Notes under the pieces: model-generated | Seen by the model: only the letters and a program-made list of their open reading frames with translations | What the model was told of the DNA's origin: nothing | Database searches by the model: none | In this document: positions 1 through 64,000 of the stretch, piece by piece | How positions within the stretch are numbered: the stretch's first letter is position 1 | Layout of the letters: each line of letters opens with the position of its first letter | Assembly (NCBI GenBank): GCA_950295325.1 | Contig: OX485805.1 | Coordinates: 27,017,501 to 27,081,500, forward strand | DNA length: 64,000 nt | Origin: Polytrichum commune | Taxonomy: Eukaryota; Streptophyta; Polytrichopsida; Polytrichales; Polytrichaceae | Direction of reading: 5' to 3' | Made by a program: the position numbers and the translations under genes

Positions 1-591
1 TTGAAGCACAGAGAAGAATACGCAGCATAATCTGATAACTGCGAGATTTGCAATTTGTGAGGGGTTTTGTTTCTTCTTGGAGTTATCTCTGAATTGACAA
101 CAGGGAGGACTGAAGTGATGAGATAGGGGAATATTATCATTTTAAAAATGAAGATTCGTGATGAATTTGTCCCCAATCTTGAGTAATTGAGTGAAAACAC
201 AGGGTTACCTCCTTCATGAAAATTTGGAAATTTGTTGAGGGTTTCTAAATTTTCTCATGCTGGCTAGAATACTTGCCCATAAGGAAGAACTCAGTACTCA
301 CTCGTTCCGCGCCTCGCCTCGCCTTGCAGAGAAGAATGCAAAAATGGGCAACGTATCATACAGAACATGGGAAAAAGAGCAAGCGGGCGACGACGCCGAC
401 GACTATGGTGCAAAGTCCAAAAATATTTTAAGTTGCTCAAGTCAAGAGTCAATTTCCGAGTGTGCGTGTGCTTTGGCGGGCGGCAGCAGAGATCCAGTTG
501 TTTATATCCGCCCCCGAAACGCGACCTTGCGCCTTGCAGTGTGCTGACTTCGTATCTCCACCCCCTCCCCACCCGCACGTCCGGATCCGCC
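1..591. promoter_or_regulatory. AT-rich flank and GC-rich leader upstream of the TOM5-like ORF
   Basis: The first 250 bases are AT-rich and carry no recognisable gene. From about 300 to 591 the composition turns GC-rich with C-rich runs, as expected of a plant promoter or 5' leader running into the ATG at 592. Short ORFs here overlap in several frames and look like chance. No clear TATA box was identified. Confidence 0.3.
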
Positions 592-729
592 ATGGACATT
601 CCTAAGCCCGTCGCCATTTTTTTGAACGAGCTCGAGGGCCAACTCAAGCAGCAGAAGCTGATGATGTGCGCCGCCGTGTTTGCATGGTCCGTCGTGCTTT
701 ACCGCAACTACAGCCACGTTCTTCAATGA
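592..729 (+). CDS. TOM5-like small mitochondrial import subunit (candidate)
   Basis: Single-exon ORF of 45 aa. The ATG sits in a good context (gccATGg) downstream of a GC-rich leader. The C-terminal half reads KLMMCAAVFAWSVVLYRNY. It aligns without gaps to the membrane segment of plant TOM5 as I recall it (K-L-x-x-A-x-x-x-F-A-x-S-x-x-L-x-R-x-Y), with about half of the positions identical. TOM5 is a tail-anchored subunit of the outer-membrane TOM complex that receives precursor proteins. Plant TOM5 is about 54 aa, so this one is slightly short, with a different N-terminus (MDIPKPVAIF). The hydrophobic stretch near residues 24-38 would be the anchor. The family call is from memory only; it could instead be a first exon or a chance ORF. 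Confidence 0.5.
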   Translation: MDIPKPVAIFLNELEGQLKQQKLMMCAAVFAWSVVLYRNYSHVLQ

Positions 730-3079
730 AAATGAGGATACCAAATCTCCACAATAATATAGCTTCGGAGACGAAGTTCGAAGTTGGTGACACTTGGATT
801 CATTCACATGATATGGCTGCTCATATGGCTCAGATTGGCAACCAACAATCCTGATGATGGGTAAACATTCGGCACCTCGGCCAAGTAATAATATAAAAGA
901 ATCGATCTGAGTTGTCGATCTTTTGATTCCAGAAGGAGGTGATTCACACAAAAGCTTCACTGTTTATAATTTTAATAGTAAATGGAAAATGATCTTTGTT
1001 AAGCATCGGTTTTATATCTGTGCTTTAGCGTTTTAGGCGTTTTAGGCTCCAACTGACGTACATCCTTTTTGGTAGCTTCCGAAGAATGGAATGAACGTTC
1101 CTAAGTATTATTAATTAGCACCTACCTACCTTGTTAGTAAAATCTGCTGTTCAACCAAAACATTATGATAAGATCATGACTCCCAGAAACAGAACGTCTG
1201 AAAGTTTAGAGTCGTAGCTGAATTTGTACTGAAGTCCTCAACCTGGGGATTTTGCAGCGGTGTTCAACCCTACAAATGGTTGATTTAACCCGCTGTAGTT
1301 CATGTCGACATCCGAGAGGGCGCACCGAAAAAATCTATAACCAACAACAAAGCCAATTTTGTAATGCAGTGAGAGTTGCCCGCCATCGACTTGTATAGGG
1401 CCACAAAAAGGCGGTCCCAAAACATGTCAACCGCGACGGGGCACGCAAATTCTCCACCCAGTGCAGCCGCAGTCTGCTTCATGAAGGAAGACAACCACTT
1501 GCCTGCAAACATCCAGGTTGATGTGGTAGAACTCCGACAGACCTTGGGAGGCTCTGAGTGCGAGCCGAATTGCATTGATGCTGACAACTTTGTCCTTGGC
1601 ACAATTTGCAGCTACCATATGTTGGAATCTGAGTTTCGAAGGCATTCTGGTGAGTTTAATCTTGGCACAATTCTGGCACTTGAAAATACAAAACCAAAGC
1701 CGGAGGGTTGAATGTACCCTGGCCGTCCGCCTGGGCAACGGACCACATCCCATAACATGACTTAAAGTAGATGAGGCTAATGTGGACACCTCCAACTCTA
1801 TGGAATCATCCAGCCAATGGATTCGATCATTGGATGCTTGAGAAGGTTAGCAATTGCAAATCGAGACCAAAGAATTTGAAATCGCTAAAATCAGAGTTGA
1901 GGAAGATGTTGATCTAGACTCTAGAACCAAAGATTCTCTGCTTCCCAATCCGGTGTTATAGAGGAGAATTCTTTTATCATTCAATGTTGTGTAAGTGGAC
2001 AACATCAATTAGCAGATTCTACATGGGTCATTTGCCAATGAAAACCAACTTTAATGCCAACATTGGTTGTGTCATGTTTTTAAAGTGGTCACGTGTAATA
2101 TTAAATGTTGTTGGATTGGCTTTTCACTATAGAATACCACAATCCAAGTTGGTCGGCACCTCATAGCAACATGCCACCTCCCAATGGCCCAAGTTGCCAC
2201 CTCCTAATTTTCCCACCTCATCCACAAAAATCAAGTGTGTCATAGCTCAATGCATAACTCTGCTTATTATGGAGGATGGTGAGTGTAGTGTGACTTTTGA
2301 GAATGTGACTAACCCAAATATCATCAAGGTGGCAGCTAAATCACCACGTATTACTCACCCGTCAAATCAGAGCGATTGTACCTCCGCCTAAGAGCCAAAA
2401 ATAGGTGTCCCTTTGAGAAAGCTAACCGAATTAGCCTCATCTACCTTAGTTTAAATCACAAATATCCTGAACGCCTGAATGGCAATGTGTGAATTGCCTT
2501 TACTGAAGCAGGAAACGCTGTAAATGTAAGCATTTTCTCTCACAAATTGTGACAGTATTTTTGTGCACATGGATGGATGGAAACATCACAAGCAGAGTTC
2601 TCTTCTAGTGAATAAATAATTTGAATGGCATCCGTGCATACCTGAGAATCTGTGAACATATTTTCCCCACAAGTTTGTCCAATTTTACTGATGACATGGA
2701 CCATGCAGTTGACATTCTCCTTCATAAGACTGCAAGCCACTTGTTGCAAATTCTTGAAACAGTACCACAAAATCCAACACTGGACCTATCTGAAGAGTCT
2801 CTCTCGAGATGTTGAGAAATTCTACCACTTGCCATAGAACTTCCCATAGGAACTGCTTGATGATTCGCCTGGAAACGAGTTAAGCATCATAGTAATTCCA
2901 AGAGATTTCAAAAATATTTTGAGCCATGTGGAAATCATGAATTCATTCAGAACTATCCTATGCATTTAATAATGCAATAAGACATATGTACTAAAGGCAC
3001 TACAAGGTGAAGTGGTCAAGAGGGTAGACTACTCTCCAAAATGCGAGGTCACTATAACGTAAATTTGAGTTGTAACTTA
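730..3079. other. Intergenic DNA, no supported gene; possible short inverted-end element 1760-2452
   Basis: Overlapping ORFs at 1300-1795 and 2540-2815 in several frames match nothing I know and look like chance. An inverted pair sits at about 1760-1782 (agtagatgaggctaat) and 2428-2452 (attagcctcatctacctt). It could be the ends of a ~690-bp non-autonomous DNA element. I could not find a convincing target duplication. Confidence 0.3.
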
Positions 3080-6000
3080 TCATTCATGACTGGAACCTTG
3101 CTCTTGAAGGTAATCCCCAATAAGACCTGTTTCATGGAAGCTTTTGAGAATGTCATCAAACATTTGTTCAATGCCTATAAAATGGGTGAGACCAAGTTTC
3201 CCAATCTTGGTGGTATCCATCGTGTGGTGAAAGTCATTGCCCTTCGTGTCTTTACACCTGTTCGATTGATGCATGTCTTTTAGATCAACAGGAACTTACA
3301 CAACTACCAGATGTTTGAACACTGATCAGACAGCTCCTCTGCTCATAACTTATACAAAATATACAAAAGCTTGGACATGATTATTTGTTGTAACAAGAAA
3401 ATGCAGATCCTTCAATGGAACATGGTAGTAACAAAATGATAGACTCACAAAAAAAATGTCAGAGGAGAAAGAAGGTGTAATTTAACCTTGAAGCAGTTTG
3501 TAGGTTTGGGTACTTGCGTCGCAACATCTCCAGAATGTCACAGAAGTGTGCAACCTCATTTGAACAAATGTATCGTCCATGTGCCTCTGGCACCTCCATT
3601 GCAAGCAGATGTGCTGTCACTACATCATCAATGTGCACAAAGCCAAGTCGCAGGTTTGGGTACTCCTCTCCCCCTAGCAATGTTCCCCAAGCCAATCCAT
3701 TCCTGGCTATTCAATATCCTCAAATAAAACTCAGGAACATTGCCGTTCAGACTTGACATATGTGCTTTTTGCAGAATTGTTGTCATAGATGGTGAATTTT
3801 ACTGAATGAGGAGAAATTTTAGACTTAGTTTGATACTCAGTTTCGTATTTTCATTGTTGCTGAATGCTCAAACTGAAAGATGCACACGATCCACACAACA
3901 ACGAGGATTTATTCAAAGATGCTGAAGTTCAACAACGGAATGATTTTGGCTTGTCTGACATTGCTTTGTTGTGCAAAAGCAATCAATCTGCAAAGCAGGA
4001 TCTTGTCAGTGTAGATTATCAGACACCACTCCAAGTTAAAAGTATAAATCTTTATCTGGTAAATGAGCATGTTTGCATATTAGGGTACCTGACAGCAATT
4101 TTTGAAGCATTTGGACGCTGCTGGTTGGCACAGGCGAAAGTGAAGCGCCAACGACAAAAGAAGGATTCACAACCACTAGATCAAGGCCTTCTTTTGCTGC
4201 AAACTCGGTTGCCACTTTCTCAGCTAGAGTCTTTGCCACTGCATAATACAGCTGGATGTACACATCAATTGCATGAATTCAGAGCTTCAAACTGGAAATT
4301 TCGTCAGCACAGCAAGCTTTGATTTCTATCCTGCGTATATGAATGTGTTTCTATGTGGAGTTAAAATTTAATACTCGTAAGGATGATGTTTGATCAGATG
4401 ATTAGAAAGAATCCCAAGTGTTGGCAAACTTGATTGCCTCATTCTTTCTCAACTTAGTGTATTTGCCACTGCACAACATAGCTGGATGTAAAGGAAAATT
4501 GCAAACCACCGACTCACATCAACTGCATGACTTGAGAGCTTCACGCTGGGAATCTCATCAGCACAGAGAGTACTGATTTATGACTCTGCAGAAATTAATG
4601 TATTTCTATGTGTAGTTCAATTTTTATACTTCAGATGGTTAGAAAGAGTCTAAGTCTTTGCAAACTCGGTTGCCTTTTTCTCAACTAGAGTCTTTGCCAC
4701 CGCATAAACTAGCTGGATGTACAGGTGAATTGCACTTTAAATTCCAAAGCACCAACTCACTTCAATTGCATTGAATCAGAGCTTCAAGCTGGAAGTTTCA
4801 TCAGCACGGATTATTTTTCATTTCTGTCCTGCGGATTTGAATGCACTTCTATGTGGAGTTTAAATTCATACTCATAAGGATGATGTTTGATCAGATGATT
4901 ATGAAGAATCCAAGTGTTTTGCAAACTTTGTTGCCTCGTTCTCAACTAGAGACTTTTCCACTGAAGATAATAGCTGGATGTCAAGGAAAATTGCATTGAA
5001 AATTGCAAACCACCGACTCACATCAACTAAACGAATTCAGAGCTTCAAGCTGGAAAATCCATCAGCAAAGAAGGTACCGATTTATCATATTCTGCGGACA
5101 TGAATGTATTTCAATGTGGAGTTCAATTATTTTATACTCATATAAGGATGTTCGATCAGATGATAAGTGAGTTCACAACATGCTTCTTGCTTTAGTGGAA
5201 TGGGATATTTGTGCTCACACCTTGTACTCTCGACAATACTCGATGTTGCTCCAAACCGTCTCATCAAGGGGAGGGTCTTTCTCACTTCGGTTGTAGTCGT
5301 ACCGTATAGCCGAACACGAGGATGTCATCACCACGCGCTTCACTGAAGGCGACTTCGTGCATGCTCGTAGCACATTCATGCTTCCTTTTAATGCAGGAGC
5401 TGTCATCGTGAGCTTCAGAAGTAGGTCACATACAAAAGTGACGTATCAGACTAGTTAGGTACAAAGAAGCAGCTCAATGAGTATGTTTGTGCTTTCTGTT
5501 GCAGATCATATGTTTTCTTCCCTAACCCTAGAAAACACGATTTCTTCATTACCACAAGAATTGGAAAGTCCTGTCGAAGTGCTGGCTTCCACATGATCGA
5601 AATATCTAAGGGAGAAGGTGGAAATTCTGGATGTGCAACACATCTCACCAGAATCTTGCCAGTCAGAAATTTCAAGTTGGAACTCCCCGGAATATTCACC
5701 ATGACGAAGAAGAAATGGAATCAAGATGGAATAGCCGGGGTGGCAAGTATCTCCAGTACTCGCTGGCATCACCGTCTTTAGAACTTGGTTTGGAGATACT
5801 AGTAACCCATTTTTAAGAAGCATTAATTTGGTGGAGTTGCTAGCGCGTTATTAGCATTTTTTAGGACTAAATTCTAAGAAATTTTATGAATATTTTTAGT
5901 AGTGAAATTCAATACCTAGGGGATCAGTCTTGGATGGTGATCCAAGCTGTTTAAGAAAAAATGCTTCTGATTGGTTCTAAGAATGACATCTGAAAGTGCC

Positions 6001-7686
6001 AATCTTTTCTAATTTAGACACAAATTGTATCAATGGATTCTTCTCAGTGCCCACTTTCCAAACATGTTGCTCCTCTTTGTGAAATAACAAATCATCAACT
6101 CATTACAAGTATTAGAAATGATTGACAAACTACTGTTCGCAAGGGGAGACTTGTCCCCTGCCCTGGGATGGAATACGAGGAAGACTGGTTGTTAATTATC
6201 CAGGCTACTTGTAGAGCCCATCATCTGTCATTTGTGCAAGATGCGAATTCGAAAACTGACTTGAGTGTTTCTACAGTACCAAAAGGTCGAACAACCATGT
6301 GACAAATGGCCATGTCTGAGGAGCTGTTTTGTGATGTCAAGGTTATATACCGATGAACATTCTGAGGAGAACAGGGAAGAGAGGTGGACCTCAGGATCAC
6401 TATGTAGCCTAAAAATTCTTCAAGCTCACGAAGAAGAAATCGGTATCAAGAAGAAATATAAGGAAGAAACATTGGTAGTTGATCAACCAGGCCACTTGTA
6501 GTCCCTGCCATCTTGTCAATTGTGCAAATGCTAAGATCAAATCTGGCTTGAAAATTTCTACACCAAAAGCTCGAAAGCATGTCACAATAGTGTCATCCGT
6601 GAAGTCTCGGGATCAAACGCCGGGTGAGTCGGCTAAAAAGTGAGTTTGAGAGCGAATTCGTAAAGCCACCTAGTCCTTGCATAGCTTAGACAAAGCTACT
6701 AGGCCTTGCATAGGTCGATCAAGGATTTAGGGTTGCAGGATTCATGGACAGGAACCTATTTTCGATTCTTACAATTCTCTCGAAGTTTCTGCTATTGAAA
6801 GAGGAAGTCCAAAGACTTCCCCCTACTTTCAAAATTAACCTCCAACACAAGACGAACCAACGAGCTTCTAATAAGAATTATAAAAAGTCTCTCAAAGATG
6901 GACCAAACTCTAAGTTTCGGACAACTCCAATGGCCGTGTCAAAAAACAATTTCGTGACTTCAAGGTTCACTGACAGCAGGGAAGAGAGGCAGGCGGACCT
7001 CGGGATCACCATCAGGATCCATGAGCACAGGGCAGGCCGTATGGAAGACCGTGTGTACCCCATGCACGGCATCATCAAAGCTGCCCTCCTCCAACAGGTC
7101 CGCCTTTATGATTTTCAGCCGCTCCTTTGCGCCTGGCAGGTCCCACAAGAACCCTGTCTTGCTCTTATCATCTGCAAAAAAGCGTCACTCCCATCGTCAA
7201 TTGCCCTCAAATTGTAATCCCGATCATTTAAGTGTGCTAAAACCCTATCGAATTGGGTGGCTTCAACTCAAGCCCCTAACCCGGATCGCATGAGAACCCC
7301 GAGGTGGAGCCACCTAAATCCGGAATAGGTACTTAGTGCTCGGATGGGTGACCTTCTTAGCACTTGGTTTGATTTCCGGTGCATCCTATCACTTCTGATT
7401 CACCCATAACTCGAACTCAAAATCGGGAATCGAAAGTAGATTAAACAACACCATAAATCACGCCAGTTGCAACATCGGAGTCATCTTTCTTCCTTCCTTT
7501 CTTTTCTTATCAAATTTGGGAGGGGAGTTAGGCTGTGCAGAAATTTGTTTTACCTGGGACGCGAGCAGTCGTTCGCACCTTGTAACCTCGCTGCAAGAGA
7601 GCGCGAATGATAGATGAAGCAATGAAGCCAGTGCCTCCCGTCACGCACACCTCGGTCGTCGCTGGCTCTAGCGTAGACGTACCCAT
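3080..7686 (-). CDS. Cinnamoyl-CoA reductase / dihydroflavonol reductase-like NAD(P)H-dependent reductase
   Basis: Six exons rebuilt by eye on the minus strand: 7554-7686, 6999-7171, 5221-5412, 4089-4251, 3487-3706, 3080-3257. All borders are GT/AG, phases agree, and the total is 1059 nt (352 aa plus stop), normal for the family. Residues 16-24 (TGGTGFIAS) are the Rossmann nucleotide-binding glycine motif. VFHTACPV follows in exon 2. VVMTSSCSA near 129-137 supplies the catalytic serine region. YYAVAK at 168-173 gives the Y-x3-K pair (Y169, K173). The C-terminus keeps the family pattern DTTKIGKLGL...MFDD...SF. The enzyme would be cytosolic and reduce a CoA thioester or ketone with NADPH in phenylpropanoid, flavonoid or polyketide metabolism. 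The NWYCY signature of true lignin CCRs is absent (K-L-YYAVAK here), so CCR-like, DFR-like or tetraketide-pyrone-reductase-like fits better. Intron 3 holds decayed copies of exon 4. Confidence 0.85.
4199..5166 (-). repeat. Four tandem ~225-260-bp units, each containing exon 4 of the reductase or a decayed copy
   Basis: Units start at about 4199, 4424, 4660 and 4921, each opening with gcaaact and carrying the shared block gctggatgt. The first unit holds the splice acceptor and 5' part of the working exon 4 (4089-4251). The other three lie in intron 3. They keep the acceptor context (acatccag) and a degraded start of the exon. Read on the minus strand, the third unit gives LVYAVAKTLVEKKATEFAKT then a stop. 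The second is broken after VAN, and the fourth has lost the Y-x3-K residues. The array looks like tandem duplication of an intron-exon junction followed by decay. Confidence 0.85.
7325..7390 (+). other. 5S-rRNA-like fragment inside intron 1 of the reductase gene
   Basis: The string ctcggatgggtgacc, followed by ttcttagcactt and ending ccggtgcatcc, resembles the 3' half of plant 5S rRNA, including the GGATGGGTGACC internal control box. Only this part is recognisable. It is therefore a pseudogene scrap or part of a 5S-derived SINE, not a working 5S gene. It lies antisense to the host gene. Confidence 0.35.
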
Positions 7687-7744
7687 TCGTAGCTCTATCT
7701 ACTTCCAAGATTGGGTGACAGCCTAAAAATCGGTTAGTCCTCCT

Positions 7745-8357
7745 CAACAATGCTGGAGTGTCAACCGATCTGCACCAGGTACACCAACGCCAGTCATCAT
7801 CGTTTACGCAAAGGAATTGGTCCTGCTTCATTACCTATATCTTCTTGTAGACACATAGTACACACCTTCCTCAACAAAATATGTACAGATTGCACACTCG
7901 AAAATGTAACAGCAGGTGGACTAACACCGGTGTTCATCATCTACACTACGCAATTTGTCCTGTTTCCTTGCCTAAATTTTCTTGTGGACACTTAAACAGC
8001 TCCCTCAACAAATTAAGCGAAAATTGCACACTTAAAATTCAACAAGCAGGTAGATCAATGCCGGCGTTCATCATTTACACTAAGCAATTTGTCCCGATTC
8101 GTTGCCTATGTCTTCTTGTGCACACATAGTACCCACCTTCCTAAACAGAGCAAGTACAAATTGCACACTCGAAAATTCAACAAGCACGTAGACCAACACC
8201 GGCATCATCATTTACATCACTAAGCGATTTGTCCTGATTCATTACCTATGTCTTCTCTTGGACACATACTACACACCTTCCTCGACAGAATGAGTGCAAA
8301 ATTGCACGCTCGAAAATTCAACAAGCAGGTAGACCAACGCCGGAGTTCATCATTCCT
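7745..8357. repeat. Tandem array, 4-5 units of ~134-144 bp, in the reductase upstream region
   Basis: Anchor catcat recurs at about 7795, 7935, 8069, 8204 and 8348. Each unit carries aattgcacac, cgaaaattcaacaagca and gtagac(c/a)caa blocks plus a cacatagtac-like block. The array begins about 60 bp upstream of the reductase ATG (7686), so it would sit in the promoter or 5' leader. Units differ by scattered substitutions, so the array is not very recent. Confidence 0.85.
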
Positions 8358-8600
8358 GCAGCGGCAAGCTCCTCAAAGAAAAACAAGATGAAGACTAAGT
8401 TGAGTTGCAATTGTAGCCAATCATTTCCTGCGAACTCTTTGCAGGCATCAAGTCAATTGGTCCATAGCTCACTCACACACACGACGCAAGTACAACTCTC
8501 TTGAATACCTATTATGTACGAATTTTATCACACAATTAGGTCCACCCATGTGAAGTGTGAGCAAACACTGACTCGCAGCTTGCCGCAATCTAAAAATTCC

Positions 8601-8622
8601 ACAACAACAACAACAACAACAA
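8601..8622. repeat. (CAA)n microsatellite
   Basis: About seven uninterrupted CAA triplets. The cysteine-rich antisense ORF over this tract is an artefact of the repeat. Confidence 0.9.
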
Positions 8623-8639
8623 GCTAGCTGTGCAGCATG

Positions 8640-9270
8640 ATTGCCTTCTTCTTCCAATCGAGGTTTTCACCTGCAGCTAATCACAAAAATCGCTCAAAAG
8701 CTGAGGATCTTCTACACTTAAGTACAAGCTTACCCTTAAGATTTGTGTGTGAAGATGATCGGCGGAAGAAGGGTATACTTATAATTGTGAGTCTGATGAA
8801 TGTATCGCTACGTTCACGTTCAAAGTACCTACCTACACATGATGATGTGAATCAACAAAAGATGATGAGCAACCTACCCTTGCATCTACTCAACTTTCAA
8901 CGGTCAACCTTAACTCCTCGACTCTTGAATTAGTCAACCTTTGATTAGTTGTAACCGGGGTGTGGGTTCCACGAATTTTTTATGGTTTTACGAGTCTTTG
9001 CATGGTGGTTGCACAATGTATAATGAAGAATGCCATTTGGTCTTTTGTTTGTTTATCCAAATTTAAAGTTGGCGATAGGTTGCAAGTTTTTCCCTAAAAA
9101 TTGGAGTTAGGTCACAAGGGAGGAAATGTCATGGTTGATTTGGTGGGGACAACATAGGTTGTCTATGTATACATTTGTTTTTCTTTATAAACTTCTCGTA
9201 TATAGGGGGTTTAATTTCATGGTGACCCACGCACGTCATTTAGGTTTCCAATAAAGAGTTCACCCACGTT
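8640..9270. other. Intergenic DNA, no gene seen
   Basis: AT-rich sequence between the reductase upstream region and the Harbinger remnant. The left end of that element probably lies here, but I could not find a clear inverted terminal pair or target duplication. Confidence 0.3.
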
Positions 9271-9271
9271 C

Positions 9272-10020
9272 GTGTATGGAACCACGGCATGGAAGTTGGT
9301 GTTGGCAGGCTGCATGGGTGTGGTGGGTTTCCGGGCCAGGAATACGGACCAAATCACCAACAAGTGGGATGGCTTGATTAAGGATTACAAGAAACTTAAA
9401 AAATACATAGAAGGCTCGGGTTCAGCTAATTGGTGGGGAATGAGTAGGGAGGAGAAGAAACTGTTGTCTAAAACCAGGAAAATGTCGTTGGAATTTAGTG
9501 AATCCATGTACATCGAAATGGAAGGGTTCGTTGGAAAGAGACAAATTTTTGGCCGTGCCACGGATGTGGTGGATTCCGACCGCGTGGCTCCGCCAGTGGC
9601 GAGAGATTATGTCTGCTCCCTCCAACTCCACGTCCTCGTTCTGTTGTTGGGGTGGGGAGCCCCATTACCAGCGCCACGACCGCATCCGAGTCTCCCACCC
9701 ATGGAACACCCGGAGACGACACACCTGGATCGACGGGCCGCAAGAGGAAAGCCGTGGGCACTGACAATTTGGTCGACTTTGTGAAGGATTTTAATTTTGA
9801 ATATCTTGCACGTGTGAAGGCCCAAGACAAGGACAAACGGGCTTGGAGGAGTGAAGTGTTGGCATTTGACACTGCGAGGGAGACAAGAATTACACAAAAA
9901 GAGACGGAAGTCACAAACATGGACAAAAAATTGTACGAATTGGAAGTGGAGAGGACCAAAAATTTGGGCAACATGACTACCGTCTTGTTGATGTTAGCAT
10001 CATCCATGGACGCTCTCACA
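9272..10020 (+). pseudogene. Myb/SANT-like DNA-binding ORF of a PIF/Harbinger element (frameshifted)
   Basis: The frame from 9272 reads as the C-terminal half of a Myb/SANT-like domain: NTDQITNKWDGLIKDYKKLK, then a W-x6-EEKK segment and KMSLEFSESMYIEMEGF. The product continues in two other frames. A Ser-rich stretch appears around 9600-9650, and from 9652 a linker with GRKRKA leads to a charged region ending near MDALTR, so at least two frameshifts are present. The N-terminal half of the domain is missing or in another frame. PIF/Harbinger elements normally encode such a protein next to the transposase; it helps the transposase reach the nucleus and bind DNA. It converges on the transposase ORF at 10064-11464. 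Confidence 0.7.
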
Positions 10021-10063
10021 AGGTTTTGTGCTCTACCCTCCTCTCTTGAATTGTGGTTTCTCT

Positions 10064-11464
10064 TCAAGTTCTTTGTGTACTCAAGTGGCTTGCTATATGG
10101 TTGGAGTTTTGAACACATACTAGATAGTCCAAAATGTCCTCCCTCGTCATTTGTCCTTCTAGTAAAGTTTTTTCTTTGCTCACAAGACCTATTGGTCTTG
10201 GAGGTTGAAAACACTCTTCTTCGTCTCTACGTAGCAAGTCGTTGTCGTACATTGGTGGAAGATGGCAATCCATTAGAATTTGATCCAACGTCCGGTCTTT
10301 GCTGGCAAGCAATATGTTGTGCAAGACACAATAACAATGCACAACTGTAGGTAAAAAATCAAGTTTCAGTGATGATTTAGTTCCAATCTCTTTAAACCTT
10401 GCCTTCAATATGCCAAATCCTCTCTCAACGCTCATTCGCGTGGAGGAATGTTTTCGATTGAACCAAGCCTCCTCTTTTGAAAGAGGCCGCCCCATGGGGC
10501 CCATCTTGAATGGTGTAATGCACCAACTCAAGAGCGGGTACCCCCGGTCTGTCACAATATAGGAAGGAAATAGAAGTCCAATTTTCCAAGTCAATGGATT
10601 GTCGTGAAACCCACCCATTGTTCCTTCTTCCACTTTGCGGTAAAACTCCGTACTCTTGAAGTGCGCACTGTCGTGTAGGGATCCTGGCGGGCCGGTGTTG
10701 ATGGAGGTGAAATAGCACTTGCTATTCACAACACCTTGGAGTAAGATAGAAAATGACTTGTTTTGGTTGCGATGGTCAGCCGCCACAATAGTATTTGATG
10801 GCGCCGCAACATAAATATGCGAACCATCTATAGCACCAATACAGTTTGGAAACCATTGCTTGGACTGGAAGGCAGACGCGATTCGCATCAGCCTACGGCC
10901 AGCCGGCCATGCAATTAAGTGTCTAAAGTGGTTGCTTATGGCCGAGCAAACTTGCCGTAATACCGGTATACCATGTACAGTGGATTTGCCAAGTGCGGCC
11001 TTGTCGGCGACCAAAGGTATAGAGACACCATGCATGAGCTTGAATAGTGTAACCACTACTTTCTTCTCTACTCCGATAGGTTGTCTCCAGTGGGTATGTT
11101 GGCCTTGTATGAAAGGTCATAGGTCGCAGACCAGCCTGTCGAAAGTCCTCCTTCGCATTCACAGGATATCGTAGAACATGTCGGGCGTATAGATGTTGAA
11201 AAGATATTCTTCGAACCAACATGTCGATCTAGGCTTCACATATCATTTTGCATCTACAACCCCAATGTGCCAAGCAAGGAGGTCAAAAACTTGCTTCACA
11301 TGTGGGTGTTCTAATGCATCGTCCTCGTGGTCATGCCCCAATTGCTTGTGCAATGACATATACACATCGTCTTCATTCCTTCTCCTCCTCAACTTATTTC
11401 TATGTGCAAAATGATCCTCACTTGCTCCGTTGATGTTATATACATTGAAATCATAACCACGCAT
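10064..11464 (-). pseudogene. PIF/Harbinger DDE transposase, broken by in-frame TGA codons
   Basis: One frame runs from an ATG at 11464 to the stop at 10064 (467 codons) and is interrupted by three TGA codons near 11241, 11161 and 11119. At least two fit CGA-to-TGA changes, the usual decay of methylated CpG. The intact C-terminal 330 codons carry the family features: GAIDGSHI (first D), VTDRGYPLLSW (second D), and ERGFGILKARF (E). An N-terminal helical region FDRLVCDL sits upstream. The protein would cut and insert at 3-bp target sites. It is not functional as it stands. The Myb/SANT partner lies convergently on the plus strand. Confidence 0.9.
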
Positions 11465-12512
11465 ATATCAATGCATGCCAGTATAATACGAATGGCGGTG
11501 GTAGTGTCGGGTGTGGCCATTGAATGTGGGTTCAGTACAAGGTGTAGGGGAATGTTGGCCGGTCCGACGCAAGGGGCCACATGTGGAGCGTATGGAGCAG
11601 CCAAGGGGAGGCAGGGTGGAGACCATGATCCGCCAAAAGCATTTCCTGGAAGGTCAGACATTGTCGGTATTGCACTTGGAGCTGGCTCGTCGCGCTCACA
11701 AGGAAAAAGATCAAGAGGTGGGTGGCACCGAGAGGGAGAATCCAGTTCGGAGTCGGATTGAGGCACTCCCTCTTCTTCTGAGTTTGCAACCTTCTTGCAT
11801 ACGAAATGGAATTTAGGCAACACAATAGTGCATAGGGGAGAACTTAGCGTAGCACCATGCACACGATACGAATTACCGACACAATTTTGACATTTTGATT
11901 CCAAGTAGCACACAACATAGACATGGAAATGACAATGAGTGTAAAACCATATGTGTGTTGGAAATGGAACACATCTTGGATGTCATCCACGATTAAAGCG
12001 AATGTGTTTTGTATCCACTCCGTTTTCAAATTCAATGCCATTGCAAGTATGAAACAATTTGGTTCCCATCTTCAATGCCACCACAAATTTCTTGGCTAGT
12101 TTACATGAAGAAGAAGAATAATCCGAAAGTATGTGCACCTGCGGATGGAGATCCCGAATAGCGGAGCCCATTGCTGCCAGCCTTTCCCTGACAACATCGA
12201 GTGGGTTGGTCTGTGACATTGGGCGAACGCGTTGCGGCAAACTATTCAAACCCATATCGTCATCCCGAACCATAAACAAAAGCGAGCGCCCCAATTCATG
12301 CGCTTCCAACTCCAGTTCGGAGTCAAACCTGAGCATGAGAGCCCGAAGGTTGCTGCAGTCCTCTTCCAACTCCCATTTGCAGTACATCTCCACAAGAGGT
12401 AGAAGTTGCATGCATGTAGTGCGGAGCAAATGACGGGAGGGAAGAAGCAACCCAGAATGTCGTCACCACACAAGCTGCCTTGCGCAAACTTAGCCATTGC
12501 GGAGGCCCTCAA
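11465..12512 (-). other. Unrecognised ORFs beside the Harbinger transposase
   Basis: An open frame at 11983-12450 (155 codons) reads like protein, with an acidic, Leu-rich stretch (ELEEDCSNLRALMLRFDSEL). A second frame at 11389-11913 is Pro/Ser-rich with an acidic run (SEEEGVPQSDSELDS). A third frame (12246-12512) overlaps the first and suggests a frameshift. I recognise no domain. They may be an extra ORF of the transposon, a captured host fragment, or a decayed neighbour gene. Confidence 0.3.
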
Positions 12513-12890
12513 AAGCTACACACAACATCGATTCATAGGAGCCCGGAAAAGAAGAAAGAACCAATAAACTACCACAAAAAACAAATCAATGGAGAAAAAT
12601 CATGAACCCAATTTGGATTGCTGAAATTCATACTCGTGTTGGAACAAGTGCGAATAGTATGCGTAGCAAAACAACTTGTACCCTTCCCAATAATCCTCCA
12701 CTCTGCAAACATATATCAAAAAAATCACAAACCAAAAATTCGAACATGTTGACTTCACGGGGCACTTTCATAGCATGCAGACCCACAATCGAGTGAGACT
12801 GGACAGCGGGTTTTTTTGGGTTGAGGTTTTGGCCACTGTGGTTTCCTAAACTGTGGTTGAGTCAAAACAACCTTCTGGACAAGATCATGT

Positions 12891-13094
12891 CGGTGTCCAG
12901 GGAGATTTGTGGGCATAATTGGTGAAAATCCTAGTGTTTCCAGGTCCAACAGGTTACATGTTGTGATCTTTCGGATTTCTTTGTTAATTTGAGGTACATT
13001 CCATAGATTCCTCTTAAACTTATGGTAAGTTTCCTGAAGTCTTGAACTTCAACCGGTTCAGCTATGAGGACCGGTCAGTTCTCCCCGTTCATTG
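12891..13094 (-). mobile_element. hAT-type MITE, family 1, copy A
   Basis: 204-bp element. The left end reads CGGTGTCCAGGGAGATTT and the right end GTTCTCCCCGTTCATTG. Flanks are gatcatgt and gaccatgt, an 8-bp duplication with one mismatch. The body matches family 1 in reverse (gtcttgaacttcaaccgg). An 8-bp duplication and ends starting C(A/G) point to the hAT superfamily. Confidence 0.8.
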
Positions 13095-13102
13095 GACCAT
13101 GT

Positions 13103-13526
13103 ATTTGATGGAATGCAGGTTTTGCGAATCTACACATACTATAGAAGGCTCTCTGTTCCAACGAAGAAATGTAAGTATTCTCCCCCTCAAACTTTTCCAC
13201 GTTTCACTCGTACATTGGGTGATACGTAATTGAATTCCATGTAGAAACTACATTCCGGCATTGATAAAGATGAAATAAGGAGCGCTCTACAGTATGATTC
13301 TCGAATCCCAAATCAAATGTCATCTTTAATACGAATGTTTGTCATGGGGCATTTGTGGCTTCTTGCCTGGCAAGGTCATGGACCTAGTTGCTTGTGTTCT
13401 CGTTGCAACACACAAGGTATCACTCACAGGACCACCAAGGTTTTGTTGATGTAAATGTAACTGTGATATCGCAATTTCAGAGTCCCTTGTTTGCCAAAGC
13501 TTGGTCAACAAGAACACAGATGAAAT
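13103..13526. other. Spacer between two MITE copies, no gene seen
   Basis: About 420 bp without a supportable ORF. Copies A and B sit on either side in opposite orientation. Confidence 0.35.
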
Positions 13527-13754
13527 CATAGAACGGGGAGAACCAACCACTAGTTACAGGTGAAACCAGTTGAGTTTGAGAAATAACCGGTCGAAGTTCC
13601 AGACTCCAGGAAAATTACTGATCATTTTAGAGGCGTCCATAGAATATACCTCAACTCAATAAAGAAAAACGGAAAGATGTCGACATGTAACCGGTTGGAC
13701 TTGGAAACACTAGAATCTTGACTTATTATGTCCAAAAATCTTCCCAGGAAACTG
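13527..13754 (+). mobile_element. hAT-type MITE, family 1, copy B
   Basis: 228-bp element starting CATAGAACGGGGAGAACC and ending TCTTCCCAGGAAACTG. It is flanked by an exact 8-bp duplication, gatgaaat, at 13519-13526 and 13755-13762. The body carries the family blocks agttacag, aataaccggt, aggaaaattac, atgtaaccggttgg. Confidence 0.88.
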
Positions 13755-13762
13755 GATGAAAT

Positions 13763-14501
13763 GGCAAAAGTCATTTAGAGATGTCTACTCTTCACATTAC
13801 TCAGGTCATAACTACACAGTTGCGACCAAATTGCTCGAGCTCCGTATCTGCACACTCTACTTATGGGGTATTGACAGAATGGATTTGGGAAATTGTGGGC
13901 ACTTCCAACTCCACAGACAACTTTTGGTCGGGGAAGTCTCATCTGGTAGCAAATGCGGATTATGAAAAGTATCACAATTCGAGTTTGGGAAGCAAACATC
14001 ATAACAGGTCCAAGTGAACACTCTCTTCATCTTCAAAGCACATGTGTTAACTATGTATTGAACCTAGAATGATGTCTGTATGTTGATCACATACTCCAAC
14101 TTCATCGGTACACATGTAGTGTCCATCCTTGACTACAAACCTTACCTTACCATACATCACTCAAAGATTGGTATCCAATTAAGGAGGTTGACCACATAAG
14201 TCCCACATACCTTTCTTGTACAATAATCTTGAAGGCTTGATTCGTAAGGCCTATTTCATGCCCATTTCATGGTGTGCCTATCTGACTAATCTTGTAGAAG
14301 CTACCTTGCAAACAAAGTAGATCCAGAAGTGTTGCCAAAGTTTCCAAGAACCACACAAATTTTGCGAATTCACGACAGCAATTCCGTAATGAATAGTTTT
14401 TTGATTGACATTTCCTGATGGAAAGTTTGCAAAACATCAGACCAGTTCAATCATCTGATATTTTGAATGGCATTTTGTGAGACTGTTTGCCCTATAATGC
14501 C
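13763..14501. repeat. Dispersed repeat fragments, no gene seen
   Basis: The stretch shares blocks with other places in the window. gtgggcacttccaactccaca recurs at about 47310-47335 (inverse) and 60330-60355. accacataagtcccacatacc recurs near 48715-48740 and 57935-57955. These are old copies of a dispersed repeat; no coding signal is seen. Confidence 0.5.
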
Positions 14502-14728
14502 CCATGTCCGAGGAGATGTTGTGCACACAATCAGTCGACATCCTAGAGTTTCCAAGTCCACCCAGTTACATATTGTCATCTTTCGGTTTTACTTTACAAA
14601 TTTGGGGCACATCATTACAATTCTTCTAAAATGAGAAGTAGTTTTCTTGAAGTCTTGAACTTCAACCAGCTATTTCTCAACCTCAACCAATTCATTTGTA
14701 ATCAGTTGTCGGTTCTCTCTGGTCAATG
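14502..14728 (-). mobile_element. hAT-type MITE, family 1, copy C (diverged)
   Basis: 227 bp. The left end is CCATGTCCGAGGAGAT and the right end GGTTCTCTCTGGTCAATG, with family blocks between in reverse (cttgaacttcaacca). Flanks ataatgcc and gtaatgta share only taatg, so any 8-bp duplication has decayed. Confidence 0.65.
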
Positions 14729-14766
14729 GTAATGTAGACAACTTGTTTGTCTGTCTGCAAATATGT

Positions 14767-16330
14767 AGAGAATTCCCTGTCAATCAGACACTGAGATAGA
14801 CAGGGTTACTCTCTCTGACCAGCACACTTCTCCCAGGATATGAAATCACGATTAGCACACGATGGTTGCTGACCCCCTCTACTTCGACGAAATTTGTCCA
14901 CTCTCCTTATAGCTCAGCCACTGCTTATCTCAAAATTGAGGTTGAAACCTGCATAGTCGAGGCCATGCAAGCACACCAGGGTAAAGATTGAGCTTCTGTC
15001 TATCACATGCAGGAACAAACTCCCAAACGATACCCAAAAGCAGTGCAGCAGGTTCACATCCCTCCCACCAGGAATCAACTCCAAGTTCCAAAACCCAGGG
15101 TTTCAGATTTTTCCATAGCCCTAAGTACCATAAAAAGAGAAGAACCCAGAATCGAAAAAAAGAAAGAAATTGCGAGGTAGTTCCAATAAAGCAAAAACCT
15201 ACAACACTTGCTCCGACTCGACTCGACTGGACCTGACCGCAATAAATTGTCACCCATTTGCATCCGAACGAATTCCCTGTCAATCAGACACTAAGATAGA
15301 CAAGGTTACTCTCTCCGACCACCACACTTCTCTCAGGATATGAAATCGCGATTGGTACAAGATGGTTAGCAAATGGTGGATTTCTGGGACTCCCATTCCA
15401 AAGAGCTTCCAACTTAACCCCGAAGAAATCCTGAAGCAAAAAACATTGCGAGGATACAGACAAACAAACAAACTCCGATACACACACACACGCCAACAAC
15501 AACAACTCCACCCAAGCGAGCTCTCGTAGCTTCAAGCAGCTGTGTCAAATTTCAACCATCGAACCTTCTTCACGAACAATATTTGCGGTGACTTCGAGAA
15601 GAGCTGAAAAAACTTTAAAAACTAAGTGTGGCCAAATAGGACTGCAAGAATGTAATTCCGGCACGGTCCGTTGGTCGATCGATCTGTCTGTCTATCTGTC
15701 AGGTCTCCAGTAAATTCACCTCCCAAGAAGACTCAATATAAACCGCCACAGAATCTCAAGCTTCGCAATTGAAGCGGAACTCCAGAAAATCCACCGTGTG
15801 CACCTTCCGTCCAGATCCCCATAAAATGCACTCTCTGCCTGGAGCCAATCTTAAAACAAACAAGCTCACGAGCTACCCAAAAAACCGCTAAACCTTTCAC
15901 CCCCAAAAGCAGCTTCCGATTTTGAGAAGGGTGGCCGAATCCTATTTGCAAGAATGCGTTTTGTAAGCACGGTCGACTCACAAGTGGTCAATTTTACCTC
16001 CAAACCTTCACCAAACTCCAATATAGCCGCCACAGGTTCCCCCACAGGAACAGCCGAGAATCCAGCCAGGAACGAACTCCCAATATCTTCGTTTCACAAA
16101 TCTCCTCACTAAAACCCAGACGATTCTTCTTCACAACACAAACATTGGTTCTGAAGAAAGATTGACAGGGAATTCTCTAGGACCAGCACACTTCTCTCAT
16201 GATATGAAATCGCGATTAGTACAAGATGGTTAGCAAATGGTGGATTTCTGGGACTCCAATTCCAACGAGCTTCCAACTAAACCCCGAAGAAATCCTGAAG
16301 CAAAAAACATTGCGAGGATACAGAAATCTA
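14767..16330. repeat. Complex repeat block: inverted 19-mers enclosing a segment present three times
   Basis: An exact inverted pair lies at 14767-14785 and 16160-16178 (agagaattccctgtcaatc). The same string, slightly shortened, recurs at 15269-15285. A segment containing aggatatgaaatcgcgatt and gcaaatggtggatttctggg occurs at about 15315-15465 and 16180-16325, with a shorter copy at 14810-14875. No convincing ORF lies inside. It could be a nested non-autonomous transposon or a tandemly duplicated region. Confidence 0.6.
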
Positions 16331-16489
16331 ACTTTGAAGCTTAATTGCATCGTTATCCATGAAACATTACCCAAATCGCAACTGTTGGAGCTCCCTGTCA
16401 ATCGCAGTTGCATGCTCCATCAACCTCAGTCAACGCGGATCTTGGAGCGTGGGAGATAAGAGAGCGGAGCGTGTGAGGCTTGCAATCGG

Positions 16490-17213
16490 AAGCGGAGCTT
16501 GGGAAGCGACAGAAAACCGCGGATGAATGTGGAGGCTCTCCGGCACATAACCAGCCGGTGCGGACTCCGACCCGGACCCGCCACTAGGGAATGGCCAGCC
16601 TCCCTACCCGGTTGGGAGCTTCCGGTTAGGCCTTGGCCCGCACCTCGAGGCCCGCACCGGTTCCGGGTGCGGCCAGGCCCTAAGGGCCGCTTTAATTTAC
16701 ACCTAGAGGCCGGGCCGATTCCCCTTGAGGCCGATTGCATGAAATTTCAGCCCCTTTTGGGCAAGAGGCCGGCCTCAACTACACATGACAATAATAATAA
16801 TATAATGGGGGCCAATTTCCCGATATGTAAAGGTCTTAGGGCCAAGAAGCTAGGCCGATTCAATAAATCTAACATAATCCAACGGATTTAGCATAATCTA
16901 GCATAGAGCTGTTCATATTTTCACATAATCCAATGGATATGGTTTGTTAAAAAATCACATTTTATTTTAAAAATAATCAAATTTTGACATTGGCCTTGAG
17001 GCCAAGAACTGACCTTTCATTTTGGGTACACCTAATTCAATGAGCTCGGGTCGTGTCATACCATGCATTTTTTGATTAAAAATTTCATACCACCAAATCG
17101 GCCCAGCCTCTAGGTGTAAAGGGGTTGGGACCGATTTCAACCTTTTGACCAATCACAAGTGAGGATTTCAAGCCTCTTGCACAACGAATTGACCCGGCCT
17201 ATAGGTGTAAAAT
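16490..17213. repeat. GC-rich block and short inverted repeat
   Basis: 16540-16740 is strongly GC-rich compared with its surroundings. A 25-nt inverted pair with one mismatch lies at 16696-16720 and 17096-17120 (core tttacacctagaggc and its complement). A third partial copy is at 17191-17211. This fits a small foldback or MITE. ORFs across it are in overlapping frames and not convincing. Confidence 0.45.
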
Positions 17214-19088
17214 GACCCTAATTCATCAGATTCTGAGCACACAGCTTTCCTACAAAATTTTCATCACATACTCTTGAGCTTGAGCTTCATCCCGTCTCTC
17301 CACGACCAGTTCATTCACGAGTTTTTACCAACAATTTACAAACTTCGCGACAATAATGCTTCTACACTTCACGGCCGATCCCGACAGAATTAGTCCATGA
17401 TGGATGGATGTGTTTAAGGATGAAAATGTGGAGCAATTATCATCCCTCTCTACTGCAGCTTGATGTGTCCTTTCTCTATGACTAGATCTTTCTCCGGTTC
17501 GTATTTTGTTACACTCTATAAGGTAAGTGGGTAATGTCATTATAAGGTAAGTGGGTCTTAAGCACACGCTTTTCTCTCTGCACCCACTTCTTGGAGATAG
17601 ATGAAAATACGCAATTAGTGTGAGATATTTAGCAAATTCAAATCATGTCCATTCTCATTTTCCTCATGATATTATGAGCTCATATGAACATCTTATTTAT
17701 TGTCAAGTGAAGATTTTTTTTTCTCATTAGACGATCATATGGGTTTCTCCACTTATGTTCTCTATTGAGCTTAGAATGGTTCATAAGTTTTGAGCACGTA
17801 TTCCAAGTTTTTGGAAACACGTGTTCTTTTTATGTCCAATCTTAGATCCACACATCACCACATGTAACTCAAACATAGGTACACATTTACGAGGATAGTT
17901 TAATTATACCCACTTATCTTAGTAAATATTTGAAGGGTTTGGTCTACACTAAATATCCCAATTAATGAAGGTGGGCTAATAGTGAGGGGTGAGAAATAGT
18001 GAAGGTGATACTAAATTTCTTTACGCTATGATATTACTAATGCCACCAATTTCAAGTGCAACAATGCATCTCAACAATAACCACAATATGTCAAAATTAT
18101 TCAACACATTTATTTTGGCACATCGTGATTGTGAATTGGAAGAATTCATGGCACCTGGGAGTAATGAATTTGAACCACCCACACTAGTCTTGGTGATTGT
18201 TGCCCAATACGGACCTTGTTGGAGAGTATTGTAATGAAGAACTATATAATGCTAAAGACTTGGGTATTGTAGAGGGTGATCATTGGGGAGAGGCGCAACT
18301 AGTGCCTTCACTTTGTGACGTTAAGATTTGCTTGCTCAACAAGAGCAATTGGCAACAAACCTCGAAGCGGCCAAAAGTCAACACCATAACATTGTTGCAA
18401 TGTCACTCCCACTCCGAGCTCCCGCCTTGCAACCCATGGGGCCCATACAAGCTTTGTGGACACTCAAGTGTGCTTCCTTCAAGTTTCTCTTTAGGTAAAC
18501 CTAGTATAATCTCAACACTGCCAATTGAAAAGGATATATTGTCAATGCTTTTGCCATTCGAGTGGCTTTGAGATTGAAGAAAACAATAGTTGAGATCAAG
18601 TTGTTCATTAATTTCACAAAGGCCACATCAACAAGTGTGCTCGGCAACCAAGAAGGTTAGTGTGCCCAAAACGAGTGTTCAAAGTTGGGAGTTGGTGGTA
18701 GGTAACCATAAAATGGCTACCCAACCACAATTTTGGTAGCTAAAGTGGATGCTCATGACATGATTTCTCCTTGTATTCAAGAGTTTGGACTTTGTTGTCA
18801 AAGAGTTCTTAGCTTCTAAATATTTGGATAAGAGATGATTGGTGCAATAAAAAAATAGTTCAAAGTTATAAGGCCCACACTTAGAGAAGAAAGAGAGTAA
18901 GGTAAGTAGGCTTCACACTTGGGGTGCATTCTTCATACCATGTACAAGCTACCCTGAGTGTAGAAAGGGGTTTAACTTGAGGCATTCATTAATGAACATA
19001 ATACATGAAGGACATGTTATATTTCACTATAGTCTTTAAAAATAAAATGCTATTGATATTTTAATAGTAAATGTAGAGGTATAAAAGA
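17214..19088. other. Intergenic AT-rich DNA, no gene supported
   Basis: Short frames at 17989-18234 and 18197-18571 overlap and have no recognisable domain. A decayed transposon is possible but not demonstrable here. Confidence 0.3.
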
Positions 19089-19584
19089 CACGGGTAGATC
19101 ACTCTAAGGCATTTTTGTGCACCACATGCGGCTGGGGGTTTTTTGTTTGGGGCTATTTACCTTCAAGGGCTGAATTAAAGCCTCCATATAATTACTTAAA
19201 TTTCAAATATGACCCATTTGTTTGCACCCTTCCATTACTTATATTGTCCAAGTCACTGCAATTTTTTGTACTCTATATTCCTTTTAAGCCATTTCTGGAT
19301 AGAGAGAAATCCCAATTATCATCCATCCCCGTGAGTCCTAAACCCATTTACATACCATACTAAACATACCTTCTAGGATCCTTATCTTCAACCCCTATAT
19401 TAATTTTACAAAAAAATAATGGCCCACATTTTATGTCCATCTAACTTACTTATAATGGGATTGTCTACATTTAATGGCCCTTCATTATTTGGAATTCCTT
19501 TATAATTTTTATTTCAAATGATTTTAATCCTCTCTATATTGTGCCGCATGTCGTTTTTAAAATGCACTAAGTGATCTACCTGTG
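19089..19584 (+). mobile_element. Family 2 non-autonomous element (496 bp), copy 1
   Basis: Starts CACGGGTAGATCACTCTAAG and ends AAGTGATCTACCTGTG. Imperfect terminal inverted repeats of about 45 bp extend to a shared atgcggc block. Exact 8-bp target duplications, ataaaaga, lie at 19081-19088 and 19585-19592. The 8-bp duplication suggests hAT. No transposase is present. Copy 2 lies inverted at 23148-23645. Confidence 0.9.
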
Positions 19585-19820
19585 ATAAAAGATGGTCCAA
19601 AAGTTTGGAGAAAAAATTGACAATATATGTGTTGTTTTTGTTTGATGAAATAGAGAGGGAGATGGAGGCAACGTCTTCATTGCCCTCTATGGCCATTCCG
19701 ATGCTTGGGGGTGCACTTAGCCTTTAGTTTTGAACTTGCGGCAAGTTTTTACTAGAGCCGTGATGGTAAGTGATAAATCTTGGGAAACAAGATTTGCTCA
19801 TTTGGGAGCACAAGCACAGT

Positions 19821-20598
19821 CTCGGGGAGTTCACTGCGATAATATTAGAAAACAACGTGCGGGAAAATATAGGGTAATTTATATTCACAAAAGGAAAAAC
19901 TTAGAATTTTCTTAGAAGTAATATAGGTGAGTATGTATGATAAAATTTGTATTATAAATAATATAGGCTTGATACAAATAACGCATATTTTTAAAATATT
20001 TGTAAAAATATACCGTAGGATTTCAGGATCCTAGGTTTTTTTGAAATAGGGTGTCCTTTGTGTTCAGAGGCAGGAAGATTTTGGATGAAAAACTAGGAGT
20101 TTTGGTTGGTCTTATGTATGTCTGCTTCAAGCATGATGTTGTAGTATTAACTCTATACCCTTCTACATTATTGCATGGACCCTATTTTTGCTTGTTTTGT
20201 TGTTGGTGTTTTAATTGTTTTTTATTACACTCAGTACCGTTGTGTTTAATTGTGCGTGTAACTTGATTGAGGAACATGGGCTGATTTTGTTGTTTGAAAC
20301 TGTTTATGAACACTCTTAATGTTAAACCTTGTTGTGCCTTGGATTTTGGTGACTTAGTACTTTGAATGCTCTTAAACCCTTTGGAGCAAAATCAAATAAT
20401 TATAATGAACATACCTAGCTTAAAATTAGAGCTTCATCAAATTTAAAAGTAATTATAGGGTCATTTTAAAACAAGAAATTAGCAAATTATATAATAATAC
20501 AGTACAAAAAATTAAGGATGGATAATTAAATACCCCTTGAATAAATACCCTTGTCACGCACGTGTATACATATATACATGTCTAGTGAACTCCCCGAG
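19821..20598 (+). mobile_element. Family 3 non-autonomous element (778 bp)
   Basis: Perfect 15-bp terminal inverted repeats, CTCGGGGAGTTCACT at 19821 and its complement ending at 20598. Exact 8-bp duplications, agcacagt, lie at 19813-19820 and 20599-20606. Subterminal parts share cacgtg(c)g motifs with the larger relative at 37492-40073. No transposase ORF is recognisable. Confidence 0.88.
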
Positions 20599-20606
20599 AG
20601 CACAGT

Positions 20607-21556
20607 CAAGTACACAACTCCATTACCTTACATAGGTTTAAGTGAAAGTGATTCAAAAGTATATACTAACTTTGAATTTTGTGAAGGGGAAAATCATAAA
20701 AATTTGAAAAACACATTGATTTGCAAAGCAAACAATATATGTTGCCAATTTTATTTTATTTTCAAGAAAAGTCTACATATTTTAGAAAATAGTGCAAGTA
20801 GTGTGCAAGCAGATACATTGAACACGTAATTGTCTAGAATTTGTTTGAAACATGATAAAATTATATTAAATTGATGTTTTTCTAGAATTTTTTGTAATGG
20901 TGCCCTCAAGTTTATAATGAATTCAGGGAATTTCAAAATATTTAAGGTCATGAAATCTACGTCCATAATTAGCCATTACCTTTTGAGCAATACTTTTAAT
21001 GATAAGTTTTGAAAATCTCATCTCGATATTCTATATTTGAGTTTGAAAGATCTCATCCAATTTAAACAACACTTTGCTACTACTTTTAGGCATTTGACCA
21101 AAAAAATTATGGTTTTAGTATACCGGAGCATTTTTCCGTATATTTGATCGTGCTTGCTCCCGTGAGAGGGAGAGAATTCTTTGCATATGAGCATACCTCT
21201 CATCCATCCAACATAAAAACTCAACCCCTTTTTAGGTTTGTGGCCAATTCATCTCAAATGACTTGGATTGAACTAATTTGATTTCTTTGAAGCTAATTCT
21301 ATTGTCAAACCAACTCAAAACAACAACTTCCAGTCTACATACTATTGTATGGCTTTTGTGTTGGATGAATGAGAAGTACACTCACATGTGTAAGCTCAAG
21401 TTACATGCAACCTCCAATTGCCACCTCACTCCTACCTCCTACAAACACACCCCACACCTATGCATCTTTTATAACGCATAAAGAATTGGGGTTGATTCCC
21501 CTTTGTTAATATTTGTCCCTTATACAATCAAATCCTCCGCTTGTAGGTGACGGGGC
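20607..21556. other. Intergenic AT-rich DNA, no gene seen
   Basis: Only short chance ORFs occur. No repeat ends were resolved. Confidence 0.35.
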
Positions 21557-22827
21557 CAATGAACGGGTAGTGCCGGCAGTTAGTTACAAGCTAGCCGGTT
21601 GATTTTGAGAATTTCCGAATGCAATTGGAAAGTTTAGGAAGGGATTCCGGAAGAAAATCAAGGTTTACGGAAATGGGCCGATTAGAAGAAAAAAATGCCG
21701 GCATTAAGGCAAGCTGCCCTAGAGTATCCACAGCAAATTACCAATTGAAAAATTATTTTCACGGCGGGCAGCCGACCAAATATATATACTTTAGGTGATT
21801 TTTTCAATACTATGCATAGTTGGAGACTATGCCTTCTTGGCTTGTGGTTTAGGGTTAGTGTGGCTTGTGGTTTAGGGTTACTTGCTTCCCGCCACAACTT
21901 CCATTCCGCAGTGGTGGACCAAACAACATGTAAGCGTGAATTTTTAGCCTTCAAGCTTTAGTGCACTACGGAATGGGGGGATAAGAATTTCAGGGATTTG
22001 TGGGGCATGATAACTTGGAATCATGCTTTGCAAGCACGGTACCCCAACCTCCTTATTCTTGCAGAGTTAGCTCATGTGCAATGTGTTTCTACATCGACAT
22101 GTGAGCGTGCTTTCAATGTGCAAAATTTGATCAAGACCAAAGTTAGAAATAGGTTGGGTAGTAAGAATCTCGATGCAATGCTGCGAATTGTCTTGGAAAG
22201 GCCAGATGAGGAGGTAGATGACATAATTGGTGACGCTATCCCACTTTAGAAGAAGGACAGTAAATACCGTTTTTTGTATGCTAATCCGTCTTCTTATTTG
22301 AATTCTCCTAATACAGTGAGTGTGAGTGATGTGTCTTGTTCGTTTGGGGCAATTGATATTAATGGCAATGGTACGCAAATTTCGTGATTTTTCAATACTA
22401 ATTAGCCTCCAAATAATACTTGAACCCTTTTGTGGTGCTTGTATTTTCCGAAGGCTAAATCCTTAGCCCTAATATGGTAGGGGTTTTGCCAAGTTCAACT
22501 CCTGCTAAGGATACTATTTAGACAAAAAAATATGGAGAGTGAATGCCCACATTATTTAATCCTAAACACTTGAAAAAAAAAAGAATAAATGACAATGACA
22601 CATCCACCACCAAAATATGAAACCGGCCCCACTTTAGACCTTTCGGAAATTGCATAAATGAAAAAACAAATGTCGGCTAATTGCCTAAATACATTAGGAA
22701 ATGGGGGCTATCAACCAATAAATTTTGCACTCTCTAAGCCCACTTCCGGGTAAAAATTGAAAAATTTGAGCCACCTCCAGAAAGCTCGGCAATTAGCCAT
22801 TTTCTCTACAAAACTCCCCGGACTCTG
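21557..22827 (+). mobile_element. Internally deleted hAT element (1271 bp) with transposase remnant
   Basis: The left end reads CAATGAACGGGTAG and the right end CCCCGGACTCTG. Exact 8-bp duplications, gacggggc, lie at 21549-21556 and 22828-22835. Its left end and subterminal blocks (cagttagttacaa, gccggttga) match the family 1 MITEs. Inside is the C-terminal part of a hAT transposase at 21974-22387. So this is a deletion derivative of the autonomous parent of family 1. Confidence 0.88.
21974..22387 (+). pseudogene. hAT transposase C-terminal dimerisation region, interrupted
   Basis: The frame opens with KNFRDLWGMITWNHALQ and continues through ELAHVQCVSTSTCERAFN, NLIKTKVRNRLG and NLDAMLRI. This is the hallmark C-terminal dimerisation domain of hAT transposases (S-T-x-x-E-R-x-F). 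A TAG at 22247-22249 interrupts it just after AIPL, where a Trp codon is likely ancestral. The same frame then runs another 45 codons to a TGA at 22385-22387. The catalytic N-terminal region is missing, so it cannot be active. Confidence 0.9.
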
Positions 22828-23147
22828 GACGGGGCATTATGTGCCATTAAATGCCCCGTCCCCATTATAGATGTCATAATGCACTCTAATCATTCATTTC
22901 TTTATGCAAGGTAGGCCTCCAGTAGCGGGCATTCCCATAATTGCGGGCCTACACCTTGAGCTATCGCTCCTCAATAGTAGGCCCTTAGTTCCAGAAATGC
23001 CCTCTCCTCATGGCCTACCATATACTCATAACTTACTCACACTGTCCTCTATTTGTCACTTGAAGCCTCGCAATTGATTGTCTTTGTTTTTGTCTTCCTC
23101 ATGCTCGTGGTCGCAGTGCAAATCTTGAGGCTCATTGAAGGCTAATG
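22828..23147. other. Host sequence between two transposons, with a small palindrome
   Basis: About 320 bp without a gene. The target duplication of the hAT element is the left edge of an 11-bp-arm palindrome (gacggggcatt ... aatgccccgtc, 22828-22860), so the insertion went in at the foot of an existing hairpin. Confidence 0.5.
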
Positions 23148-23645
23148 CACGGGTAGATCACTTAGTGCATTTTAAAAACGACGTGCGGCATAATATAGAG
23201 AGGATTAAAATCATTTGAAATAAAAATTATAAAGGAATTCCAAATAATGAAGGGGCCATTAAATGTAGACAATCCCATTATAAGTAAGTTAGATGGACAT
23301 AAAACGTGGGCCATTATTTTTTTGTAAAATTACTATAGGGGCTGAAGATAAGGATCCTAGGTATTATTGTTTGCACCCTTCTTTGTTTCCATGCTTTCCC
23401 TCAACACTCGTCAATTGCGTTAGGAAGTAGATTAGCTTTTATTACTTAAAAGGAATATAGAGTATAAAAAATTACAGTGACTTGGAGAATATAAGTAATG
23501 GAAGGGTGCAAACAAATGGGCCATTTTTGAAATTTAAGTAATTATAGGGAGGCTTTAATTCAACCCTTGAAGGTAAATAGCCCCAAAACAAAAAAACCCC
23601 AGCCGCACGTGGTGCACAAAAATGCCTTAGAGTAATCTACCCGTG
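23148..23645 (-). mobile_element. Family 2 non-autonomous element (498 bp), copy 2
   Basis: Inverted relative to the copy at 19089-19584 and similar across its length. It starts CACGGGTAGATCACTTAGTG and ends GTAATCTACCCGTG. Exact 8-bp duplications, ggctaatg, lie at 23140-23147 and 23646-23653. The two copies have different duplications, so they inserted independently. Confidence 0.9.
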
Positions 23646-23653
23646 GGCTAATG

Positions 23654-24330
23654 CCCTCTTCCCACCCGACTTTACCATATAACCGAAGTCTTTCCTAAAA
23701 ATCGGGAAATATTCTCTTGATTATAGCAGAGGCATCCGGCTATCCCAATGCACCTACAAGAACTTGCTCCAGAGATTTTCAAGTAGGTTTTAGTTAAGTA
23801 GTTTTCACACATGTTCGTTGTTTTATCTACCATGCAATGACATGTTGGATAGTTTTTGTCCCATCCCTAAATGCCTTACTACTCATCTATCTTACCACTA
23901 GTTTTTGTTAATGAAGCTCCTCGTGCCCTCATAAGTTAACTAAGACTAAAAGCAACCAATCACAAGGGCAGGAAGTGACACTTTTAGAGGTCCTACATTC
24001 TTGCCTCATGTCTAGGTACCAATGGGAGGGTCGGTGCTTGAGGCTTAAAACCTCCACTTGGAAACCATGCCACATCATTTGCCAACTAGGCTCAGGACTA
24101 AATAGTGTTGATGGTGTGAAGGCCGTGTTTTTAGAACCAACTTTTAGGCTTATAGGCCGCCCACACCTGCTGGTGGGAGGGCCAGTCGCAGGCTCCCACC
24201 AGTAGGGGGCCACTTTTCAGAACATTTTCTGTAATGGCAGCGACTGGGTGCAACGAACGCCCAGCTTGCCCGTTCACTGTGAAAGCCGACCTAGCAGACA
24301 ATAAAATTTTCTGGACTATTAGGTTTCGTG
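23654..24330. other. Intergenic DNA, no gene supported
   Basis: Overlapping frames at 23929-24213 in both directions match no known family. A GC-rich stretch at 24150-24290 includes cccaccag, seen again in the hairpin at 25190-25255. Confidence 0.3.
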
Positions 24331-24506
24331 AACTACGATTGGGGAGAACCGGCAGTTAGTTACAAAACTACCGGATGATTTTGAAAAATAACCAGTGGAA
24401 GTTCAAGACTGCAGGAAAATTACCGAGCATGTTAGAGGAATTTATAGAATATACCCCAACTTAATAAAGGAAAACCGGAGGATGTCAACATGTAACTGGT
24501 TGGCCC
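24331..24506 (+). mobile_element. hAT-type MITE, family 1, copy D (3' truncated)
   Basis: Begins around gattggggagaaccgg and carries family blocks (aggaaaattaccgag, aaaaccgg, aacatgtaactggttgg), but stops before the expected tctccccgg end. Boundaries are approximate. Confidence 0.6.
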
Positions 24507-24754
24507 GAATTATCTTGTCTGTTTTTGACAATGAAACAAACTTGGTTCATTTTTCCTAAAATGAAGTGATATTTTAAAACTAAAAGTATATCTCAACTAC
24601 TACTAAATATTTTATTTTAGTATCATATGGTATTTTATGTCACATGTGGTAACTTTTTTATTGACACTTCGTATGAATAAGTTTAGTGCAAATATCACCA
24701 CCACAAGCTACTTTTGGTTCATCCACCTTTGGTATATTCTGCATCCTAAAATTC

Positions 24755-25189
24755 ATGTTATGAAATGTCGTCATGGATGATTGAAATTTGGATGAAAATT
24801 CACCTAATAAGTGACAATAATTGCAACAATGTAAACCTATAATGTCTAATTTCCTTTTTTAGAAGAAATAACAAATGATGTTTGGTTTACACTTAGTGTC
24901 GGTGAAACTACATGGGCGGTTTACAATTACACTATTTTGTCTAATATGTGTGGGTTACCATTTGGAGTTACATATTGCTACAACATTTAACTAAGAGTAT
25001 CATTTTTTACCCAAATACTAATTGTAAACCGCGGTGTAATGTCACCAACACTATATGTCAACCCAACATTATGGGTCATTCCTTGTTATTTTTATAGGGG
25101 AATATAGATTCATAGTGTTGCAATTACTGTCACTTACCAAGTGAACTTTCATCCAAATTTCAATCATCCAACACAATATTTCATCATAC
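24755..25189. repeat. Foldback repeat, ~200-bp arms
   Basis: The left arm (about 24755-24960) contains gatgattgaaatttggatga and aagtgacaataattgcaaca. The right arm (about 24990-25189) carries the complement of both in reversed order. The arms also share gcggtttacaattac near the centre, so only a short spacer remains. A relative of the left arm is at 40660-40745, with an upstream block shared between 24597-24700 and 40500-40620. Confidence 0.75.
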
Positions 25190-25255
25190 CCACACATACT
25201 GGTGGCAGCGAACAGTTTTCGCCCGTTCGCTGCCGCCGCCCACCAGTATGTGTGG
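25190..25255. repeat. GC-rich hairpin at the edge of the foldback
   Basis: The outer arms are exact 16-mers, ccacacatactggtgg and its complement. Inner arms cagcgaac/gttcgctg close a loop agttttcgccc, leaving a 7-nt bulge on one side. It is palindromic and could extrude or form an RNA stem. Confidence 0.8.
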
Positions 25256-25584
25256 GGGGCCTATTGGCTAAAGTCAAGTGGGAAGGGGGCATCATAAGAT
25301 TAGTAAGAACCCATTTAATGAACAACGAGTGAATTCCACGTACATAGAACGGCACGAGACTGGAGTGGAGGGATCATGACTCCTTTGTAGGAATCAAACT
25401 CCTGTCTGTCTGTTTGTGTAGAATTATAGGGCAATCTGAAAAGGTCACCGTGTATCTTTGTATGTATTCTCTAGTCACACACAAAGTGAGCTTATACAAC
25501 ACCCTCACGCCACCTTCCTCACTTCCTTCCTTCCTTCTAAGTTCTCGCTTGAGTTGCCTTCCTGTGTTGCTTTATTCCTTCATT

Positions 25585-26545
25585 CCTACAAACCCTGTGC
25601 ATCTTCTCAATTCCCTGCCACCTGCAAGGTAAGCAGACAATCCCCTTCACTCCAAATTTCCATCTTAAAATTGATTTGTTGGGTTCATACCATGCCTCTG
25701 ATTCCTGGAGTTAGTTTTCAGTGAGTGTGGGGTGTTATGTATGTAGGAATCGGTCACTTGTCCACTTAAGTTGGATTCTCTTCAAAAAAATTGGGACTGG
25801 ATCCGAACTTGGTCATGTCAGCTTCCACAGTTAATTAACATCCCAGTTGATCGATCAGCATTTGATGTGGCAACCAGATTTTTGTTGTGATATGTATTAT
25901 GTAGGTACAAGTGTTCTAAGTTACGGTGACTGAATTGTTCCTTCATGATACCAAACTCACACAAACCCTGTGCATCTTCTAAATTCTCTGCCACCTGCAA
26001 GGTATGCTCCTCTTGGGGGAGAAATCAATTACGTCCTTCACTACGATTCTTGTTTTTTAAAATCACTGTTTCAAATTCACTTGTTGGGCTCATGTATGCC
26101 ACTTGATAGGGTTTACGTGCGTAAAATTTTCACTATTTTTCCACTTTTGGGATGGATCCAGACTTGGTCGTGTCAGCTTGAAGGACTAGGCTTTGTGAAT
26201 GTTGCTAACAGTTAACCGCCCTTGACCACCCAGTTGCGCGAGCAACATTTGACGTGGCAACCACATTTTGTTGTGATATATATATTATGTAGTATAAATC
26301 TTCTAAATTAAGGTGACTTAAATTATTCCTTCGATTCATGTTTGAAAATTCACTTGTTGGGGTTTGTGTGTAATTTTTCACTAATTGTCCACGTTGGATT
26401 CTCTGCAAACATTCTGAAGGACTAGGCTTATGGATGTTGCTAATAGTTAACCACCTTTGACCACCCAGTTGTGCGATCAAGATATGACTTGGCACTCACA
26501 TTCTGTTGTGATATATATAATGTAGGTACAAATGTTTTGAGTTAA
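25585..26545. repeat. Diverged tandem duplication, about three units
   Basis: The block caaaccctgtgcatcttct ... ctgccacctgcaaggta occurs at about 25585 and 25965. A downstream block containing gtggcaac(c)a, ttgttgtgatat and attatgtag occurs near 25865, 26250 and 26490. Unit lengths are about 380 and 240 bp. It lies upstream of the 67-aa ORF gene; no coding signal was found. Confidence 0.7.
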
Positions 26546-27554
26546 GGTGGCTGAGATTATCCTCAACAGCAGGGGCTCAACTTGTAATCGCTTCATGCAC
26601 AATATGGCGTCCCTCAAACCGCCAACTGGCCTTCCAGTAAGGATGTTGCATACCTTTTTGACTCTCTTTATGAAAAGTTGTTGCTTTTTGAAAAATAAGT
26701 TGAGTTTTGTTAACCTGAATTTAATTTTCCCAACGATGGGTATGGGCTATGGGGTGATCTTTCTGATTGATACTTTGCAGGTTTTTTTCTGTCACCGTGT
26801 TGCTACTTTTATTAAGGCCCTGAAGGTCTAGGATTGGTGTAGATGGTGATACTGTTGACAGTGGTACAACTCCCATTATCCTAGATGTTGGGACCGAGGT
26901 GATTATGAACTTCAGGGCCCATGTGTTTGCAGTTTGATTGAGGGGCCTGATATAACTTTTATGTTACTCCTCTTAAGTTAGTTTATAGAGCTCTTTAAAG
27001 TGGTGGAGGAAAGATCACTGGAGAATATAATATGATTTATCTAGTTTTAGAGTGTTGACATGAGTTTAAATGAGGTTTAAAAGTCAATATGATGTTCAAT
27101 GAGGCAGTTGAAGACTGCCCACTTTGCATAGACTGAGAATTTTCACAAACTTCTTTGTTGCTCATAACCGGTGTGAGGAATTTTGATGATGTGGTGCCTT
27201 TGTAAAGTGTTATGAAGAGGATGGTCATCACCCCACAGCCATATCCCTTCTCAATTGATGTACTACTATAAACCACAAATAAATGATATGAAATCTTGAT
27301 TGCTCACTTAGCTCAATTCCTTGCACCCATTATGTATGTTAACCTTGACACGTGTCACCCAACTATGGGCTGTAGCTAGTTGCCTTCATGACCCGGGCAC
27401 TCCTCATGTTGGTTATCATACTCATAACTGTGCCAAAGTGCTGGTGTGGTTCGCACCAGCCACTCCAAAGGAAAATTTATTTGGAATTTTGATCTATTTT
27501 TATTGAGATTTACGGGGTGCTTATATAGTGGTTGCCTAATGTCACAGGTTGCGA
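26546..27554. other. Intergenic DNA, no gene supported
   Basis: A 94-codon frame at 26547-26831 has no recognisable domain, and neither does the rest. The region may contain 5' non-coding exons of the gene starting at 27555. Confidence 0.3.
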
Positions 27555-28263
27555 ATGGCGATCTGCGACAATCTAACTTCTTTTCCTTCACTCCACTTGA
27601 CCGATGTGGAGCTGCTGCTTCGCCAACGTCACGAAATGTCAAAGTGAGGGCACCCAACAATCAGCCTAAAATTTACGTGAAACTAGTGGGTCTTTACAAA
27701 CCCTACCAGGGGTTTGATAGATTGTCACAGAAAATATTCTCTGTCATGATTTTTTTCTATGCAAGTTCTCATTTTGGTCTAGTCACTAGAAGGGTCAGTC
27801 ACCATCCAAATGATCATTATCTAACATATTTTCCAAGGGTCAAAGAGTATGCACATCATTGAAGAACTTTGCCAGGTGGACCATAAGCCAGTTTATGAAC
27901 GAGGTGGATATGTATAAATGTATGGGTCACCCTAAGAAACTTTGGGGTGGAGGGCATAATCGCTTCCCGAGTGGGATCTGTAAAGGAGGTAAAAAAAGAT
28001 TCCAATCTAAAATCTACCAGCCAAATACACATACTGTAGTTCCCTGGTATATTTATATTGGATTTCTTGAATTTCTAAATCGCAGGTGACCATTATTTTT
28101 TATCTCAAGTATTACTCTCTTAACCCTCATCCCTTGATATTTTCACAGATTTCAAGAGGACGCTGTCTGGTCATTCAAGCAAGCAAATGTCCTTTTGGAT
28201 TTCAGAGACCTGTTGGCAATGGTAACCGAGAACCATTATTGGAATCAACCAATGTGGCAATGA
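27555..28263 (+). CDS. Possible small two-exon gene, 67 aa, unknown function
   Basis: Exon 1 27555-27643 ends at a good donor (AA|GTGAGG, phase 2). Exon 2 28149-28263 follows a pyrimidine-rich acceptor (tttcacag). The joined frame gives 67 aa: MAICDNLTSFPSLHLTDVEL at the start and TENHYWNQPMWQ at the end. The middle, spanning the junction, is amphipathic with a Leu/Phe periodicity (FKQANVLLDFRDLLAMV). The composition is protein-like and the phases agree, but I recognise no family. The intron carries a copy of a repeat seen again at about 30695-30830. The stop overlaps the tentative ATG of the next gene, so one of the two ends may be wrong. Confidence 0.45.
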
Positions 28264-31200
28264 CGAGTCCTCCTATCACAAGTCCTTATGCACCAGCCCC
28301 ATCTGCCGAAGCGCCGGATGCTGTGAACTTGGGCCCTGGTGCAATTCTAAACCCACCGTAAAGAGCTTTGAATTTGAAGCCGAAATATTGAAACCTTGAA
28401 ACATATAAAGCATGATAATTAGATGTTCATGATATTCTCGAGTGGTTGAATTGAGACACCTCCCATTAGATTTTTTGCATCCCTTGCAACATATTTCAAG
28501 ATATTGTGGAAATGATTATTTTTCGCATATTGATTAAGTTGAATTTAGACAATGTGTGTTGGTTTCACGTCCTAAGACATACGACAATGAGGCGCAGACC
28601 TAATAAGAGCTTGCCACTAGCCAATATTCGGCTTTTTGATCTTAGAAATGAGGGTGGTCCTAATTCTTGGAGATTGGATCCTTGAGCCCAAGTTAGAAAG
28701 GGTGCAAGCTCACAAGGATTATCTTTGTGTGTATTACAATGGCTTGCCACCACTAAATTTCTCTATTCTATGTTGTAGCGGAGTCCAACATGGCATGTAA
28801 CCTCCGGAGGTGCAATGTTCTTAGGTAGCCTATTTAAGTTCCGGGACAAATGGAATAGGTCTTAGCTATATCCGGATAAATAAGGAATGATTCCATTTGG
28901 GCATGCTATGCTTCAATTGAATGTTGGTAGATGGGCAAAGGTTTTGTCCAAAGATAGGCAACAATGACATGTCGACTAATATTGAGAAGTAATCTAGTTG
29001 GCTAACATTATTTATGCCTCAGGTACATTCGAGTACTTACCACTGAAAGTGCCATATAAGATGATGATGGGCTTGGAGCCTCTGGACATGAAAAATTGGA
29101 TTGAGATTGACGTGTTTTACGACGAAGAAATGGCCTTGCGACGGGAAATTCTGGAGACTCGAAAGTCAGTTGCCATCGCAAGCCGAGCCGAAGCCACGGA
29201 GGCGAATTGGGAGGTGCTGGAGATGTTGGCAGAGTTTCTTCCGATGCGGTTTCCAGACCGGTTTGCGCAAAGTGGAAATACATTGCATAATTTGTCAAGT
29301 GGAGAATCTTTCAACATTTTGGATAGGAAACTTGACCCACTTGAAGTCGCGGCACGTCTCATCCAGGTGGGTGTTGGGAATCTCATCTCAAAATGCAAGT
29401 GGCGGGCTTTTACTGTGAGTTAGTGACGTTACATACCCTGAAGGGTTTGATATCTTTGTGGTACTAAATCAACTTTTTGCTAATAGCGATTCATTCAGCA
29501 TGACTGCTTCATCCCACACTTCATCCATTTGGATCTTGCAACTATTGAATATAGAACCAAAAGAGAAATATTGCAACGTCTTTGATTGGTAGGCATTGAT
29601 TTAATGTTGGAGTCTGATGTGAAATCATTGGTATATCTGGATATAGAGGTTTGTGATGCTGCGCCCTTCAGGCCCTTAATTCATTATACCACATCCAGAG
29701 TTGCAACATACCTATATTAGCAAGGCCATTTATTAGCAAGGCCTTCCACCAGTCGGTTATTTTCCACCTTAGTTCTGATGGTAGTAAAAGCGGGCCTAAT
29801 TCAGTTAAATGGCTATCTATGTTTCAGTGGAGCATGGTCAATAGTCAACATAACTTAAGGGACCTATATGATCATTTTTTAAGAAAGAGAATCTTCACTT
29901 TGAGAATGGGTAGGATATTGATACGAACTCCGGAAATCAGAAGGAAAATGGCTATGGACACAATTTGGATTTGCATATCATCTCACACTAATTGTATATT
30001 TCATATCTACGAGAAGTGGGTGCAGAGCTAAAAGTGTTTGTTTAAGGCCCACTTACCTTAGTGTTAGCTGTCCCTTGCAGGAGGACATCTGCTTGCTTAT
30101 GCCAGTGGATGGTGTATTGAGGTTGGTGTCGGGTGCAGTGCTATTTCCACAGAGGTGGCATTTGCTCGAGAAATTGGGCATGGACATGATTGGAATTCAC
30201 ATGCCGGTGCCATTATACGAGGATGAGATTGGGCCATCCGTAAACCACTTCATGAACCGATTGAAGGTGGGAAAACCTGTGTGGCGTGCCAATTGGACCA
30301 TTGTGGACGATCCTACTCTCTTCCAACCTCTGAATGAGGTAGGAATCTTCCTCAAATTAGTCATACCTCTACATCGTAGCAAGAAGAGATGACTCCGATG
30401 GTGCCTCTGGTGTGAATTATGGTGTTGCTTCACCTTCAAATTGTTCTAAGTCTATATGTAATCCCAAACCGGTATCACAAGAATTTGAAGGCCCTCGAAG
30501 ATTATTGCCTCCTTTCAAAAGTGAATGTCTTGAACGGCCACAAGACAAGCCTGCGCGTATCTATCTTCCCAAAGGGCAAGCCCCTAGGGTTCCTACATAG
30601 GCGGTAGAAAACATCCGGTTCACCCGGATACCTCCACATTGATTCGGTGGACCATAGGTGGTAATGTGCATCAAAATCAAGTGTTATCGGAAAGGTTATG
30701 CATATCATTTAAAAGATTTTGAGCAATTTGTTGGATCATATGACATGTTCTGACGGAGGTGGATGTGTTTGAATGTGTGGTTCACCTTAAGAAACTTTGG
30801 GTGGAGGGCATGTATTATCTCTTCCCGATGGAAATTATGCAATGCTAGCACTTTGTGAGTGAGGCACTCAACATGTTGAGTGTGAAGAGGCTTTATCAAA
30901 CAACCTGAGTAGTATTTTATTCTAGTGAAGTTAAGACTCCTGTCTCTTTTACTTTTTGGAAGTCTAAACTCTAAAAATTACATGTAGGCTACTACCACAT
31001 GAGTTACGGATGCTAATGGCTGATGAGTTCATTTCATGTATGATGCTCAGGAGGATATTTATGCTGCTATACAAGGCAAAGTGAGGAATCCGAATGGCTT
31101 TTCTATTGATATTGGAAATGCGGGTTCACGTCTCTACACACGTTGTGAAAGAGAAACTCTGATCCGTCTTCCAAGGTGAGACAGCTCCATCTCTATGAGC

Positions 31201-31606
31201 ATACTACCATGTGCAATTAAAAAATCATGGTTACCATGTTTCATTATGATTTTTTGTCGGAATCTAAATAAGATGTATTGCCTATACTGTTGAATGGTTC
31301 CTCCTTCGGCTTTTAGTAAATACTCTGGTTGAGAGCCACTTAAATACCATGTGGATATTGTAGTTTGGCATACAACAGATGAATCATGAATCACCTTCTC
31401 GTATATACTTGTGCAGAACTGGAGCAATTTTATTCACTATTCGGACATACATAAAACCATTGAGTGTCTTTGAGTCCCGGCCAACATTAGCAGCGAAGAT
31501 GGTTCGAGCTTTGGAAGCTTTACCTGAATCCATATACAAGTACAAGACGATGGCTGGCTTCTACAATGTTGCCCTAGAGTATCTTGAAAAATGTGCGGGG
31601 CTCTGA
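28260..31606 (+). CDS. Haem-dependent oxidative N-demethylase-like protein (DUF3445 family)
   Basis: Well-supported exons: 29023-29366, 30081-30338, 31051-31175, 31417-31606, with GT/AG borders and matching phases. Family pattern in order: KVPYKMMMGLEPLDMKNWIE, LPMRFPDRF, LDPLEVAARLIQ, EDICLL, LVSGAVLFPQRWHLLEKLG, IHMPVPLYE, WRANWTIVDDPTLFQPL, then LIRLPRTGAILFTIRTYIKPL. Bacterial and fungal relatives are haem proteins that oxidatively demethylate amines; the plant role is not established. The N-terminus is uncertain. An exon 28260-28338 (Pro/Ala-rich, donor CTG|GTGCAA) fits the phase and would give 331 aa, but an unseen exon between 28340 and 29020 is equally possible. The intron after exon 30081-30338 holds a repeat shared with the upstream gene's intron. 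Confidence 0.8.
29855..30062 (+). repeat. Dispersed repeat, second copy at about 41885-42080
   Basis: Shared blocks in the same order: aagaaagagaatcttcact, acacaatttggat, ctacgagaagtggg, gcagagct, taaggccca / taagaccca. One copy lies in an intron of the N-demethylase-like gene, the other just upstream of the P450. Part of the block is also present at 47150-47215 and 60590-60650. Confidence 0.7.
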
Positions 31607-31796
31607 TTGCTATTGTTGGAATGATTTATGTTAACTAATTCATTAGACTTAGTGCAAAGGCAACCACGACAGTGGGTTTCTTTTACACAAGCGAGTCTTC
31701 TTCGATTGTGGAGATGGGTAGATTACAGATGAAAATTAACGGTGAAATTCCTTTGTATATAGGTATCTAGGATAGGGCTAGAATGGCTGTAGGTTT

Positions 31797-32030
31797 GAAC
31801 CTATGGGAGTGACAATTGTATAGGATGTAAATACCAAGGCAGATGGCATGGTGCTTATTGTGTGATAGTGATTCCTACGGAAGTACCTTATGTGTACATG
31901 TAGATTTAATGACTGTAGGTTTGAACCTATGGGAGTGACAATTGTATAGGATGTAAATACCAAGGCAGATGGCGTGGTACTTATTGTGTGATAGTGATTC
32001 CCACAGAAATACCTTATGTGTACATGTAGG
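31797..32030. repeat. Recent 116-bp tandem duplication
   Basis: Units 31797-31912 and 31913-32030 are nearly identical, sharing ctgtaggtttgaacctatgg and ccaaggcagatggc, with a handful of substitutions. They lie just past the N-demethylase-like stop, probably in or beyond the 3' UTR. Confidence 0.9.
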
Positions 32031-34054
32031 ATTTTAGTGTCTGGTGGCATCATATCAATATTAAAGGCTCCGTGATGCTCCATCCAACAGTTGATGACAA
32101 TATATGATTTAGGTAGCGAAAAACACAACCCAAATAATATTGATATATCTATTTAGAACCTATGATTTGTATTGTCAAATGTGCATTGGTTAAATTTGGA
32201 TATTGAGATGGTTGATAAGTTGTTTATTTGAATGTTGACATGTACCGGGGTAGTGAAAATTGTCCCCTACATGTTCATTTTGAAGAATAAGTGAAGAGGA
32301 GATAAATTGCTTGTCTTGCACATGGGTTGGGATGGCAAATACCTTGGGTTGAACACTTTGGAGTTCATCACAAAAGGCATAAGCCATCTTTGATTTTAGG
32401 TTGTCAATGAAATTGTTGTGCAGTGGCATGAATATTATAAACTTGGAGGTCTTTTGTTATGCATGTTAGGCTCTGGTTGAACTTTTAGGGAGTCATCATT
32501 TCTTGGTTGAGAATTGATTCCCATTGAGGACATCACTGAATTTGAGGGTGCTTTGGTATGTTTGTCAGGCTCTATTTACATGCATAGGGATTCGAAACCT
32601 TTTCTACTTGATGAAGTGATATTAATTTGTGGAAAGAATAGGTTTGATGTGGTGATCGTAAACTTTTAGCATTTTTGATGGTGGTGGACTACTAAGGCAC
32701 TATATTGAAAGTTCGCAAGATTCAATGTGTAAGAATAAGTTATGTGGAAAGTCAAAATTGAAATGTGGGAATGCCTAGATTCGAAAAACATCACGTCTGG
32801 CAGAAGGATTACATGACCTCATAAAGAACAATTGAAAATTCACACTGCAATGAATCCAACAACTCAAAACAAAGCGCCACATGATCACTCAGAAAACATT
32901 CCAGAGCCAAGTCACGTGTCACAATCGCTGCGAACGAGATAATTGCATGCAAACAAATACCAAGTATTCAACATGCTTATCCTGCAATAGCTATGAAATA
33001 CATCAAGATATGTATCATCAACACATACGACTGGGTAGATTAAACAAGTTCTTGCAATTGAGATGAAGAAATAATTGTGGTTTAAAACCACTTTCTTATC
33101 AAAATGAAAGGTGAAACAATTTTTTTTGGGAAAATGGTCTCGAATGTAGGAGACCAATCAGTTGCCAGTGGATACAAGTTGCTCCAGTTTTCAAGCCACT
33201 GTTTGCACATCTTCTTGAGATCTATTAGTAATAAGATGTGTCCATGATGTCAATCTTGCTCAACGGATCTTGTGATGATCACTTTCCATGTCTCTTCTGT
33301 TGGGGTCCAATTTATGTCATTTCGATACTATTGCATGGTCGATGCTGCCATAGTATATTATTAAATAAACTCTCGTCAAGAGAAAGGATACTCTAAACCT
33401 CCACCAGCACCACTATTAAATGGGCTTAACTTAGTATTTGTGTAAAATTGGCTTAACTTAGTAATGGTAGAGGGGTCCATTTAAAACCTAGGTCCCCTAT
33501 ATATTTACATTTGATTTATCCCAACTTAATCTTAGTAGACTAGTCTCTGATGTTAATTTGTTTAAAAAGAATGAAGTTTGTGTAAGAAATATTCACCTTC
33601 AACTTACATGGTTGTCACAAATCTTTGCATGTAAACTACAAAACTTATGTAAGTTTTAAGGTGGTGTTCTTAAAGTTTATATATCTTATATCATTGTATA
33701 AATCAAACTTTCGTCAATAGTATCTTCAACTACAACAACTCACGAAGAACTTACTTATAATCTTGGAGTTTACTAGATCTTACTTGAACACAATGTGAGC
33801 TATACGAGGGCGACGGAAGAAATGGAGAGAGGAGGGAAAGTTACAATCCCATTACAAGGAAGTAGGAGAGGACGGAAGGAAGCAAGTTCATACTTGTTTT
33901 TGTTCGACTATATATATGCACTAGACATCTTTCCAACGACATGGCACCTCTACAGTGATCCTTTTCTTTGAACATTTATGGGATACTGTTCGAAACAGAG
34001 GTGAACAAAATATGTAGAGGTGAACCGATCATCTTTGGTACGTTCAATATCTCA
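32031..34054. other. Intergenic DNA, no gene seen
   Basis: AT-rich with only short chance ORFs. No repeats were resolved by eye. Confidence 0.35.
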
Positions 34055-35758
34055 TCACTGTGAGGGATCCAAATTGTTGTCACTTTTCAATCCATCTTGT
34101 TGACTCGACTTATCACACGATCCCTCGCTCATGCTGCCTTGTGAATTAATCAAGTGTTCAGTAGTGACATTCTTCACGTGATTGTCACCTGAGAGGCCGG
34201 AGCTCACAGGAGTTGCGGAGCTATTTAGACTTACTTGATGATGATGATGATGACATGGACCGATCCCATTGACATGATCAATGAAGTGACCGCGCGGATG
34301 ATAAAAGCTTGGGCCTCGAAAACGGCCAAACACCGGCGGTGGGCCAAGCGGTAGACTAGCCGGAGTGAGGCCACGGTGATCGAATTGGGCCGAACCGGCA
34401 AAACCATCCAAATTGGTTTCACTGGTTGAGCCGAATATTGGAGCAGAAGTGCGAAGAGGATGATTTTTTGACTCATCATTAGAAGGATGGTGATGAAGGT
34501 CGGAATACGGAATTGGAGGCTCACAAATTGGGCAGGAGTTCATAGGAGGTTGGACACCAAGGTGGTGAGGATTGCGAGAAATTTGAGGTGGTCCGTGACT
34601 AATCTCGCAGGCAGGCCAGGGTAGCCCAAAAGGAGGCCAAGATGGAGGTGGTGGTCTACAAAGAATTTGGCAATCACCAGTATGATGACATGGACCGATC
34701 CCATCGACATTAATGGCATTACCGCAATGATAAAATTGTGGGCCTCGAAATCCGCCCAAAGACAGTGGGAGGCCAAACGGTAGGGCTGGAGCAGGGCCAT
34801 GATTTAAATGGTGGAGCGAAAAAATTCCATCCAATTTGAATCCACCATCGTTACATGGAGGCGTGCTGTTGGAGTCAAATATTGGTGCAGGTCCAGCACG
34901 AAAAGGACAATTCTTCGTCTCATCATCAGAAAGATGATAGTAAAGATGAAAAAAAGGAATTGGAGTCTCGCAGATTGAACATGAGGGAGGATGGACACAA
35001 GCGTTGCGAGGAATTTGATGCGGTCCGTGACAAAAGTTGCAGGGAGGCTGGGGTAGCCCAAAAGGAGGCCGCGATGGAGGTGATTGTCCGCAAGTTCGAT
35101 GATGAGGAGGAGGTGGTGGTGGTGGTAGCAGTGGTCCACGAAGAATCTGATAATGGTGGGGATGGCCTAGTGGCGATGGAAATTTTAGCTCAACTCGAGG
35201 CGGAGGCGGAGGCGGAGGCGGAGGCGGGGGTCCACAAATCCAACAAAAATTTCCAAGATTGGGAAGATTGTCGGGGTGGTGAAATTGGAAAGGGGGGAAC
35301 ATCGGAGGTGGGAATTCTCGGCTCTCGCCAAGATGCAGTGCGAGATCTGCAAAAGGAGGAAGAGCAGGAGGATGACTAGGTAATTGTACACATGTTTGAT
35401 CACAATCTGCGAAAGCATTGAAATTCGGAGCCGTGAAAAATGTGCTGGGAGTTGGCGGATGAAAAGGAACAAAAGAAGCTGATGGTGGCCAAGATTGACC
35501 AAACAGGGACGATCCCGTGGGATCCACCGGACTCGAACTCGGACTATGATGAATTAAATCAAGCGGGCTTAACGCAGGAGCATTAAACGGTAGTCGGCAA
35601 TGTGAGCGGCCAAGATGGCCGTTTGGAGGAGGACAAAATGCAAAAGGGGGCGGTGGGGGGTGGCAATATTGGTGATGGTGGGGAAATCCACTACCACAAC
35701 CAGGACCGCCACCCACCGCCACCGGCATCGGCATCGTGGTGTCTGTGACGACTGTCAT
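34055..35758 (-). CDS. Pro/His-rich protein with internal duplication and repeated C-x2-C pairs
   Basis: Uninterrupted frame of 567 aa from the first in-frame ATG (35758). The frame stays open upstream past a GTG at 35812 to a possible acceptor (gtttcag) near 35828, so a 5' exon is possible. Proline and histidine dominate, with long Pro runs near residues 176-187 and 212-218 encoded by a GGCGGA-type repeat at 35197-35229. Residues of about 231-356 and 376-503 are two diverged copies of one unit: PPFGLP, C-x2-C, DDE/NDE, F(R)G(P)xFYH, NGIGPCHH. Three C-x2-C pairs occur: CWIC (172-175), CSIC (260-263) and CPIC (409-412). The last two are followed by His at a fixed distance (C-x2-C-x11-H), which could bind metal. 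The C-terminus is Ser/Asn-rich and polar. There is no signal peptide. I know no matching family; a nuclear or metal-binding disordered protein is a guess. Confidence 0.65.
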   Translation of the reverse strand: MTVVTDTTMPMPVAVGGGPGCGSGFPHHHQYCHPPPPPFAFCPPPNGHLGRSHCRLPFNAPALSPLDLIHHSPSSSPVDPTGSSLFGQSWPPSASFVPFHPPTPSTFFTAPNFNAFADCDQTCVQLPSHPPALPPFADLALHLGESREFPPPMFPPFQFHHPDNLPNLGNFCWICGPPPPPPPPPPPRVELKFPSPLGHPHHYQILRGPLLPPPPPPPHHRTCGQSPPSRPPFGLPQPPCNFCHGPHQIPRNACVHPPSCSICETPIPFFHLYYHLSDDETKNCPFRAGPAPIFDSNSTPPCNDGGFKLDGIFSLHHLNHGPAPALPFGLPLSLGGFRGPQFYHCGNAINVDGIGPCHHTGDCQILCRPPPPSWPPFGLPWPACEISHGPPQISRNPHHLGVQPPMNSCPICEPPIPYSDLHHHPSNDESKNHPLRTSAPIFGSTSETNLDGFAGSAQFDHRGLTPASLPLGPPPVFGRFRGPSFYHPRGHFIDHVNGIGPCHHHHHQVSLNSSATPVSSGLSGDNHVKNVTTEHLINSQGSMSEGSCDKSSQQDGLKSDNNLDPSQ

Positions 35759-35828
35759 TGTTTCTGTCAACGTAATCCGTGCACGTAATGAACAACCAAC
35801 AACAGCGTCCACAAGATGATTCTCTGAA

Positions 35829-36400
35829 ACTCACAGAAACAAAGACAAATTAAGCCGAGCTCAGGGAGATGTATAGTAATCAGTTCAATTGTGAATGATT
35901 TATTCAACAATAAAACTCATCACACCAACCCTAAGATAGAATTGATGAGCACACAACAATGATGGGTCTTGGATTCTTCTGTGCGATGTAAGGAAAGATG
36001 ACAAGAGGAGCGAATCCGAAGATGATGAATTCAGGATGAGATGGGTATGTTTTTATAGCAGAGATGTTTTTACAGGGAAGAGTGCAGCCCAAGGGAAAGG
36101 CTTACCAGGCAAGGCAAGGTAGCAAAGTCACCGCCACGGCCTCATTGCTAGGTAAGTTGCAATCACGGGATAATCATTTCATGAGAAAGAGAAACTTTGC
36201 TTTGATAATAAGTAAGATATTTTTGTATCCTAGCTTGACTATCTAACATTTGTTCGATGTGCTCTAAATTACAGAGCAAACTCTGTTCCCAAGAATCTTA
36301 CAGCATAACTCGCACGCCCTGACTGTGTGTTGCTGTTGGTGACGAGCCATGAATGTCATAATATTACTCAACATGCAACTCTTGTTTTGTGGATCCTCAT
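35829..36400. promoter_or_regulatory. Upstream region of the Pro/His-rich gene
   Basis: Minus-strand upstream DNA. Read on the minus strand, a pyrimidine-rich tract precedes gtttcag near 35828, consistent with a first intron. No further exon or promoter element could be fixed. Confidence 0.3.
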
Positions 36401-36479
36401 AATATAACAGTCGGATGTTCGAAAAGCTACACAGAAGACTCGAATTCAGACTGAACTCCCAACACCCGACTGTTATATT
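36401..36479. repeat. Hairpin with exact 14-nt arms
   Basis: Arms aatataacagtcgg (36401-36414) and its exact complement (36466-36479) enclose a 51-nt loop; pairing continues partly inward (atgtt/aacac). This could be a tiny MITE or a stem in a transcript. Confidence 0.7.
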
Positions 36480-37491
36480 TTGAGGGCCCACGTCGCCAAG
36501 TAATGTTATGAATATGGACTAGATAACCAACGAGTTATTCACCTACTCGAGTTGGCTATCACTTGAATAACCCATCAACTCTTAGACATAATCTAAAATT
36601 ATGGATGACATTGTATCTCCTAGATGAAACAAAATGACGAGTTTTGACAACGCTTTTGCTCTTGGATGAGTGATCGGTTATGAGAAAAATGACTTATAAA
36701 AACGCTTTGAATTTGCTAATTAGCTTTGAACTTGTTTCGTATTTTATATCCCTCAACAAGTGGGTGTAGACATAACACTACTTAGCTGATGAGTTTTGTT
36801 CATAGACCCCTGCAGTAGATTCCATAATAAAACCTCCAAATGCCGGAATCCTAGTGCTTCTGAAGTCAGGGCAGTTGAACACAACTCATCAACTGAGTAA
36901 TGTTATGAAGCTAAAAGTGTTTGTGTAAGACCTCCTTGACCTAAGTCAAGTTCTGAGGGAGCCTCTAGCACTTTCAACTAACTTCATGGGGTTTGATTAA
37001 ATCAATTCACTTGATTGCATTGGGATGGTGAGAGGTAATTTCTGTAGGAAATTGCTTGCTCATGACTCAACAACAGACTTTGAAGCTTGCACTGCTTCCA
37101 ATCCGTCAGGAACCTTGGCCACTTCCCAAAATCAGACAGAATATTCTATTTTACAGAATATTACTCTCTAAACTCTGTAGTATCACACCTGTGGCAACCA
37201 AAGTGCACGTGATATTACGGAGTTTTGTAGTGTTAACATGGATGTGTGATATTATAGATTTAGTGTAGCATGTGACACTATGGAATAACACAAGTGTAAC
37301 ATTTTAATGTTGTGGTGTGGTCCATTCCACTTGGCCTTCCCGGGCGATGTGGCATACGCATGCGCCAACATTCAACAAGTGGCATAATAATAATAATAAT
37401 AAGGTGACACTCCACATATTGACACATGGCGCAATGCAAGGGTGTGGGTTGACTTCTTTGGTGGTTTGCATAAATAACAACAAGGAGTGAG
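36480..37491. other. Intergenic DNA, no gene seen
   Basis: AT-rich with chance ORFs only. A short (AAT)n run sits at about 37385-37402. Confidence 0.35.
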
Positions 37492-40073
37492 CTCGGGGAG
37501 GTGACTATCGGAATGTTAGAAACCACGTGAGATAAAACATAGGGTCAATTTAATTCGTTGAGGGTAAATTTTATAAGTTTGTTAGATCTACCATAGCATT
37601 GGAAATATGTCCCCTACATGATTATATGTAAAATAAGGTGGTGAATAAATCCTTCATTTTAGTAATTAGTAGAAAAAAATAGGGTCATAGATATTGGATC
37701 CCCCCAAATGTATGTAGTAAGATCAATGGAATAATATGGGTTTGACTACGTGGATGAATATTGTTTAAATTTTGTCCAAATTTGAACGAAATGTGTTAGT
37801 ATGGAGGGAAATGTTGTGGATTTTGTTTGGGGAAGGAATGTTGCGACTTCTCAACGACCCTTGGGCTTGTTAGGATTTGGGCAAGCATAGTAGCGCGAAA
37901 GCGGTAGGTAAGACATATTTTTTGGCGCTTTCTTCTTTGTTCCATAGCATTCACACAGGGTGTTTCACAAGCACCGAAGATTCGGCTTACTCCGCTCTCG
38001 TGCAGTAAGAGTTGATTTCAAACTCCACCTCTTTGATTTTCCCCTTTCACTGTCCGTTTTGACAACATACTATTGATTTCCGACGCCCTCCTAAATGTGG
38101 GATGTAGAAAGATGAAGAGTTGCAAAACCTGAATGTGAGCGTAGAAAGATGAGATGTTGATGATTACATCAATGTTTCATCTTCTACAGAGAGAATGTTG
38201 GGTATTGGGATGGATTGTGAAGTGTATTTTATGCAGAGCAGTACGACAACTATCTCATCTATAGTTAAATTGGTTGTTAAGAGGACTAGGGGAAGACCTT
38301 CCAAAAATTTGCAACCTACATGTGTCCTCAATGGAGTTGATCAGGGCACGTGGTGTACATGACGAGTTCAAAAAATGAGACGGAAGGTAGGTACAAGGTG
38401 GGAAAGTTGCAGGCATCCCATTGACCGTCTCAATTGGGAGGTGAACAAAGGTAAATAAACAAGTATTGCCGGAACCGGTTTTATGGTCTATCTTAATTAT
38501 TTTAGAAAAATCCTTGGACACTTCAAATTCAAATGTGACCACTCGGATTTTATTTGGGTTGATGTAGATAGCATAATTTGCACAGTGACTATGTCATTTG
38601 ATGTAGAGAAGGATATCTTTGAGCTTAATCCAGTTGATGACAGTTCCTTGGATGAGTTTGTGGAGAAATCTACATAAAATTGGTAGCGATGTAGGATATT
38701 GGTTGTGACCCTATACCCATACCACAAAATAACTAATTTTCTTTTTTAGTATACAAATTATGAATGATTGTTGTAGAAAATATTTTCTAAGTTAGTAGGT
38801 GTTATTCAATTTATGAAATTCTCTTGCTTCATTCAAAGATGTCATTTATTAATAAGCATTGGATAGTTGAAGTGATAAGCATGTATTCGTCTTTTCAAAT
38901 GCATGAAGATGATGAGTTAACTCTCAATCCAAATTCAGAGGAAGTTAGGTACTATGTATTCCTAAACCTTAAATTTGCACATTTTCTTGCTGTTTGGTCT
39001 TGAATAGATTTTTGAATGAGCATCTTCAATTCTCTAAATCTAAAACCTAGTTTTTAAGCCATGAAATTGTGAGAATTAAGGTTGGCTTGTGGTTCATTCT
39101 TCATCAATTTTTGTCAATATGTCAACATAGTAGTGTCTAATATGTTAACATTCTATTGATTGTCTTTTTGTTATAACAACCTTTTGTAGATGATCGATTG
39201 GTGTGCTGCAACATTTGGCAACCTCACCATGATAGACTCGGAGGATTGCGCTTTGTCTTGAAGGAAGACATGTTGGAGTGGTTGGAGACTTTGAAGGTTG
39301 TCCGCCTCATGCCAATAATTAGTTTTAGTTATTCGTCATCATTGGTGTTAAATCCCTCCAAATTTTTTAGTCTTATCATGATATTGTAGAGGATATTGAC
39401 ATGTACCTTAACATATGTTTTGGAGGGTGCATAGTTTTATCCTAACCCTCCACATTGTAAATATTTGGTACAATGTTGAATGTGTTTGTGAACACAATTA
39501 AAGTAAATGTTTTCAATTTTGGTATTTAGCTTTCATTTTTATTTGAATGCAATCTTTTTTTTTGAAGTATATAGTTGTGCAAATTTTCATGTCTTGTGAT
39601 AGTTGATTGTATTTCTTGTTTTTTTCTATCCGCGTTTACAACTTGTTTATGTTAGCTTGTACATTTTGTTATCTCCATGTTTATTGGTAATCTTTTAACT
39701 AGTATCAAAGTGCTATTGGTTGTGTTTTGAATGGGACTTTGAATGGTTTAGCATTGGTATAACTAATTAAAACCGATTGAATAACAAGATGGAAGGTATG
39801 GAACGTTTGTTGCTAACATAATCGATTTTGCAATGCTATAGTATTCCGTCTACTATTTGGTACTTGTACGATTTATTAAAAAAAATATGGTGCCAAAAAA
39901 TAACCTCTCTAAATAATTACAAATAAATATAGGGTGCTAAAAAATACATCAAAGTAGCTTTATATCTACAAATAGGGAGGGAAAAAACATTGAGAGGTGC
40001 ATAAATATCCCCCCATAAAATACCCCATTATCGCACGTGGTTACAAAATGTAAGGGGGTGTGATCCCTCCGTG
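37492..40073 (+). mobile_element. Family 3 large element (2582 bp)
   Basis: The left end CTCGGGGAGGTGACTATCGG closely follows the 778-bp family 3 element, including the next ~40 bp (aatgttagaaa, cacgtg, atagggt). The right end is GTGATCCCTCCGTG. Exact 8-bp duplications, ggagtgag, lie at 37484-37491 and 40074-40081. The interior has only short frames. One at 38483-38677 is acidic (VEKDIFELNPVDDSSLDEF) and unrecognised. No transposase motif is visible, so it is a large non-autonomous relative or carries captured or decayed sequence. Confidence 0.75.
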
Positions 40074-40499
40074 GGAGTGAGATTTGAAATGTGACAATAA
40101 GGAGTGAAAAGTGAACTACGAACATCCGTTCCCTAATGTTTCAGGATATTAGAGAGTGAGTGACATTATGAGGGTTGACATTACGAAGTTTAGGTTGTAC
40201 TTGCTTCCTTGGCAAGTTAACCCTTAAGCAAAAATATTCACGGGACTTGAGTTAAGTGTTGGGTCTAGCTTTTTGCTCGACCTAACTCCCAACACAAGTC
40301 CCAAGCCTCACCTCCAAAAAGTGTTGCCATGTAGGTATCCATGTCATATTTGGGACTTAGGGCTTGGACCCCCTTGTGCAATGATAAGTCTGAGCTTCCA
40401 TGTTCTCTACAGTTGAGATTGCATGGATTGACCTCATGTGACTTGGGACTTAGGACTTGGGACCCCATGTGAACCAGCCCTAAGTGCCTAGCCACAAGC

Positions 40500-40746
40500 T
40501 ACACTAAATATGATAGTTAGTGTCATATTAAATTTTATGTCACTATGGTAACTTTTCGGATGACACTTCTTATGAATAAGTGAACAAATATTGTCATGGA
40601 TGATGGATGAGTTCATCCATTGCCCGAAACCCTACCTTCTCTCATCAGCAACCTATGAGGAAATATTGTCAAGGATGATTGAAATTTAGTTGAAAAATAA
40701 CTTCATAAGTGACAGTAATTGCAACATTGTGAATCTATAATGCCTC
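40500..40746. repeat. Second copy of the foldback-associated repeat
   Basis: Blocks gtaactttt, gacacttc(t/g)tatgaataagt, gatgattgaaattt and aagtgaca(g/a)taattgcaaca match 24597-24840 in the same order. Only one arm is present here, followed directly by the telomere-like repeat. Confidence 0.65.
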
Positions 40747-40777
40747 AAAAAACCCTAAACCCTAAACCCTAAACCCT
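40747..40777. repeat. Interstitial telomere-type repeat (CCCTAAA), about 4 units
   Basis: Four consecutive aaaccct units of the Arabidopsis-type telomere motif follow an A run. Too short to be a telomere; it is an interstitial tract. Confidence 0.9.
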
Positions 40778-42218
40778 CCAACCAATACTAGCTCTACAAG
40801 GTTGGACAGCCTTAACCCCTATTATCATCAAAGCTGAAATTAGAGGCTCCGTACATACCACAATCATCAAAAAACTAAAGGACCTCACAATCCCCACTCT
40901 TTAAAGTTCGCGAACTAATGGAATCCTTCTCATAGATCTCCATCATATACCTCATGCACATCTTCCTAATTTAAAGAAAACTTGAGAGGAACCAAAACCC
41001 ACTCCCACTAGAATATAATCTCCCTTCTAAAATATTACATGTAATAGTAGAAGAACCAACAAGTGACCTTTGGTCCACCTACCGAAAATAGGCCTTAAGC
41101 CAATTTGACAACCCATAGCAAGAAAATGCATAAATAAATCATTTTGGTTGAAAACTTAAAAAATTGGATTATTATATGGGAGAATTGACAACCAAAAACC
41201 TTTGGTTGACTACCAAAATAATTTCAATAAGTCTGAAGGCTTTGTTAAGCTTTAGTTTGAGAAGTTTAGAGCCAATTGTATAGTATGATACTTACTCACA
41301 CTTAACTTGCAAGACTTCAGTGTTAAGATCGTGTAAGAAGTCACAAAAGTGTATGATAAGAATACACGAAAAATGATAAAGAATCTCGTTTCAAATGGAG
41401 CACGTAAGTCTCCCACTCTGAGACATGTGCAGCCAAATCGGCCATTTTGTGAGCTTAAAATACTTGAAGTTCAGGACTCAAAGTCCAAACAATGATCTTC
41501 TTCCAGCTGAGCCTGGATGACCAAATGACAATCCGACAAAGTTGAAAACCGATCGATACTGCTCTTCTCTTTGCTCTTGTGGAAGATTACACCTCATTTC
41601 AATGAATAATCTACTCAACTTGCTTGCTACCTCTCCCTCGATTGAGAAACCTTTCACTGTAGTTGAGAGTTTGACGATTTTTGCATTCTGACACACTTCG
41701 ATATTTGAGTGATTTAAGGTAAGTGGGCCCATCTCAGCTACTCAATCTTAAATGGACACCCATATCTGAATGGTGTGTGGTTAGATGTGAATGTAAGTAC
41801 GGAAACCAACAAGACAACATCATGCTCACAAGAGATTGGACCACGTGCTAGTTCTAGGCTCTTGAATAGTCATCATAATTGAGGGTACCTATTATGATCA
41901 TTTGATAAGAAAGAGAATCTTCACTCTGACATACAAGCTTCAATATCATGACTCGAAAAACAGCAAACTTACAGGCACAATTTGGATATGTAAATCATTT
42001 TGCACTAATTGCGTGTTTTAAATGCTACGAGAAGTGGGACATGCAGAGCTGAAAGTTTCCATTTAAGACCCAATTACCTTAATGATCTCATTCAACTGCC
42101 AAGGCATCATCATGCGTATATCATAAGAAACGAAGAATCTGCAAAGTTTGTGTACTATTAGTGTCCACTTTGATCTTACAGCCTCCTTCTACTTGACAGA
42201 CATCCATTAAGCTTCGCA
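40778..42218. promoter_or_regulatory. Intergenic DNA upstream of the P450 gene
   Basis: No gene seen. 41885-42080 is a copy of the dispersed repeat found at 29855-30062, and it ends about 140 bp before the P450 ATG, so the P450 promoter partly consists of repeat DNA. Confidence 0.4.
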
Positions 42219-45200
42219 ATGGCAATGGCTATGGCGAAGGGTGGGGTTGCAGGCAGCAGCTACTGGCAACTAAATTACACTTGGACTTGGATTTGGATTC
42301 TTCTTGTAGGTGTCACGAGCGGAATTGTAGTTCTGCGACTTCGGCGTCAGAATGTTGATAATTATCCTCCGGGACCCCGGCCATGGCCGCTTGTAGGAAG
42401 CTTGCTCTCCCTCTCGATGTCGGATCCTCCTGAGGTCATGTTTGCAAAGCTAGGGGAGAAGTATGGAGGATTGGTATTCCTATGGATGGGTATGAAGCCA
42501 ACGGTGGTGATATCCAGTGCTAAAATGGCCATGGAGTTTCTGAAGACACATGACCTCGCATTCTCCAACCGGCCGAAGCGGATTGTCAGCAAGTATGTCT
42601 CCTTCAATGGCACATCGTTCATCTCAATGAACGCAAGTAACCCTTATTACCAGCAACTGCGGCGGATGTTCGTGATGGAGCTTCTGTCACCAAAGAAGAT
42701 TGCAGCATCTCTGAGTATCCGTCAGGAGCAGGTCGGAATTCGATCTCTAATTCCCACTTGGTTTCGAATTGTTCTTGCTATTTTTTTGAAACTCCAGTGC
42801 TTCTGATTTGACGGAGGAACCTATAAAGTTGAGTACGACTTGATTGCATAGTCGTAGAGTCGTTATAAACATAAAGTGGTTCATGTTGCAATCAAGAATT
42901 CTGTTCTGGAATGAAGCAATTGATGAACGACATTTCATCGGCATGGCGCCTATTTATTCCATGGGCTCTCAGTCATCGAAGGTTGATAAAACGATCTCTA
43001 ATTCTCACTTGGTTTCGATTGTTTTTGCTATTCTTCTGAAAACTTCAGTCCTTGTTATTTGACGGAGAGGAGCCTATAAAGTTGACATATGAACCAGGCA
43101 ATATTCGAGCAAGAGATTACCCGTAATGCTCAGTTCATTACTCGAATTACATAGCACTAGAGTCGTTATGAAGACAAAGTGATTCATCTTGCATTCAGAA
43201 TCCTATTCTGGAATGAATTAGTTGATGAATGACATTTCAACCAATTAGCGCCTACCCATTCCATGTGTTCTCAGTCATCGAAGGCTGAGAATACGATCTC
43301 TAATTCTCCCTTGGTTTCAATTGCTCTTTGCTATTCTTCAATTGCTTGTATTTTGACGGAGGAGCCTATAAACTAGAGATTTGAACCAGGCAATCTTCGA
43401 GCAAGACCCGTAATGCACAATATTTGTGTACAAACCATTACTCCCTTACATAGTAGTAGAGTCGTTTTAAACACAAAGTGATTCATGTTGCATTGAGAAT
43501 CCTATTCTGGAATAAATCAGTTGATTAACGACATTTTATCGGCATGGCGCCTAGTCATTCAATGTGAGATCAGTCATTGAAGGTTGAGAATTCATTACGA
43601 ACTGGAAGTATATCCAGATGCTGAAAATAGTGCATAGCATACAACAACAAAAAGCTGCTATTCTTCTGGAACTCCAATTCTTGTGATTTGAGGAGCCTGT
43701 AAACTTGAGAATTTGAACCAGGCAATCTTCGAGCAAGAGATTAACCATAATGCACAATTATCTGTACAATTCATTACTCCACTACATAACTTTAGTAGAG
43801 GGGCCGTTCCTAGCATTCTTAAGCATGTGTAAGGACGTTCTCTTTCTACTCTAGCCTCAAGAATAAATCCAAGAATCGAGTCAAGGTCCTTGATTACCTG
43901 CAGGATTGCCAGGTATTGTCAAGTGGCAAGCTCCCATTAGTGGGCACCTCATTGTTACTACCTTCAGACCAAGTTTTCTTCCATCTACCAAGATTCAACT
44001 TAAAAGAAATTGCCAAAATGAATCTCATCAAGTGTAGATAATCTCCAAGATGCTTATCTAGGGTGAACAGTCACTAAACCAATTTAAGAATCCTATATTA
44101 TGATGGCACAAAGTGATTCATCCTCTATTCAAGACCTATGTTGAAATGAATCAGTTAATGAACGACATTTCATCGGCATGGCGCCTAGTCCTTCAATGTG
44201 CGCTCAGTCATTGGAGGATGAGAATTCATTACGCAATGAAAGGTATATGTGCAGATGCTGAAAATGGTGCATAGCATACAACATGAGTCAGAGGCAGGGC
44301 GTAGCGTGAACCTTACGACGTCATCCTCGACCCTAGGGATTAATCTCTCATTATGCTTGATCTTTGGAAGGAGATTCTTTAACATGGTGGTCCCTGAGGA
44401 GGCTAAAAGTTTCTTGGTCTCATTTAAAGAGGTATGGTCGTCATCCTTTAGAAGCTACCATGAGAGTGGTGCTTAGATTGTGTCGTCTTGAATTTGATCT
44501 TTAAGTTAGCATCCACTTGGTCATGGCGATTCTGGATATGTGTTAAGTGGTGGTAATGTAGATGAATAAACACTTGCAATCGGTGAACATCGGTGACTTC
44601 ATCCCCGCCTTGCGGTGGCTCGATTTGCAACACGTGGAGCTCAAGATGAAGGATACTGAAGTGGAGTTGCGAAGATGTTTGGAGAATCTAATTGACCTCA
44701 AAAGGACGGAGATGAGCAAGTGGTCTCGGGAGGAGATTGATGATGGTGCCAATGAAAGGGACATTATGAGCAAGCTCTTGTCTCTTGAAGGCGAAGAACG
44801 CTTGAGCAAAGACCAGCTTCAGTCCGTTGTCTTTGTGAGTACCTAACTTGCCCTTCAGTTCGGCCTCAGATCTTAATACCCTGACTCTCCACAACTTGCA
44901 ATGATCTCCTGAGGGTTCACTTTCCTCACGGAAAGAATACACAATTTCTCTGCCCAGAAAATCCTCGAGTTTTGAATGAGTTCATTTATTGCTGATACTT
45001 AGGGGCGAAGGTAATATTTCTGGACATCTATTGTTACGTTGCAAGAGTGTCAACTATTCCATTGGGCATCGATGATCTCACAAAGGTTAGACTATCTGTT
45101 TCAGGTAGTACTTGCTGCAGGGTGACTGACATTCCATAACTTGCAATGATCTCCTGAGATTCTCTTTTCCTCATGGAAAGATTACACTTCTCTTACCGAA

Positions 45201-46266
45201 AACTTCTCGATTTTCACATCTCCTGACAGACTGCATGCTTGAAATCTGTACTCAACTAACTTCTCGAATAATTGCTATAGATAATTTATATTATACTTCC
45301 GGAAGTCGAACTCCGGGAGTTGATGGTGAAATAATCGCAGTTGGGTATATCATATTAATACGGTCCCTTTTTGAGACTCCCTGTGCCTTTAGTTTGAATT
45401 ACAGATGTTTCATTGGAACAACAAACACCTTTATTCAGGTGTGAGCTCTCTGTTTTATTTTGTAATATTTAGCTGTACAAAATGATTTCTATTCCAGGGG
45501 CTTTTCTGGGAAGTTGAATCATTCGCTACTTTATGTAGATATCCCATAATCACATCGAACGGGTGGGGGAAGGTAATATTTCTGCACATCTGTTGTTACA
45601 ATGCAAGATTGTGAGCTAATCCAGAGGGCCATTGATGACCATCTGTACCAGATACTACTTGCTGCAGGGAGTGACTCGGTGGCAAAGGGCATCGAACGAG
45701 CCATAGAGGAGCTTATGAAACAACCACATCTAATGAAGCAAGCAGTAGATGAGCTTGACGAAGTGGTGGGAAAGACACGAGTGGTTGAAGAATCTGACAT
45801 ACCTAAACTCCCATTCCTCCAGAACGTTGTGAAGGAGACGCTCCGTCTGTACCCTCCAACACAGCTCCTGGTTCCACGCACAAACGTTGAGCAATGTCAT
45901 GTTGCAGGCTACACCATCCCAGCAAATTCCACTGTGATGATCAACTTGTACGCATTGAGCAGAGACCCTGAATTCTGGGACTCCCCGAAGTTGTTCTCAC
46001 CCGACCGGTTTGCAAACTCCACACTGACTGTGCAAGGAAGTGATTTCCATTACATCCCTTTTGGCTATGGCAGACGAGGTTGCCCGGGCCTCAACCTGGG
46101 CATGGCGAACTTCCAGCATGGCCTTGCTTTGCTTTTGCAATGTTTTGACTGGAGCTTCATCAATGGCGTGCCTTCGAGCGATGCTTACACTGCCTGGAGG
46201 TTGAAACCTGATGTTTGCGTGCATGCCCAGTTGCGAATAGATCCCCATCTCTTGCAGCAGTCCTAG
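42219..46266 (+). CDS. Cytochrome P450, A-type (CYP71 clan-like)
   Basis: Four exons, all phase 0: 42219-42731, 44255-44431, 44562-44834, 45652-46266, totalling 525 aa. An N-terminal membrane anchor (WTWIWILLVGVTSGIVVL) and the PPGPRPWPLVGS hinge place it on the ER surface. The I-helix reads LLAAGSDS, with the oxygen-activating D-S pair. K-helix KETLRLYP gives E-x2-R. FSPDRFAN is the P-x-R-F motif. The haem loop is FGYGRRGCPG, with its Cys as the iron ligand. It should be a haem mono-oxygenase using NADPH-P450 reductase; the substrate is unknown. Oddities: the C-helix W-x3-R is Y-x4-R-like here (YYQQLRR), and the usual W after I-E in the I-helix is R (GIERAIEEL). Introns 1 and 3 contain copies of exon edges. 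The acceptor for exon 3 (tgtag) is the least certain border. Confidence 0.88.
42741..44254 (+). repeat. Tandem units of ~250-300 bp filling P450 intron 1, one with a copy of the exon 2 start
   Basis: The block cgatctctaattc recurs at 42741, 42992 and 43294. Blocks gagtcgtt, ggcatggcgcct and cagtcat(c/t)g recur in later units to 44220. Near 43605-43650 a copy of the exon 2 acceptor region (atatccag) is followed by atgctgaaaatagtgcatag. That is the first 20 nt of exon 2 with one change, after which the copy diverges. Confidence 0.85.
45005..45130 (+). repeat. Copy of the exon 4 acceptor region inside P450 intron 3
   Basis: aggtaatatttctg and catct(a/g)ttgtta occur here and again at about 45570-45600. 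The copy ends with tttcaggtagtacttgctgc, matching exon 4 (accag|atactacttgctgc), then agggtgactga, out of frame. A neighbouring block (acttgcaatgatctcctgag) is itself duplicated at about 44895 and 45138. Confidence 0.8.
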
Positions 46267-49200
46267 CTAAGGGTAAGGTATGTGGGTGTTATTCGCTTCG
46301 CTTTGTCATGTTCTCCACCGTCTACCGATTGGATTTACACAACGAAACTTGTGCTGCACTAGCCAATCTACGATGAAGCATCAGTGGATTCGGATCGGGC
46401 CTCCCCTGATTTAGTTTTGGTTATCAGAAGTGCATGTTTGTTGATTTCTTCAACCCGATACATAAGTCCTCCCAATTGAGTTCATTAATGAGTGTGCAGC
46501 AGTTGATAAACTGTGAAGACATAGTCCAATGTCTTTTTAAACATGTGTCTTTATGGTGTTTTTATTTTTGATCCACATCTAACCACACACGAATCAAATT
46601 TAGGTGTCCGATTAAGAAAGATAACTAAATAACACCTGCACACCTTATGTTCTTAAGAAGAGTTATAACTTGTTAGCTAAGGCTTGTCTTTGAGAATGGA
46701 CATTGAAAAAACACCTTGTGATATCAATAGAGTTATCCTTGAAAGGTCAAGATAGAGGGTGAAACACAAGGAAAAAATCTCAAGTTTCAATGTATTTCTA
46801 GTCAGCTATAGCTTGCCTCTCTTGTGTTAGGATATGGTAAGTAAACACAGGATTCAAAGGGTTTCCCTCCTATTCTTGACTTCACTGGAGTTTAGTCACG
46901 AGTTTAACTGTTTTACTCTCGGAAACACGTCAATTGAGCTTGGGAATCTCTTAGGAGCCACGAGGTTGGTGGACCCATCATTATCTAGAACCAGAAGAGT
47001 GTCCAGAAACACACTAAGACAAGATACACCTCCAAACACTGGATGGTTGCTTTTGGCTTTTTTAGGATAAATGTAATGAGATTGGACTATATGCTCAAGA
47101 TGTTTATAAACACCATTCTAGGTTCAGTTGTTGACATGATTGGGAGGACCTATGTGATCACTTAAAAGTGAAAAAAGGATTTTCACTTTGACCTCCGATA
47201 ACTTTTGCATTTGAACTTTGATTTTGAAACTTGAACTGAATATTTGTGTGATTCACAACTACAAACTTGAGGTGACAATTCCCAAACTGATCCAATAGTC
47301 AGTATTGTCTACAAAGTTGGAAGTGCCCACAATGGGGCTGCATACTTTACTGGCTCAAATCATCCTGCACTCACCTTAATTCCCCCTCAACTTCCTCTCG
47401 TTTTAATGGAACTGGGTTTCCAATCCTACCAACTCTGTCAACCTATGCCTTACATATAACCAAATTCCTCATGTTCCATCCAAGATGACAGTCTTTTTGC
47501 ATCAGCTTGCATTAACTTCACAATGATTCCGCTCTGATGCTGCTGTCATTATCTGATGTCACTTCAAGTTACAGATGAAGTCATTGCAATTAGGCACTTG
47601 TATTCTCTCGAATACCTATGTTGCTGTCTCCATTGTCAGTTTCCAAGTCGCTCATACTAATAAGAATTGGGGAAGAATCAAGTGACTAAATTCATTGCAT
47701 TTTACTTGTCACGATTTCTCCCCTTCTTACCATCACCTGCTCGACTCTCAGTCTCAGCTCATACACACCTTGATTATGTACTTACTGGGAGTTTCTTTTC
47801 TGCAGTCCTGTTGCTATTTGTGTGCTGCAATTTTGTACACTACAATTCTCCAGCTACGACGTTCCTTTCAGAATGTTTCACAGTACTCCCGTCCTGATGA
47901 TTCAAACACCTCTTGTGTAGATTGAAATTACATGGCTTACGGTTTAGGTACTGGTTCCACTAACTAACTTACAGCACCTCATGCTGGGTTAAATTAACTT
48001 AAGCTTGACTCAACATGGGTCCAAGTGAGGTCCAGGTACAAGCTGGAGGGAAGACCCTGCTATTTTGAGCTCCTAAAATGAGATAATGTATTTATAGAAT
48101 TGGTTACCTTCTTTTCAACCCAGATTTGTCTGATTGATAACTTAATCCCAATTTGAAGACCGTGGCATGAACTTCACCATGAGTTCACCATGACACAATA
48201 TTCGTGGAAAGACAAAAGTGGGCAAATGTCTTGGGTGCAATCCTACCTCATAATGTGACATTGGAGTCTTACAGTATTACGGCATGTAAGGTGCCCTCCA
48301 GTTCCAGAGGACATGCCAGGTGGGCTCCCACAGCCTTTCAAGGCCAACCTAAAGAGTTTAAGGTATGTGCGCCCTATTGTAAGCACATCTAATTCCACAA
48401 TCAATTTTGGCCGTTTGATCAGATCAGGGATTGTTTGATCCAGTTAGCAACTATGAATCATCAAATTGTCGTTTCAAGTTTCAGAATCGGATCTGAGATG
48501 CAAGAAAACCTATGAGATCAAGGAAACTTTTTCTTTCTTTAAATCTTGAAACCGTCACAAAGACCCTCCCAATTTCGTGTTAACTATAAAACCTGAACCA
48601 GTGTCTATAGTTTGACCTCATAAACTGTCATAACACGTGTCTTTTGGTGTCCAGTCTTCACTTCAAACCTAAGTATTATATCACTCAAATATAGGTGTCC
48701 AATTAAGAAGCGTGCCACCACATAAGGCCTACACACTTTATTTTTTGCAAAGAGGTGCCAGCGATGGCAGTGGTGCCCTTTCACTCTCAACCGCCTTCCT
48801 TACTTCCTTACTTTCCTTGATATCAGCTCTCCCTTCATTCCACATGCCATTGATGCATCAAAGTTTGCTCAACCTCGCATTCTGAGCAACGGTGCAGGGT
48901 TTTGTATTTTAGGGTTAGGGCAAACAAATCATCGGAAGCGAGACACTCATCGGCTCCATCTTTGGGCCTCCTTCAGTTGGAGCACACTTAGCACATGCAA
49001 TCATCTTGGGTTTTGAGGAGGAGCTAATTTATGGTTCTGCTACTACTGGGGTATGGGAAGTGGAGAGGTTCGGAGATTCCAAGGAGAGGAGAACCTGTTG
49101 GCAGCGGGGCTATGATGATGCAGCTTTTGAATGGCACGACTGTGATGTAGGATCAGAATGATTTTTGATGTTCAACTTCGCTGACAGAAGCTGGGAATTA

Positions 49201-49341
49201 TTACCAAATTTGGCGATGTTGGAAGGAGAAAAACATCACCATCACCTCTGGGCAGAGTTTCCAGAGTTGGTGGGGGAACTTGCTTGTATTGCGCAATTGC
49301 CAAAGCGATAACATTGGTGATGCGGGAGTAAACCTATTGCA
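46267..49341. other. Intergenic DNA with dispersed repeat fragments
   Basis: 46525-46645 and 48630-48745 carry the block (t)aggtgtcc(a/g)attaagaa followed by acacctta/acacttta. 47070-47340 carries the motif gattggactatatgctca, acttttgcat and ggaagtgcccacaat, shared with 60115-60360. No gene is seen between P450 and the F-box gene. 48780-49340 is probably the F-box gene's promoter and leader. Confidence 0.5.
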
Positions 49342-52300
49342 ATGAATGAGCTCGCAATGAAACCGGTGGGGGCAGCGGAACCCTCCACCCAAATGATGGT
49401 GGTGTTGTCACGGGGGAAGGTGACGAACTTGATGATAACTCATATCACAGACCTTCCTGCCGTGGTTTTGGGGTCAATATTGGCCCGTCTCAATGACCCG
49501 GTGGATGTCGCAGCTGCACTTTGCACATGTAAACTCTTCTGGACTCTCGCTCGCACCGCCCCTTTCCAGCTTCGCTTAAGACCTAGACAGCCGGAAGAGC
49601 CTCCAGGGGGGAATTCCGAGGATTCCCTGCAGAACAAGTATGCTATTTCCACAGAATTTTCAGATTTTTTTTCATTTCTTTGGCAGAGTTCAATTCTAGC
49701 ATCCGACATGTTTTGCACCTTTCCCCTGTTGCATCTCATTATGACACATCACACTGACCTCGAAGACAAGTAATGAGAATTGATGGTGCTCCTCATTTCT
49801 CTTGGATTATGATGTGTTGCAGTGGAGTCTCATGTGACTGGTTAGTTCTTATATGGTTGATTCTTTCAAAATAGATATACTTGGAGCTTTTAGTGTGCGA
49901 GAACTCAGCTCAATTTTGTGTCAATTGTGCCAATGAAGAAGGCTAGGTACATATGCACCTGTTTCATGTATACATTTCGCCTGTTGCATCTGATTAGATT
50001 ATAGTCTCAACCAACAGAGAGATTGAGCGGAAGATTAGTCATGAAAATTGATGGTGTCCTCCATTTCTCTTGGATTAGGTACATGGTGCATTGGTGTCTC
50101 ATGTGACTGGTCGGTACTTCATTAGATTATTTCGAAATAGATATACTTGGAGGTTTTCGTGTGAGACAACTTTTCCATTACACAAGTAGCTCAATTTTGT
50201 GTTAACAAGATTGCAGAACAAGTATGCAACTGCCTCTGAAAAGTTATATTTTGTCACTTCTTCGCCAGAGTGCAATTCTGGCAACCAACATGGTGCATAC
50301 CTTTCCCTGTTACATCTCATAATGTTTTAGTCTCAGGCGACAGACAGACTGAGCTCAAAGACACTACATGAAAATTGATGGTGCCCTTCATTACTCTTGG
50401 ATTAGGTGTATGGTGCAGTAGAGTCTCATGTGACTGGTCGGTATATAAGTTTTGAAATAGATTTACTTGGAGATTTTTGTGTGAGACAACTCTGCCATTA
50501 CATGAGTAGCTCAATTTTGTATTGATGGTGTCGATGTAGAAGGCGAGGTACATGTGTATATGTTGGGGAATGTGATTTTCTTGCACTAGAGATTGGTATT
50601 ACAAGAGGTTCAGTATTGAGCTGTCAATCTTAGCCTGTAGCTTAAAGTTGATGTTTTAGGGATGCTTAAATGTGAGAACTCCAGTGTTATTCAGACAATC
50701 AACGTCACAATCTTCAGGAATGTTGATTTTAGAGTTTCAAGGTCATTAAAATTTTCATGATCACCTTGAATGGAGAATTTCATCCATTGCTAACAGGTAT
50801 TCGGATTCAAATCCAGTGGCAGATACAGTCCACAGATTGCAGGATTTTGGGTTAGAGCTGCTTTATGCGGAATCCGGAGACACATGTGTGGAACCCGGGT
50901 GCTTGACGTAGCAGGTTGCTCACTTGTTGATGAAGATGTGGGAACATTACTGGCAGATTTACAAAGTCTGCAGCGTCTCATACTCGACGGTTGCCAAAAA
51001 TTGTAACCTTCATTCCTTCAGGATGTCATATCAGTTTTTCCTTCCCTCTAGGTTTATGATACTTGCAAAGGTTAATTCCTCTTCCTTGTTGCCCATGTGA
51101 AGCCACCATTACTTTGGTAGGAGGGCAGTGTTGTCCTTTTCAGTTTCAATAAACATGAATGTACCACATAACTTGAGTAATCCTCTCCTTCTATGTAGGA
51201 CTGATTAAGTGAATCATTTGTTTTATGTTTAATCTCATGTTATTGGGGTCTAATTGAAGCATGGATTGTATAGGACATCTGCGGTTGCGGATATGCTTGT
51301 GGCATCTATAAGGACGGGACCTTGCAGTATAAGTCTACAAAGGTGCTTCGGACTGGGACCTGTTTCAGCCAGAAACTTGTTGGTGGCTGCTGGTTCTGAG
51401 GGATCTAGATTGCATTGCATGCTGCTCAGTCATTTGGATAGACTAGATGTTCCTCGAATGTCCCTATCCCAAGATATTGATCAGGAGAAAGGAAGTGAGA
51501 AGGAAGTTGCTAGAAGTGACAGTGAGGATCTTGCAAAGTGTGTGAAGAGCATCGACACTGGAGCTGGTTTACGAATTCTTGCCCTCAACAATTGTGTTGG
51601 CCTTGGTGCACCTGAATTAGCCTCTGTGGTAAGTCTTAGAGCTTTAGTTCAATAGTACAGAATCAACAGTGAGGTAGCCCAACATGGTGGTTTTAGAAAT
51701 GATGTCCCTGAAAAGCTGTTATCGTGGGATACTGTATAGCAGGAAGTTAATTATCACTTATAATGAGCCCTGATGAAGTGGTACTTTGTATAATTCTCTG
51801 CTTGCAGCAGGTTGAAACAATCTTCTTTGTTGATGACAGGCAATACTATGTCCACAGCTTGAGCTTTTGCTCTTGGGTGGTTCTGTTGAAGGCTTGGGAC
51901 TGAGCAGGGCTGAAGTGTTGTCCCAAGAACAAATTGCTGCAGCAGCATCTACACTCATAAGAACGATTGAGCTTCTCCCAAGGCTGCGAGTGCTTGAACT
52001 TACATTTTTCACTTCTGTCGTCGTTGAGGCTGTGAGGTGAGTGAGATGTTCTCATTACATTATTGATGTATTCTTTACTGTTTGTGGTCTCTAATGGCTA
52101 CATATAGTGAACGTTGCTAATGGAGAAAGGTGTACACTGGACTTCAAAGCTCGTAATAGTAATCATTTCCTAAAAATTCTGAATCCTTAGGGGAACTACT
52201 GTCTAAGATATTTGTCAGTAAAACCTTCAATATGCTGTTTCCTATAATGCAATATCTTTTGATGTTGTTTTTAAGGAGGAACCTTTTTGCTTCAGGACAA

Positions 52301-55300
52301 GGGGTTTGTCTTAGGGGTGTATTCCTACCAAAGAGCTCAAACATCAATATGGAAACAGCATCTTCTGGCTTACGTAGCAGCTGAATATTCAGACCCTTTT
52401 TCTTTAGCACAGTTTAAAATTTTTCCTGAACATGGAAATGGTTGAATATTGCTCTAAAGAATTCTAATTTAGGAACTCATGGGATAAGAGGCAAATTCCA
52501 AGCCCATTCCACTAGTCTTTCATTGACTTCAGCTCTGTAGTCAACTTTATGTGGAGCAGTACACTGTCTGTTTTTAATGGGTAGGTATTGAAGGGGCGCT
52601 GACGTTTTAGGGTAGCCTTCAGCTCAATAATGGAAAAATATGCCCCAACCTGGACTAAAATTTAGACCTGGATAGGAAGTATGAATTTTGTTCTGAACTT
52701 GAGAATGTCATGCATTCCTATTGATTTGGAACATACCATGGTGCCTACAGAGAACAGGATCAGAGGAAAATACACATTTGGGACTTCTGTGATGAAAGTT
52801 CTGTAGCAGCTGCAGCTTGGATTCTGGATGATTTGAAGGAGCTAAAGCATGGCAGTGCCGTTAACAATCTCTTGCGGAATATTGTGGGCCCTGTACATTG
52901 TGCAAGCACCTCACCGGGACCAGATACCACCCCTATTCTATTCAGCAAAAGTATTAGGGCACAATTTTGGCAGGACGGGTTAACATTGTCTGAATGTCTT
53001 GGCACTGGATCCTTTTCATATACAAGCTTCAAGGACAACACTGGAAAGTTGAAATCTTTTTTGTCTATTTCACCAAGTGAAGACAGATGGGAGTCTCTGC
53101 CAGATGATGTTGCCCTTGCACTGCGTGGGGCAGCAAATTGCTCTGACATAAGACGAAGAACACCCTTACACATGGCAGCTGCTCGAGGTGATGTGCCGAT
53201 GATAGCCAGTCTACTCACAATTGGAGCTGCCACAGTAGGAATGAAAGACTCATCAGGAGCTACATCTCTTTTTGTTGCAGCTGAGTCAGGATATGCACAT
53301 GCATGTGAACTTCTTTTGCAGGGTGGGGCTGATGTTTTGGCCAGTAACCGAGCGGGAGAGACCCCCCTCTACATTGCAGCCCTAAGAGGGCACTCTGCTG
53401 CCGTGGGTATCATGCTTGCTCACTGCCATGAGTGTGGGGTGAATTGGCAGGATGCAGATGTCTATGGTATGCCCCTCCTACCCCATATTGTACCCTCTTT
53501 AGGAGGCCGGAATTTTGCGAGAAGATCAATGAAAATGTACTCTGGGACTGGACTCCAATGTGAGGACCAGGGTGACAGATATGGGAGGAGGTGTTTCCCA
53601 TCCTGCCTATGGGAGCCGGCCAGTGGTGGCTCTCATGGGATTCAGGTGGCAGTCTGTCTACCTGCTTCTTAAAAGTTCTTTCACTACCATCAGAATGGCT
53701 GATTTGTAAGCTCCTGATGTGTTAACAAATTGGTCTCTAGAGGTCTCAGTTGACTGCAAGCACATGCACCCTTGAGTTCCAGAATTCAGGCTAGTGTGTC
53801 AGCAACCAATGTGTTTGTTTCAGCTTCCACTGAGATGCACTGGAAAGTTTATCAAAAGCAACCTATCAGCAGTGGAAGTTGTGATATTATTTGCAGAACA
53901 GCAACGTTCTTGCAAGTTGTTGTATGTCGTAACTTCTCTCAAGCCACAAAATTAGCAACTCGCAAGTGCATTATTTACTGCTACACTCACAGTTCGAAGT
54001 TGAATTCAGATATCTGAAATATAGGGTCTTCTGTATTCAATGGGAACTTAGGAGACCTGCTTGTCCAGTTGAGTCAACCAGATGGAATGACTGCATAAAG
54101 GACACAGGGATACACCATAGTTTCCTTCTCAATTCTCTTGGATACAAGAAGAGCTCTCCATGTGCTCGTAGTGTTTCATGAGTTGTATGTATCAGCAGCG
54201 GAAATTGTGGAATTCATTGCAGAAGAGCAATAGACTTGCAAATTGTTGTATGTTGTAGCTTCCCTCAAGCTCGTCTTTTAGGTTGAACTGAACTTCAGTC
54301 TTGAGCTTGTGGAAACCTATAATATCCAACAACATGCAAGTACGTTGTCTACCATTATTCTCACGGTCAGAAGTTAAAGTGTTGAGATTTTAAATAGCTG
54401 CAATCTAGGGTCTTCTGTAATCAATCGGAACTACAAGGACCTGATACATACAACTCATGAAACATTATGAGCTGATACATAATGTTTCATGAGTTGTATG
54501 TACCAGACCTGGCTATCTAGTTAAAGCAACCAGATGGGAATGACTGCACAAAGAAACACCGTAATGAGCTTCTCAAGTCTCTTTGTTCCACATTCAAGGA
54601 AAGCTCCCAGGGCAATCTCCCTATGGTCATAACGATATTTTTTGAGTTGTGTGTGTCAGGTGATGGATGGACTCCTCTCATGGCAGCAGTGGTCGCGGAT
54701 CGTAGAGATGTGGGAACGCTGCTACTCTGGGCTGCGGGAGCTGAATTGGGGTTGGGTTCTACCCAGGAGGGGCAGCCTGTGAAGACGCTCATGGAAAGCA
54801 TCAGTGTTTCTGAGATGAAGAAGCCGCAAGTGAAAGTGAATGGCAGCAAAAACTTGAGGATTATGACTCCACCTCAGCTACTTGATGTACAAAACCGGTA
54901 TGGACAGACTGCACTACACATTGCAGCCCAGAAAGGCTCAGTCTGGTTTGTGGAAAGCCTACTGAGTGCAGGAGCATTGGTGGATGTTCAAAACTCATAT
55001 GGTCTGCGTGCACTTGATGTGGCCAAACAGAAGAAGCAAAAAGCTGTAGCTGATATCCTTAGGGAGTGGGAAGGTCAAGGTGGCAAAAGTGAACTCACAG
55101 ATGAAGCCACAGTGGGGATGAAGAAGTCCACCAGGAAATCGCGGAAAAACAAGGGGAAAACTTCCAACGGTCCCAGAAATCAATCACCTCTCAACCCAAC
55201 CCTAGATTGTGTTGTTAGTCCACTTTGCTGTTCCTCATCAGCAGGAGACAGAACAGTTTCAATTAATGAAAACATTTCTGAACCCCTTGAGGCGATTGCC

Positions 55301-55522
55301 TTGTTACCCAATTCAATTGATGGTCCTTGCCAGGATCCGTCAGTAGGTGTAGTAGATGGGCTAGTTGTAGAAGATGTTGGAGCCTCTGAACGGGTCGTGA
55401 GTGGTGTTCATGGTTTTGTGCAAGATGCCGTTTCTGATTCTCATAGTGCTGTTATTCACAGACAGAACGAGAGTAATTGTGTGATTCCTTGCAGTTGTCA
55501 TCCAGTGCCCAATTCTTTATAA
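49342..55522 (+). CDS. F-box / leucine-rich / ankyrin-repeat protein
   Basis: Six exons: 49342-49637, 50856-51002, 51274-51628, 51840-52036, 52751-53466, 54660-55522 (857 aa); phases agree. The N-terminus has an F-box-like segment (ITDLPAVVLGSILARLNDPV). Exons 2-4 code for irregular leucine-rich repeats (VLDVAGCSLVDEDV, LQRLILDGC, LRILALNNC, LRVLELTF). Exons 5-6 carry about five or six ankyrin repeats (TPLHMAAARGD, TPLYIAALRGH, TPLMAAVVADRRD, TALHIAAQKGS). The C-terminal tail has a basic KKSTRKSRKNKGK, a possible nuclear signal. It probably acts as an SCF ubiquitin-ligase adaptor with two interaction surfaces; the target is unknown. Exon 2 is uncertain. A better-looking acceptor at 50797 would give a frame that stops, whereas 50856 keeps phase, so a 1-base error or indel is possible. 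Introns 1 and 5 contain copies of exon edges. Confidence 0.78.
49628..50590 (+). repeat. Tandem units in F-box gene intron 1 carrying a copy of the exon 1 donor
   Basis: tgcagaacaagtatgc at the exon 1/intron 1 border (49629) recurs at 50212 with its downstream intron (gagt(t/g)caattct(a/g)gca, catctcat). The block attgatggtg ... gagtctcatgtgactgg recurs near 49779, 50047 and 50374. Units are about 270-330 bp. Confidence 0.85.
53865..54659 (+). repeat. Duplicated acceptor region and palindrome in F-box gene intron 5
   Basis: The exon 6 acceptor context (tttgagttgtgtgtgtcag, ending 54659) is echoed by tttcatgagttgtatgtatcag-like copies ending at about 54195 and 54506. The blocks tagggtcttctgta and caaccagatgg also occur twice. 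Within it, 54445-54469 and 54478-54502 are exact 25-nt inverted arms around the loop agctgata. Confidence 0.85.
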
Positions 55523-58500
55523 AGAGTCTCCCTTGGTTTTATTTGCTGAGAGCAAACTTCTTAGATGTTAATTTGTGATATGCAACAGACTGCCCATATA
55601 ACAACTACCTTGGTAGAGAAATTTCTGATCACCTTGTTGGAGCTTCTGGACCACTTGTGAAGGAAACACTTGCTTGCCGGATGTGTCATATCTTGTAGGT
55701 TTGAATTGGAAACATACATTGATCGCATTAAAATAGCTTTGGCTGCAAGGTATTGAAAGTCTTGAAATTCCTTATACATTTGGTTTTTTCCTATATACAT
55801 TCAGGTTGTTGACAGGCTTCTCTGTAATTTTTTGCACTATGGAGACCCGGTCAAGGTTAAGATTTACAGTGTGAACCACATTCAATTCCACTGCATCTCT
55901 TGAATGTTGTCGGCTTGGGTTTTCTTGCTTCCATACATCTGATTGAGATCCCTTCAAAGAGGTGATTACCACGCAAATGTTTGATGCCTGAAATACAGTG
56001 TATGTTGTTGTGTTCACTTGGCGGACATTTGTAAAGAAGAAACAGACTGCCCTCTACGGTATATCAGAATTTCCCTGCACAAGATCAATACTGTGACTAT
56101 GCATTATGTTGATTTTCAGGAAAAGAGATCCATTCTTTTCTCTGAAACCTAGAAAAAAAACTTTCATATCATTTGCATATTCCACTGAAGCAATTTATGT
56201 TCATTGTGTACTCCTGACTAAATGAAATTTAGCAAGCCAGCAATCTTGATTGTCTTTGTCTCTTTGGATTGCGAGACTTATTGCAGTTCATGAACTTCAA
56301 ATTGTTACTCTGACATTCACTGTGAGGGTATAGACCTCAATTTCCTGTCTGGATCTCATGTTTGAGGTTTCAAGTTACGCATGAAAGCCTACACAGTAAG
56401 TTCATTGGATTTTTAAAGTGATGATTGCAAGGGGAAAGAGTCCAAGATCTGGACTAGCAATTCCGACAGAAAATAATTATAACCCCTCAATGCTTGCATG
56501 TGTCATTCCCTACATTGGTTGAGACCCGGTTGAATCCCATGTGGATATTACACTCTGGCACTAGGAAAGATGAGTTAGAGCAGCCTTTATGGTGGTCGCT
56601 GTGATTGGTAGGCGTGCGGGGGGGTCCTCATGGTTGAAGAACTTGAGAGGCCTGACCGATGTATCTCGTTTTCTACCCAAAAATCTGATTTGTATCATGA
56701 CATAGCTACCACACTCATTGAATGGGAGATCCTAGAAAGGTCCTAGATTTGCGTCCGAAAATGAAGGCTCCCTCATTTGAGTGGTCATAGGTTTGGTGTT
56801 GGTGTTAGGTTGAGCCACCTTCTTACATGCTTTGTGGACTTATTCATAGATGAAGGAGCCTTCCTTAATGTCGCCACAAAATTGGTATGTTTTTTATTTC
56901 TTTTAATGCTTTGTGGATGTAAGGTAAAGTTTTTCTAGAAGATATGCATTTGAAAGACTTCCAACCTAGGGGAAGGAGCTCAGTGTATACTATGGGTGCA
57001 TGACAAGTGTATTTAGGGGTTGCACACAATTTCATTGCATGATTGGTGTACACTGTGGGCCATGCGATAGGGTTGCCCATGGTAAGTCAATCTATTCATC
57101 TACCCAAATTATTTACCATATTCAATGTAGTACACCTTCGATCATTCATATCTTTTGCATATGTACCCAAACAACACATTCTTTAATGCATTAAGATTTT
57201 TCTTCTACTTGTCAACACTAATGCAAATAAAGTTACTAACTACTAATTAGGATGATTGAGTGAAGAGTTGTTCGTCGCCAATTTTTTGCACTAAATTGTT
57301 GCAAGTAAACTATTAGCTTCTCCACCACCTACACCCCACCTATACTTCTTACATAAACATGAGGGAGGGGGGGGAATAATCATAACAAGTCAATCAGATT
57401 TTCATGAAGATTGGATGTATTGCTTGATAACCTTTATTTTCTCGCTGCATGAAAGTGGTGGTGGTGAAATGGATGAGGTACAAAATCGTCTCATCTAATT
57501 AGCAAACACAAATCACATAGACCGTCATTTCAAGTTTAAGAATCGAACACCTACAAGCATATGAGACTTTAGGCACCTCGTCTAGCACCGGTGAGAATCG
57601 TCTTACGTGACTATACCATCATAAAATCTTCCACCGTAATAGAGTTGCATGAAACTCCACCGACGCAAGACGAGTCGCCAAGGTCTCACATGCTTGTAGT
57701 GAAGGTGGATGCAAAAGCCATAGGAGTCCACAAACGAAGATTATTATTTCTCCCTTTCCAAAACAACTAGTGCCTGGACCATTCCGAGTGCGTTGAATTG
57801 CGGAACCTGGAACTGTCTCCATAGTTTGAACACAATTAGTCCAATCTCATCGAGAAGTGCGTCACCTCGACATCCGTATCGGTGTCACATAGGCGCCACT
57901 CAAATGCAGGTGTATATGATTCCAAAGAAGTGACCACATAAGGCCCACATACACCTTACCTTACCTTACACACTATCATGTTGAATCCAACTGCCTGCCG
58001 CCTGCAACTTGTGAAACTCAGACAGCCGTAGCTGCCCATGTGTGCTTGTAGTAAGGTAACGCTAGCCTCTAGGTGACTTATTACGCGGTAAAAATTCAAT
58101 GTGTACGGGGGTTGCTAGACCCCTCCTGCGTGGTATCCGGCTGATGAGATTCGCGTCTAAAACAACAGGCAAGTCAATTCCTCAAAGTGAGTGCATCATG
58201 TCCAATGTGCAGCCCTGGTTTTATAAGTAGCTAGCTAGCTAGGCAGCCCCACCACTAACTTACATACTGGAGATCAGACTCGTGCTGGAAGGATCGAGGT
58301 GCCACCTTGTCAGGAATTGGGTCACAATTTCCAACCAACTGAACAGCTTTGACATGCTTTTCATCGCCCAAAAAGGTGTATGTCTGTGTGTGTGTATATA
58401 TATATAATTCTAATTCCAATTCTATAATTATAGACCTGGCAGCAGGCGGCCATGTCGTTCACGTCACATATATATCCATCCATCTGCTACACGGAATTTC

Positions 58501-59039
58501 CTTGGAAAAGTCTGTACGAAAATCTGTACGTTAATCCAATGCTGCGATGTGCGCCAATGTGGTAACTTATTGCAGGCCCCCCGATTTCCAAGAAACATGA
58601 ATCTGGGGGATACAAATTCGACCTGCTATTATTTAATAGCTCTCTCTATATATTCTAGTCGGTTAATTAGTTCCCCTTGCCTTGCTTCTACGTAAGCAGT
58701 TTGGTGTCTTAACACCTACCAAGGGGGTGATAGTAAAAAAAAATTGCTTCCCTATAGGTTGGTTGTCGATTCATCTCAGTGTCAACGTACTACATAAATG
58801 ATCCCAATTCATGTGCGTTACTATTGGGTGTTACACGGTGCGATGTAACTTTGTAGTGAGAATGTAAAATTTTGCAAAGTAAAAGTCATTTATGTTTCAT
58901 AATGTCCGAACAATCTATTGTGTTGCGTTAGTTAAAAAAATTGAACACATGAGGAAGAATTTATTTCACTGTGTAACTCTAAATAGTAACACTCACTAAT
59001 TGGGGAAAGCAATGTAGAATAAGTTGATGTTTTTGACTC
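55523..59039. other. Intergenic DNA, no gene supported
   Basis: Only short, overlapping ORFs. 57895-57965 has the dispersed block accacataaggcccacatac. A short TA-rich microsatellite lies at about 58395-58410. I see no domain in any frame. Confidence 0.4.
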
Positions 59040-59250
59040 TGATCTAGGAATCAATTCATCTCTAAATAATAAACTTCGGGCTCTACAATAGTAATCAACG
59101 TTTTCATCCTCCCCTCTTTCTGTTCATCCTCCCCCTCATTAGAGGTACATGTTCACCACACCTATCATCCGGGACGGTGAAAACGTTGAATCCTTTTTAG
59201 AACCCGAAGATTACTATTCTTAACCAAATCGACATCTAGATCGGAGATCA
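59040..59250. repeat. Foldback with ~35-40-nt arms
   Basis: cttcgggctct and atcaacgttttca on the left (59072-59110) pair with tgaaaacgttgaat and agaacccgaag on the right (59177-59212). Weaker pairing extends outward to gatctag on both sides. It looks like a hairpin-forming MITE. Confidence 0.7.
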
Positions 59251-59405
59251 GCGACCCCGAATCCATCTATATGAAATCGATTCAACACGAATCGACAATA
59301 AACTGCTTATAGGGGCAGATTTCTACTGCACCCCGATTGATAGGTGTTGGGAAACGAAATCCCCTCAGTACGAAGGTGTCGTGTAAACCTCCACCTCTTT
59401 GTAAG

Positions 59406-59431
59406 TGTGGTGTGGTGTGGTGTGGTGTGGG
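59406..59431. repeat. (GGTGT)n microsatellite
   Basis: About five units of tgtgg/ggtgt; too short and low-complexity for coding. Confidence 0.85.
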
Positions 59432-59677
59432 TGGGTGAGTGGGCTGACCCTTTTCAAACTTGACGCAGAAAACAACCCACCTGCATGCATGCGGCGGGTT
59501 ATTATGAAGATGGAGCTTGAAATGGGAAGGAGCGGTGGAAGCCCGCAGGCGAGGCGGAATTAATGTTGCAGGCAACCCAAACTTCTATGCAAATTTGACT
59601 ACCTAACTTCGCTATGCTGGTGGCTGATTAGGTGGAGATCGAGAGCAGGGATTGGGGATAGCATATATATGTGTGTT

Positions 59678-59680
<3 letters not shown>

Positions 59681-59712
<32 letters not shown>
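59681..59712. repeat. (TA)n microsatellite
   Basis: Uninterrupted alternating TA for about 28 bases, preceded by a short TG run. Confidence 0.9.
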
Positions 59713-59716
<4 letters not shown>

Positions 59717-59752
59717 TGGTTTATTATCACCTCCATCACCAAGCTCCAGTCG

Positions 59753-59972
59753 CAATGAGTTTGGGGGAGAACTGACTGCTAGTTACAGATGAACCGGTGG
59801 AGATTTGAGAAAGAACTGGTTCAGATCCAAGACTTCAGGGATTTACAGGAATTTACAGAGTATTCCTTGATTTAATAAAGCAAAACCGAAACATGTCAAC
59901 ATGTAACCAGTTGGTCTTGGAAACACTTGGATCTCGAATGATGATGATGCCCAAAAATCTCCCCGGACACTG
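59753..59972 (+). mobile_element. hAT-type MITE, family 1, copy E
   Basis: 220 bp from CAATGAGTTTGGGGGAGAAC to AAATCTCCCCGGACACTG, with all family blocks (agttacagatgaaccggt, aacatgtaaccagttgg). Flanks tccagtcg and tacggttg do not match well, so the duplication is lost or the borders are slightly off. Confidence 0.75.
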
Positions 59973-60099
59973 TACGGTTGTTGGCACTTGCAGGCGCTAG
60001 TCTTGAAGCTCATTGATTGAGTTGGAAATAAAGGTGTGTGTGTGTGTTATGAAGAAAAACAAGGTCCACATATCTGGTCTCCAATTTGCGGAGCTTCAA

Positions 60100-61080
60100 A
60101 AAAAAGACACATGTCACGATGAGATTGGACTATGTGTTCATATTGTAGGATATCATTCTAGGTTCAATAGTGCAAATCACTGGTAGGACCTACAAAGAAA
60201 CGAAGGATCTTTGCATTTACCTTTTATGAGTTTTGCATCTCAACTCCATTTCTAAAATTTGAAATGACAATATTCTTGATGACTCGGGATTGCTAACATA
60301 CCGATGATCCGATTCAATGGCCATACTTTTAGGTGGAGTTGGAAGTGCCCACAATATAAGGCGCTCTCGAAGTTCATCATCAAGAGATCGAATTGGAGAC
60401 CACATATGGTATAAATGCATGCCTTATTATGTTGTCACTTTTTCGTAATTAGACACCTATATTTTGGTTGTAAATGGTAAGGCATGTATGTAGAATGGAC
60501 ACCAAAAAAGACACATATCACGATGACGTTAGACTATGTGCTCATAACACAAACTAACTTCCTAGGTTCAATACTTCATACGAGCTGAGAGGGCCTACAA
60601 AGAGAGAAAGAATCTTCACTTGACCTCTCATAACTTTTGCATCTCATTTTTGTCACTCAAACCTGAAATGATAATACGCATCATGATTCGCAATTGCTAA
60701 CATATTGCTAATGGCCATAATTGTCTGTGGAGTTGGATGTGCCTACAATATATATAATGTCCCATACCTTATAATATCCGGTAAACACAAGGTAGATGGG
60801 TCTTAAGTGGCTCGTTTCTTAATCAAACCCCCTATATTTGATTGGTATGTGGTTCGGTGAGGATCAAAGAGCAAACATCACAAAGACACGTGTGTTAAAT
60901 GGGATTGGACTACGTCTTCAAATATTAATAACCACTCTAATCACACTCAATAGTGAACACAATTGGGAGGACATATGTATCCACTTCAGCAATCAACAAA
61001 GATGCACTTCTGATAATCATATCCAAATGAGGGGAGGTCCGATTTTCAATCTACTTTTTGCAAACGTTTCATCGTAGACT
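60100..61080. repeat. Three successive partial copies of a dispersed repeat
   Basis: The motif tgtc/atcacgatgag(a) ... gactatgtgctca ... aggttcaata ... cttttgcatctca ... ggagttggaagtgcccaca occurs at about 60110-60360 and 60505-60755, and partly at 60885-61040. Fragments also lie at 13860-13915, 47070-47340 and 48630-48745. No coding frame; probably a non-autonomous transposon family whose ends I could not fix. Confidence 0.65.
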
Positions 61081-61689
61081 TGGTAACGCAACACGCGTTT
61101 TGTTGTGGAAATCCTATTGGTAGAAGTTGCAGAACATAAAAACCAAACCAAATAACACCCATGTACCTTTTATAAGTGTCTCCTTACTGACATTCCATAA
61201 AGAAAGCCCCCTGGACCCATGTGGGAGCTTGGTGAGTAAGAAGATGCACCTGAAATATGAATGCGGGCAGGCAACTCCCCCCAACTTTCACCCCCGTTAT
61301 TATTAGCTCAGACGTTTCCAGTCATTGTAGGAAGCCACACCAGAAAATACCATCTCTCAATTTATGTGGTCCGACTTGCCACAGTAGATCGCAAACTATC
61401 TTCATGCGACAAAAAGCGTACTTGTGCCTTATGTGGTCACTCTTCTTATTAATGAGTCAAACGCCTATATTTGAGTGGTATATGACAAGACTTGCAGTTA
61501 AGAATGGAGGACAACAAACACTAGATGCCTATATATATATATATATGAGACTTGGGTAACACATCACACATCGATGAAAATCGTCATGCGTCGTTGAGAA
61601 AAAATTTAAATCTTTCACAGTACACTGTTGCGGCGTTTAGTGTCACGTGTGTAATAGTGTCACTTACCCTATTTTGAAGCATATGCTAG
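61081..61689. other. Intergenic DNA, no gene seen
   Basis: Short ORFs in overlapping frames and a small TA run at about 61532-61546. Nothing recognisable. Confidence 0.35.
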
Positions 61690-62815
61690 GTTACACTAAT
61701 CATCATCAACGTCATCATCAGTCTCACCTCATGACACTTGGCATTCAAATGCTTATACTGATATCTTGGCATGAGTATGTTCAATAGTGTTGTGAGGTGT
61801 ATGCCTATGTAATACAATGGTTGACTAAAGTGTACACAAATGACACTTGACGTTAGTATAATCAAGAATATCTTACCGTTGCATACTAAAATGTAAACAT
61901 ATGACACTTGCTATTAGTATGGTCAAAAATATCTTCCCCTTGGATATTAAATTGCAAATCTATCATCTCAAGTATCCCAATCTGCTATGCTAAATGTCAC
62001 GGTGTTAATATTGTTTCAATTCAAAAAGTTACTTATGTTGACGTATAGTATCATGTTGACAATTAGCAGATGTGACACTTTGAGACCCCTGGGCATCTAG
62101 TTTAGATTGTTCGCCAATAGTGTGCATGACACTAAATACCAAAAATAATGTAGTACATTTGTAGATTCTTTCACCGACATCTGACGTGGTAGTGACTTGT
62201 GAGAAAGATATATGCTACGATGAAATAAGACTATGTGCTCCAAACATAAGCATTGTTCTGGTGCAAATTGTTAACACAACTGGGAAGGCATATGTGATAC
62301 TGGACGAGTTATAAAATGTCAACCCCCTTTACCTCAATAATACCACACCATTAATAATACTTAGTGTCACGTAGATTATTTGCGAAAGGCCTAAACTAGA
62401 TGCCTAGATGTTTCAAAGTGTCATGTCCACTAATTGCCAATATAATCATATTTGTCAACGTAAGTAAAATTTTAAGTGAAAATTTATTTATATTGTACAT
62501 TTAGCATACCACATTGAGATACTTGAGATGATGGTTTTGCGATTTAGTATGCAAGAGGAAGCTATTGTTGAGCAAACTAATGGTGGGTGTCGTGTGTTTA
62601 CATTTTAGTATGCAAGAGGTCGATATTCTTGAGCATACTAATGCCAAGTATCATTTGTGTACACTTTTAGTGAACTTGTAGACCATTGTGTAACATAGTC
62701 ATACATGTCACAACACTATTAAACATACTCATGCCAAGATATTACTAAGCGCACTTGAATGCGAAGTGTCACAAAGTAACACTAATGGTGATGTTGTTGA
62801 TCATAAGTATAACAT
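61690..62815. repeat. Large foldback, arms ~465 bp, spacer ~190 bp
   Basis: The left arm (61690-62155) and right arm (62340-62815) are imperfect inverted copies. Matching strings in order include gacactt(g/c)gcattcaa, atatcttggcatgagtatgtt, aatagtgttgtga, gtgtacacaaatga(c/t)actt, gcatactaaaatgtaaaca, atcatctcaagtat and aggcatctagttta-like. Transcription across it would make a long double-stranded RNA. It could be a foldback transposon or an inverted duplication. Confidence 0.82.
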
Positions 62816-63717
62816 ATTGTAAGTCACAAACACGGGGCCGACATTCCCTGAAAATTAGAAACTACATGTAACCAAAGATAGCATCTTTTTTAATGATGAT
62901 ATCAAAAAAATCAAAGTGGTTTCAAAATAAAGTAGGTTCCACACAATATGTGACTTTGATATCAACATAATGTAGGGTGTTATAGATTCCATGAAATTAG
63001 GTTTGTATTATTTCTAAGATACCATGGTATAAAGAATTGCAAAAGAGTTTTAGTGTATACATTCCCATGCCCCGCCCATAGTGGATGAAAAATGGGTTGA
63101 AGAACATTGGATGATGGGTTTAGGCAAGCAATGTGGAGGAGTTGGTTTTAGGTCAGGGCGTCACATTATGACAATTTGGTGTTTTGTTGGCATCTACAAA
63201 TTGTACACTCTTTTACTTTTTTTTACTTTTTCACATGAATAAAAATGCACCATGACTTTCATCACTCTACTTGGGGATGTCATCGGTTTATGCTTCCGCA
63301 ATAAATACATTTCTTGTTGCTCTTGAGTGTGTATCAATTTTTTGTATGTATGTCTTGCATTGCGGCTTTGTGAAATTGCTTTGAGGCTAAACCGCATTGC
63401 AATGAATATAAGCTTTGCCTTCTGAGATGGTTTTTGAATTGAACCAAAGTTTGGCCTAGGTCGGACAACCTGCTAGGCTTGGCCACGTGTGGAGGATAAT
63501 CATAGGGCATAAGCACTCTTCTGACCAACCACTTGTTGATTTATGATAAGCATATGGTACATGAAAATGACTAACCCCAACATTTCAAAGCAATTGAAAA
63601 ATACTACCAAATTTGCACAATTAGACAATTTACCTTATTTGAATGGGTCATTTAATTGCTTGTGAGCAAGATAATACCCCCCCAAACAATAACATCCTCA
63701 CCGCACATGGTTCCCAT
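62816..63717. other. Intergenic DNA, no gene seen
   Basis: AT-rich. Minus-strand short ORFs at 63194-63528 overlap and lack any known domain. Confidence 0.35.
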
Positions 63718-63949
63718 CAATGATCGGGGAGAACCAACCAACAATTAGTTACAGATGAACCGGTTGAGTTGTGAGAAATAACCAGTTATAGTCCAAGACT
63801 GCAGGAAAATTACCGATCAATTTTAAAGGAATATATAGAATACACCCCAATTTAGTAAAGGAAACATGAAGAATGTCAACATGTAACCGGTTGGACTTGC
63901 AAACACCAGAATCTCAGCCGATTACACCCAAAAATCTCCCGGATCATTG
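63718..63949 (+). mobile_element. hAT-type MITE, family 1, copy F
   Basis: 232 bp with terminal inverted repeats CAATGATCGGGGAGA and TCTCCCGGATCATTG (14 of 15 matching). Exact 8-bp duplications, gttcccat, lie at 63710-63717 and 63950-63957. This is the cleanest member of the family and fixes its borders. Confidence 0.92.
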
Positions 63950-64000
63950 GTTCCCATACGTCACACTAAGTGTCAACCCCATGGCCTCAAAATAGAGTAA

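Follow-up and report, generated by a model that had tools for sequence, protein, structure and literature searches.

Overall, our analysis of the window, by which we mean the whole stretch of 64,000 nt from Polytrichum commune, and of 121 loci sampled elsewhere in the same genome only partly bears out the earlier note: the shared tendency is toward local tandem duplication of introns, and not toward duplication of splice junctions as such. The earlier note on the window had proposed that five introns in three genes, namely a reductase, a P450 and an F-box/ankyrin gene, copy their own splice junctions, with copies that drift, and that this reflects a tendency shared across the genome. Tandem copies are found in all five introns and exon sequence is included in four of them, intron 5 of the F-box/ankyrin gene being the one that falls away, and the drift is confirmed, with identities of 69 to 84% within the five introns by intron self-alignment. 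As for the shared tendency, the local tandem duplication of introns holds, while the sample and the comparison with random placement give no preference for junctions.

The evidence in the window comes from a self-BLAST of its whole length and from self-alignments made intron by intron with the splice edges marked. The matches are better than chance, having E-values from 1e-107 to 4.5e-5 in the window, and no self-matches are obtained at the thresholds used (48, 45 or 42 bits, varying across searches) in the control, which consists of the 121 sampled loci, and not the window, after dinucleotide shuffling. The introns and repeats concerned are as follows.

4252..5220, minus strand: intron 3 of the reductase (dihydroflavonol-reductase-like), exons placed by homology to PDB 4qtz
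4198..5167, minus strand: tandem array of reductase intron 3, some 4 copies of roughly 250 bp each, with 54 nt of exon 4 taken in
6178-6305 and 6465-6587, minus strand: tandem pair in reductase intron 2, entirely intronic
42761..44274, plus strand: P450 intron 1, donor choice uncertain, with Pfam p450 matches on two exons
42736..43800, plus strand: array of P450 intron 1, units of about 250-300 bp, beginning 25 nt inside exon 1 with the chosen splice site
43472-43646 and 44107-44283, plus strand: acceptor-side pair of P450 intron 1, extending 9 nt into exon 2
44835..45651, plus strand: P450 intron 3, from intron self-alignment with splice edges marked
45003-45127, matching 45565-45676, plus strand: acceptor-edge copy of P450 intron 3, including 25 nt of the haem exon
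44881-44972 and 45126-45214, plus strand: intronic pair in P450 intron 3, 80% identity
49638..50796, plus strand: F-box/ankyrin intron 1, exons with F-box-like (below the curated cut-off) and ankyrin Pfam matches
49628..50564, plus strand: array of F-box/ankyrin intron 1, of roughly 3 copies and starting 10 nt within exon 1
53467..54659, plus strand: F-box/ankyrin intron 5, from intron self-alignment with splice edges marked
53864-54139 and 54190-54583, plus strand: duplication in F-box/ankyrin intron 5, ending 77 nt short of exon 6

In the reductase, intron 3 has the edges AGTACAAG^gtgtgagc and acatccag^CTGTAT, and its copies, 69 to 81% identical by self-BLAST and intron self-alignment, retain the acceptor AG in all three decoys. 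The pair in intron 2 (74% identity, shift of about 285 by self-alignment) is an array additional to the five introns named before. For P450 intron 1, the alternative donor CAGGAGCAG^GTCGGA at about 42732 would make the donor-side array begin just inside the intron; the donor-side copies are 70 to 78% identical with GT retained in both decoy donors, the acceptor-side pair is 84% identical with its decoy AG retained, and the intron self-alignment gives a second repeat stretch at 44098-44283 beside the main array. The acceptor-edge copy of P450 intron 3 has 72% identity and likewise keeps its decoy AG. The copies of F-box/ankyrin intron 1 at 49628-49963 and 50212-50564 are 70-75% identical, and the decoy donor GTATGC is retained. 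In intron 5 of this gene the intron side shows a weak collinear match running on toward the acceptor (shuffle p 0.003), and its extension on the exon side is not significant (shuffle p 0.08), for which reason the intron was rejected as a case of exon-edge copying; intron 4 of the gene was examined and has no local repeat.

In the 121 loci outside the window, local tandem arrays are identified in 28 introns, against 0 in the shuffled loci. These introns are spread over 57 P450/reductase loci (12 introns), 40 CCT/kinesin loci (2) and 24 peroxidase loci (14). The analysis suggests that local tandem duplication contributes to the length of introns in certain gene families of this genome. Excluded from the counts are locus L016, whose array lies upstream of the start codon and is non-intronic, locus L013, whose matches are 4-5 kb apart, and the matches between introns of the peroxidase genes L111 and L114; L111_B was examined as well and has no local repeat. 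The copies listed for window and sample together range from 67 to 97% identity, so duplications of differing age are present; L115_B, L064 and L119_C belong to the youngest.

Junctions are crossed in 7 of the 34 array introns overall, namely 4 of 6 in the window and 3 of 28 in the sample (by BLAST boundary), with an exon part of 8-54 nt and shifts between copies mostly of about 100-300 bp. The donor side is crossed in P450 intron 1, F-box/ankyrin intron 1, L056 and L100_B, and the acceptor side in reductase intron 3, P450 introns 1 and 3, and L064, the 9-nt edge of P450 intron 1 being an additional, second one among the crossing introns. We then compare these counts with random placement. Among the 27 arrays of window and sample with both edges known, 6 cross a junction where an exon margin of 60 nt gives an expectation of 10.5; the sample alone gives 2 of 21 against 7.0 with the same margin, and the window 4 of 6 against 3.5, which is near expectation. 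This margin was set after the deepest exon part (54 nt) had been seen, and the expectation becomes 7.7 at 30 nt and 12.8 at 100 nt. The comparison omits seven sample arrays whose donor is unknown, one of which (L064) crosses; under looser alignment the L003 array takes in 7 nt of exon and that of L115 meets the junction, raising the sample to 4 of 21 against 7.0. From the random-placement counts, therefore, junctions are struck no more than by chance, and an excess of exon-edge copies, whose absence the earlier note had set down as refuting its idea, does not appear at the scale of the 121 sampled loci and the window.

These counts bear directly on the explanation that the junction is a hotspot, where events connected with splicing or transcription, such as breaks or R-loops at the borders of exons and introns, would duplicate junctions preferentially. 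It would fit the 4 crossings among 6 array introns in the window, as well as two sample arrays that end within 5 nt of the acceptor (L115_B at -1 and L077 at -5), and the local repeat cover of the seven large window introns, which at 52% is about ten times the 5% outside the four marked genes. Against it, crossings do not exceed expectation in the 27 arrays or in the 21 sample arrays, nor with the 30-nt margin (6 against 7.7), and of the 61 array ends whose edge is known, 8 fall in the first 60 nt of exon and 17 in the adjoining 60 nt of intron, so that the exon side is no denser. We hence give the hotspot little credence, and the notion of a junction-specific process is corrected.

More probably, the arrays are local tandem intron duplications, with a breakpoint that chances to fall some tens of bases into the exon. 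In such a process a segment of about 50-330 bp would be duplicated head to tail through slippage, unequal exchange or break repair, and, so long as splicing passes over the inner copies of the junction, the duplication would be nearly neutral, since the outermost one still yields the old mRNA; in the gene models the outermost copy is indeed the true junction. The inner copies would present a short exon stub and then AT-rich intron, whereas a copy carrying a long piece of exon would be read as an exon and be lost through selection; the arrays would later diverge, leaving longer introns as the chief lasting effect. As to depth, the furthest that any array in window or sample reaches into an exon is 54 nt, and 0 of the 61 ends lie 61-250 nt into the exon, some edges having had less than 250 nt of exon covered; ends at 1-60 nt compare with those at 61-120 nt as 8 to 0 (p 0.008). 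The exon depth is small relative to the unit length (0.03-0.21, Fisher p 0.0009, with unit lengths entered by hand). This suggests a limit on exon stubs, found up to about 50 nt and none seen longer, and deep exon copies are presumably purged. Three observations run counter to local intron duplication with random breakpoints: the contrast in repeat cover is unexplained unless intergenic repeats are overwritten faster, the ends of L115_B and L077 nearly at the acceptor would be rare, and splice dinucleotides are slightly over-retained, the opposite of purging.

It is of interest to consider whether the copies matter for splicing, as they are a plausible source of decoy splice sites, judged by the sequence. 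Plant splicing relies on AU-rich introns, according to PMC2682935. We infer that the inner copies would be silent, since they lack the change from AT-rich to GC-richer sequence used in plant splicing. The GC content of the 60 nt after the acceptor is 0.45-0.57 for 7 true sites and 0.35-0.48 for 7 decoys, with overlapping ranges; for the peroxidase genes, exon matches have a GC content of 0.52 and the intervening gaps one of 0.40. The copies might instead be maintained for use, in alternative splicing, nested splicing or regulated intron retention, as could be read from L115_B, where five 49-nt units each end in TGTTTTGCAG and the final one is the true acceptor, and from a possible cryptic-site role noted in the amphioxus globin paper (PMC3087553). 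GT or AG is retained in 13 of 15 aligned copies; however, 10.5 are expected from the neighbouring dinucleotides (p 0.12), and neither preservation nor purging of the decoy dinucleotides is significant in these 15 copies. Moreover, the sequence after inner acceptors is GC-poorer than true exon starts and the copies diverge as the rest of the array does, and maintenance for use seems to us quite improbable.

A third explanation, that the repeats are pieces of transposable elements that landed close to splice sites, is very improbable. It draws on a stretch of 94 bp in the P450 intron 1 unit that matches 10 other places in the genome among the matches listed, and on similar sequence shared between introns B and C in the peroxidase genes L111 and L114. 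In the genome search neither the reductase unit nor the F-box unit matches anything beyond its own array, and transposon origin was rejected for these two of the three units searched; the three fetched places matching the P450 unit carry a captured piece of P450 exon 1 together with the start of intron 1, so that the dispersed part would seem to be a gene captured by an element, rather than the reverse. The least probable explanation is intron birth from exon duplication (the AGGT model), in which introns are made of copied exon sequence: P450 introns 1 and 2 fall within stretches that several paralogs have uninterrupted, but the exon part of crossing units is just 8-54 nt, the reductase exon 3/4 break is also present in the gene's own paralogs and peroxidase intron positions recur across genes, so that these introns are not new at their positions and probably predate the arrays. 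It was dropped as a general cause on the reductase and peroxidase positions; for the P450 it may still hold, as paralog L018 has an intron near the position of intron 1 but in a different phase.

Among known systems, the case is a plant example of a kind already described as amphioxus 'mirages' (PMC3087553), where tandem units likewise lie over the 5' or 3' intron-exon border, many copies keep AG or GT, and the authors report or suggest normal splicing. The host here is a plant, the crossing units are mostly about 100-300 bp and thus in part larger than the 10-160 bp there, and the copies are mostly diverged, like PGBD5 and unlike the other cases there; in addition, the same genome here offers many purely intronic arrays against which to set the junction arrays. 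A second likeness is the potato RNA-dependent RNA polymerase gene, also in a plant and with base composition as part of the explanation, in which, as given in PMC4974935, a tandem duplication across an intron-exon boundary led to a new intron, whereas by the gene models the copies here remain within the old one. Intron gain by tandem duplication, as relayed in citing papers, similarly yields splice-site copies within a gene, with exonic segments and whole introns duplicated there and exon edges only here. A bolder possibility, which we regard as unlikely, would be that introns are privileged sites of local tandem duplication in this lineage, with arrays of near-perfect decoys even in ordinary genes (as in peroxidase L115, where five 3' sites of identical sequence recur every 50 nt or so), and that splicing employs a measurable fraction of the decoys or is tuned by it; in that event junction arrays would give a plant genome a lasting supply of new exon boundaries. 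The arrays offer a natural experiment, in which the plant spliceosome chooses one junction among near-identical copies in a single intron.

The genome containing the window amounts to 407.8 Mb in 64 contigs, the seven largest being 42-78 Mb, and three genes of the window are considered here.

Host genes in the window
Minus strand: dihydroflavonol-reductase-like gene; best match PDB 4qtz, E 9e-25
Plus strand: cytochrome P450 gene; Pfam p450 on two exons
Plus strand: F-box/ankyrin gene; strong ankyrin repeats, and an F-box-like match (E 5e-4) under the curated cut-off

The earlier note had described copies of exon edges in five introns of these three genes, an observation that is mostly right. 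Based on self-BLAST across the whole window, with splice edges placed from homology and splice consensus, direct repeats are present in all five introns, and exon sequence is included in four of them, while in F-box/ankyrin intron 5 the repeats end 77 nt before exon 6 and the exon is not reached.

Repeats reaching exons, and one additional pair
Minus strand: reductase intron 3, repeats extending 54 nt into exon 4
Plus strand: P450 intron 1, repeats extending 25 nt into exon 1 (donor uncertain) and 9 nt into exon 2
Plus strand: P450 haem-exon edge, repeats extending 25 nt into the haem exon
Plus strand: F-box/ankyrin intron 1, repeats extending 10 nt into exon 1
Minus strand: reductase intron 2, additional repeat pair, entirely intronic

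For the donor of P450 intron 1, CACTTG/GTTTCG is preferred; CAGGAGCAG/GTCGGA is a possible alternative, with which the donor-side array would begin just within the intron.

Outside the window, 121 loci were chosen by gene family, their introns not being inspected beforehand, and local direct repeats were detected with blastn. The sample includes 53 P450 loci, four reductase paralogs, nine CCT chaperonin, 31 kinesin and 24 peroxidase genes. The peroxidases, a second enzyme family picked once the CCT and kinesin genes had yielded few arrays, were taken from about 37 gene regions discerned by eye among 134 matches, those omitted being mostly close neighbours or genes with few introns. Overall, 28 introns have local arrays, with no local repeat detected in dinucleotide-shuffled versions of the 121 loci. 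Among them, 12 belong to the 57 P450 and reductase loci (in the P450 loci L061-L097, coverage of the haem exon is limited to about 150 nt, so that deeper exon copies could escape detection), 14 to the 49 introns of the 24 peroxidase genes, and two to the 40 CCT and kinesin loci. The low count in the last group may be due to its short introns (median 257 nt for 62 introns with adjoining exon matches, from 26 of the 40 loci). Local repeats cover 52% of seven large introns in the window versus 5% of the sequence outside its four marked genes, and 12% of the peroxidase introns.

It had further been proposed that the whole genome tends to duplicate intron-exon junctions. Arrays cross a junction in four of six cases in the window and in three of 28 in the sample, namely at the sampled loci L056 (8 nt into the exon) and L064 (14 nt) and at intron B of locus L100 (32 nt). 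We then positioned each array randomly in its own intron plus a 60-nt exon margin, a margin fixed when the greatest depth reached in an exon, 54 nt, was already known. In the sample, both edges are known for 21 arrays, and two of these cross against 7.0 expected (lower-tail p 0.007); the window gives four against 3.5, and the two together six against 10.5 (p 0.024), the overall expectation being 7.7 with a 30-nt and 12.8 with a 100-nt margin. The splice edge is known for 61 array ends: 17 of them sit in the intron no more than 60 nt from it and eight in the exon at up to the same distance, with none lying more than 60 nt into an exon. This shows that junctions are not included above chance. 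The shared duplication tendency is real, as the 28 sample introns demonstrate, but it is a matter of introns generally, junctions not being favoured; far-reaching exon copies are not seen among the arrays studied.

A dispersed-repeat origin is rejected for the reductase and F-box units, whose matches are confined to their own arrays. In the P450 unit, a 94-bp part matches 10 other listed places; three of them were fetched, and in two a stretch of about 350 bp continues from P450 exon 1 into intron 1 at 91-94% identity, the stretch in the third measuring about 170 bp (94%).

Putative captured P450 piece
Window 42493-42855: piece of the P450 gene
L122, L123 and L124, loci outside the window: dispersed copies

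Judged from these sequences, a mobile element seems to have captured a piece of the window P450 gene, from exon 1 into the start of intron 1, and may be of Helitron or Pack type. Five of the 10 listed places have kinesin-domain matches at a distance of about 2-4 kb, and several gene fragments may therefore travel with the element. As for newly made introns, a potato study reports one arising by tandem duplication across an intron-exon border (PMC4974935); the reductase and peroxidase intron positions recur in paralogs, and these introns are thus probably not newborn.

In the mechanism we propose, a segment would be duplicated head to tail, and where it spans a junction, the outermost junction would still connect the old exons, leaving the message unaltered provided that the inner copies are ignored. 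By gene model, the outermost copy is indeed the true junction in crossing arrays. Of 15 inner copies, 13 retain the splice dinucleotide, whereas the remaining dinucleotides in these alignments lead one to expect 10.5 (p 0.12); inner copies thus show no clear sign of either purging or preservation. Downstream of the acceptor, the G+C content is 0.35-0.48 at seven decoys versus 0.45-0.57 at seven true acceptors, with some overlap. According to a review, AT-richness in plants is 10-15% higher in introns than in exons, and AU-rich sequence is essential for defining introns (PMC2682935). Short exon stubs may thus lack the composition change that marks an exon, while longer copies would be used and hence selected against.

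This kind of array is already known from amphioxus, where tandem repeats spanning intron-exon borders are called mirages (PMC3087553); the present arrays are alike in every feature compared here, except that their units are often longer. The comparison with known cases also drew on PMC3902484. In the literature searched, which lay mostly outside subscription journals, no account was found that presents such arrays as general across a plant genome; what is new is how often they occur in a plant, together with an apparent limit to the length of exon included.

The most striking array is a young one in a sampled peroxidase gene. Its five units, of 49 nt each, share 93-96% identity and all end in TGTTTTGCAG, but only the last provides the real acceptor.

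Peroxidase array
L115, positions 1620-1870: array in intron B

Since TAAGG or TAAGA comes after the repeated AG here, the border between units resembles a donor as well. In two other peroxidase genes, L111 and L114, stretches of introns B and C are 68-78% similar within each gene, perhaps through a dispersed repeat or inter-intron exchange. Repeats are also observed upstream of genes: about 4.2 copies of a 134-bp unit immediately precede the reductase first exon (window 7776-8354), and at L016, outside the window, a 170-bp direct repeat (1415-1584 and 1915-2084, 88% identical) lies upstream of a P450 gene, with the end of one copy adjoining the start codon. On the minus strand, the window has an open DDE transposase frame at 10067-11116 (Pfam DDE_Tnp_4, E 1e-28) and, at 34055-35830, a proline/histidine-rich open frame of 591 codons with an internal 410-bp duplication and no Pfam match at E 0.01. 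At 40750-40777, within the chromosome arm, there are four perfect units of AAACCCT, the plant telomere repeat.
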